Shown piece after piece: positions 1 through 33,428 of a stretch of DNA of 33,428 bases; the stretch's first letter is position 1; each line of letters begins with the position of its first letter. The notes beneath the pieces are model-generated. The model was not told the DNA's origin and did not search any database. It was given only the letters and a program-made list of their open reading frames with translations. Source of the stretch: Prevotella sp. (lineage in GTDB: Bacteria > Bacteroidota > Bacteroidia > Bacteroidales > Bacteroidaceae); assembly GCA_017417465.1 (NCBI GenBank), contig JAFPZD010000257.1:1-33428 (forward strand), given 5' to 3'. The position numbers and the translations under genes are program-made.

Positions 1-4
1 AAGC

Positions 5-114
5 TTTGCTGACCTTCGTCAGCAGATTTGCTGACCTTCGTCAGCAGATTTGCCGACCTACGTCAGCAGATTTGCCGACCTTCGTCAGCAGATTTGCTGA
101 CCTTCGTCAGCAAC
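5..114. repeat. 22-bp tandem array whose unit is a hairpin (5 copies)
   Basis: Five back-to-back 22-bp units begin at 5, 27, 49, 71 and 93. Each holds a 6-bp stem, GCTGAC, a 4-nt loop CTTC and GTCAGC. Units 3 and 4 carry GCCGAC instead, which breaks one pair on this strand but leaves a G-U wobble in a minus-strand transcript. Units are separated by AGATTT. A reading frame crosses the array, but it encodes only the repeat and has no homology I recognise, so I treat the array as non-coding. The window starts at its edge. Confidence 0.9.
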
Positions 115-416
115 AATTAGAATCGCTATTTGGGACAATTGAATTAGGATTGCGGTTCATCAAAAATAGGGGTTGGCTGCGCATAGTTTCCATAACTTGC
201 GGAACTAATCTCGTGTGCACTTATTCGCGCTTTATCCCAAGCCTTTGTCTTTGCGTTTTCAGTCGTTTACAGGAACCCTTCACCATAACATGCTCGTAAT
301 GAGGCGTTTATTGGAAATGTGAAGGGTTGTGAGGTTACTGCATATAGAAATATATTGGTGTCCGCTAACCAAGCCCCAGCCAACGGAATTCTCTCAAACG
401 GTGGCTTTTGTAGTGG
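115..416. other. Gene-free spacer with one inverted repeat
   Basis: I see no credible gene here. The only clear structure is a perfect 10-bp inverted repeat, AACCCTTCAC at 274-283 and GTGAAGGGTT at 319-328, separated by 35 nt. Its role is unknown. Confidence 0.5.
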
Positions 417-516
417 CACCTTTCTCCTAGAAGTCTTCCACCTTTCTCCTAGAAGTCTTCCACCTTTCTCCTATAAGTCTGCTAGACATCTCCTAGAAAT
501 CTTCCACCTTTCTCCG
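417..516. repeat. 22-bp tandem array, second family (4.5 copies)
   Basis: Units start at 417, 439, 461 and 483, with a partial unit at 505-516. The first two are identical. The core is TTTCTCCTAGAAGTCTTC and contains the small dyad GAAG-T-CTTC. Later units diverge (TATAAGTCTGC, GACATCTCC) but keep the 22-bp step. The sequence is unrelated to the array at 5-114. Confidence 0.88.
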
Positions 517-548
517 TACGTAATGGCTCGTCGCTGATAACGAAAGAC

Positions 549-591
549 GCCAGCCATACAGGCACCCACACGGGATTGCTGTATGGCTGGC
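549..591. terminator. 13-bp inverted repeat, possible end of the dcuB operon
   Basis: GCCAGCCATACAG (549-561) and CTGTATGGCTGGC (579-591) are perfect inverted arms around a 17-nt loop. They lie about 65 bp beyond the dcuB stop on the minus strand. A weaker hairpin (CCCTACGGT / ACCGTAAGG, about 620-649) lies between this repeat and the gene. Neither is followed by a clean T run, so termination is only a possibility. Confidence 0.4.
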
Positions 592-654
592 TATGGAAAT
601 CTGATGCCTAAGTCATCACCCTACGGTTCTCCCATTTCACCGTAAGGAAACCGA

Positions 655-2103
655 TTAATAAATAATGGTAGTGAGAAGGTAAGCGACGATGGTCGATGTA
701 ATGACACAAACGAGGCCAGGCATCATGAACGAGTGGTTCAGCAGGTATTTGCCTATGACTGTGGTGCCTGAGCGGTCGAAGTTGACGGTGGCAATATCGC
801 TGGGGTAGTTCGGAATGAAGAAGTAGCCGTAGACCGAGGGCAGCACGCCGAGGAGCACGGGACCTGCGATGCCAAGATGATAGGCGAGGGGTAGCATGGC
901 CACGACAACGGCTCCCTGCGAGTTGATGAGCACCGAGACGAGGAAGAAGACGAAGGCTATCGACCAGGGATACTGCGAAACGATGTCGGACAGCGCAAGC
1001 TTCATCTCGCCGAGGTAGTTTGAGAAGTAGGTGTCAGCGAGCCAAGCAATGCCATAGATGGCCACCACGGCTACCATACCGCTCTGCCACACTGGTCCAG
1101 CGACAGCTTTCTTGGGCTGTGCCTTGCAGAAAATGATCATGAGTGCTGCGGCAGTGATCATCACAATCTGGATCACGACGTTCATGGCCAGCGGCTTGTT
1201 GAACCATTCGGTAGTACCCGTGACGTGAACCTTGGCTTGCACCAATTGGTCGGCAGTCAGCTGTAGGTTCTGGTCGACGTAGAGTGCGTCGCCACCCTTG
1301 ACGGCACGTAGTGTCTCAAAGGAAGGCAGGGCATTCTGGAAGACGGCGAAGAAGACGATGATGACGAGGGCACCGAGGAAGATGAAGACAGCGTTCTTGG
1401 CTGACTGCGGAATCACCATGTCGAGCGTTGTAGCGTTCGAACCATAGATGTACTTGTACTGCTCGGGGTCTTTCAGCTTTGCCTGGAACTGCGGATCCTT
1501 GTCGAGATCGAGTCCACGGCGGTAGCTGGCAGCAGCGGCAGCCATCAGTCCGCAGATGCAGGCGGGGATGGAGACCATCAGCACCTTTGGAATTGTGATG
1601 TCAAAACCATTGGCGTTTGAGATGGACACGAATGCTACCACGGCAGCAGCGATGGGCGAACAAGTGATACCCACCTGCGAGGCTATCGAGGCCACACCAC
1701 AGGGACGTTCAGGACGGATGCCTTTCTTCAGCGCGATGTCGCAGATGATGGGCATAAGCGTGTAGACCACATGGCCGGTACCTACGAGTACAGTGAGGAA
1801 GAATGTACACAATGGGGCAAGGAAAGTGATGCGATCGGGATGCTTGCGCAGCATCTTTTCGGCCAGTTGTATGAGCCAGTCCATACCACCGGAAGCTTGC
1901 ATGATGCCAGCACAGGTGACGGCAGCGATAATGATGTAGATGACGTCGGTCGGAGGTGTACCAGGTTTCAAGCCAAAGCCGAAGACGAGGATGGCAAGAC
2001 CGATGCCAGAGATGGCACCCAGTGCGAGTGAGCCATAGCGTGACCCCACCCACAGTGCTCCTAATACAACGAGGAGCTGAAGAATCATTGTTAGAGTAAT
2101 CAT
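655..2103 (-). CDS. dcuB: Anaerobic C4-dicarboxylate transporter, Dcu family (DcuB-like)
   Basis: This 482-aa polytopic inner-membrane protein matches the DcuA/DcuB family, which exchanges fumarate, aspartate or malate for succinate during anaerobic growth. Hydrophobic helices cover nearly the whole length. Family-like stretches include GTGHVVYTLMPIICDIA near residue 108 and SQVGITCSPIAAAVVAF near residue 142. The C-terminal half has INSQGAVVVAMLPLAYHLGI and FIPNYPSDIATVNFDRSGTT. It is slightly longer than E. coli DcuB because of a loop of about 50 residues after residue 260 (FETLRAVKGGDALYVDQ). The gene starts 24 bp after the fbp stop with no promoter between them, so it is probably the last gene of the lysC-lysA-fbp operon. 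Succinate is a main fermentation product of this group, which fits an exchanger. DcuA is the alternative name; the family is secure. Confidence 0.92.
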   Translation of the reverse strand: MITLTMILQLLVVLGALWVGSRYGSLALGAISGIGLAILVFGFGLKPGTPPTDVIYIIIAAVTCAGIMQASGGMDWLIQLAEKMLRKHPDRITFLAPLCTFFLTVLVGTGHVVYTLMPIICDIALKKGIRPERPCGVASIASQVGITCSPIAAAVVAFVSISNANGFDITIPKVLMVSIPACICGLMAAAAASYRRGLDLDKDPQFQAKLKDPEQYKYIYGSNATTLDMVIPQSAKNAVFIFLGALVIIVFFAVFQNALPSFETLRAVKGGDALYVDQNLQLTADQLVQAKVHVTGTTEWFNKPLAMNVVIQIVMITAAALMIIFCKAQPKKAVAGPVWQSGMVAVVAIYGIAWLADTYFSNYLGEMKLALSDIVSQYPWSIAFVFFLVSVLINSQGAVVVAMLPLAYHLGIAGPVLLGVLPSVYGYFFIPNYPSDIATVNFDRSGTTVIGKYLLNHSFMMPGLVCVITSTIVAYLLTTIIY

Positions 2104-2127
2104 AATTTAGTAGTTTTAGGTTATGGT

Positions 2128-4095
2128 TTATTGACTTGTTTTTTCCGTAATGATGCCGTGACGATACGCATAGAGCAGGTCTTTGAGCTCCTGGATTTGT
2201 CCACGCAGCTCGTCGCCCTTGTCGGTGTCGGCCACCCGCATGCGATGTGCCGACCGCTCTACAATTTGCGTGCTCGACTTGATGTCGGTGCCACGTAGCA
2301 CGGCATCGCGAGCACTGGTAAATGGCTCATGCTGGACGAGCTCGAAGCCTCGGCTGTGGTAGACAAGGGTGTAGCCGGCAATGCCCGTCTCCTTATGGTA
2401 AGCCTCTGAGAATCCGCCGTCGATCACCATCATGCGGCCGCCGGCTTTGATGGGGTTCTCGCCCTTTGAGGCATGCACGGGCACATGGCCATTGATGATG
2501 TGGCGGTTGTCGCCCTTCACGCCGAAGGCATCGAGGATGCGGTCACAGACCTCCTCCGACTCACGCATTTTGAAGTAGTTGCCTTTCTCTTCATGGTGCG
2601 TTGACTTGTCGCTGAGGAAATAGCGCTCGAAGGTGGCCATCTTCGACTTGTCGAAGAGTGGCGAGTCCTTGCCGCACCAGAGGTAGAGGATATAATCGCG
2701 TGCATATCGCTTCTGTTCCGCTGGTGTGTCGTTCTCAAAAGCGGCACGTACCAGTTGGCCGATGTAGTGCATCAGTTCTTTGCCTGCATAGTGCTGCCCG
2801 AGGATTTCCACCTCCTTGAGGGTCCCGTCGTCGTTCAACGGAACGGAGGCGTGGTAGAGCAGGTTCTGGTTGCAGATTTTGTACATGCAGCCGTGGCTTA
2901 GGATGATGCGCACATGCTTGAGGAGCTTCTCAGAGACACGGAACGAGTGATGCAGCTTTTCCATCAGTTCACGCTCATCGACACTCATCTCAGATGGGTT
3001 TTGAGGGTCGATGGTTGGGAAATGGCACGATTTCATCGGGTAGTCGGTGCCGTCAATGCGGCAGGTGCCATGCTCGAAGTCGATGGCCTCAAGCAGACAG
3101 CGGTCTTCCATGTGCCATTCAGGATGCCGGTGGAACACACGCGCCTCTTCCTTGAACTGCAGCACGCTGACGGCCTTGTGCATCTTGGCAATGAGCGTGC
3201 GCGTCTTGTCGTCCATGTGGTCGTCGCCACCCAGCACCTTGGGCAGGAACTCCTCGCATGGGTCGTCGCCATAAACCTCAAGGGCAAACGTTGCCAGTGG
3301 CAGCAGATTGATGCCGTAGCCCTCCTCGAGGGTCGACAGATTGGCATAGCGCAACGACAGGCGCAGCACGTTACAGATACAGGCGTTGTTGCCAGCGGCT
3401 GCTCCCATCCAGAGCATGTCGTGGTTGCCCCACTGTATGTCCCACCCCCCATACTTCTCCAGCGTGTCCATAATGATATGGGCGCCAGGGCCGCGGTCGT
3501 AGATGTCGCCAAGAATGTGGAGCTGGTCGATGGCTAAGTGCTGTATGACGTTTGAGATGGCAACGATAAAGGCATCGGCACGCCCCGTGGAGATAATCGT
3601 GTCGACCACCACAGCCACATAGGCAGCCTTGTCGTGGTCGTCAGTGCGCTCGTGGAGCAGCTCTTCGATGATGTAGCTGAACTCCTTTGGCAGCGCTTTG
3701 CGCACTTTCGAGCGGGTGTACTTGCTCGACACGTCACGGCAGACGCGAACCAACTGGTGGATGGTGATCCGATACCAATCGTCGATGTCGCTCTCCTGCT
3801 CCTTGATGAGCTCCAGTTTCTTCTCGGGATAATAGATAAGTGTGCAAAGCTCTTTCTTCTCGCTCTCGCGGATGGTGTTGCCAAAGATATCGTTCACCTT
3901 GCGCTTGATGTTGCCCGAGGCATTCTTCAGCACATGGATGAAGGCTTCGTGCTCACCGTGGATGTCGGCCAGGAAGTGTTCCGTCCCTTTTGGCAAGTTG
4001 AGGATGGCTTCAAGGTTGATGACCTCAGTGGCAGCGCTGGCGACAGTTGGAAAGCTTCGCGAGAGCAAGTTCAGGTAGCGTTCGTCGGTATTCAT
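2128..4095 (-). CDS. fbp: Fructose-1,6-bisphosphatase, class III
   Basis: The 655-aa product has the length and sequence of class III FBPases (EC 3.1.3.11). These cytosolic gluconeogenic enzymes hydrolyse fructose 1,6-bisphosphate to fructose 6-phosphate and occur in Firmicutes and Bacteroidetes. The metallophosphatase signature is visible in order: DIHGEHEAF from residue 44, GDIYDRG at 196-202 and GNHD at 223-226. INGHVPVHASKGENP, near residue 536, is a later conserved metal-site block. The start codon overlaps the stop of the upstream gene by 4 nt (ATGA), indicating translational coupling. The gene lies between a glycosyltransferase-like gene and dcuB. Carbon entering as C4 dicarboxylates would need this enzyme to make hexose, a plausible but inferred link with dcuB. 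Confidence 0.96.
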   Translation of the reverse strand: MNTDERYLNLLSRSFPTVASAATEVINLEAILNLPKGTEHFLADIHGEHEAFIHVLKNASGNIKRKVNDIFGNTIRESEKKELCTLIYYPEKKLELIKEQESDIDDWYRITIHQLVRVCRDVSSKYTRSKVRKALPKEFSYIIEELLHERTDDHDKAAYVAVVVDTIISTGRADAFIVAISNVIQHLAIDQLHILGDIYDRGPGAHIIMDTLEKYGGWDIQWGNHDMLWMGAAAGNNACICNVLRLSLRYANLSTLEEGYGINLLPLATFALEVYGDDPCEEFLPKVLGGDDHMDDKTRTLIAKMHKAVSVLQFKEEARVFHRHPEWHMEDRCLLEAIDFEHGTCRIDGTDYPMKSCHFPTIDPQNPSEMSVDERELMEKLHHSFRVSEKLLKHVRIILSHGCMYKICNQNLLYHASVPLNDDGTLKEVEILGQHYAGKELMHYIGQLVRAAFENDTPAEQKRYARDYILYLWCGKDSPLFDKSKMATFERYFLSDKSTHHEEKGNYFKMRESEEVCDRILDAFGVKGDNRHIINGHVPVHASKGENPIKAGGRMMVIDGGFSEAYHKETGIAGYTLVYHSRGFELVQHEPFTSARDAVLRGTDIKSSTQIVERSAHRMRVADTDKGDELRGQIQELKDLLYAYRHGIITEKTSQ

Positions 4096-5054
4096 ATTCT
4101 AAGGTGATTGGTTAACAGTGTTCTAAGATTCTGTGTCTGGCGATTGTCTGCAGGAGCACAAGGCATGAAGCCCTCGTCTAATAGCAGTTGCTCGCTCAGT
4201 AGCTGTATGATGCTTTTAAACAGCGGAGTTAGGTTGTTTTGTTCAAGCTGTAAGAGAAGCTCGCTCTCGTTCAGATGCTCATCGTGAAGCGCCCTGGACA
4301 AGTCGGTCAGCCGCAACAGCGACAGGCCGTTTTGGCTGACATCGTTCAGCATGTCGACCACCGTCCGGCCACGCATGCTTGTGGGTGGCGTGAACCCCTC
4401 TGGCAGGTAACAGTCGACAGCCTCACGGCGTGGGGCACTGATGCCCAGTATGCGCAGCCCTTCGTCGGCAATGGCGCTGACACCTTCAAACTCGCTGTAA
4501 ATTTGAATGAGGCGGAGGGCGGCTGGTGCATACTGGACGTCAAGGGCAAGAGGGGTGGTGAGCCACCGCTGGTCGCCTAAGATGCCCACTTTAAGGACGG
4601 CGGCCAGCAGTCGGCGGGTGTCCTCGTCCATGAGTGGCAGTGGGTTGGAGTCCATCACCCGCTTGTAGACGCGTACCATTTTTTCAGCGGTTTCATCGAA
4701 AGTGGTCGTCTTGGTGATGAGCGGATTAAGGATTACCTCGGTACGAGGCAGCTGCAGGCGTTGTGCTTCGATCTTGCTGCGTGCAACGATGGCATAGTAG
4801 CCCATTCCATCGGTAGCGACCGCCGTGGAACCATTTGGTGAAACCACACGGCGTACCGTGGAAGGCAGTGAGAAAGGAGCCGCGCCATGCTGATGGACGA
4901 TGTCTGGGCGGAACTCAGCGCACAGACGTTGGAAATCGGCCTTTTCATCACACGTTATCGACCGTACATGATGGCGCATCGCGTCGCTGAGCAGACTCAG
5001 GTAGCGTGTCGTCATAGGGACATCCTTTGGGTGGATATGTAGTACGGTCAGCAT
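4092..5054 (-). CDS. Uncharacterised protein with a GT4-like N-terminal region
   Basis: This 320-aa protein resembles the N-terminal half of GT-B glycosyltransferases. MLTVLHIHPKDVPMTTRYL forms a first beta-alpha unit, FRPDIVHQHG (about residues 49-58) is the usual D-I-V-H-x-H-G strand-loop, and SKIEAQRL and EVILNPLITKTT match the linker. The expected C-terminal donor-binding half with its E-x7-E motif is not recognisable. Residues beyond about 150 are helical and Leu-rich instead. No signal peptide or membrane segment is seen, so a cytoplasmic location is likely. It overlaps fbp by 4 nt and follows lysA by 49 bp, so it belongs to the same transcript. Catalysis cannot be claimed. It may be a degenerate transferase or a lineage-specific protein with a similar fold. 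Confidence 0.7.
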   Translation of the reverse strand: MLTVLHIHPKDVPMTTRYLSLLSDAMRHHVRSITCDEKADFQRLCAEFRPDIVHQHGAAPFSLPSTVRRVVSPNGSTAVATDGMGYYAIVARSKIEAQRLQLPRTEVILNPLITKTTTFDETAEKMVRVYKRVMDSNPLPLMDEDTRRLLAAVLKVGILGDQRWLTTPLALDVQYAPAALRLIQIYSEFEGVSAIADEGLRILGISAPRREAVDCYLPEGFTPPTSMRGRTVVDMLNDVSQNGLSLLRLTDLSRALHDEHLNESELLLQLEQNNLTPLFKSIIQLLSEQLLLDEGFMPCAPADNRQTQNLRTLLTNHLRI

Positions 5055-5103
5055 TGGTAAATTGATGGTAATGAAAAAGGTCGACGAGGCCGTTGCCGGT
5101 CTC

Positions 5104-6261
5104 TCAAATATCGTCGCTGGTATAAGCCTTGGGGATGGGGCGGCAGTTGTAGTGCGAAGCCATGATCTCTCCGTAGGCTCCGGCTGAGCGGATGGCGATG
5201 AGGTCGCCTCGCTGACAGCGGTTCAGGTCGATGCGCTTGGCGAAGACGTCGCTCGACTCGCAGATGGGCCCTACTACGTCGTAGGGCTCCATAGGCTCGT
5301 CGCTCGTGATGTTTTCAATCTTGTGGTAGGCCTGATACAAGGCGGGGCGGATGAGGTCGGTCATGCCGGCATCGACAATGCAGAACTTCTTTGTGGCCCC
5401 CTCTTTAATATATAAGGTACGCGTAATGAGGCTTCCCATCGGTGCGACGACGGCACGTCCCAGCTCAAAGTGCAACGTCTGGCCTGGCAGCAGGCGCAAG
5501 CGTCGGGCAAAGGTGTCGAAGTAGGTTTTGAAGTCGGCCATCGGCACACGGTTGGGGTGCTGATAGTCGATGCCCAGGCCACCGCCGACGTTGATGCTCG
5601 CCACGTCGATATGGCGCCTCGACAGCAGCGTCTGCAGGTCGTTGATGCGATTGCAGAGGGCTTGGAAGTCGCCCATGTCTAGAATCTGCGAGCCAATGTG
5701 GAAGTGGAGGCCAGTGAAGCTGATGGCCGGCATCTGCTGTGCCTGCTCGATGACATGCTCCATGTCGCGCATGGCAATGCCAAACTTGTTCTCGGCCAGG
5801 CCCGTGGTGATGTTGGCATGGGTATGGGCGCCCACATCGGGATTGATGCGCAGTGCCACTGGTGCAATCGTACCCATCTCGGCAGCTATCTCATTGATGA
5901 CCTCCAGCTCGGCAAGACTCTCAACGTTGAAGCAGTGGATAGCAGCCTCAAGGCCCAGACGTATCTCCCAGTCGCTCTTGCCCACACCGGCATAGACGAT
6001 GGTGTCAGGGGCAAAGCCGGCATCCAGGGCGGCACGTATCTCGCCACCGCTGACACAGTCGGCACCAAAGCCTGCCTGCCGGATGGCGCGCAACACTTTG
6101 CTGTTGGCATTGGCTTTCACAGCGTAGTGCACGTGGAAGTCCTCATGGCGCCCCGCCTCACGCCGTATGACGTCAAGCGTCTGCCGCAGCAGCTCCATGT
6201 CATAGTAGTAGAAGGGCGTCTGGAGCGACGCAAACTTCTCTTTGGGGAATGTTCCTTTCAA
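5104..6261 (-). CDS. lysA: Diaminopimelate decarboxylase
   Basis: LysA (EC 4.1.1.20) is a PLP enzyme of the alanine-racemase fold that converts meso-diaminopimelate to L-lysine. The 385-aa sequence has the Schiff-base lysine K49 in HYAVKANAN and the glycine-rich PLP-phosphate loop NVGGGLGID. HFHIGSQI and FELGR (replacing the more common EPGR) are also present, as is the catalytic cysteine C334 in GPICESSDVF contributed to the partner subunit. The family is homodimeric. The gene lies 52 bp downstream of lysC in the same operon, placing the first and last enzymes of the lysine branch together. No lysine riboswitch is apparent upstream. Confidence 0.96.
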   Translation of the reverse strand: MKGTFPKEKFASLQTPFYYYDMELLRQTLDVIRREAGRHEDFHVHYAVKANANSKVLRAIRQAGFGADCVSGGEIRAALDAGFAPDTIVYAGVGKSDWEIRLGLEAAIHCFNVESLAELEVINEIAAEMGTIAPVALRINPDVGAHTHANITTGLAENKFGIAMRDMEHVIEQAQQMPAISFTGLHFHIGSQILDMGDFQALCNRINDLQTLLSRRHIDVASINVGGGLGIDYQHPNRVPMADFKTYFDTFARRLRLLPGQTLHFELGRAVVAPMGSLITRTLYIKEGATKKFCIVDAGMTDLIRPALYQAYHKIENITSDEPMEPYDVVGPICESSDVFAKRIDLNRCQRGDLIAIRSAGAYGEIMASHYNCRPIPKAYTSDDI

Positions 6262-6313
6262 CTTTTGGATTCTTTGAGTTTCGATTCGTCGCTTTTACTA
6301 TGAACACTGCAAA

Positions 6314-7630
6314 CTATGAGAACAGGTGGTCGCTGAGCGACTGCAGAGCCCGCTTCTTGTCCTCCTCACGGATGAGGAACGAAATGTTGTAGTTAGAACC
6401 GCCGTAGCTGATCATGCGCACGGGGATGCTCTTCATAGCGTCCATGACGCGTGTCTCGAAGCCGACATTCATCCAGTCGAGGTCACCGACGACGCAGACG
6501 ACGCACATGCCCGTGTCGACGGTCACTGTGCCATACTTCTTCAGCTCGTCGACAATCTCGCCGAGATGGGAACCGTTGTCGATGCTCATCGACACGCCGA
6601 CCTCACTGGTACACACCATGTCGATAGGCGTCTGGTAGCTCTCGAAGATTTCGAACACCTTACGCAGGAAGCCGGTGGCCAGCAGCATACGGCTCGACTT
6701 GATCTTGATGGCGATGATGTTGTCCTTGGCGGCCACGGCCTTGATTTTACCATACTCGCTGAGGTTCGAGATGGTGGTACCCTCAGCGTCGGGGGCCATG
6801 GTGTTTAGCAGGCGGACGGGGATGCCGGCGTATTTGGCGGGCTGAATGCACGTGGGGTGCAGAATCTTGGCGCCGAAGTAGGCCAGCTCGGCAGCTTCCT
6901 CAAACTGCAGCTGGTGAACGGGCATCGTCTTGTTGACCACGCGTGGGTCGTTGTTGTGCATGCCGTCGATGTCGGTCCAAATCTGGATTTCCTCGGCATT
7001 GAGGGCAGCACCGACGAGCGATGCAGTGTAGTCGCTGCCACCACGCTGCAGATTGTCGACCTCGCCGTAGGCATTGCGGCAGATGAAGCCCTGCGTGACG
7101 TAGACCTGTGCCCCTTCGTTTTGTTCCATCAGGGCTGTCAGCTTCTCCTTAATATATACAGGGTCGGGTTCAGCGTTCTTGTCTGTGCGCATGAAGTCGA
7201 GGGCATTGAGCAGAACGGCATTGATACCCTCCTGCCGCATGTAGTTGACGACCATGTTGGTCGACATGATTTCACCCTGTGCGACGATGCTCTTCTCCTC
7301 GAAACTGGTGAACAGCTCCTTGGTGAACGAGCGCAGATACTGGAACTCCTCCTGCAGGAAGGCACGGGTCTGACCGGCATATTCGTCAGAAGTGTAGAGC
7401 TCGGGCAAGTGCCGCATGTACTTCTGCTCCAGCATGTTGATGACCTCGTTAGCCCCGTCGGGGTTCTTCTTGTAGAGGTAGTCGGAAATCTCGAGAAGGG
7501 TGTTGGTTGTTCCCGACATAGCCGAGAGGACTACAAACACGGGCTCGCCTGACTTGGTGACCAGGGCGGTCACCTCTTTCATACGTTGTGGCGTACCTAC
7601 TGAGGTACCGCCGAATTTCATTACTTTCAT
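6314..7630 (-). CDS. lysC: Aspartate kinase (monofunctional)
   Basis: The 438-aa protein begins with the aspartokinase signature VMKFGGTSVG and continues with VFVVLSAMSG. It has the aspartate/ATP-binding blocks GGSDYTASLVGAAL and IWTDIDGMHNNDPRVV. The region from about residue 312 (MLLATGFLRKVFEIFESYQ) forms C-terminal ACT domains with SEVGVSMSID, the usual feedback site for lysine or threonine. It phosphorylates aspartate (EC 2.7.2.4), the entry step to lysine, diaminopimelate, threonine and methionine. It has no homoserine dehydrogenase domain, unlike ThrA. Its place directly upstream of lysA suggests the lysine-sensitive type, but the effector cannot be read with certainty. Confidence 0.95.
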   Translation of the reverse strand: MKVMKFGGTSVGTPQRMKEVTALVTKSGEPVFVVLSAMSGTTNTLLEISDYLYKKNPDGANEVINMLEQKYMRHLPELYTSDEYAGQTRAFLQEEFQYLRSFTKELFTSFEEKSIVAQGEIMSTNMVVNYMRQEGINAVLLNALDFMRTDKNAEPDPVYIKEKLTALMEQNEGAQVYVTQGFICRNAYGEVDNLQRGGSDYTASLVGAALNAEEIQIWTDIDGMHNNDPRVVNKTMPVHQLQFEEAAELAYFGAKILHPTCIQPAKYAGIPVRLLNTMAPDAEGTTISNLSEYGKIKAVAAKDNIIAIKIKSSRMLLATGFLRKVFEIFESYQTPIDMVCTSEVGVSMSIDNGSHLGEIVDELKKYGTVTVDTGMCVVCVVGDLDWMNVGFETRVMDAMKSIPVRMISYGGSNYNISFLIREEDKKRALQSLSDHLFS

Positions 7631-7675
7631 GTCCTTTATTAGTCTGTCTGTATGGTTGTGTTCAAGTTTGTGGGT

Positions 7676-8389
7676 TCAGGCATCTTCCTCCTGCTCGTCG
7701 GTCACCATCTTGCGATAGTCGCCAGTGACATCTTCGAAGCGCCCTTCGTGGCAGCGGTAGACGCGGCCAGGGAACTGGTCGAGTAGGGGCATGTTGTGGG
7801 TCGACATCACCACGGCAGTGCCCTCCTGCGAGATGCTGCGTAGCAGCTCCATAATGCCGTTGGCCGTCACGGGGTCAAGGTTGCCGGTAGGCTCGTCGGC
7901 CACGATCAGGGGCGGCGCGTTCAGAATGGCACGGGCAATGGCCACTCGCTGCTGCTCGCCACCGCTGAGCTCGTGGGGCATCATGTCGCCCTTGTCGCTC
8001 ATGCCGACGGCCTCGAGCACCTGGGCAATGCGCTCCTTGATGCGGTCGCGCTCTGTCCAACCTGTGGCTTTCAGGACGAAACGAAGGTTCTTGGTGACGC
8101 TGCGGTCGGAGAGCAGCTGGAAGTCCTGGAAAACAATGCCTATCTGGCGGCGAAGGGCGGGCACCTGCTTTCGCTTCAGTGTCAGCAGGTCGGTGTCGAG
8201 GACTACGGCACGCTGCGCCTCCGTGATGTCAAGCTCGTTGTACAGTGTCTTCAGCAGCGAACTTTTGCCAGAGCCCACACGGCCGATGATATAGACAAAC
8301 GAACCGTCGTCGACTTCTAAGTCGACACCCGTCAGGACACGCTTGCCATCCACCTGGTCAATGTTTACTTGTTTGTATTCTATGAGCAT
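7676..8389 (-). CDS. ftsE: FtsE-like ABC transporter ATPase
   Basis: This 237-aa ABC ATPase has Walker A GRVGSGKSS (from residue 36), the Q-loop in FQDFQLL, signature LSGGEQQR (from 141), Walker B LIVADEP and the switch histidine in MSTHNM. YKQVNIDQVDGKRVLTGVDL and the short length match FtsE, which with FtsX regulates peptidoglycan hydrolases at the division site. I chose the ATG at 8389 over the TTG at 8410 because the TTG lies inside the predicted -7 box (8408-8415). No ftsX is adjacent. The gene instead heads a metabolic operon with lysC and lysA. Its assignment as FtsE rather than a LolD/MacB-type ATPase is likely but not certain. Confidence 0.85.
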   Translation of the reverse strand: MLIEYKQVNIDQVDGKRVLTGVDLEVDDGSFVYIIGRVGSGKSSLLKTLYNELDITEAQRAVVLDTDLLTLKRKQVPALRRQIGIVFQDFQLLSDRSVTKNLRFVLKATGWTERDRIKERIAQVLEAVGMSDKGDMMPHELSGGEQQRVAIARAILNAPPLIVADEPTGNLDPVTANGIMELLRSISQEGTAVVMSTHNMPLLDQFPGRVYRCHEGRFEDVTGDYRKMVTDEQEEDA

Positions 8390-8407
8390 AATGCATAAAT
8401 AATGGTG

Positions 8408-8415
8408 CAAAGGTA
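8408..8415 (-). promoter_or_regulatory. Promoter -7 box for the ftsE-lysC-lysA-fbp-dcuB operon
   Basis: The minus strand reads TACCTTTG, an exact TAnnTTTG box, about 20 nt upstream of the chosen ftsE ATG. No good TTTG lies 19-21 nt further up, where the sequence is a T-rich tract. It is the only recognisable promoter for the six genes that follow. Confidence 0.7.
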
Positions 8416-8477
8416 CAAAAAAAAATATCGCTATGAGACTTTTTTCAACTTTTTTTGATAATTTCTTGGAAAAATGT

Positions 8478-8507
8478 GTTGTAATTCAAAAAAAAGTACT
8501 ATTTTTG
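8478..8507 (+). promoter_or_regulatory. Promoter for the AraC-type regulator and DPP III operon
   Basis: GTTG at 8478-8481 and TATTTTTG at 8500-8507 are spaced by 18 nt. This predicts a start near 8513, about 35 nt before the ATG at 8547. It is divergent from the ftsE promoter, with the two -7 boxes about 85 bp apart. Confidence 0.65.
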
Positions 8508-8546
8508 CACTTGATAAGCGTGGAACTACCCAAATTATCATGCACT

Positions 8547-8990
8547 ATGGCAAAATATAACATCACAGAGAAAAAGGAAAAAGAGGCTGCCTACAGGACG
8601 CTGGTAAGTCCAGCATTGATGGATACCCTCAAAGAGAGAATCCTCGATGTCATTGTCATGCAGCAGAAGTACAAAGACAAGACCTACTCAGCAAAGCGTC
8701 TGGCTGAGGACTTAGGCACGAACACGCGCTACATCTCGGCGGTAGTTAACGTGCGGTTCCACATGAACTATACCTCACTGGTCAACAAGTACCGCATTGA
8801 GGAAGCCATGTCGATACTCACCGATAAGCGCTATCAGCACTTGCGTGTCGAGGAGGTAAGCGACATGGTGGGATTCGCTAACCGCCAGTCGTTCTACGCA
8901 TCCTTCTACAGAATTATGGGAATGACGCCGAAAGAGTACAAGACGCAGCATCTTCCCAAACAGCTGAAAAGCACGAAGAAGGCCAAATAA
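8547..8990 (+). CDS. Small AraC-family regulator (DNA-binding domain only)
   Basis: The product is 147 aa counted from MAKYNITEKK. An in-frame ATG at 8433 exists but lies upstream of the predicted transcription start. The C-terminal part is an AraC/XylS double helix-turn-helix. One helix is SAKRLAEDLGTNTRYISAVVN and the second is RVEEVSDMVGFANRQSFYASFYRIMG, ending in MTPKEYK. There is no sensor domain, only a short charged N-terminus. Proteins of this form in Bacteroidetes are often the output domain without a ligand pocket. The gene is 14 bp upstream of DPP III, so it may control this operon or the divergent lysine operon. Its targets are unknown. Confidence 0.88.
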   Translation: MAKYNITEKKEKEAAYRTLVSPALMDTLKERILDVIVMQQKYKDKTYSAKRLAEDLGTNTRYISAVVNVRFHMNYTSLVNKYRIEEAMSILTDKRYQHLRVEEVSDMVGFANRQSFYASFYRIMGMTPKEYKTQHLPKQLKSTKKAK

Positions 8991-9004
8991 GGACACACAA
9001 ACAC

Positions 9005-10957
9005 ATGCCACACGAAGAGTTCAACTACCGCAACGAGCGTTTTGCCGACCTGCAGATGCTGCGTTATAGGCTCAACGGTTTCGAACGGCTAACCCTTCGG
9101 CAGAAAGAGCTTGTATACTACCTTTCGCAGGCAACGCTCTTTGGGCGTGACATCACTTTCGACCAGTTTGGCGCTTACAACCTCCGCATCCGACGCATGC
9201 TGGAGGTTGTATATACCGATTTCACTGTGCCTCACGAGGGCGACGACTTCAGGGCTTTGGAAACCTACCTGAAGCGCTTATGGTTCTCGAATGGCATTCA
9301 CCACCATTATGGCTCTGAGAAGTTCGTACCGGATTTCTCGCCCGACTTTCTTCGCAATGCCCTCCATCGGATCGACAGCCGCAAGCTGCCACTTGCTGAG
9401 GGGCAGACAGTCGATGCGTTGTGCGACGAGCTGTTCCCAGTGATCTTCGATCCTGACGTGCTGCCAAAACGTGTGAACCAGACCGACGGTGAAGACCTCA
9501 TAGCCACCTCGGCATGTAACTTCTACCAAGGTGTGACGCAGCAGGAGGCTGAGCACTACTATGCCAGCCTGAAGCATGCCGATGATCAGGAGCCGCCATC
9601 CTACGGGCTTAACTCGACGCTGGTGAAGCAGGGTGGGGAAGTGAAGGAACTGGTATGGAAGACTGACGGACGTTATGGCAACGCAATCCGCCACATTGTC
9701 TACTGGCTTCGGAAGGCATGCGAAGTGGCTGAAAGCAGTCAGCAGCGTGAGGTTATTGAGCTGCTCATAAAATATTATGAGACAGGTGATTTAAGGCTGT
9801 TCGATGAATATTCAATTCATTGGCTGCAATGTCTTGGCGACAAGGTAGATTTCATCAACGGTTTTATAGAGGTGTATGGCGACCCCTTGGGGCTGAAAGG
9901 CTCGTGGGAGGGTCTTGTAGAGTACATCGACGAGGAGGCTACCCATCGCACGCAGACCATCAGCCGCCATGCGCAGTGGTTCGAGGACCACTCGCCCGTC
10001 GACCCACGCTTCCGCAAGCCTGTGGTGAAGGGTGTCTCGGCGAATGTCATCTGTGCCGCCATGCTTGGTGGCGACGAGTACCCGTCGACGGCTATCGGCA
10101 TCAACCTGCCTAACGCCGACTGGATACGTGCTCGCTACGGCTCGAAGAGCATCACCATCAGCAACATCACTGATGCCTACAACAAGGCGGCTCACGGCAA
10201 TGGCTTCCGTGAAGAGTTTGTCAGGGACGATGCGATGCTGGCGCTTATAAATAAATATGGTGACAGCTGCGACGACCTGCATACCGACCTGCACGAGTGC
10301 TTAGGACATGGTAGTGGCCGACTGTTGCCGGGTGTCAGTCCTGACGCGCTGAAGGCTTATAGTAGCACCATTGAGGAGGCGCGTGCCGACCTCTTTGGAC
10401 TTTACTACATGGCCGACCATAAGCTTGTCGAACTTGGACTACTCCCTGATAATGAGGCTTATAAGGCGCAATACTTCAGCTATATGTTGAATGGATTGCT
10501 GACGCAGTTAGTGCGTATCCAACCTGGCCAGCAGATAGAGGAGGCTCACATGCGCAACCGTGCCCTGATAGCCCGCTGGTGTCTGGAGCGTGCCAAGGGT
10601 ATGGAACTGACTCGCGAGAATGGGTACTACGAGCTGCGCATTAGTGACTTTGTCGAGTTGCGCATGCTCATTGCACAGCTCCTTGCCGAAGTGCAGCGCA
10701 TCAAGAGCGAGGGTGACTACGAAGCGGCTCGACAGCTGGTCGAAAGCTATGCGGTGGCCATCGACCCTGAGCTGCATGCTGAGGTGCTACAGCGCTACAA
10801 GAAGCTCGACCTCGCTCCTTACAAGGGGTTTATTAATCCCTGGCTCCTTCCCGTCGTCGATGCTGAAGGCCGTATTACCGACATCCAGGTGAACTACTCC
10901 GAGAGCTATGCTCACCAGATGTTGCGCTACAGCAGCGAGTATGCAACGCTCATCTGA
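9005..10957 (+). CDS. Dipeptidyl peptidase III (family M49)
   Basis: This 650-aa zinc exopeptidase removes dipeptides from the N-terminus of short peptides (EC 3.4.14.4). The M49 hallmark HEXXGH is HECLGH at residues 430-435, and the second zinc motif EEARAD is at 457-462. SNITDAYNKAAHG and the C-terminal NPWLLPVVDAEGRITDIQV also fit bacterial DPP III. Unlike some Bacteroides homologues, I see no signal peptide or lipobox (it starts MPHEEFNYRNERF), so a cytoplasmic role in peptide turnover is likely. It is the second gene of the operon that starts with the AraC-type regulator and continues into an AlkD-like gene. Confidence 0.95.
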   Translation: MPHEEFNYRNERFADLQMLRYRLNGFERLTLRQKELVYYLSQATLFGRDITFDQFGAYNLRIRRMLEVVYTDFTVPHEGDDFRALETYLKRLWFSNGIHHHYGSEKFVPDFSPDFLRNALHRIDSRKLPLAEGQTVDALCDELFPVIFDPDVLPKRVNQTDGEDLIATSACNFYQGVTQQEAEHYYASLKHADDQEPPSYGLNSTLVKQGGEVKELVWKTDGRYGNAIRHIVYWLRKACEVAESSQQREVIELLIKYYETGDLRLFDEYSIHWLQCLGDKVDFINGFIEVYGDPLGLKGSWEGLVEYIDEEATHRTQTISRHAQWFEDHSPVDPRFRKPVVKGVSANVICAAMLGGDEYPSTAIGINLPNADWIRARYGSKSITISNITDAYNKAAHGNGFREEFVRDDAMLALINKYGDSCDDLHTDLHECLGHGSGRLLPGVSPDALKAYSSTIEEARADLFGLYYMADHKLVELGLLPDNEAYKAQYFSYMLNGLLTQLVRIQPGQQIEEAHMRNRALIARWCLERAKGMELTRENGYYELRISDFVELRMLIAQLLAEVQRIKSEGDYEAARQLVESYAVAIDPELHAEVLQRYKKLDLAPYKGFINPWLLPVVDAEGRITDIQVNYSESYAHQMLRYSSEYATLI

Positions 10958-10984
10958 CAAGTGTAATTGTGAAGTGAAATAGTG

Positions 10985-11662
10985 ATGAACGATATCAATG
11001 AACAGGTAAAAGGCATCAAGCAGTCGTTCCGCCAACTGATGGATGGAGCAACGGCACAGAGCATGCGCGATAAGGGGCTCGACTATCACCTGAACTGGGG
11101 AGTTACACTGCCACGCCTCCAGCAGATGGCTGCCGACATCAAAGCGAATGCCGCTGCCGACAGCGATGTGCAGTCTTCATCGTCATTCGGAGAGGGTGGG
11201 GGAAGCCTCTACGCACTTGCCATTGCGCTGTGGAAAGAGAATGTGCGTGAGTGCAAGATTCTGGCCACCATGCTCATGCCTGCTGACGAAGTGCTTCCTG
11301 AAGTCATCGATATCTGGATGGAGCAGACACCAACGGTCGAGATTGCCGAACAGGCTGCCTTCAACCTCTACCAGTATCTGCCCTACGCTGCCGACAAAGC
11401 TTATCAGTGGGTAGCCGCTGCCGACACGCTTCCGCAGTTGTGTGGCTATCATGTGTTCTCACGGCTCTTCATGCGCCATCAGGAGCCTAATGAGCGTGGC
11501 ATCAACGAGTTCATCGACCAGGCACTGGTTGCACTCCAGAGTCCTGACATTACTCTACGCAAAGCGGCCATGCAGGCCATGACGCGCTTCGCCGACCTCG
11601 GGCTGCTTCATAAGCGGCTGGCCAGCAACGCTATTCGCCGCATCGGTCTAGATTTCCTTTAA
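10985..11662 (+). CDS. AlkD-like HEAT-repeat protein
   Basis: The 225-aa protein resembles the AlkD/DNA-alkylation-repair superfamily. It is all-helical with HEAT-like repeats, the N-terminal WGVTLPRLQQMAADIK block, then LAIALWKENVRECKILATMLM and a C-terminal ITLRKAAMQAMTRFADLG. In AlkD the family glycosylase excises cationic alkylated bases. I cannot confirm the catalytic Asp and Trp here, so function is uncertain. A low-complexity stretch, SDVQSSSSFGEGGGS (about residues 60-74), interrupts the usual KANHALAIALW junction and looks like an insertion. The ATG at 10985 is preferred over an adjacent GTG. It lies 27 bp after DPP III. Confidence 0.72.
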   Translation: MNDINEQVKGIKQSFRQLMDGATAQSMRDKGLDYHLNWGVTLPRLQQMAADIKANAAADSDVQSSSSFGEGGGSLYALAIALWKENVRECKILATMLMPADEVLPEVIDIWMEQTPTVEIAEQAAFNLYQYLPYAADKAYQWVAAADTLPQLCGYHVFSRLFMRHQEPNERGINEFIDQALVALQSPDITLRKAAMQAMTRFADLGLLHKRLASNAIRRIGLDFL

Positions 11663-11717
11663 TTCATAATTCTCAATTCACAATTCACAATTCTCAACTC
11701 TCAATTCTCAACTCTCA
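11661..11717 (+). repeat. Heptamer tandem repeat filling the spacer before nfeD
   Basis: Eight 7-bp units of the form AATTCTC, AATTCAC or AACTCTC run from the TAA of the AlkD-like gene to one base before the nfeD ATG. The spacer contains nothing else, and no purine-rich ribosome-binding site is present. Confidence 0.85.
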
Positions 11718-12167
11718 ATGATCGAGTATCTTTCAGCAAACATGTGGCAAGTATGGGCCGTAGTGGCCATCCTTGGACTTGTGCTCGAACTGTCGTCGGG
11801 CGATTTCTTCATCATTTGTTTTGCCATAGGAGCCGTGGGCGCTGCCATCGTCTCGCCATTTGCAGGCTTCTATGTGCAGTTGGTCGTCTTTGCCATCATC
11901 ACGGCGCTGAGCATCTTTCAGGTGCGCCCCTTTGCGTTGCGCTATCTGCACCGCAAGGAGTCGAACCGACCGAGCAACGCTGATGCCGTGCTGGGACAGC
12001 ATGGCCATGTCAGCGAAACCATTCCTGCAGGAGGCTACGGTCGCGTGGCACTGCCTGGCGATGACTGGCGCGCCGTCTCTGCCGACGGTAGTGAGCTGCC
12101 TGTCGGTACTCCCGTCCAGGTGGTTAGCCGCGAGAGCATCGTTGTCACCGTCGAAAGACTCCCCTAA
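11718..12167 (+). CDS. NfeD-family membrane protein
   Basis: The 149-aa product has the short NfeD layout. Two or three N-terminal membrane helices (WAVVAILGLVLELSSGDFFIICFAIGAV... and VQLVVFAIITALSIFQV) are followed by a soluble OB-fold. The OB-fold includes GQHGHVSETIPAGGYGRVALPGDDWRAVS and ends VVSRESIVVTVERL. NfeD proteins partner with SPFH/stomatin proteins in membrane microdomains, and the next gene here is such a protein, 33 bp downstream. The pairing supports both calls. The biochemical role of these complexes is not well defined. Confidence 0.92.
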   Translation: MIEYLSANMWQVWAVVAILGLVLELSSGDFFIICFAIGAVGAAIVSPFAGFYVQLVVFAIITALSIFQVRPFALRYLHRKESNRPSNADAVLGQHGHVSETIPAGGYGRVALPGDDWRAVSADGSELPVGTPVQVVSRESIVVTVERLP

Positions 12168-12199
12168 CTCTTAACTCCTAACTCCTAACTCTTATCTCT
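12165..12199 (+). repeat. Heptamer tandem repeat spanning the nfeD stop codon
   Basis: Five 7-bp units (TAACTCT, TAACTCC, TAACTCC, TAACTCT, TATCTCT) fill the spacer between nfeD and the SPFH gene. The nfeD stop codon is the first three bases of unit 1, so the array includes coding sequence. Confidence 0.85.
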
Positions 12200-12200
12200 C

Positions 12201-13154
12201 ATGGAAATTACCCTTTATTTTCTCCTCGCAGTCATACTGCTGGTAATCATCTTCGCAAAGATGGCCCTGGTCATCATTCCGCAGTCAGAGACAAAAATCA
12301 TTGAGCGACTCGGCCGCTATCATGCCACCCTTCGCCCAGGCATCAACCTCATCATCCCGTTCATCGACAAAGCAAAGAACATCGTTGTATTAAGGCACGG
12401 GCGTTACGTCTACTCAAACAGCATCGACCTGCGCGAGCAAGTCTACGACTTCCCCAAGCAGAACGTCATCACGAAGGACAATGTGCAGACGGAAATCAAT
12501 GCGCTGCTCTACTTCCAGATCATGGATCCCTTCAAGGCAACCTACGAGATTAACAACCTGCCAAACGCCATCGAGAAACTGACGCAGACCACTCTTCGTA
12601 ACATCATTGGTGAGCTGGAGCTCGATGAGACATTGACTTCGCGCGACACCATCAATACCAAGCTGCGTGCCGTGCTCGACGATGCCACCGACAAGTGGGG
12701 CGTGAAAGTGAACCGTGTTGAGCTGCAGGATATTACGCCGCCCGCCACCGTCCTTAATGCTATGGAGAAGCAGATGCAGGCCGAACGTAACAAGCGTGCA
12801 CAGATTCTGACCAGTGAGGGTGAGAAAGCTGCCGAAATCCTCGCCTCCGAGGGTGAAAAGACGGCTATGATCAACCGTGCCGAAGCCCAGAAGCAGCAGC
12901 AGATCCTGCAAGCCGAAGGTGAGGCCCAGGCACGCATCCGCAAGGCTGAGGCTGAGGCTAAGGCTATCGAGCTGATTACCGAAGCTGTCGGTAAGTCGAC
13001 GAACCCTGCCAACTATCTGCTCGCACAGAAGTATATCCAGATGCTCGAGGAACTGGCTCAGGGCGACAAGACCAAGACGGTCTACCTGCCGTACGAGGCT
13101 ACCAACCTCATGGGTAGCATCGGTGGCATCAAGGAGCTGTTCAAGGCAGAATAA
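12201..13154 (+). CDS. SPFH/band-7 (stomatin-like, QmcA-type) protein
   Basis: The 317-aa protein has one N-terminal membrane helix (LYFLLAVILLVIIFAKMALVII) and then a band-7 domain. Characteristic blocks are IIERLGRYHATLRPGINLIIPFIDK, DNVQTEINALLYFQIMDPFKATYEI and WGVKVNRVELQDITPP. A long Ala/Glu-rich coiled coil follows (about residues 190-260), and then a conserved C-terminal NYLLAQKYIQMLEEL. Family members form large oligomeric cages on the membrane and regulate proteases or membrane order. It pairs with the NfeD protein just upstream and ends this operon. Confidence 0.94.
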   Translation: MEITLYFLLAVILLVIIFAKMALVIIPQSETKIIERLGRYHATLRPGINLIIPFIDKAKNIVVLRHGRYVYSNSIDLREQVYDFPKQNVITKDNVQTEINALLYFQIMDPFKATYEINNLPNAIEKLTQTTLRNIIGELELDETLTSRDTINTKLRAVLDDATDKWGVKVNRVELQDITPPATVLNAMEKQMQAERNKRAQILTSEGEKAAEILASEGEKTAMINRAEAQKQQQILQAEGEAQARIRKAEAEAKAIELITEAVGKSTNPANYLLAQKYIQMLEELAQGDKTKTVYLPYEATNLMGSIGGIKELFKAE

Positions 13155-13177
13155 TTCAAGCGCCTTAGGTTCCTTTG

Positions 13178-13270
13178 CAACCACAGATTTCGCAGAGCTT
13201 TATCTGATTGGCAAATCCGTGTCATTTGTCGTCACGCTCCAATCATTTTAATCTGCGGAATCTGTGGTTG
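13178..13270. repeat. 18-bp inverted repeat after the SPFH operon
   Basis: The arms at 13178-13195 (CAACCACAGATTTCGCAG) and 13253-13270 (CTGCGGAATCTGTGGTTG) match at 17 of 18 positions. TTTTTGG follows the second arm on the plus strand. It could terminate the operon. From memory, similar sequence built on ATCTGTGG is a common dispersed intergenic repeat in many bacteria, so it may simply be such a copy. Confidence 0.7.
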
Positions 13271-13275
13271 TTTTT

Positions 13276-13342
13276 GGTTCCACCCATTGGGACAAACATC
13301 CCACCCGCTGGGACAAACTTCCCACCCATTGGGACAAACGTC
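13276..13342. repeat. 21-bp tandem array (3 copies)
   Basis: Three units follow the pattern CCACCCATTGGGACAAAC plus ATC, TTC or GTC. The junctions create the dyad TGGGA-CAAACA-TCCCA. The period is 21 bp, one less than the other arrays. It is degenerate at the right end (CCGCTTCATGG). Confidence 0.82.
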
Positions 13343-13367
13343 CCGCTTCATGGAACTATCTGCCACT

Positions 13368-13411
13368 TGTAGTTTAACGATTTTAGTTGTGTAGTTTAAC
13401 GATTTTAGTTG
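13368..13411. repeat. Perfect 22-bp direct repeat (2 copies)
   Basis: Two identical copies begin TGTAGTTTAACGATTTTAG, at 13368-13389 and 13390-13411. The repeat is AT-rich and unrelated in sequence to the neighbouring arrays. Confidence 0.92.
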
Positions 13412-13710
13412 ACTACTTGGAGCCTTACTCACGATAAGGGTTGACCCGGTTAAACTTAATTTTTAATTCACGTTGACTCGTCTCTACGATAGTTGAAAAT
13501 GTACCATGCCATATTTCATTCAATTGGTGTCAGGCCGTTATACACGTTGCCTACACTAACTACATTTTTCATGCACTACATAAAATACTGATATATATAC
13601 AATTATAGGTTGGTGTAAGCAGTGTAGGCATATTTTAAAATTTATTTTTATTATTCATTCAAGCCTTGATGCTCGTAGCCGAGGTTATGGAAGATATCGT
13701 TACCCTCCAC
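13412..13710. other. AT-rich spacer with a 10-bp inverted repeat
   Basis: No gene is supported. TGCCTACACT (13548-13557) and AGTGTAGGCA (13621-13630) form an inverted repeat around an AT-rich core. Nothing else stands out. Confidence 0.5.
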
Positions 13711-14099
13711 ACCTCCCTAAATCGCCGGAAACGCCTTTGTACAAAGGAGGTTAGAGAAGGGAGGTGTTGTCGTGACACCTTCCTTGCACCTCCCTTAGAC
13801 CTCCCTTAGACCTCCCTTAGACCTCCCTTGCACCTCCCTTGAACCTTCCCTACACAGTTTTCTCCAATGGGATGACCTTATAGTGGGGCACATGGCTTCG
13901 TTGCAAACTCTACTTTCCCACTCAGCACATTTCGACGGAGAAGGTAATTCTCATTCAGCAACAGCTCAGGTTGCATTTTCCCTTTTGAAATGCAAGGGGG
14001 AGAAGGGAGGTGTAAGGGAGGTGTAAGGGAGGTGTCACGACAACACCTCCCTTACCAAAGTCCCTTTATACAAAGGGGTTTCCAGCAATTTAGGGAGGT
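13711..14099. repeat. 389-bp MITE-like element with 70-bp inverted arms
   Basis: The left arm (13711-13780) and right arm (14030-14099) are inverted copies. They match at their outer ends (ACCTCCCTAAAT / ATTTAGGGAGGT) and inner ends (AAGGGAGGTGTTGTCGTGAC and its complement), with about a dozen mismatches between. The core has no open frame of note. Both inner edges carry 11-bp repeats of ACCTCCCTTAG: six at 13788-13853 and about three, inverted, at 14003-14034. I cannot define a target duplication. It may be a non-autonomous element or a decayed composite. Confidence 0.75.
13788..13853. repeat. 11-bp tandem array (6 copies)
   Basis: Units start at 13788, 13799, 13810, 13821, 13832 and 13843. 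The consensus is ACCTCCCTTAG, with TTGC, TTGA and CTAC variants at the 3' end. The period is exactly half of 22 bp. Confidence 0.85.
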
Positions 14100-14154
14100 T
14101 ACGCCCCCTAATGAGACATGGCTATGCAACCTTCTGTCGAGATGTGTATAAAAG

Positions 14155-14242
14155 GCCCCTCGCGAAGTGCCACTTTCAGACACGCAAAGTTTCATTACCA
14201 GACACGCTAAGTGCCGGATTGCGACACGCTAACCGTCACTTC
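14155..14242. repeat. 22-bp periodic array, degenerate (4 units)
   Basis: Units at 14177, 14199 and 14221 begin CAGACACGC, CAGACACGC and GCGACACGC. AAGTGCC occurs at 14165 and 14209, exactly 44 bp apart, so the period continues one unit to the left. Unit contents diverge, but the phase is kept. Confidence 0.72.
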
Positions 14243-14251
14243 GTGACTTCC

Positions 14252-14350
14252 GAGTCTAGCCCCAGTCTCCTCCGAGCAGACTCCCAGACTTCTCCGAGCA
14301 GACTCCCAGTCTTCTCCGAGTAGACTCCCTGACACCTCCGAGCAGTCTTT
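14252..14350. repeat. 22-bp tandem array of the GAGCAGACT family (4.5 units)
   Basis: Units start at 14252, 14274, 14296, 14318 and 14340 (partial). They share GAGCAGACTCCC...CTTCTCC, including the short dyad GAG-CAGA-CTC. The same family recurs 18 kb away at 32521-32649. The array directly precedes the truncated gene at 14391. Confidence 0.9.
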
Positions 14351-14390
14351 AAGTCCACCTTTACGCTTTATAAACTTTTTCCTTTTCCTT

Positions 14391-14849
14391 GTAGATCGTC
14401 TGCCCACGAACGGACAGGACATCGTGGCCGAGAACGTCATGGTGGAAGCTTCGAAGGTGATGGTGCCGACGGGTGTGGACGAGATGCTTGGTGTGATTGC
14501 ACAGACCACAGTGCCGACTGGCGGTTATTGGTTCGATGGTTCGAGCGACAAGCTGGTGTGCGTTAATGACAACGATGAGGTCAGTGTGATGGCTGGACAA
14601 GGGTTCTTCCTGCTGCCTGCTGCTCTTGGTACAGAAAGCCTTGATGCACTGTTCGGCACAGCGTCTACTAAGGGCGATGTGAACGGTGACGGTGAGGTCG
14701 GCATTGGTGACATCGTAGCTGTCACGAACGTTATGGCAGGCATCACTACCGATACTAACATCGTGGCTTGTGCCGATGTGAATGGCGACGGCGAGGTAGG
14801 CATTGGCGACATCGTGGCCATCACGAATATCATGGCAGGAAGGGAGTGA
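14391..14849 (+). pseudogene. Orphan C-terminus of a secreted protein with two dockerin-like repeats
   Basis: An open frame encodes ...VDRLPTNGQDIVAENVMVEA..., then GGYWFDGSSDKLVCVNDNDEV and a C-terminal pair of dockerin-like repeats. The first repeat is GDVNGDGEVGIGDIVAVTNV (from 14673) and the second is DVNGDGEVGIGDIVAITNI. Both have the D-x-N-x-D-G calcium-loop pattern. A complete gene of this type would have a signal peptide and several hundred preceding residues. Here the frame runs back into the 22-bp repeat array with no signal peptide and no promoter. The first usable starts are GTG at 14424 and ATG at 14439. I read it as a 3' gene remnant cut off at or near the repeat boundary. A small expressed protein is less likely. 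Confidence 0.75.
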
Positions 14850-14850
14850 C

Positions 14851-14981
14851 CGTCCCAACGTCCCATCGTCCCATTAAGGTACTCTCATAATACGGACAAG
14901 TGGAGAATTGAACTTTACTATATAATCTTCTATATTCTCCCTATTGCCACCAGCTTAATGGGACGATGGGACAATGGGACG
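14851..14981. repeat. 28-bp inverted repeat of CGTCCCAT units
   Basis: The arms at 14851-14878 and 14954-14981 match at 26 of 28 positions and enclose 75 nt. Each arm is itself three short repeats built on GTCCCA and ends in ATTAAG. The left arm begins 2 bp after the remnant's stop codon. Confidence 0.85.
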
Positions 14982-15005
14982 TATCGAAGGCAAATTGTTC
15001 TCCCC

Positions 15006-15325
15006 CTGGTATGCGCAGCCTCCTTGTCCTCCGTTCCTCTGTGTGAGAATCAGAGTTGCAGGGATGCCAAAAATGTTCTCACACAGAGCCACAGAGAACA
15101 CAGAGATGTTCGCCTCTGGTATGCGAGCCTCCGTGCCTCTGTGTGAGAATCAGAGTTGCAGGGATGCCAAAGATGTTCTCACACAGAGTAACAGAGAACA
15201 CAGAGATGTTCTCTGCTGGTATGCGGAGCCTCCGTGTCCTCCGTGTCTCTGTGTGAGAAAAAACACCACAGAGACACTGAGACACAGAGCTGTTCTTTCG
15301 GATCTCCGTGCCTCTGTGTGAAAAA
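15006..15325. repeat. Dispersed CTCTGTGTGAGA-type repeats, three tandem copies
   Basis: Units of about 100-110 bp start with CTGGTATGCG at 15006, 15116 and 15216. Each contains CTCTGTGTGAGAA, then CAGAGTTGCAGGGATGCC, then TTCTCACACAGAG and ACAGAGAACACAGAG. The outer parts are inverted, so each unit can fold. From memory, CTCTGTG-rich intergenic repeats are widespread across bacterial phyla. No gene is supported; frames across it only translate the repeat. Confidence 0.85.
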
Positions 15326-15398
15326 GGGCTGTGGCAATCGATTGAAAGCCCCTATACATCCATAGTTGAACATCAATAGGGGAGAAGGGGGTGGGGGC

Positions 15399-16313
15399 TT
15401 AGAACCTCAGGTGCACGAAGACGGGGTAGTGGTCGGAGGGCAGACGGCGTACGTAGCGGCTGAAGTTGATCTCCTGCGGTGCGTTTTTGGCCTTCTTCAT
15501 CTCGCCCGACTCGTCGCCTTCCATCCAGTAGCTGTTGGTCAGCACGCCATAACGGTCGACCTCGAAATTTGTCGAAACGAAGACGTGGTCTATCCGGCTG
15601 AACGTTCGCAGCTCTGGGTCGAAGGCATTGAAGGTGCCATTCTCGGCAAACAAGACTTTGGCCTCCTCATAAGTGTCGTCAAGTATGTCAGAGTCTAAGA
15701 AGATGTGGTAGATCTCGTCGTTCTGGTCGACATTGAAGTCGCCGGTCAGCACCACGGGCTTGTTCTTGGCAATCTCACGGATGCGCTGAACGACTAATTT
15801 GGCGCCTTCGCGACGGGCGGCCTTACCCACGTGGTCCATGTGGAGGTTGAAGAAATAGAAGGTGCGGCGCGAATGGCGCAGGCGAAACTTACCCCAGGTG
15901 CAGATGCGAATGCACGCAGCATCCCATCCCAGGGTGGGCTTCTCAGGCGTTTCAGAGAGCCAGAAGTCGCCATGGTCGAGCAACTTCAAGCGCTGGCGGT
16001 CGTAGAAGATGGCGGCATGCTCGCCGGCATGCTCACCGTCATCGCGTCCACGGCCTATGTAGTCGTAGTCCTGAAGCTGGCTGAGCATGTCGTCGATTTG
16101 TGACCAGAGGACCTCCTGGGCTCCAAAGATGTCAGGATGCTCGAACAATACCTGGTTGCAGAGGACTGGGCAGCGCTGTGTCCACCCGTTGCCGTCGCGT
16201 TTGTCGCCGTCGTTCTGATAGCGGATGTTGTAGGAACCTACATACAGCTGCTGTGCGCAGGCCGTCATGATGACAACTGTCAGCGTGAATAATAGCAGGA
16301 AACGTCTTTTCAT
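15399..16313 (-). CDS. Secreted endonuclease/exonuclease/phosphatase-family lipoprotein
   Basis: The 304-aa protein starts with a signal sequence ending VVIMTAC-AQQ, so a lipobox cysteine at residue 19 is likely and the protein would be membrane-anchored. The EEP fold motifs are present: YNIRYQND, GAQEVLWSQ, the catalytic NLHMDHVG, TGDFNVDQND and SDHYPV (S293-H295). The superfamily hydrolyses phosphodiesters or phosphomonoesters, and the substrate cannot be read. Bacteroidetes homologues with this start are often exported. The gene lies just downstream of the tRNA operon terminator on the same strand, and I see no standard promoter in the 30-bp gap. Confidence 0.88.
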   Translation of the reverse strand: MKRRFLLLFTLTVVIMTACAQQLYVGSYNIRYQNDGDKRDGNGWTQRCPVLCNQVLFEHPDIFGAQEVLWSQIDDMLSQLQDYDYIGRGRDDGEHAGEHAAIFYDRQRLKLLDHGDFWLSETPEKPTLGWDAACIRICTWGKFRLRHSRRTFYFFNLHMDHVGKAARREGAKLVVQRIREIAKNKPVVLTGDFNVDQNDEIYHIFLDSDILDDTYEEAKVLFAENGTFNAFDPELRTFSRIDHVFVSTNFEVDRYGVLTNSYWMEGDESGEMKKAKNAPQEINFSRYVRRLPSDHYPVFVHLRF

Positions 16314-16342
16314 AAGCTGTTCGTCTGTTTGTTTTAGGTACT

Positions 16343-16363
16343 AAAAAAGGGGCTTTGTGCCCC
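16343..16363 (-). terminator. Rho-independent terminator of the tRNA operon
   Basis: On the minus strand GGGGC-ACAAA-GCCCC is followed by TTTTTT, directly after the last tRNA. It is a textbook intrinsic terminator. Confidence 0.9.
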
Positions 16364-16370
16364 AGCTTCG

Positions 16371-16442
16371 TAGTCGGTAAGGGAATCGAACCCTTATGCC
16401 AAGATTGAGAATCTTGTATCCTAACCGTTAGATGAACCGACC
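16371..16442 (-). tRNA. tRNA-Glu (CTC), copy 2
   Basis: The full cloverleaf can be drawn: acceptor GGTCGGT/ACCGACT with a G1-U72 pair, anticodon stem CAAGA/TCTTG with loop TTCTCAA (anticodon CTC), and T-arm AAGGG-TTCGATT-CCCTT. The discriminator is A and no CCA is encoded. It reads GAG. It is identical to the copy at 16461-16532. Confidence 0.93.
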
Positions 16443-16460
16443 GGTTTTCTGCCTTTAGAG

Positions 16461-16532
16461 TAGTCGGTAAGGGAATCGAACCCTTATGCCAAGATTGAGA
16501 ATCTTGTATCCTAACCGTTAGATGAACCGACC
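16461..16532 (-). tRNA. tRNA-Glu (CTC), copy 1
   Basis: The sequence is identical to the copy at 16371-16442, with anticodon CTC in loop TTCTCAA. The two genes are 18 bp apart, a recent tandem duplication within the operon. Confidence 0.93.
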
Positions 16533-16558
16533 AGTTTGACCTTTTTACCTTAATGTTG

Positions 16559-16645
16559 CGGAAGCTGGGGGATTCGAACCCCCGGTACGGTTACCCGTAC
16601 GGCAGTTTAGCAAACTGCTGGTTTCAGCCACTCACCCAAACTTCC
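16559..16645 (-). tRNA. tRNA-Ser (GCT)
   Basis: The acceptor is GGAAGTT/AGCTTCC, the anticodon loop TTGCTAA on stem GCAGT/ACTGC gives GCT, and the T-loop is TTCGAAT. A long variable arm (CGTACGGGTAACCGTACG region) is typical of class II serine tRNAs. The discriminator is G. It reads AGC and AGT and is the first gene of the operon. Confidence 0.94.
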
Positions 16646-16696
16646 TCGAGGCCCTTGAAGGGCGTTCCGCAAAGCGTTTTCTCTTAAACGCGGGTG

Positions 16697-16728
16697 CAAA
16701 GGTACAAAGTTTTTTTCATCCGTGCAAA
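16697..16728 (-). promoter_or_regulatory. tRNA operon promoter
   Basis: The minus strand has TTTG (16725-16728), exactly 20 nt, then TACCTTTG (16697-16704). This is an exact Bacteroidetes promoter upstream of tRNA-Ser. Confidence 0.9.
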
Positions 16729-16753
16729 TTTTAGGCATTTTTTTTTCAAATAA

Positions 16754-16785
16754 TTTGCCGTTTTGTGCTTTTCTTTGTATTTTTG
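16754..16785 (+). promoter_or_regulatory. truA promoter
   Basis: TTTG (16754-16757), 20 nt, TATTTTTG (16778-16785). The predicted start near 16791 leaves a leader of about 28 nt before the truA ATG. It is divergent from the tRNA promoter. Confidence 0.88.
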
Positions 16786-16818
16786 CACCCGCAAAGACGG
16801 TTTGTCAATATCTGAAGC

Positions 16819-17547
16819 ATGAGATATTTCATCACATTAAGCTATGACGGTACCCGTTTCCACGGATGGCAGATACAGCCCAACGGCATCTCGGTACAGG
16901 AGGAGCTGCAGCGTGCACTCTCGCTACTGCTGCGTGGCGACATCCAGGTGACTGGGGCAGGACGAACGGACACGGGAGTGCATGCCCGCATGATGGTGGC
17001 CCACTTCGACGTCGACGAGCCACTCGACGGCCAGCAGCTGAGCTACAAGCTGAACAAGCTGCTGCCACAGGATATTGCCGTGCAGCGCGTGGAGCCTGTG
17101 GCTGATGATATGCATGCTCGCTTCTCGGCCATCGCGCGTACCTATTACTATTATATTCATACGGTCAAGTGTCCGTTTCTTAGGCACTACTCTTGCGAAC
17201 TGCACTATCCGCTCGACTTCGCGCTGATGAACGAGGCAGCCTCTATTCTGACCACTTACGAAGACTTTGGGGCCTTCTGCAAAAGCCACGCCGACGTGAA
17301 GACCACGCTGTGCCATGTCACTCGTGCACAGTGGGTGCAGCTGTCTGACAGCGAATGGCGCTTTGAGATCACGGCCAACCGCTTCCTGCGCAACATGGTG
17401 AGGGCCGTTGTTGGCACGCTCATCGATGTGGGGCGCCACCGCCTGACGCTTGAGGACTTCCGTCGTGTGGTCGAGGGTCGCCAGCGCACGCAAGCCGGTG
17501 AGTCGATGCCTGGTCATGCCCTGTTCTTGCAGAGCATCGCGTATTAA
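16819..17547 (+). CDS. truA: tRNA pseudouridine(38-40) synthase TruA
   Basis: The 242-aa protein converts U38-U40 of the tRNA anticodon arm to pseudouridine. The catalytic aspartate is D51 in GAGRTDTGVHA. Other family blocks are LSYDGTRFHGWQIQPN at the N-terminus, ARFSAIARTYYYYI, and FEITANRFLRNMVRAVVGTLIDVG near the C-terminus. Length and start are standard. It is divergent from a tRNA operon, a convenient neighbour for a tRNA-modifying enzyme, though tRNAs are common enough that this may be chance. Confidence 0.96.
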   Translation: MRYFITLSYDGTRFHGWQIQPNGISVQEELQRALSLLLRGDIQVTGAGRTDTGVHARMMVAHFDVDEPLDGQQLSYKLNKLLPQDIAVQRVEPVADDMHARFSAIARTYYYYIHTVKCPFLRHYSCELHYPLDFALMNEAASILTTYEDFGAFCKSHADVKTTLCHVTRAQWVQLSDSEWRFEITANRFLRNMVRAVVGTLIDVGRHRLTLEDFRRVVEGRQRTQAGESMPGHALFLQSIAY

Positions 17548-17572
17548 CGCATCATTCCGACAGCTCGTTATA

Positions 17573-17604
17573 ACGTCATAACGATTCAACGTTAAAACGC
17601 AATA
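17573..17604. repeat. Short octamer repeat after truA
   Basis: Four 8-bp units all begin with ACG (ACGTCATA, ACGATTCA, ACGTTAAA, ACGCAATA). It is weak, but has the same style as the other spacer repeats in this window. Confidence 0.5.
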
Positions 17605-17625
17605 TAAGAAAAAGGTAAACGAAAA

Positions 17626-17657
17626 TTTGGTGGTTCGGAAATAAAGTGCTACCTTTG
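17626..17657 (+). promoter_or_regulatory. Promoter for the DUF1015 gene
   Basis: TTTG (17626-17629), 20 nt, TACCTTTG (17650-17657). The predicted leader before the ATG at 17700 is about 37 nt. Confidence 0.88.
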
Positions 17658-17699
17658 CGCCATGATTTCAATAACCCCTTATAATAACTACATAATACT

Positions 17700-18950
17700 A
17701 TGGCAACAGTCAAACCTTTCCGTGGCGTAAGGCCACCCCGTGAACTGGTAGAACAGGTAGAGAGCCGCCCCTACGACGTGCTCGAGAGCGAAGAGGCACG
17801 CGCCGAAGCTGGCGACAACGAGAAGAGCCTCTATCACATCATCAAACCCGAAATCGACTTCCCCGTGGGCACCAGCGAGTACGATCCTCGCGTCTACGAG
17901 CGTGCTGCTGAGAACTTCCGTAAGTTCCAGGAGCGCGGATGGCTCGTTCAGGATGCCGATGAGCACTACTACATCTACGCCCAGACCATGAACGGCAAGA
18001 CGCAGTATGGACTCGTCGTCGGTGCATGGGTGAACGACTATATGGAAGGACGCATCAAGAAGCACGAGCTGACGCGGCGCGACAAGGAGGAGGACCGCAT
18101 GAAGCATGTCCGCGTGAACGATGCCAACATCGAGCCCGTCTTCTTTGCTTATCCCGACAATGCCGTGCTCGACGCGCTCATTATGCGCTATGCAAATGGT
18201 GTGGAGCCTGAGTACGACTTCATTGCCCCCATTGATGGCTTTGGCCACAAGTTCTGGGTCATCAGCGACAAGGACGACATGGACACCATCACCCGTGAGT
18301 TTGCCAAGATGCCGTCACTCTACATTGCCGACGGCCACCATCGCTCGGCAGCCGCCGCACTCGTAGGCGCCGAGAAGCAGCGCCAGAATCCCAACCATAC
18401 GGGCAACGAGGAGTATAACTACTTCATGGCCGTCTGCTTCCAGGCCTCGCAGCTCACCATTCTCGACTACAACCGTGTAGTGAAAGACCTCAACGGCCTC
18501 AGCAGCGAGCAGTTCCTCGAGGCTCTTCGTAAGAACTTCACTGTCGAGGACAAGGGCACTGACATCTATAAGCCAGCCCGCCTGCACGAGTTCTCGCTCT
18601 ACCTCGACCAGCACTGGTATAGCCTTGTGGCACGCCCTGGCACTTTCGACGACAGCGATCCCATTGGTGTGCTCGACGTTGACATCTCAAGCCGCCTCAT
18701 CCTTGACCAGATTCTGAACATCGGCGACCTGCGCTCCAGCAAGCGCATCGACTTCGTGGGCGGTCTCCGTGGCCTTGGCGAGCTGAAACGGCGTGTCGAC
18801 AGCGGTGAGATGCGCGCAGCACTGGCCCTCTATCCCGTCTCCATGCAGCAGATTATGGATATCGCCGACAGCGGTAAGATCATGCCGCCGAAGGCTACCT
18901 GGTTCGAGCCTAAGCTGCGCTCGGGCCTTGTCATCCACAAGCTGTCATAA
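17700..18950 (+). CDS. DUF1015-family protein
   Basis: The 416-aa cytoplasmic protein matches DUF1015 across its length. It has the N-terminal VKPFRGVRPPRELVEQVESRPYDV, the family core SLYIADGHHRSAAAALVGAE and NYFMAVCFQASQLTILDYNRVV, and the late block DFVGGLRGLGELKRRVDSGEM. No function has been established that I can name. From memory, members are often encoded near serine or one-carbon genes in Bacteroidetes, but no such neighbour is in this window. It has its own strong promoter, and yigZ follows 61 bp later, so they may share a transcript. Confidence 0.85.
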   Translation: MATVKPFRGVRPPRELVEQVESRPYDVLESEEARAEAGDNEKSLYHIIKPEIDFPVGTSEYDPRVYERAAENFRKFQERGWLVQDADEHYYIYAQTMNGKTQYGLVVGAWVNDYMEGRIKKHELTRRDKEEDRMKHVRVNDANIEPVFFAYPDNAVLDALIMRYANGVEPEYDFIAPIDGFGHKFWVISDKDDMDTITREFAKMPSLYIADGHHRSAAAALVGAEKQRQNPNHTGNEEYNYFMAVCFQASQLTILDYNRVVKDLNGLSSEQFLEALRKNFTVEDKGTDIYKPARLHEFSLYLDQHWYSLVARPGTFDDSDPIGVLDVDISSRLILDQILNIGDLRSSKRIDFVGGLRGLGELKRRVDSGEMRAALALYPVSMQQIMDIADSGKIMPPKATWFEPKLRSGLVIHKLS

Positions 18951-18959
18951 CTATTCGCA

Positions 18960-18992
18960 CTAGTCCCTGCTAGTACTGACTAGTATCACTAG
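18960..18992. repeat. Four CTAG tetramers at about 10-bp spacing
   Basis: CTAG occurs at 18960, 18970, 18980 and 18989 in the spacer between the DUF1015 gene and yigZ. CTAG is usually rare in bacterial DNA. The units read roughly CTAGTNNCTG. Confidence 0.6.
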
Positions 18993-19011
18993 CAAAACAT
19001 CCCCCATCCCC

Positions 19012-19596
19012 ATGAACGATGAGTTCAAGACGATAACCACCATAGGCGAGGGCTTCTACAGTGAGAAACGTAGTAAGTTCCTCGCCTTTGCACACCATGT
19101 TGACACGCTCGACGAGGTGAAGATGCTGTTGGCCGACTATCGTAAGAAGTACTACGACGCACGCCACGTCTGCTATGCCTACATGCTGGGCGCTGACCGC
19201 ACCGACTTCCGTGCCAACGATGACGGCGAGCCCTCATCAACGGCTGGCAAGCCCATTCTCGGCCAGATCAATTCCAATAATCTCACGGACATCCTTATCG
19301 TCGTCGTACGCTACTATGGCGGCGTCAACCTTGGCACCAGCGGACTCATCGTCGCCTACCGTGAGGCGGCCGCCGATGCCATCGCCCATACGACCATCGT
19401 GACACGACAAGTCGAAGAACTCGTCACCTACGACTTCCCCTATGTGATGATGAACGACGTCATGCGCATCGTCAAAGAGGTGCAGCCGCGCATCGTCAGC
19501 CAGACCTACGACAACACTTGTCAGATTACACTTGCCATCCGCAAGTCAGAGGCACAGCGCCTCCGTGAGAAGCTCCAGAAACTCAGCTTTGAGTGA
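19012..19596 (+). CDS. yigZ: YigZ/IMPACT family protein (UPF0029)
   Basis: The 194-aa protein has the UPF0029 N-terminal domain with the blocks EKRSKFLAFAHHVDT, DARHVCYAYMLG, DDGEPSSTAGKPILGQI and VVRYYGGVNLGTSGLIVAYREAA. A smaller C-terminal ferredoxin-like domain follows. Bacterial YigZ has unclear biochemistry, while the eukaryotic relative IMPACT regulates GCN2. It is cytoplasmic. I use the ATG at 19012, preceded by the CTAG-rich spacer. Confidence 0.92.
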   Translation: MNDEFKTITTIGEGFYSEKRSKFLAFAHHVDTLDEVKMLLADYRKKYYDARHVCYAYMLGADRTDFRANDDGEPSSTAGKPILGQINSNNLTDILIVVVRYYGGVNLGTSGLIVAYREAAADAIAHTTIVTRQVEELVTYDFPYVMMNDVMRIVKEVQPRIVSQTYDNTCQITLAIRKSEAQRLREKLQKLSFE

Positions 19597-19663
19597 ACGG
19601 GATTGCGGCTCTAACTATGATATTACGCATTTTCTTTCGCAATAAAACAATAACACAAATACA

Positions 19664-20740
19664 ATGAAGAAACTACTCATGATCCTTATTGCCGCCGTGG
19701 CTGGTGTCACCGTGGCAACGGCCCAAGAGGCACTCGCCGTGCTCACCCACGGCACCACCACCAAGACCTTCACTGGCTATTATGCCCTGCAGAATGCTTA
19801 TGCAGCGGCTACCCACGGCGACCTTATCACGCTGTCGAGCGGTACGTTTGGAGCCGTCAACCTCGCCAAGACCATTACGGTCCGTGGGGCTGGCATGGAA
19901 CAGGACAAGACCTACGGCACGCAACCTACCGTCATCGACGGTAACTTCACGTTGTGCGTGCCTGACACGATTGGTGGTATTGTCACTGTTGAGGGTATCT
20001 ACAACAGTGGGACCATCTACTATAGTAATTATGTACAGCGTGGTCCGAAGTTCATCAAATGTCGGCTGAACAATGTGTTGCCAGGTAGCTATACAAGCAA
20101 TGGTACAAGCTATACGGGTGTCACTAAGGATGCTACTTTCTTGCATTGCAAAGTAGCAAATGAAGTGGTATGCAACGAGAAGAGCTCCATGACGTTTATC
20201 AACTGCTTTGTGAAGCACCCGCAGACCCGTAACACATCAACGTCGAACCTCACGTTCCATAATTGTGTCATTGATGTCACTTATAAAAACTCCGGTGTGT
20301 TTTCGAGTTTTTCGTATAGTGATGGAAGTTATTATAATGTTCACCTCTATAGTTCCATTTTCACCAACTGTATTTTTGTAAATACTAATACAAACTACTC
20401 AAGCTATTACGGAGCCTATACTACGCTCCAGAACTGTCTTTTACCTTCCGGTTGGAGCTTTGATACTTCACGCAGCTCCTATTGGAACTACGATAAACGG
20501 CTTGATGTTTTCAAAACCTATGATGGAAGCTATTCTAACGAGCAGGATTTCCAGCTCACCGACACTGCCAAGAGCAAATACGTGGATAGCCAGGGCCGCC
20601 AGGTAGGCATCCACGGTGGCACGTTCCCCTTCAGCGCCCGTGTGGCAGGCCCTCACCTCAAGACCATGCAGGTGTCGCCTCGCTCTACTGGTGACGGCAA
20701 ACTGAACGTCAAAGTACGCATCGAGAATACGGGCTATTAG
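19664..20740 (+). CDS. Secreted beta-helix protein, paralogue 1
   Basis: The 358-aa protein has a clear signal peptide (MKKLLMILIAAVAGVTVATA-Q). The mature N-terminus has EALAVLTHGTTTKTFTGYYALQNAY, followed by GDLITLSSGTF and ITVRGAG. Six regularly spaced rungs of the form F-x-[NKH]-C follow: FIKCRL, FLHCKV, FINCFV, FHNCVI, FTNCIF and LQNCLL. This is typical of an asparagine/cysteine ladder in a right-handed parallel beta-helix. The end is conserved with the next gene (GRQVGIHGG, VAGPHLKTMQV, DGKLNVKVRIE). No catalytic site is recognisable, so it may be a binding or structural surface protein. The middle (about 20280-20480) is noticeably AT-rich. The next gene is its tandem copy. Confidence 0.75.
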   Translation: MKKLLMILIAAVAGVTVATAQEALAVLTHGTTTKTFTGYYALQNAYAAATHGDLITLSSGTFGAVNLAKTITVRGAGMEQDKTYGTQPTVIDGNFTLCVPDTIGGIVTVEGIYNSGTIYYSNYVQRGPKFIKCRLNNVLPGSYTSNGTSYTGVTKDATFLHCKVANEVVCNEKSSMTFINCFVKHPQTRNTSTSNLTFHNCVIDVTYKNSGVFSSFSYSDGSYYNVHLYSSIFTNCIFVNTNTNYSSYYGAYTTLQNCLLPSGWSFDTSRSSYWNYDKRLDVFKTYDGSYSNEQDFQLTDTAKSKYVDSQGRQVGIHGGTFPFSARVAGPHLKTMQVSPRSTGDGKLNVKVRIENTGY

Positions 20741-20771
20741 TATACTACACAGTTCTTTCCATAACTTTTAC

Positions 20772-21872
20772 ATGAATAAAACTATGAAACAGTTTCTAAC
20801 AATCATCGCAGCCCTGTTGCTGACAAGCATAGGTACATGGGCACAGGACGAAGCCATGGCTGTATTGACCCATAACGGTACGACAAAGACTTTTAGTGGG
20901 CGCCAAGCCTTGATTAACGCATACACTGAGGCTGCAAATGGCGACCTCATCACCTTATCGAGTGGACAGTTCGAGTCGGTAGCCAAGATTGAGAAAGCCA
21001 TCACTATACGTGGCGCTGGCCTTGGCAATGACGCCGTCTACCACACGCAGCCTACGGTCATTTACAACAATATGACACTGGCCATCCCCAACGAGACATC
21101 TGGTCACTTCCAAATGGAGGGTATTTACCATGCCAATTGGATATACTATGCCAACAATCTGAAGGACGCCAAGTTCGTACGGTGCCGCCTGAGCAGTATT
21201 AGTGCTGGACAATACGAGATTACAGGCGGGGAGAAGAAGTGGGGGACCTGCCAAAACCTCCAATTCTTCCATTGCAAGATTGCAGGCGTATTAGTGTGCA
21301 ATAGCTACAGCACGATGAGCCTCGTAAACTGCTATGTGGAAAGTCCATATACATACGGCAACACGACGTCGAATATGAGTTTCAGAAACTGTGTGATTAA
21401 AGCTGTGTATAAAAATTTTAGTGCTATGGGGAAGAGTGATTTTGCATATGGATATTACAGTGGTAATACTTCTATTGCTATATGGAGTTGTTACCTTACC
21501 AATTGCATTGTCTATAAAGCCGACTCTAATACTTCCCGCTGGAACGACAACACCGTCTTTACAAACTGCCTCCTTCCCTCCAACTGGGCACCCAACGTCG
21601 ATCGCAACACCTATCAGAACTACTCCTCCGTCTCTGCTATCTTCCAGACTTACACTGGTACCTACGCCGAGACAGAAACCTTTGCGCTGAAGGATGATGC
21701 CGCTGCCGCCTATCTTGGCAACGACGGCAAGCAGGTGGGCATGTATGGTGGTGTCATCCCCTACAGTCCTCGCCTCGCTGGTCCACACATCAAGAGCCTG
21801 AAGGTGAGCGACCACAGCACTGCCGATGGCAAGTTGAACGTGAGAGTTCTTATCGAATCGACCCAAGACTAA
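20772..21872 (+). CDS. Secreted beta-helix protein, paralogue 2
   Basis: The 366-aa paralogue of the preceding gene lies 31 bp downstream. It has a signal peptide (LTIIAALLLTSIGTWA-Q) and the same opening EAMAVLTHNGTTKTFSGRQAL. Its six rungs correspond one-to-one (FVRCRL, FFHCKI, LVNCYV, FRNCVI, LTNCIV, FTNCLL), and it has the same end (GKQVGMYGG, LAGPHIKSLKV, DGKLNVRVLIE). The framework is conserved while the turns between rungs differ strongly. An alternative ATG at 20784 gives a shorter signal peptide. The protease gene follows after 12 bp, so all three are probably one operon. Confidence 0.75.
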   Translation: MNKTMKQFLTIIAALLLTSIGTWAQDEAMAVLTHNGTTKTFSGRQALINAYTEAANGDLITLSSGQFESVAKIEKAITIRGAGLGNDAVYHTQPTVIYNNMTLAIPNETSGHFQMEGIYHANWIYYANNLKDAKFVRCRLSSISAGQYEITGGEKKWGTCQNLQFFHCKIAGVLVCNSYSTMSLVNCYVESPYTYGNTTSNMSFRNCVIKAVYKNFSAMGKSDFAYGYYSGNTSIAIWSCYLTNCIVYKADSNTSRWNDNTVFTNCLLPSNWAPNVDRNTYQNYSSVSAIFQTYTGTYAETETFALKDDAAAAYLGNDGKQVGMYGGVIPYSPRLAGPHIKSLKVSDHSTADGKLNVRVLIESTQD

Positions 21873-21884
21873 ATTCCTCTGATT

Positions 21885-24800
21885 ATGATCACAATTAGAA
21901 AACTGATATTACTATTGTTCGTCGCCCTACTGCCAACGGATGTCTTGCTGGCCATTCCTGCTCATCCAGGTACTGCGGTGGTTCGGCAGCCTGACGGCTC
22001 GACGCTGACAGTGCGGCTTGTGGGCGACGAGTGGCTCAACTTCACAACGACTGCCGATGGTTACACCGTGGTGCGCGACCATGAGGGCTACTACGTCTAC
22101 GCTGAGCGACAGAACGACGACCTCGTTGCCACTGCTCGACGCGCCCACGACGAAGCGCTGCGCACTGCTGACGAAAAGGCATGGCTTCAGACTACTGAAA
22201 AGTATCTGGCACCGAAGATGAGTGCTCGTATTGAGGAGGCACGTCGGATAGAAATGGACTATCGACGTCGTGCCCGTGCTGCTGCCATGCAGCATGCTCC
22301 GCTTTTCGACTATAGAAACTTCCGTGGCTTGATTATCCTTGTGCAATTTAACGATTGTTCTTTCTCTCGTTCTGACTATTCCACGATTATCAATAACATG
22401 ATGAATCAGGAGAACTATGGAGGGTACGACAACACGACCGAGTTGGGACGCTTCACTGGAAGTGTGCGCGACTATTTCCACGATAATTCAAACGGCGTAT
22501 TCAATCCACAGTTCAGAATCGTAGGCCCCGTTACTATCAATTATAGCCAATATGCCGCCAATAAGACAGACAATGCCCGTGAGATAGTAACAGCAGCACT
22601 GGACGCCGCTGACTCGCAAGTTAATTATGCGGATTACGACGGCAATGGCGACTCACAGGTTGACATGGTCTACTTCATTTTCGCCGGCTGTGGTTCTAAT
22701 CATGGAGGCAATGATGAGCGGCTCATCTGGCCACATGCCGGTCATCTTATCTACCAAAAAGCTGATGACGACAAGTGGTATTATCTGCAGCGTGACAACA
22801 TCAACATGGGGCGTTACGCCTGTTCGACCGAAATGGCAGGAGCTGAAACCAACAGCTATCTCGACGGCATTGGCACCATCTGCCATGAGTTCAGTCATGT
22901 GCTGGGCCTGAAGGATCTGTATGACACCGACTATGGGAAAAACGGGCAAAGTAATCATCCGGACGACTGGACCCTCATGGCCAGTGGCGGCTACCTGAAC
23001 AACAGCCGCACACCAGCCGGCTATGGGCTCTATGAGCGTTATGCCGTCGGTTTCGCCACACCGCAGACGCTTGGTGCTGAGGGTTGCTTCTCGTTGCAGC
23101 CTATTGGAACGAGCAATCGAGGCTACCGAATCAATTCAGCCGTTGAGAACGAGTTCTTCCTTGTAGAGAATCGTCAGCAGACAAGCAAGTGGGATGCTCA
23201 TCTGCCAGGTCATGGACTCCTCGTGTTTAGGGTTGACAGTACTGACACTGAAGTGTGGAACTCGAATAAAGCGAATATCGACCCCACCCACAACTACTAT
23301 GAGATGGTGCGTGCTGGCGGTGGACGTGGTGCTACCGACACCGACCCCTTCCCGGGTACTCAGGGCGTGACGGCGCTGACGAACACCACACTGCCGGCAA
23401 ACTTGCTGTCGTGGACGGGACAACCGACGAAGATGGTGCTTGAGAACATCACCGAGAGTGCTAATGGCACGGTGACGTTCGATCTGACTGATAGCAGCAA
23501 ACAGCCGGTGACTCCGCCTGACGGTCCCGATGATCCAGACACCCCAGATCCAATCACCTTCGGCAGCTACGCCGTGAAGTACTGGTACGACAACCAGACG
23601 CAGTTGGCAGGTACCATCAGTGACGTTCGTTCAGCCTTCCAGCTCGATGTGTCGGGACTGGCCGACGGCCTGCATGCACTTCATGTCGCCGTCTGCGGCA
23701 CGTCTGATCAGGGGGATTACTATGAGGAGGCGCCACACACCGTCTACTTCGAGAAGCATGGTGAGGAGACGCAGATTCGCAATCGCTTCTTTGTGGATAA
23801 CGTTGAGACAATCGCCGTCCGCTACAGTACTGACAACACTTACACACTGGCTCTCCCCGTAGAGACAGTCAGCGAGGGCCTGCACAAACTTACTACCATG
23901 ATCGAGACAACGGAGAGCCAGCGCCCCGTCATCGTCAGTCACTACTTTCAGCGCATGCCTACTTCCAGAGAGCTCGACGACCTGCACCTCATGGTGAGCA
24001 TCGATGCCGCAGCGCCCACCGTGCTGCAGCGCCCCTTCGTGGGCGACAGTCTGGTCTACGATCTCGACGTGAGTAAGATGGATCCTGGCCTGCACACGCT
24101 GACCTATCAAGTGAAGGGCCGTCTGCAGACTGCACCAGAGAAGACCTTCTTTGTCATCGACCCGAAGATGAACGGCTACGACTACTGGCTCAACGACGAC
24201 CGCTCGACTGCTGTCCACACCGCCCTGACGCCTGTCGCCATGCCTTACGAGCTGTCGGCCAATGTCCCTGTGCGTACGATGCCACTACGTCCAGAGAAGT
24301 TCCACTTCGCCGTGGAGGAGGGCATACCGACGACCTATGCCATCAACGACTTCACGTTCCAGGCCACCACCAACAATGGCTACTGGGATTACCTGACGGC
24401 AGAGTATATCGACACGCAGAGCCGTACCTATATCGGTGCCACACCGTTGCCAAAGAACCAGACTACTACGGCTAATGCACCTGCTGCCAATGCCATTGGC
24501 TGGTTCTCCTTGAAAGCCAATGCCGGCGACGGCATTGGCCTGTATGCCAACCGTCCCTGCACGTTGCAGCTCTTCTCGCCGAGGTCGGCCGAAGTCTATC
24601 GTGCCAGTGGTCAGCAGGCCGTCACCGAGGGTGGCATCACGGCCCCAGTGAGTGGCACCTACTATGTCGCGCTGCACTCGCTGACCGATGCTTCCGCAGC
24701 GACAGTCGCCGTCACCTACGACAGCGTTGAAGGTGCAGGACTTATAGGCGATGTGAACAATGATGGCACTGTGGGCATTGGTGACATCGTGGCTGTCACT

Positions 24801-24923
24801 AACATCATGGCGGGCATCAATACTGATGCCGCCACAATGAGCCGTGCCGATGTGAATGGCGATGGCGACATCGGTATTGGCGACATCGTGGCCATTACGA
24901 ACATCATGGCGGGTTTGAACTAG
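21885..24923 (+). CDS. Secreted M6-family metalloprotease with C-terminal dockerin-like repeats
   Basis: The 1012-aa protein has a signal peptide (ILLLFVALLPTDVLLA) and a prodomain to about residue 135. The M6 (immune-inhibitor-A-like) peptidase domain begins at FRGLIILVQFNDCSF. The zinc site is HEFSHVLGLKD, with H334, E335 and H338, followed by DDWTLMASGGYLNN. A Pro/Asp-rich linker (PPDGPDDPDTPDP) leads to several beta-sandwich-like repeats (LDVSGLADGLHALHVAV and LDVSKMDPGLHTLTYQV). The last about 60 residues are two dockerin-like repeats (GDVNNDGTVGIGD and DVNGDGDIGIGD). M6 enzymes are exported proteases. The dockerin-like end probably takes part in calcium-dependent folding or attachment. 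No cohesin gene is in the window. Confidence 0.9.
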   Translation: MITIRKLILLLFVALLPTDVLLAIPAHPGTAVVRQPDGSTLTVRLVGDEWLNFTTTADGYTVVRDHEGYYVYAERQNDDLVATARRAHDEALRTADEKAWLQTTEKYLAPKMSARIEEARRIEMDYRRRARAAAMQHAPLFDYRNFRGLIILVQFNDCSFSRSDYSTIINNMMNQENYGGYDNTTELGRFTGSVRDYFHDNSNGVFNPQFRIVGPVTINYSQYAANKTDNAREIVTAALDAADSQVNYADYDGNGDSQVDMVYFIFAGCGSNHGGNDERLIWPHAGHLIYQKADDDKWYYLQRDNINMGRYACSTEMAGAETNSYLDGIGTICHEFSHVLGLKDLYDTDYGKNGQSNHPDDWTLMASGGYLNNSRTPAGYGLYERYAVGFATPQTLGAEGCFSLQPIGTSNRGYRINSAVENEFFLVENRQQTSKWDAHLPGHGLLVFRVDSTDTEVWNSNKANIDPTHNYYEMVRAGGGRGATDTDPFPGTQGVTALTNTTLPANLLSWTGQPTKMVLENITESANGTVTFDLTDSSKQPVTPPDGPDDPDTPDPITFGSYAVKYWYDNQTQLAGTISDVRSAFQLDVSGLADGLHALHVAVCGTSDQGDYYEEAPHTVYFEKHGEETQIRNRFFVDNVETIAVRYSTDNTYTLALPVETVSEGLHKLTTMIETTESQRPVIVSHYFQRMPTSRELDDLHLMVSIDAAAPTVLQRPFVGDSLVYDLDVSKMDPGLHTLTYQVKGRLQTAPEKTFFVIDPKMNGYDYWLNDDRSTAVHTALTPVAMPYELSANVPVRTMPLRPEKFHFAVEEGIPTTYAINDFTFQATTNNGYWDYLTAEYIDTQSRTYIGATPLPKNQTTTANAPAANAIGWFSLKANAGDGIGLYANRPCTLQLFSPRSAEVYRASGQQAVTEGGITAPVSGTYYVALHSLTDASAATVAVTYDSVEGAGLIGDVNNDGTVGIGDIVAVTNIMAGINTDAATMSRADVNGDGDIGIGDIVAITNIMAGLN

Positions 24924-24932
24924 GTATCAGTC

Positions 24933-25053
24933 GGCCTGCTTATGCAGAAGTCGCTTGTACTGATGAGCAACAAAGTGGACACGGTCATCAGCGACATCCT
25001 TGACTAGTCAGGCAAAGCTATCATTGAGGCCTATCGAACTGAGGGTGGCTGTC
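24933..25053 (+). mobile_element. Remnant of an IS110-family transposase
   Basis: Translating from 24939 in frame gives LMQKSLVLMSNKVDTVISD, then ILD, a TAG stop at 25005-25007, and [14 protein letters not shown]. This matches the conserved IS110/IS1111 segment of the type HMQKAL..MN..L..VISDITG.TG.AIIRAI..GER. The stop sits where the family usually has a residue before TG. Nothing else of the transposase is present. The fragment starts within a few codons of the M6 stop and overlaps the 3' end of pyrF on the other strand. Confidence 0.75.
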
Positions 25054-25872
25054 CAACAGGGCAGCCATCTGCTGTTGCAGCTCACGGGCCTTGTTGCCTG
25101 CCACTTCGGCGAAGTGGTCGTCACTGGAGGCATAGATGATGCCGCGTGACGAGTTCACCAGCAGGCCGCAGTCGCTGTTCATGCCGTAGCGGCAGACCTC
25201 TTCGAGCGAGCCGCCCTGTGCTCCAACGCCAGGGACAAGCAGGAAGTGGTTGGGAGCGACACGGCGCACATCCTCGAACATGCGGCCCTGCGTGGCACCT
25301 ACGACGTACATCATGTTCTCGTCATTGCCCCACTGCTGGCTGACGCGCAGCACGCGCTCGAAGAGGCGCTCAGGCACTCCGTCTTCGGAGGATGTGGCGA
25401 ATTGAAAGTCATGGCTCCCCTTGTTCGATGTCAGTGCCAGCAGCACCACCCACTTGCCAGGGTACTGCAGGAAGGGCGTGACAGAGTCCTCGCCCATGTA
25501 GGGCGCCACGGTCAGTGCGTCCACGTCGTACTCCTCGAAGAACGTGCGGGCATACATCTGGCTGGTGTTGCCAATGTCGCCACGCTTGGCGTCGGCGATG
25601 ATGAGGTGGTGGGGGTGATGCTCCTTCAGGTAGCCGATGGTCTTGACAAACGTCTCCATGCCCTTCAGCCCATAGGCCTCGTAGAAGGCCAGGTTCGGCT
25701 TGTAGGCCACGCAGTAGGGTGCCGTGGCTTCGATGATCGCTTTATTAAACTCGAACACAGGGTCGTACAGGTCGAGGACGCACTGGGGCATCTTCTTAGG
25801 GTCAGTGTCCAGACCCACGCAGAGGAACGATCTCTTCTGCCTAATCTGTTGTATAAGTTCTTGTCGTGTCAT
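25021..25872 (-). CDS. pyrF: Orotidine 5'-phosphate decarboxylase
   Basis: The 283-aa protein is the longer PyrF type (EC 4.1.1.23), catalysing the last step of UMP synthesis. Visible motifs are [26 protein letters not shown], the catalytic [13 protein letters not shown] (with D94, K96 and D99), and [12 protein letters not shown]. The last residues (SHPQFDRPQ) are encoded in the strand opposite an IS110 remnant, so the native C-terminus may have been altered. It follows prfA by 79 bp, with octamer repeats between them, and is probably co-transcribed. Confidence 0.95.
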
Positions 25873-25900
25873 TTTTTTGTCTTGTTTTTTTCTACTTTAT

Positions 25901-25956
25901 CTCCCCAACTCCCCAACTCCTCAACTCCTCAACTCCTCATCTCCCCAACTCCTACA
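25901..25956 (-). repeat. Octamer tandem repeat between prfA and pyrF
   Basis: Seven 8-bp units (CTCCCCAA, CTCCTCAA and CTCCTCAT variants on the plus strand) end inside the prfA 3' end, and the prfA stop codon lies in unit 7. On the transcribed strand they read GGAGTTGA or GGAGTTGG. The CAACTCC core is the same as in the heptamer arrays at 11661 and 12165, but in the opposite direction to transcription. Confidence 0.85.
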
Positions 25957-27067
25957 ACTCACTTTCCTTCATTCGCTCCGCATTCTCGGCCACGGTCAGC
26001 GCGTCGATCATCGGCTGGATGTCGCCGCCGAGGAATCCCTGCAAGTCGTGGGTGGTGTAGCCGATGCGGTGGTCGGTGACGCGTCCCTGTGGGAAGTTGT
26101 AGGTGCGGATCTTTGCTGAGCGGTCGCCTGTCGACACCAGCGTCTTGCGGCGCGAGGCGATGTCGTCGACATACTTCTGGTGCTCCTTGTCATAAATAAA
26201 GGTGTAGAGTCGCGACAGGGCACGCTCCTTGTTCTTGGGCTGGTCGCGCGTCTCAGTACACTCAATCAGTATCTCCTCCGTCTCGCCCGTGTTGGGGTTC
26301 TTCCACATGTAGCGCAGGCGCACGCCCGACTCCACCTTGTTGACGTTCTGGCCACCAGCACCCGACGAGCGGAAAGTGTCCCACTTGATCTCGCCCTCGT
26401 TGATGTGCACCTCGAACTTGTCGGCCTCGGGCAGCACGGCGACGGTGGCAGCGCTGGTGTGCATGCGGCCCTGCGTCTCAGTGACTGGCACACGCTGCAC
26501 GCGATGGACGCCACTCTCGTATTTCAGCGTTCCGTAGACGTCGGCGCCACTCACGGCAAAGTCGATCTCCTTGTAGCCACCCACGGCACCCTCGCTGACG
26601 TCAGTGACGGCGAGCTGCCAGCCTTTCGAGTCGCAGAAGCTCTTGTACATCCTGAACAGGTCGCCAGCGAAGAGGCAGGCCTCGTCGCCACCCGTGCCAG
26701 CGCGAATCTCCATCTGCACGTTCTTGGCGTCCTCAGGATCCTTGGGGATGAGGGCAATCTTGATTTCTTCTTCCAGCTGAGGCTGCAGGGCCTCGTTGGT
26801 GGCCAGCTCCTCGCGCGCCATCTCTTTCATTTCAGGGTCGTCCTCGTTGGCCAGGATATCCTTGGCCTCGCGAATGCCGTTCAGACAGGCGATGTATCGC
26901 TTACGGGCGTCCATGATGTCGCTCAGGTCCTTGTACTCTTTCGCCAGTTTCACAAAGCGCTGCTGGTCGCCAATCACGGCGGGGTCAGTAATCAGTGTCG
27001 ACACCTCCTCGAAGCGAGCCTCCAGGCCGTCGAGCTTCTGTAAAATGCTGTTCGTCGTCTCTGCCAT
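25952..27067 (-). CDS. prfA: Peptide chain release factor 1
   Basis: The 371-aa RF1 terminates translation at UAA and UAG. It has the GGQ peptidyl-tRNA hydrolysis motif at residues 238-240 in SSGAGGQNVNKVESGVR. The stop-recognition tripeptide is PVT (in QRVPVTETQGRMHTSAATV), the RF1-type P-x-T rather than the SPF of RF2. RAGTGGDEA and the C-terminal DHRIGYTTHDL are also conserved. The promoter is immediately upstream, and pyrF follows in the same direction. Confidence 0.97.
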   Translation of the reverse strand: MAETTNSILQKLDGLEARFEEVSTLITDPAVIGDQQRFVKLAKEYKDLSDIMDARKRYIACLNGIREAKDILANEDDPEMKEMAREELATNEALQPQLEEEIKIALIPKDPEDAKNVQMEIRAGTGGDEACLFAGDLFRMYKSFCDSKGWQLAVTDVSEGAVGGYKEIDFAVSGADVYGTLKYESGVHRVQRVPVTETQGRMHTSAATVAVLPEADKFEVHINEGEIKWDTFRSSGAGGQNVNKVESGVRLRYMWKNPNTGETEEILIECTETRDQPKNKERALSRLYTFIYDKEHQKYVDDIASRRKTLVSTGDRSAKIRTYNFPQGRVTDHRIGYTTHDLQGFLGGDIQPMIDALTVAENAERMKESEL

Positions 27068-27093
27068 TATTCTCTTGTTTGTTGTTTGGGCTG

Positions 27094-27124
27094 CAAAGGT
27101 ACGAAAAAAGGCGCAATATTCAAA
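27094..27124 (-). promoter_or_regulatory. prfA promoter
   Basis: On the minus strand TTTG (27121-27124) is followed by 19 nt and TACCTTTG (27094-27101), about 27 bp before the prfA ATG. Confidence 0.88.
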
Positions 27125-27152
27125 ATGAAAACCGCTTTTTCTTGTTTTTTAT

Positions 27153-27400
27153 CCCAAATCGGTCATTAGAAACAATATGAGTAAGAGCCTCCCTAACCCC
27201 TCGGAGAGGGATAAGATAGCCCTGCAGCGGAAAAAGTTAGCCCTGCAACGGAAAGTTAGACCTGCAACGGAAAGTTAGCCCTGCAACGGAAAAAGTTAGT
27301 CCTGCAGCGGAAGTGGTAACACTTGAATCGGTCATTAACACAAAAAGACCTCCCCTCGCTCGGCTTTGCCGCTTCGCTCTGCGAAGAACCCCTCCTGTAG
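27153..27400. repeat. Dispersed palindromic repeat, left part (interrupted by the IS)
   Basis: It begins CCCAAATCGGTCATTAGAAA, as does the element at 31118, and continues AGCCTCCCTAACCCCTC. Five units of 19-21 bp built on CCTGCAACGGAAAGTTAG follow (about 27220-27313). Next comes a second ATCGGTCATTAACA end and the block CTCGGCTTTGCCGCTTCGC, which contains the hairpins CGGC-TTT-GCCG and CTTCGC-TCT-GCGAAG. It ends at CCCCTCCTGTAG, where the IS inserted. Confidence 0.82.
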
Positions 27401-27479
27401 GACTACTCTTTACACACATCTCGATAGTGTTCTTATGGCCTACTTGCCAGGTGCGATTTTCAAAAAAGTCATTAAATTA

Positions 27480-27511
27480 TTTGGCCATATCATATATAAT
27501 TAGTACATTTG
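27480..27511 (+). promoter_or_regulatory. Transposase promoter inside the IS
   Basis: TTTG (27480-27483), 20 nt, TACATTTG (27504-27511). The predicted start is about 27517. The ATG at 27515 would therefore be at the extreme 5' end of the mRNA. Confidence 0.75.
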
Positions 27512-27590
27512 CACATGTTAAAAAAACACCTTTTCGGGTGTTGGAAATGATGCGAGAATCGGAAATCGGCTAGGTTCGCTTTGCGACCGG

Positions 27591-28949
27591 ATGGTGGAAA
27601 AAGGTTCCAGCATCATTCATTTCTGCTGCGAGAGCCATGCTGAACGGGCTGCAGCGTACCGTTTGATCAACAATGGTAGACTGGTCATGGAAGATATCGT
27701 CAGTGGCTTGGCACTTGATTGTTCTGAAGGGTGCGAAGGCCTCTCCCACGTGCTTTGCCTGCAAGACACTACAGAAATAGTTTTCAGTCACGAAGGTCGT
27801 CTCTCTCTTTCGGACACGGACTTCGGCTACGGTACGAGTGAGCATGAGAAGTTTTGCATCTTCGCCCATCCCGGCCTGGTCATTGACGCTGCGAGCCGTA
27901 TGCCCGTGGGCTTTGGCCACATAAAGGTATGGAGTAGGGACAGGTCGGAGGACCGCAAGAAGAAGCAGCGCCGCGGCAAGCTGAAGCTGGAGGAAAAGGA
28001 GTCGTACCGGTGGGTGGAGACAGCGGAGGGGACGGCATCATCCCTGCCTGACGGTGTGCGGGTGACGATGGTCGGCGACCGCGAGAACGACGTGTACACG
28101 GTGATGTGCATGACACTGGCGTGCGGCTGTGACTTCCTTGTCCGCTCGATGCACGACCGCCCCGTGGACTGCGATGTTGAGGGCGGCAGCCGGGGTATCA
28201 GGGAATACATGCTGAGATTACCCGTGGCCCACACCTACGACCTTGAGCTTTGCGGGCACAAGGGCAGGAAGAGCCGCACGGCCAGGATGCACCTGCGCTT
28301 CTCCAAGGTCACCATCAGGAAGAGCGGCAATTGCCTTGACGACGTGCCGGAGAGCCTCCCCTGCTACTGCATCCATGTCATTGAAGATGCCTCGACTGTC
28401 CCCGACGGCGAAGAGCCCGTGGAGTGGCGCTTGCTCACCTCCCACACGGTTGAGAGCGTGGACGAGGCTGTCGAGTGCGTGGAATGGTACAAGTGCCGCT
28501 GGTACATAGAGGAGCTCTTCAGGGTCTGCAAGAGCGAGGGCTTCCGCATCGAGTCCGTGCAGTTGGAGAGCGGTGCGGCAGTAAAGAAGCTCATCGTCCT
28601 GACGATGTGGGCGGCTTTGAGGTGCATCATGCTCAAACGCGCCTACGACGAGCAGGACGAGGCCGTGCCAGCCAGTAAGATGTTTGATGAAGAAGAGGAG
28701 CACTTGCTCGACCTTGAGATGGAGCGTATAAGCCAGAAGTCACCAAAAGCCCTTGACGGCAGGAACCCGTTCCGCAAGCACTCCCTGCCATGGGCTGCCT
28801 GGATTATTGCCCGAATGGGCGGCTGGAGCGGCTATGTCTCAGCACACGGCAGACCTGGATACATCACCATGAAACAGGGATTGGACAGGTTCCGGCAGCA
28901 CCTAGAAATCATAGCCTTCGCAAGGGCTAGAGATGTGTGTAAAGAGTAG
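27591..28949 (+). CDS. IS4-family transposase (Tn5/IS50-like), possibly frameshifted at the 5' end
   Basis: The open frame encodes 452 aa. DDE residues are D59 (LCLQDTTEIVFS), D163 (MVGDREND) and E307. The last sits in the IS4 YREK signature (Y300, R303, E307, K314 in EWYKCRWYIEELFRVCK). Conserved N-terminal residues lie in frame upstream of the ATG (NDARIGNRLGSLCDR, 27546-27590), but that stretch has no in-frame start. An ATG at 27515 reads MLKKH, one nucleotide out of frame, across a run of seven A at 27520-27526. Removing one A would give about 477 aa, the length of the Tn5 enzyme. The element may be inactivated, use slippage at the A run, or carry a sequencing error. Confidence 0.85.
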   Translation: MVEKGSSIIHFCCESHAERAAAYRLINNGRLVMEDIVSGLALDCSEGCEGLSHVLCLQDTTEIVFSHEGRLSLSDTDFGYGTSEHEKFCIFAHPGLVIDAASRMPVGFGHIKVWSRDRSEDRKKKQRRGKLKLEEKESYRWVETAEGTASSLPDGVRVTMVGDRENDVYTVMCMTLACGCDFLVRSMHDRPVDCDVEGGSRGIREYMLRLPVAHTYDLELCGHKGRKSRTARMHLRFSKVTIRKSGNCLDDVPESLPCYCIHVIEDASTVPDGEEPVEWRLLTSHTVESVDEAVECVEWYKCRWYIEELFRVCKSEGFRIESVQLESGAAVKKLIVLTMWAALRCIMLKRAYDEQDEAVPASKMFDEEEEHLLDLEMERISQKSPKALDGRNPFRKHSLPWAAWIIARMGGWSGYVSAHGRPGYITMKQGLDRFRQHLEIIAFARARDVCKE

Positions 28950-28951
28950 TC

Positions 28952-29085
28952 CTGTAGGAGGGGGATAAGATAGACCTGCAGCGGATAAGGTAACTTATCC
29001 CCCTCCTACAGGAGGGGTTCTTCGCAGAGCGAAGCGGCAAAGCCGAGCGAGGGGAGGTCTCTTACAGGAGGGGTTCTTTTCCCCC
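28952..29085. repeat. Dispersed palindromic repeat, right part
   Basis: It continues the interrupted repeat with CTGTAGGAGGGGGATAAG, then GGATAAG-GTAA-CTTATCC (hairpin), CCCCTCCTACAGGAGGGG (palindrome), and the block TTCTTCGCAGAGCGAAGCGG to GAGCGAGGGGAGGTCT. That last block is the inverse complement of 27347-27390. No gene is supported. Confidence 0.82.
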
Positions 29086-29141
29086 CCTCCGTTTCCCCAC
29101 TTTCGGGAACGGTGAATAAGGACTGGCGTACTTGCGTACCG

Positions 29142-29972
29142 TTACAACTGTCGGAGCGCTCCAACGAGCTCGTTGTTCTCACTGCGGGTGCCAACAGGTA
29201 TGCGGACGGCGCCTGGCAGGGGCAGCGTGTCGAGGGTGATGCCACGCTGCTGCAGATAAGCGACGATGCGTGGGGCATTGGTAAGGCTGACGACGAAGAA
29301 GTCGGCATCGGCATCGTAGACACGCTCGCAGAACGGCAGCTCACGGAAAGCCTGCATCAGACGCGTGCGCTCCTGCATGCAAAGGCGCACACGGCGGTCA
29401 AGGTCGAAGGGGTCGGGTAGGGCGCTGAGGGTCTCGCCGTCGTACTCGTAGAGTGCCTCTAACAGCCGCAGGCGACCGATGTTCGCTGGCTGTGAGAACA
29501 GCAGTCCTGGACTGTCGAGAACGATGAGCCGTGGGAACTTGGGCAGCTCGAAGCGCAGAGGGCGCTGACGGGCGTAGTCGCTCAGCCGCTCGTCGACGAC
29601 CACCATGCCCGTGAACTTGTCGAGCAGTCGCACCAGCTCCTCGCGTACCATATTATTATTACTTGTCACGGCGTTGGGCATGCTGAGCCAAACGAGGCGC
29701 GTCCTGGCATTGCATGCAGCCAGCAGCGTGTCGGCCGTCAGCTGTAAGTTGTCGTCGAGTGCTGCCGTCCGATATTCCACGTGGTTCACGTCGGCCAGTT
29801 GCTGAAAGTCAGGGCTTGTGAGGCTTGTGGCAACGACATTATCGGCAAAAGGCTTGCAGAAGATGCGGAATACGAGGTCGATGGCGCGCAGGGTGTGTCC
29901 AGCAACAAAAGTGTAGTCGGCGGGTATTCCTTTCACCCGTTCCAGTGTTTTCGTCAGCTCGTTCGTTATCAT
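29142..29972 (-). CDS. HisC-like protein lacking the catalytic lysine (predicted pseudoenzyme)
   Basis: The 276-aa protein aligns by eye with histidinol-phosphate aminotransferase (PLP fold type I). It has AIDLVFRIFCKPFADNVVATS, DVNHVEYRTAALDDNLQLTADTLLAA, and the end GAVRIPVGTRSENNELVGAL. Key sites are changed. NPNNPTG is MPNAVTS, the DEAY block is DERLSDY, and the S-K-x-x-G Schiff-base region is LDSPGLLFSQPANIG. There is no lysine at all from residue 146 to the end. About 50-70 N-terminal residues of a normal HisC are missing. The frame is open and has a good promoter, so it looks expressed. Aminotransferase activity is improbable. It is divergent from the lytic transglycosylase gene. Confidence 0.75.
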   Translation of the reverse strand: MITNELTKTLERVKGIPADYTFVAGHTLRAIDLVFRIFCKPFADNVVATSLTSPDFQQLADVNHVEYRTAALDDNLQLTADTLLAACNARTRLVWLSMPNAVTSNNNMVREELVRLLDKFTGMVVVDERLSDYARQRPLRFELPKFPRLIVLDSPGLLFSQPANIGRLRLLEALYEYDGETLSALPDPFDLDRRVRLCMQERTRLMQAFRELPFCERVYDADADFFVVSLTNAPRIVAYLQQRGITLDTLPLPGAVRIPVGTRSENNELVGALRQL

Positions 29973-29989
29973 TTCCTAATATTTTGGCG

Positions 29990-30020
29990 CAAAGTTAGGG
30001 AAAATTTTCCGAATATGCAA
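29990..30020 (-). promoter_or_regulatory. Promoter for the HisC-like gene
   Basis: On the minus strand TTG (30018-30020), 20 nt, TAACTTTG (29990-29997). It overlaps the divergent promoter of the next gene. Confidence 0.78.
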
Positions 30021-30037
30021 TAAAATGCTTAATTTTG
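30005..30037 (+). promoter_or_regulatory. Promoter for the lytic transglycosylase gene
   Basis: TTTTC (30005-30009), then 20 nt, TAATTTTG (30030-30037). The -7 box is exact and the -33 box weak. The ATG at 30048 is only about 10 nt after the box, predicting a leader of a few nucleotides. Confidence 0.7.
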
Positions 30038-30047
30038 CACCCGAAAA

Positions 30048-31094
30048 ATGAAAAAACTCGCACACATCGCCCTCGTTTGCTTGCTTCTGGCCGCCTGTCA
30101 GCGCCATCAGGAAGTGCCGCCACCAACATGGTCGACGGAGACGGCGACTGATGGTAGTTTCGACCTCAGCGAGATAGAGATGTCAGGCGAGCTCATCGCA
30201 CTGACACTCACAGGCCCTGACACGTACTACGACTACCACGGTGGCCATCTGGGCGTACACTACCTGATGTGTCTCGACTTTGCCCAGCACCTTGGCGTGC
30301 GTCTGCGCATGGAAGCCTGTCGCGACACGGCTGAACTGCTGCAGCGACTCGATGCTGGCGATGCCGACCTTGGCGTGCTCAGCTTCCAGAGCGACAGCCT
30401 GTCGCCTGGGTGGCGCATTGGCAGCAACAAGCCTGAGCTGGCTGAGGCCCTCGCGGCCTGGTATCGCCCCACGATGCTGGCCGAGGCAAAAGCCAAGGAG
30501 CACCAGATGCTCACGCAGCCACGCGTCAGGCGCCACATCTATGCCCCCATGCTGTCGAAGGGCGTCATCTCGCACTACGACGGCTACTTCAAGCAGTATG
30601 CCAAGCGCATCGGCTGGGACTGGCGACTCATTGCTGCCCAGTGTTACCAGGAGTCGACCTTCGACCCGCAGGCCAAGTCGTGGGCAGGCGCCACAGGTCT
30701 GATGCAGATCATGCCCACCACGGCTGACCACCTCGGACTGCCTCGCGACCAGCTGACGAACCCTGAGCAGAACATTGCCGCCGCTACACGCTACCTGAAG
30801 GAGCTGGAGCAGGCTTTCAGCTACATACGTGACCGCCAGGAACGCCAGAACATGGTGCTGGCATCGTATAATGGTGGCGCCAACCACGTGCGCGACGCCA
30901 TGCGGCTGGCTGAGCGCGACCGCCGTAACCCACAGCGCTGGCAGGACGTGAAGCCCTACATCCTGCGACTGAGCCAGCCAGAGTACTACAACGACACCCT
31001 CGTGCGCTATGGCTATATGCGTGGCAGCGAGACAGCCGACTATGTGGACAAGATCCGCCAGCGCTACGACAAGTACAGGCGGACGGTGAGATGA
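30048..31094 (+). CDS. Membrane-bound lytic transglycosylase, MltF-like lipoprotein
   Basis: The 348-aa protein begins MKKLAHIALVCLLLAAC, a lipobox with the lipidated cysteine at residue 17. Residues from about 40 to 150 resemble a reduced substrate-binding-protein domain (FDLSEIEMSGELIALTL, LGVHYLMCLDFAQHLGVRL, DAGDADLGVLSF), as in MltF. The C-terminal SLT domain (GH23) has the catalytic glutamate E202 in AAQCYQESTFDPQA, then SWAGATGLMQIMPTTA and VLASYNGGANHVRDA. It cleaves peptidoglycan glycan strands, producing 1,6-anhydromuramyl ends, and probably acts at the outer membrane. Confidence 0.92.
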   Translation: MKKLAHIALVCLLLAACQRHQEVPPPTWSTETATDGSFDLSEIEMSGELIALTLTGPDTYYDYHGGHLGVHYLMCLDFAQHLGVRLRMEACRDTAELLQRLDAGDADLGVLSFQSDSLSPGWRIGSNKPELAEALAAWYRPTMLAEAKAKEHQMLTQPRVRRHIYAPMLSKGVISHYDGYFKQYAKRIGWDWRLIAAQCYQESTFDPQAKSWAGATGLMQIMPTTADHLGLPRDQLTNPEQNIAAATRYLKELEQAFSYIRDRQERQNMVLASYNGGANHVRDAMRLAERDRRNPQRWQDVKPYILRLSQPEYYNDTLVRYGYMRGSETADYVDKIRQRYDKYRRTVR

Positions 31095-31117
31095 GGCATG
31101 GGGGCGAATTAAACGAA

Positions 31118-31511
31118 TTAACCCAAATTGGTCATTAGAAACAATATGTGTAAGAGACCTCCCCTAACCCCTCCTGTAGGAGGGGGATAAGTTAGACCTG
31201 CGGCGGATAGGGGGATAAGTTAGACCTGCAGCGGATAAGGTAACTTATCCCCCTCCTACAGGAGGGGTTAGGGGAGGTCTCCTACAGGAAGGGTTCTTCG
31301 CAGAGCAGGAAGAGTTCTTCGCAGAGCGAAGCGGCAAAGCCGAGCGAGGGGAGGTCTCCTACAGGAAGGGTTCTTCGTAGAACAGGAGGGGTTCTTCGTA
31401 GAGCGAAGCGGCAAAGCCGAGCGCGGGGAGGTCTCTTGTGCTAACGACCGATTTGGGTTAAACAGGAGGGGCGCGGGGAGGTCTCTTGTGCTAACAACCG
31501 ATTTGGGTTAA
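31118..31511. repeat. MITE-like palindromic element with TIRs and possible 5-bp target duplication
   Basis: The left end TTAACCCAAATTGGTCATTAG (31118) is the inverse of CTAACAACCGATTTGGGTTAA at 31491-31511, and of a second such end at 31441. ACGAA flanks both sides (31113-31117 and 31512-31516). Inside, 31154-31194 and 31241-31281 are a perfect 41-bp inverted repeat with a 46-nt loop. Each arm contains the palindrome CCCCTCCTgtAGGAGGGG or its inverse. The right half repeats the block GCGAAGCGGCAAAGCCGAGC twice. No open frame is present, so any transposase would be supplied in trans. Confidence 0.8.
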
Positions 31512-31518
31512 ACGAATA

Positions 31519-31560
31519 ACGGACGCGCAGCAATTCGTGTAATTCGTTCAATTCGTTGTT
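31519..31560. repeat. Short AATTCGT repeats upstream of the kinase gene
   Basis: AATTCGTGT, AATTCGTTC and AATTCGTTG form a 9-bp step array. GAATTAAACGAATTAA just left of the 31118 element is nearly its inverse, so the element sits between inverted copies. Confidence 0.6.
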
Positions 31561-31585
31561 GGAGAAAAAGATTATTTGTATAAAC

Positions 31586-31593
31586 TAAATTTG
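31586..31593 (+). promoter_or_regulatory. Possible -7 box for the BadF-type kinase gene
   Basis: TAAATTTG matches TAnnTTTG and lies 22 bp before the ATG at 31616. No TTTG is at the right distance upstream, so confidence is moderate. Confidence 0.45.
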
Positions 31594-31615
31594 AATAGTT
31601 ACTTATTAAGAACGG

Positions 31616-32509
31616 ATGAACAACGAACAAAGATACGTGATCATTGCCGACAGCGGCAGCACGAAGACAGATTGGGCGGTTGACGGACGCCGTCTGCAGA
31701 CACAGGGCATCAACCCTTTCCATCAGGATGAGGACACCATACGCAGCATTTTGCGCAACGAACTGCTGCCACAGTTGGCCTTACCCCTCGCCGCTTCATC
31801 GCCAGAGAGTGACGCGACAGATGCTGCGCATCAAACGTTGGCCGTAGAGGGGGCCGTCTTCTACGGCAGTGGCGTGCGCCCTGAGCTGGAGGCCAAGATG
31901 GAGGGGCTGTTGCGTGAGATCTTTCCTAATGCCAGCCATATCGAGGCGCACAGCGACCTGCTTGGCGCTGCCCGTGCCCTCTGTGGCGGCCGCGAAGGCA
32001 TTGCCTGCATACTTGGCACAGGAGCCAACTCCTGCCTCTTCGACGGCGAGCGCATCGTGCGTAACACGCCTCCCTTGGGCTATATCCTTGGCGACGAGGG
32101 CAGTGGTGCCGTGCTGGGCATTCGCTTCCTCAATGCGCTCTATAAAGGCCAGCTCGACGATGCCCTGCGCCACGCGTTCGAGGCGTGGGCAGGCTTGGCC
32201 CTGCCTGACGTCATAGCCCGTGTCTATCGGCAGCCTATGGCCAACCGCTGGCTCGCCTCGCTGTCGCCATTCATCCATCAGCACATCAGCCAGCGTGGCG
32301 TCCAGGCGCTGGTCGTCGACAATTTTCGTGACTTCATACGTCGCAACATCGTGCCCTATCGTCGCCCTGACCTGCCTCTGAACGCCGTTGGCAGCATTGC
32401 CTACCATTACCAGCCACAGCTTCAGGAGGCAGCCCGTCAGGAGGGCTATGCCATTGGCATCGTCGTGCGCAGTCCACTCGACCGTCTGACCATGCCCAAA
32501 GCTGGCTAA
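31616..32509 (+). CDS. BadF/BadG-type sugar kinase (N-acetylglucosamine kinase-like)
   Basis: The 297-aa protein is an ASKHA-fold ATPase. It has phosphate-1 motif IIADSGSTKTDWAV, a central GREGIACILGTGANSCLFDG (phosphate-2) and LGYILGDEGSGAVLGIRFL. The late block is PLNAVGSIAYHYQPQLQEAA. Members of this size in Bacteroidetes are annotated as N-acetylglucosamine or glucosamine kinases, which phosphorylate amino sugars from wall recycling or glycans. The substrate is not determined by the sequence. The neighbouring lytic transglycosylase would release amino-sugar products, a suggestive but unproven link. Confidence 0.82.
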   Translation: MNNEQRYVIIADSGSTKTDWAVDGRRLQTQGINPFHQDEDTIRSILRNELLPQLALPLAASSPESDATDAAHQTLAVEGAVFYGSGVRPELEAKMEGLLREIFPNASHIEAHSDLLGAARALCGGREGIACILGTGANSCLFDGERIVRNTPPLGYILGDEGSGAVLGIRFLNALYKGQLDDALRHAFEAWAGLALPDVIARVYRQPMANRWLASLSPFIHQHISQRGVQALVVDNFRDFIRRNIVPYRRPDLPLNAVGSIAYHYQPQLQEAARQEGYAIGIVVRSPLDRLTMPKAG

Positions 32510-32520
32510 TAGTTTGCTCC

Positions 32521-32649
32521 GAGCGGACTGCCACACTTCTCCGAGCAGACTGCCACACTTCTCCGAGCAGACTGCCACACTTCTCCGAGCAGACTGCCAC
32601 ACTTCTCCGAGCAGACTGCCACACTTCTCCGAGCAGACTGCCAGTGTTG
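32521..32649. repeat. 22-bp tandem array of the GAGCAGACT family (6 units)
   Basis: Units start at 32521, 32543, 32565, 32587, 32609 and 32631 (last partial). They are nearly identical: GAGCAGACTGCCACACTTCT plus CC. The array lies between the kinase stop and the atpD promoter. It belongs to the same family as 14252-14350, differing mainly by CTGCCACAC against CTCCCAGAC. Each unit has the dyad GCAG-A-CTGC. Confidence 0.93.
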
Positions 32650-32714
32650 CCGTGAGGAAGCTCATCGTCTGGCCGCATGTTTTGAACTATTTTGAAAGAT
32701 TTTCAGGAAAAGTG

Positions 32715-32745
32715 TTGGCGGTTTCAGAAATTTTTGCTACCTTTG
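32715..32745 (+). promoter_or_regulatory. Promoter of the ATP synthase operon
   Basis: TTG (32715-32717), 20 nt, TACCTTTG (32738-32745). It predicts a leader of about 43 nt before the atpD ATG. The 22-bp array ends about 65 bp upstream of the -33 box. Confidence 0.85.
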
Positions 32746-32790
32746 CAGGCAAGTTTTGAAAAACGGAAACAATACCTAAATATTCATTAG

Positions 32791-33428
<638 letters not shown>

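Follow-up and report, generated by a model that had tools for sequence, protein, structure and literature searches.

A 22-bp period common to noncoding tandem arrays of Prevotella and its family, many of them dispersed arrays of nearly palindromic sites

The 33,428-nucleotide stretch of Prevotella sp. DNA analyzed here (the window, which is the entire contig C144) contains several short tandem arrays that advance in steps of 22 bp. A sequence-only reading of the window regarded most of these arrays as unrelated in sequence and proposed that a common mechanism or constraint sets their period. This raises the questions of whether the 22-bp step is a real property of these genomes, how far it reaches among related bacteria, and what kind of element could keep its spacing while its sequence differs.

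Tandem arrays of the window

Tandem Repeats Finder (TRF) called a period of 22 at five of the six places where it had been claimed, with the ends shifted by a few bases. The sixth, at 14155-14242, was not called at a score of at least 30, and the claim holds there only insofar as three diverged GACACGCWAA copies stand at 22-bp intervals. Steps of 21 and 11 bp had also been described, and both were recovered by TRF. The arrays are as follows:

5..112, no strand assigned: 22-bp array, 4.9 copies, 95% match (TRF); the unit is the dyad TGCTGACCTTCGTCAGCA (18 bp) plus 4 bp (P = 0.005 versus shuffled units).
417..515, + strand: 22-bp array, 4.5 copies, 80% match (TRF), the TCTCCTAGAAGTCT form of a genome-wide family, with pattern matches at 423 and 445.
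13280..13344, no strand assigned: 21-bp array (TRF), TCCCACCCATTGGGA (15 bp, 5-bp arms) plus 6 bp, the dyad identified by eye.
13368..13411, no strand assigned: two 22-bp copies (2.0 copies), 100% match (TRF).
13775..13855, no strand assigned: 11-bp array of ACACCTCCCTT, 7.4 copies (TRF and sequence reading).
14172..14237, no strand assigned: degenerate 22-bp register with the three diverged GACACGCWAA copies, identified by eye (no TRF call).
14261..14345, + strand: 22-bp array, 3.9 copies, 85% match (TRF), the TCTCCGAGCAGACT form of the genome-wide family, with pattern matches at 14291 and 14313.
32517..32643, + strand: 22-bp array, 5.8 copies, 99% match (TRF), again the TCTCCGAGCAGACT form, with pattern matches at 32538-32626.

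Thirty dinucleotide-preserving shuffles of the window yielded three arrays scoring at least 50 in total, one of them with period 22, versus five in the real window. Only the last two 22-bp arrays had been thought to be related; the pattern TCTCCNAGNAGNCT also matches 417..515, so three arrays of the window form one family. The array at 32517..32643 begins 7 bp 3' of the stop of the open reading frame (ORF) at 31616-32509, for which a Pfam search returned no family, and an ATP synthase subunit ORF lies 150 bp beyond the array end. The array at 5..112 sits 4 bases inside the contig edge, and its motif has no second locus in the examined part of the same genome. The two copies at 13368..13411 hold no dyad (P = 0.905 versus shuffled units), and this pair could be an ordinary duplication. 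The 21-bp array has the architecture of the 22-bp arrays minus one base. The 11-bp array, the unit of which recurs as its reverse complement at 14003-14035, is probably another type of repeat. As read by eye, CACGCGA units like those at 14172..14237 flank another TCTCC-family array of the genome (contig C61) in identical order.

The 22-bp period within and outside the family

A period of 22 bp was the most frequent one among noncoding tandem arrays at all three levels sampled within the family: 16 of 75 arrays in the genome of the window, 32 of 114 in 60 stretches from congeners, and 4 of 8 in samples of other family genera. None of the 37 noncoding arrays in the order, class, and phylum samples had this period. 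The label "noncoding" is approximate in all of these counts because the gene calls come from a crude rule, the longest ORF of at least 300 nt, and two more 22-bp arrays of congeners that were scored as coding are excluded. The 22-bp arrays number 52 in 1.62 Mb from the family and 0 in 0.60 Mb from elsewhere (Poisson P = 4e-9). A period-blind autocorrelation agreed with the 22-bp peak, and a 50-kb control from E. coli contained two arrays, each with a period of 93.

The proposal of a common constraint had been set against a flat distribution of periods, with 22 bp no commoner than its neighbors from 18 to 26 bp. Of the noncoding arrays in that range, the same genome has 16 of 30 with a period of 22 bp, its congeners have 32 of 51, and the other family genera have 4 of 5. 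The 22-bp step is real and genome wide, and because it dominates the periods of 18 to 26 bp, the shared constraint behind it is real as well.

Dispersed families of nearly palindromic sites

Many of the arrays belong to families that are dispersed over intergenic regions and built of nearly palindromic sites spaced exactly 22 bp from center to center. In the genomes studied closely, a site of 14 to 19 bp recurs at many intergenic loci in this register. The genome of the window has 105 matches to TCTCCNAGNAGNCT versus 1 for the control; the 100 matches listed fall at 41 loci, with gaps of 22 bp (55 times), 44 bp (twice), 66 bp (once), and 49 bp (once). In a genome identified here as P. bivia, the corresponding site has 122 exact matches (control, 1), with gaps of 22 bp (23 times), 44 bp (5 times), and 88 bp (once) among the 39 loci listed; its arrays carry three to five sites, and 0 of 27 overlap an ORF. 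Another genome, G357, represents a different species; nearly all of the 15 loci that were read by eye have four sites, in either orientation and constantly 22 bp apart, and a script counted four sites at 15 of 16 loci.

The array motif is clade specific: of 299 genomes from the genus, 10 have at least 11 copies and the remainder have 0 to 6. The motif is a property of a species or small clade, and the spacing is a property of the family. The idea that the array sequences are unrelated fails within a genome, where one motif is common to dozens of loci, and mostly stands between species. The presence of a dyad in several units was borne out, with 15 of 52 22-bp units having one at P < 0.05; because only this share has such a dyad, some 22-bp arrays may be plain repeats. 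The sites of P. bivia are nearly invariant, and their 7-bp spacer is near random in its middle. The two half-sites of a site tend to be unlike: positions 6 and 10 are G..T or A..C in 83 of 123 sites, and there are 36 Watson-Crick pairs versus 59 expected. Such a difference is more in keeping with a protein than with a hairpin.

A composite element in two genomes

The arrays of P. bivia have common flanks (51.5 bits of information versus 38.2 after shuffling; standard deviation, 0.4), and a conserved box, GTAAnnnnnTGAnnnTCAnnnnnTTAC, itself a dyad, stands beyond one array end in both P. bivia and G357. A box profile derived from G357 scores higher than the 95% level of the control beside 19 of 27 P. 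bivia arrays, where about 1.4 would be expected (P = 1.5e-13). The scan started at the array end, the box lies within the first 44 bases past the P. bivia arrays, and 13 of the 19 matches are at offset 12. Because the P. bivia arrays share a flanking box that is recognized by the G357 profile, the arrays of these two genomes are part of a composite dispersed element resembling REP or PINSR repeats. Beside other 22-bp arrays, the profile matched in 7 of 52 cases versus 2.6 expected, with the whole distribution unshifted (P = 0.57), and the composite element is accordingly shown for P. bivia and G357 only.

Genomic placement and orthology

The 39 loci listed for P. bivia are spaced more evenly than random (coefficient of variation [CV], 0.58 versus 0.94 for the null; P = 0.0002), and the G357 loci are clumped (CV, 1.66; largest gap, 482 kb; P = 0.001). 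The dnaA gene of G357 lies at 1.80 Mb; the available portion of one study describes oriC as commonly distant from dnaA in this phylum (PMC4755523). GC skew at 20 points, used for origin and terminus placement under the idea of nucleoid occlusion, gave a split that was not significant (P = 0.42). Of the 49 arrays for which a gene was called on each side, 14 lie between convergent, 29 between tandem, and 6 between divergent neighbors, and neither promoters nor gene ends are clearly preferred. At the one well-judged place among 21 other stretches, both neighbors of a P. amnii array (L219) stand beside a P. bivia array, so that the array is common to both species. At another locus (L201), two left-hand neighbors are present in P. 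bivia without an array there, and a P. bivia array is found about 3 kb away.

Candidate explanations

The reading that we favor, with a probability of roughly 45%, is that the palindromes are set in phase, two helical turns apart, for a cognate candidate DNA-binding protein that evolves fast. The palindromes would be the recognition sites of this putative protein, which would read two half-sites, and the 22-bp step would place successive sites on nearly one face of the helix. The element would spread, or would once have spread, in the manner of REP or PINSR repeats and would be kept by selection on its sites. Helical phasing of DNA-bound proteins had already been suggested for the window and is a good candidate, as the center-to-center distance stays at 22 bp whatever the orientation or the spacer sequence.

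A doubtful variant dispenses with mobility and makes each array a binding platform for three to five dimers, again in phase over two helical turns, of a resident putative DNA-binding protein, serving chromosome organization, a roadblock, or regulation and coevolving with its sites. The half-site asymmetry, the even spacing of the 39 listed P. bivia loci, and the array position common to P. amnii and P. bivia are consistent with such a platform, as is the persistence of arrays with near-invariant sites in the genome of P. bivia, in which every Y1 gene found is of the IS200/IS605 type. However, the common flanks and end box favor a dispersed element, the G357 loci are clumped rather than even, a preference for promoters or gene ends is not clear among the 49 arrays, and so fast a change of motif is unusual for a core regulator. 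It is improbable that the arrays instead play the part of REP sequences for orphan HUH enzymes (TnpA-Y1 subclass 1.2) that, as in REP-RAYT systems, have a palindrome each. In G016, the genome's own palindrome forms five clusters in 22-bp register within 9.9 kb surrounding three Y1 copies, of which two are flanked on both sides, compared with 6 clusters in 100 kb elsewhere in the same genome and 2 in 1.1 Mb of other congeners; in G357, main-motif sites lie about 0.6 and 1.1 kb from one of two Y1 loci. The Y1 proteins of both genomes carry Y---Q--HH, the mark of subclass 1.2 according to the available text of PMC6006769. Yet the three G016 copies are 92 to 96% identical over 0.9 to 1.1 kb and are not independent, so a binomial P of 0.0017 for the gene link is invalid, and the repeats closest to them have a different unit, about 68 bp long. 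Subclass 1.2 genes in the genome of the window (contig C91) and in G059 are bordered by different, GC-rich repeats. Y1 genes were found in just 10 of 21 genomes; they are absent from the array-bearing G024, G180, G229, and G194 and from G379 and G313, which have 43 and 34 motif copies. Over the 19 Y1 loci as a whole there is no enrichment (4/19 versus 27/158 in the control), and with the genes missing from 11 of 21 genomes, we rejected a RAYT as the general cause. The support for a link to HUH genes comes from one lineage, in which the gene copies are related.

Ordinary minisatellites with the period held at 22 bp by a helical or slippage constraint are very unlikely: some arrays are near perfect (13368..13411, without a dyad, and 32517..32643, at 99%) and those of the window's genome are uniform centrally and degenerate at their edges, but one motif occurs at dozens of loci with differing spacers, array size is almost constant in P. 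bivia and G357, and 22-bp arrays are absent from the out-of-family samples. Tandem hairpins in transcripts, acting as structured RNA or terminators, are more improbable still. The outer arms of adjacent P. bivia sites are perfect reverse complements in 24 of 96 cases versus 8.4 expected, a pattern also expected from hairpin-templated replication errors, whereas the inner arms are at chance (33 versus 29.8 expected) and the symmetry passes through the site center and so leaves no loop. Eight of 12 chosen arrays fold better than their shuffles (z < -2; lowest, -10.8), but the other four do not (z, +0.42 to -1.72), including the one-orientation arrays L258 and L261, and we therefore rejected an RNA element as a general answer. 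Terminators were rejected because the arrays do not avoid divergent intergenic regions, which hold 4 of the 26 P. bivia arrays with both neighbors called. The suggestion that a single enzyme with a fixed step templates 22-bp copies fits the exact period across the family and is otherwise barely credible: adjacent P. bivia sites are identical in 5 of 96 cases versus 4.1 after shuffling, which also argues against tandem duplication as their origin, and the step is kept despite differing spacers and orientations.

Phasing of palindromes for a fast-evolving protein could be part of a broader scheme, which we put forward only tentatively. The arrays would belong to a two-part Bacteroidaceae element, in which a species-constant end box (GTAAnnnnnTGAnnnTCAnnnnnTTAC) stands at a fixed distance from about four palindromes that are locked at two turns and turn over in sequence. 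One conserved and one fast-evolving putative protein would recognize the two parts, place the element at intervals of a few tens of kilobases, and maintain it, either as a family-wide architectural layer of the chromosome or as a long-lived symbiotic repeat, and a HUH enzyme may be its founder. Family-wide spacing with species-level turnover of sequence would be an unusual fingerprint of a quickly evolving recognizer with one geometry. P. bivia DSM 20514 (identification made here), with its 122 exact sites, offers a cultured, named species for tests.

Comparison with known systems

Among the titles and abstract openings of open-license papers, we found no mention of arrays of palindromes with a 22-bp step in Prevotella or Bacteroidaceae. 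The arrays do not correspond to CRISPR, with sites of 14 to 19 bp and spacers of 3 to 8 bp at many loci versus repeats of 24 to 48 bp with regular longer spacers, and they are likewise unlike ordinary minisatellites, which have a free period and one sequence per locus. TnpA-Y1 subclass 1.2 orphan HUH proteins, as defined in the available text of PMC6006769, are a gene family rather than a repeat, although genes of the Y---Q--HH type occur close to 22-bp arrays in G016 and G357.

REP and REPIN sequences with their RAYT (TnpA-REP) are described in the accessible parts of two sources as dispersed, species-specific intergenic palindromes in tens to hundreds of copies (PMC6006769, PMC3733652). The 22-bp arrays are similarly palindromic, extragenic, and dispersed in many copies (122 and 105 matches; controls, 1 and 1), but they consist of several palindromes in a fixed register, with sites symmetric through their centers. 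No constant GTAG, GTGG, or CGTC foot tag was seen by eye in the array site listings, and a cognate class 2 Y1 gene (Y---NP) flanked by the same repeat was not found, with Y1 genes present in 10 of 21 genomes and those beside the G016 and G357 arrays being of the Y---Q--HH type. A possible exception is a class 2 type gene on contig C15 of G000 (L246), which has other, GC-rich 22-bp arrays nearby.

BrickBuilt MITE minisatellites of Porphyromonas gingivalis, likewise a member of Bacteroidales, are, in the portion of PMC4596501 available, intergenic 23-nt tandem repeats at 18 to 19 loci with a common leader and tail. As described there, they differ in being one sequence family with terminal inverted repeats in one species group, with a period of 23 rather than 22 nt and no family-wide period with a changing motif; among the 22-bp arrays, a leader or tail of the MITE type was found in P. 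bivia and G357 only. PINSR is a 188-bp intergenic repeat of Prevotella intermedia and its relatives, with 177 and 184 copies in two strains; it is clade specific, about three quarters conserved in place between strains, and without known function (PMC4755523, available portion). That portion describes PINSR as a single 188-bp repeat and mentions neither palindromes nor a 22-bp step. By its description, PINSR may be a local version of the 22-bp array element. An element of this kind would account for some of the repeats found between Prevotella genes and may offer a common frame for repeats such as PINSR.

Arrays of the window and its genome

Tandem Repeats Finder confirmed five of the six arrays of step 22 that the sequence-only reading had claimed, as well as the two claimed at steps 21 and 11. 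The sixth, at 14155-14242, was too diverged to be called; it holds GACACGCWAA three times, with successive copies at 22 bp. By chance, 30 dinucleotide shuffles of the window produced one period-22 array in total. The earlier observation of a 22-bp step is sound and extends further than was claimed.

The window spans the whole of contig C144, part of an assembly of 4.42 Mb in 278 contigs (completeness, 90.8%; contamination, 5.5%), and an array begins 4 bases after its start. One array family of this genome, TCTCCNAGNAGNCT, gave 66 + 39 matches versus 0 + 1 with a reversed-pattern control. Among 100 matches listed, at 41 loci, the gaps were 22 (55 times), 44 (twice), 66 (once), and 49 (once, between opposite strands). 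The 37 distinct units were selected by the pattern itself, which fixed 11 of their 22 positions beforehand; in the free left arm, A (33/37), C (32/37), and T (34/37) at positions 4, 7, and 8 are complementary to the fixed right arm. The dyad thus spans 19 bp (ASWCTTCTCCKAGMAGWCT), which leaves 3 bp to the next.

Features of the window
417, 14261, and 32517: arrays of the TCTCCNAGNAGNCT family
13775-13855 and 14003-14035: large inverted 11-mer repeat, with runs of ACACCTCCCTT and of its reverse complement about 150 bp apart
14424-14849: ORF-like stretch with two DVNGDGEVGIGDIVA-type repeats at its end (by eye)
16370-16532: 90-bp tandem duplication (98% match) holding two tRNA-Glu (CTC) genes
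27213-27312, 31181-31237, and 31270-31435: related repeats at two places (Tandem Repeats Finder; sequence by eye), with units AAGTTAGCCCTGCAACGGAAA, AGGGGGATAAGTTAGACCTGCAGCGGAT, and a 77-bp unit containing GCGAAGCGGCAAAGCCGAGCG
31616-32509: ORF without a Pfam family at an E value of 0.001

The stretch at 14424-14849, whose end resembles a dockerin or calcium-binding end, was apparently severed from its gene. Among 30 loci around the protein of ORF 31616-32509, its own locus and 2 of 29 from congeners (L015 and L018) carry a 22-bp array immediately downstream of the gene, and the motifs differ, a possible case of conserved position with motif turnover.

A 22-bp period within the family

We surveyed periods in the window plus 20 stretches of its genome (219 kb), in 1.2 Mb of congener DNA (60 stretches), and in four outgroups of 200 kb from five genomes each, drawn from the same family (other genera), order (other families), class (other orders), and phylum (other classes). 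Noncoding arrays at exactly 22 bp made up 16 of 75 in the own genome, 32 of 114 in congeners, and 4 of 8 in other genera; none were found among 20, 7, and 10 arrays of other families, orders, and classes, respectively. Arrays of 23 bp numbered one in congeners, one in the class sample, and zero in the other four. Period 21 accounted for 7 own-genome and 11 congener arrays, part of which are triple 7-mers by eye. In an additional, smaller sample, eight stretches from other genera contained four arrays, one of them with a 22-bp period.

A finder-free measure, counting intergenic 12-base windows with at least 10 matches k bases on, gave 313 per 10 kb at k = 22 versus 8.7 at k = 23 in the own genome, where k = 7 and k = 21 were also prominent (133 and 122), 60 versus 10 in congeners, and 28 versus 1.6 in the family. 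Echoes at k = 44 and k = 66 accompany k = 22, and this series is absent from the intergenic sequence of the order, class, and phylum samples. Within the limits of these samples, array counts and the finder-free measure both make the 22-bp period a trait of the family.

Structure of the sites

Aligned in register, many arrays consist of a palindrome of 14 to 19 bp and a short spacer that sum to 22.

Palindrome and spacer (bp) in four genomes
P. bivia (G010): AAAAGnTnAnCTTTT, 7
G180: AAACAnTATnGTTT, 8
G024: GGTAATnnnATTACC, 7
G055: GAAAACnnnGTTTTC, 7

A dyad was detected at a P value of <0.05 versus shuffled units in 15 of 52 units of 22 bp and in 2 of 18 of 21 bp. The arrays of another genome, G357, are based on AAAAGCTAAG, with four sites at 15 of 16 loci, and these sites occur in either orientation, again at a step of 22 bp. 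At two loci with sites in one orientation (L258 and L261), folding was no better than in shuffles; therefore, what stays constant is apparently the center-to-center distance of the sites, not a hairpin. On the preferred reading, a step of 22 bp would place successive bound sites two helical turns apart, putatively for a single recognizer. At L201:5040-5120, in an uncultured Prevotella MAG, four sites are nested as one long hairpin (z = -9.35), outer sites pairing together and inner sites pairing together, and the outer sites have a different motif. A 482-kb region of G357 (C1:806672-1288974) lacks any exact AAAAGNTNANCTTTT match (P = 0.001 with 56 loci placed randomly).

In P. bivia, AAAAGNTNANCTTTT had 122 matches versus 1 in the control. 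When a named genome collection was searched for pairs of such sites 22 bp apart, 46 stretches matched. P. bivia DSM 20514 supplied 25 of them, Prevotella MAGs 14, a MAG filed as Bacillota two, and P. amnii, P. corporis, P. brunnea, a Bacteroidetes MAG, and a phytoplasma one each. Within the genus, 10 of 299 genomes have at least 11 copies of the motif, and the others have 0 to 6. None of 27 distinct P. bivia arrays examined overlaps an ORF; 16 have five sites, 10 have four, and one has three, a site being counted when 7 of 10 arm positions match.

Positions within the P. bivia site are nearly invariant and the middle of the spacer is nearly random, which argues for selection on the sites. Positions 6 and 10 inside the site avoid Watson-Crick pairs (36/123 versus 59 expected). 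Between neighboring sites, the outer arms are perfect reverse complements in 24 of 96 cases versus 8.4 expected (maximum of 17 in 2,000 shuffles), whereas the inner arms are at chance level (33 versus 29.8). A hairpin under selection should give complementarity in both arms, not in the outer arm alone. Quasi-palindrome correction consists of hairpin-templated replication errors, and such errors would leave this pattern, with priming by the inner arm and copying of the outer arm.

A longer composite element

The P. bivia arrays have common flanking sequence (51.5 bits versus 38.2 in shuffles; standard deviation, 0.4). In G357, an end box with the consensus GTAAACAACTGAAAATCAATGGGTTACAAA and the dyad GTAA-TGA-TCA-TTAC lies past the array end that carries the symmetric site. 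A profile derived from G357 alone scored 13.2 beside P. bivia arrays, whereas 233 control points in intergenic DNA scored 6.8. Of the 27 arrays, 19 exceeded the 95% level of the control (P = 1.5e-13), and the best match lay at an identical offset of 12 in 13. In at least these two species, the array thus belongs to a longer composite element. In other genomes, 7 of 52 22-bp arrays passed this level versus 2.6 expected, most clearly L087. High scores at L087:4389-4463 (22.5), L145 (16.5), and L149 (17.8), in G018, G207, and G229, make these arrays candidates for the same element.

Y1 genes as possible partners

Of 21 genomes, 10 yielded Y1_Tnp genes. A possible partner role for a subclass-1.2 Y1 enzyme comes into view in G016, where 9.9 kb around three Y1 copies (two full and one with a stop) hold five clusters of GTAANTTGNNNCAANTTAC, a palindrome set in 22-bp register, versus six clusters in 100 kb of the rest of its sample and two in 1.1 Mb of other congeners. 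In G357, main-motif sites lie about 0.6 and 1.1 kb from one of two Y1 loci. The Y1 proteins near both sets of arrays carry Y---Q--HH, given in PMC6006769 as the signature of TnpA-Y1 subclass 1.2, a group described there as mostly from Cyanobacteria and Bacteroidetes and without insertion-sequence properties; that study is, to its authors' knowledge, the first characterization of the subclass. However, the G016 copies are 92 to 96% identical over 0.9 to 1.1 kb, so they amount to a single instance of the association, and the closest repeats to these genes are units of about 68 bp, not the 22-bp arrays. The association was not enriched over all 19 Y1 loci, P. bivia and several other genomes with arrays yielded no subclass-1.2 gene, and the subclass-1.2 genes of the own genome and G059 are surrounded by other, GC-rich repeats. 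The copies' kinship, the absences, the lack of enrichment, and these other repeats lower the odds of this enzyme reading.

The approximately 68-bp repeats of G016 (L236:976-1279, L249:2041-2207, and around) lie between gene and array and include inverted copies. A GC-rich double palindrome borders the subclass-1.2 genes at L235 (G000:C91, about 5147-5485, own genome) and L234 (G059:C1, about 109186). In the L235 units, TATTCTGCC separates CGGGGG..CCCCCG from GCCCTTTCAGGGC; the units measure about 70 bp by eye and lie in many copies on both sides. This layout is REPtron-like, in a group that, as described, generally lacks typical terminal structures. At L246 (G000:C15, about 4941-5177), several GC-rich 22-bp arrays lie close to a Y1 gene of class-2 type (NHVH, WQ, YINNNP).

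Placement and relation to known repeats

The 2.4 Mb of P. amnii contain four exact matches to AAAAGRTNAYCTTTT, and one array position, flanked by the same neighbors, is common to this species and P. bivia. Arrays are somewhat enriched in convergent regions (14/49; P = 0.02 by region number and 0.07 by length) and show no tie to promoters. We file the 22-bp arrays as a new variety of REP-like dispersed palindromic repeat. REP-RAYT systems are defined in part by a class-2 Y1 partner and a foot tag, neither of which was found for the arrays, and we therefore do not call them a REP-RAYT system. A possible relative is PINSR, the 188-bp intergenic repeat of P. intermedia.
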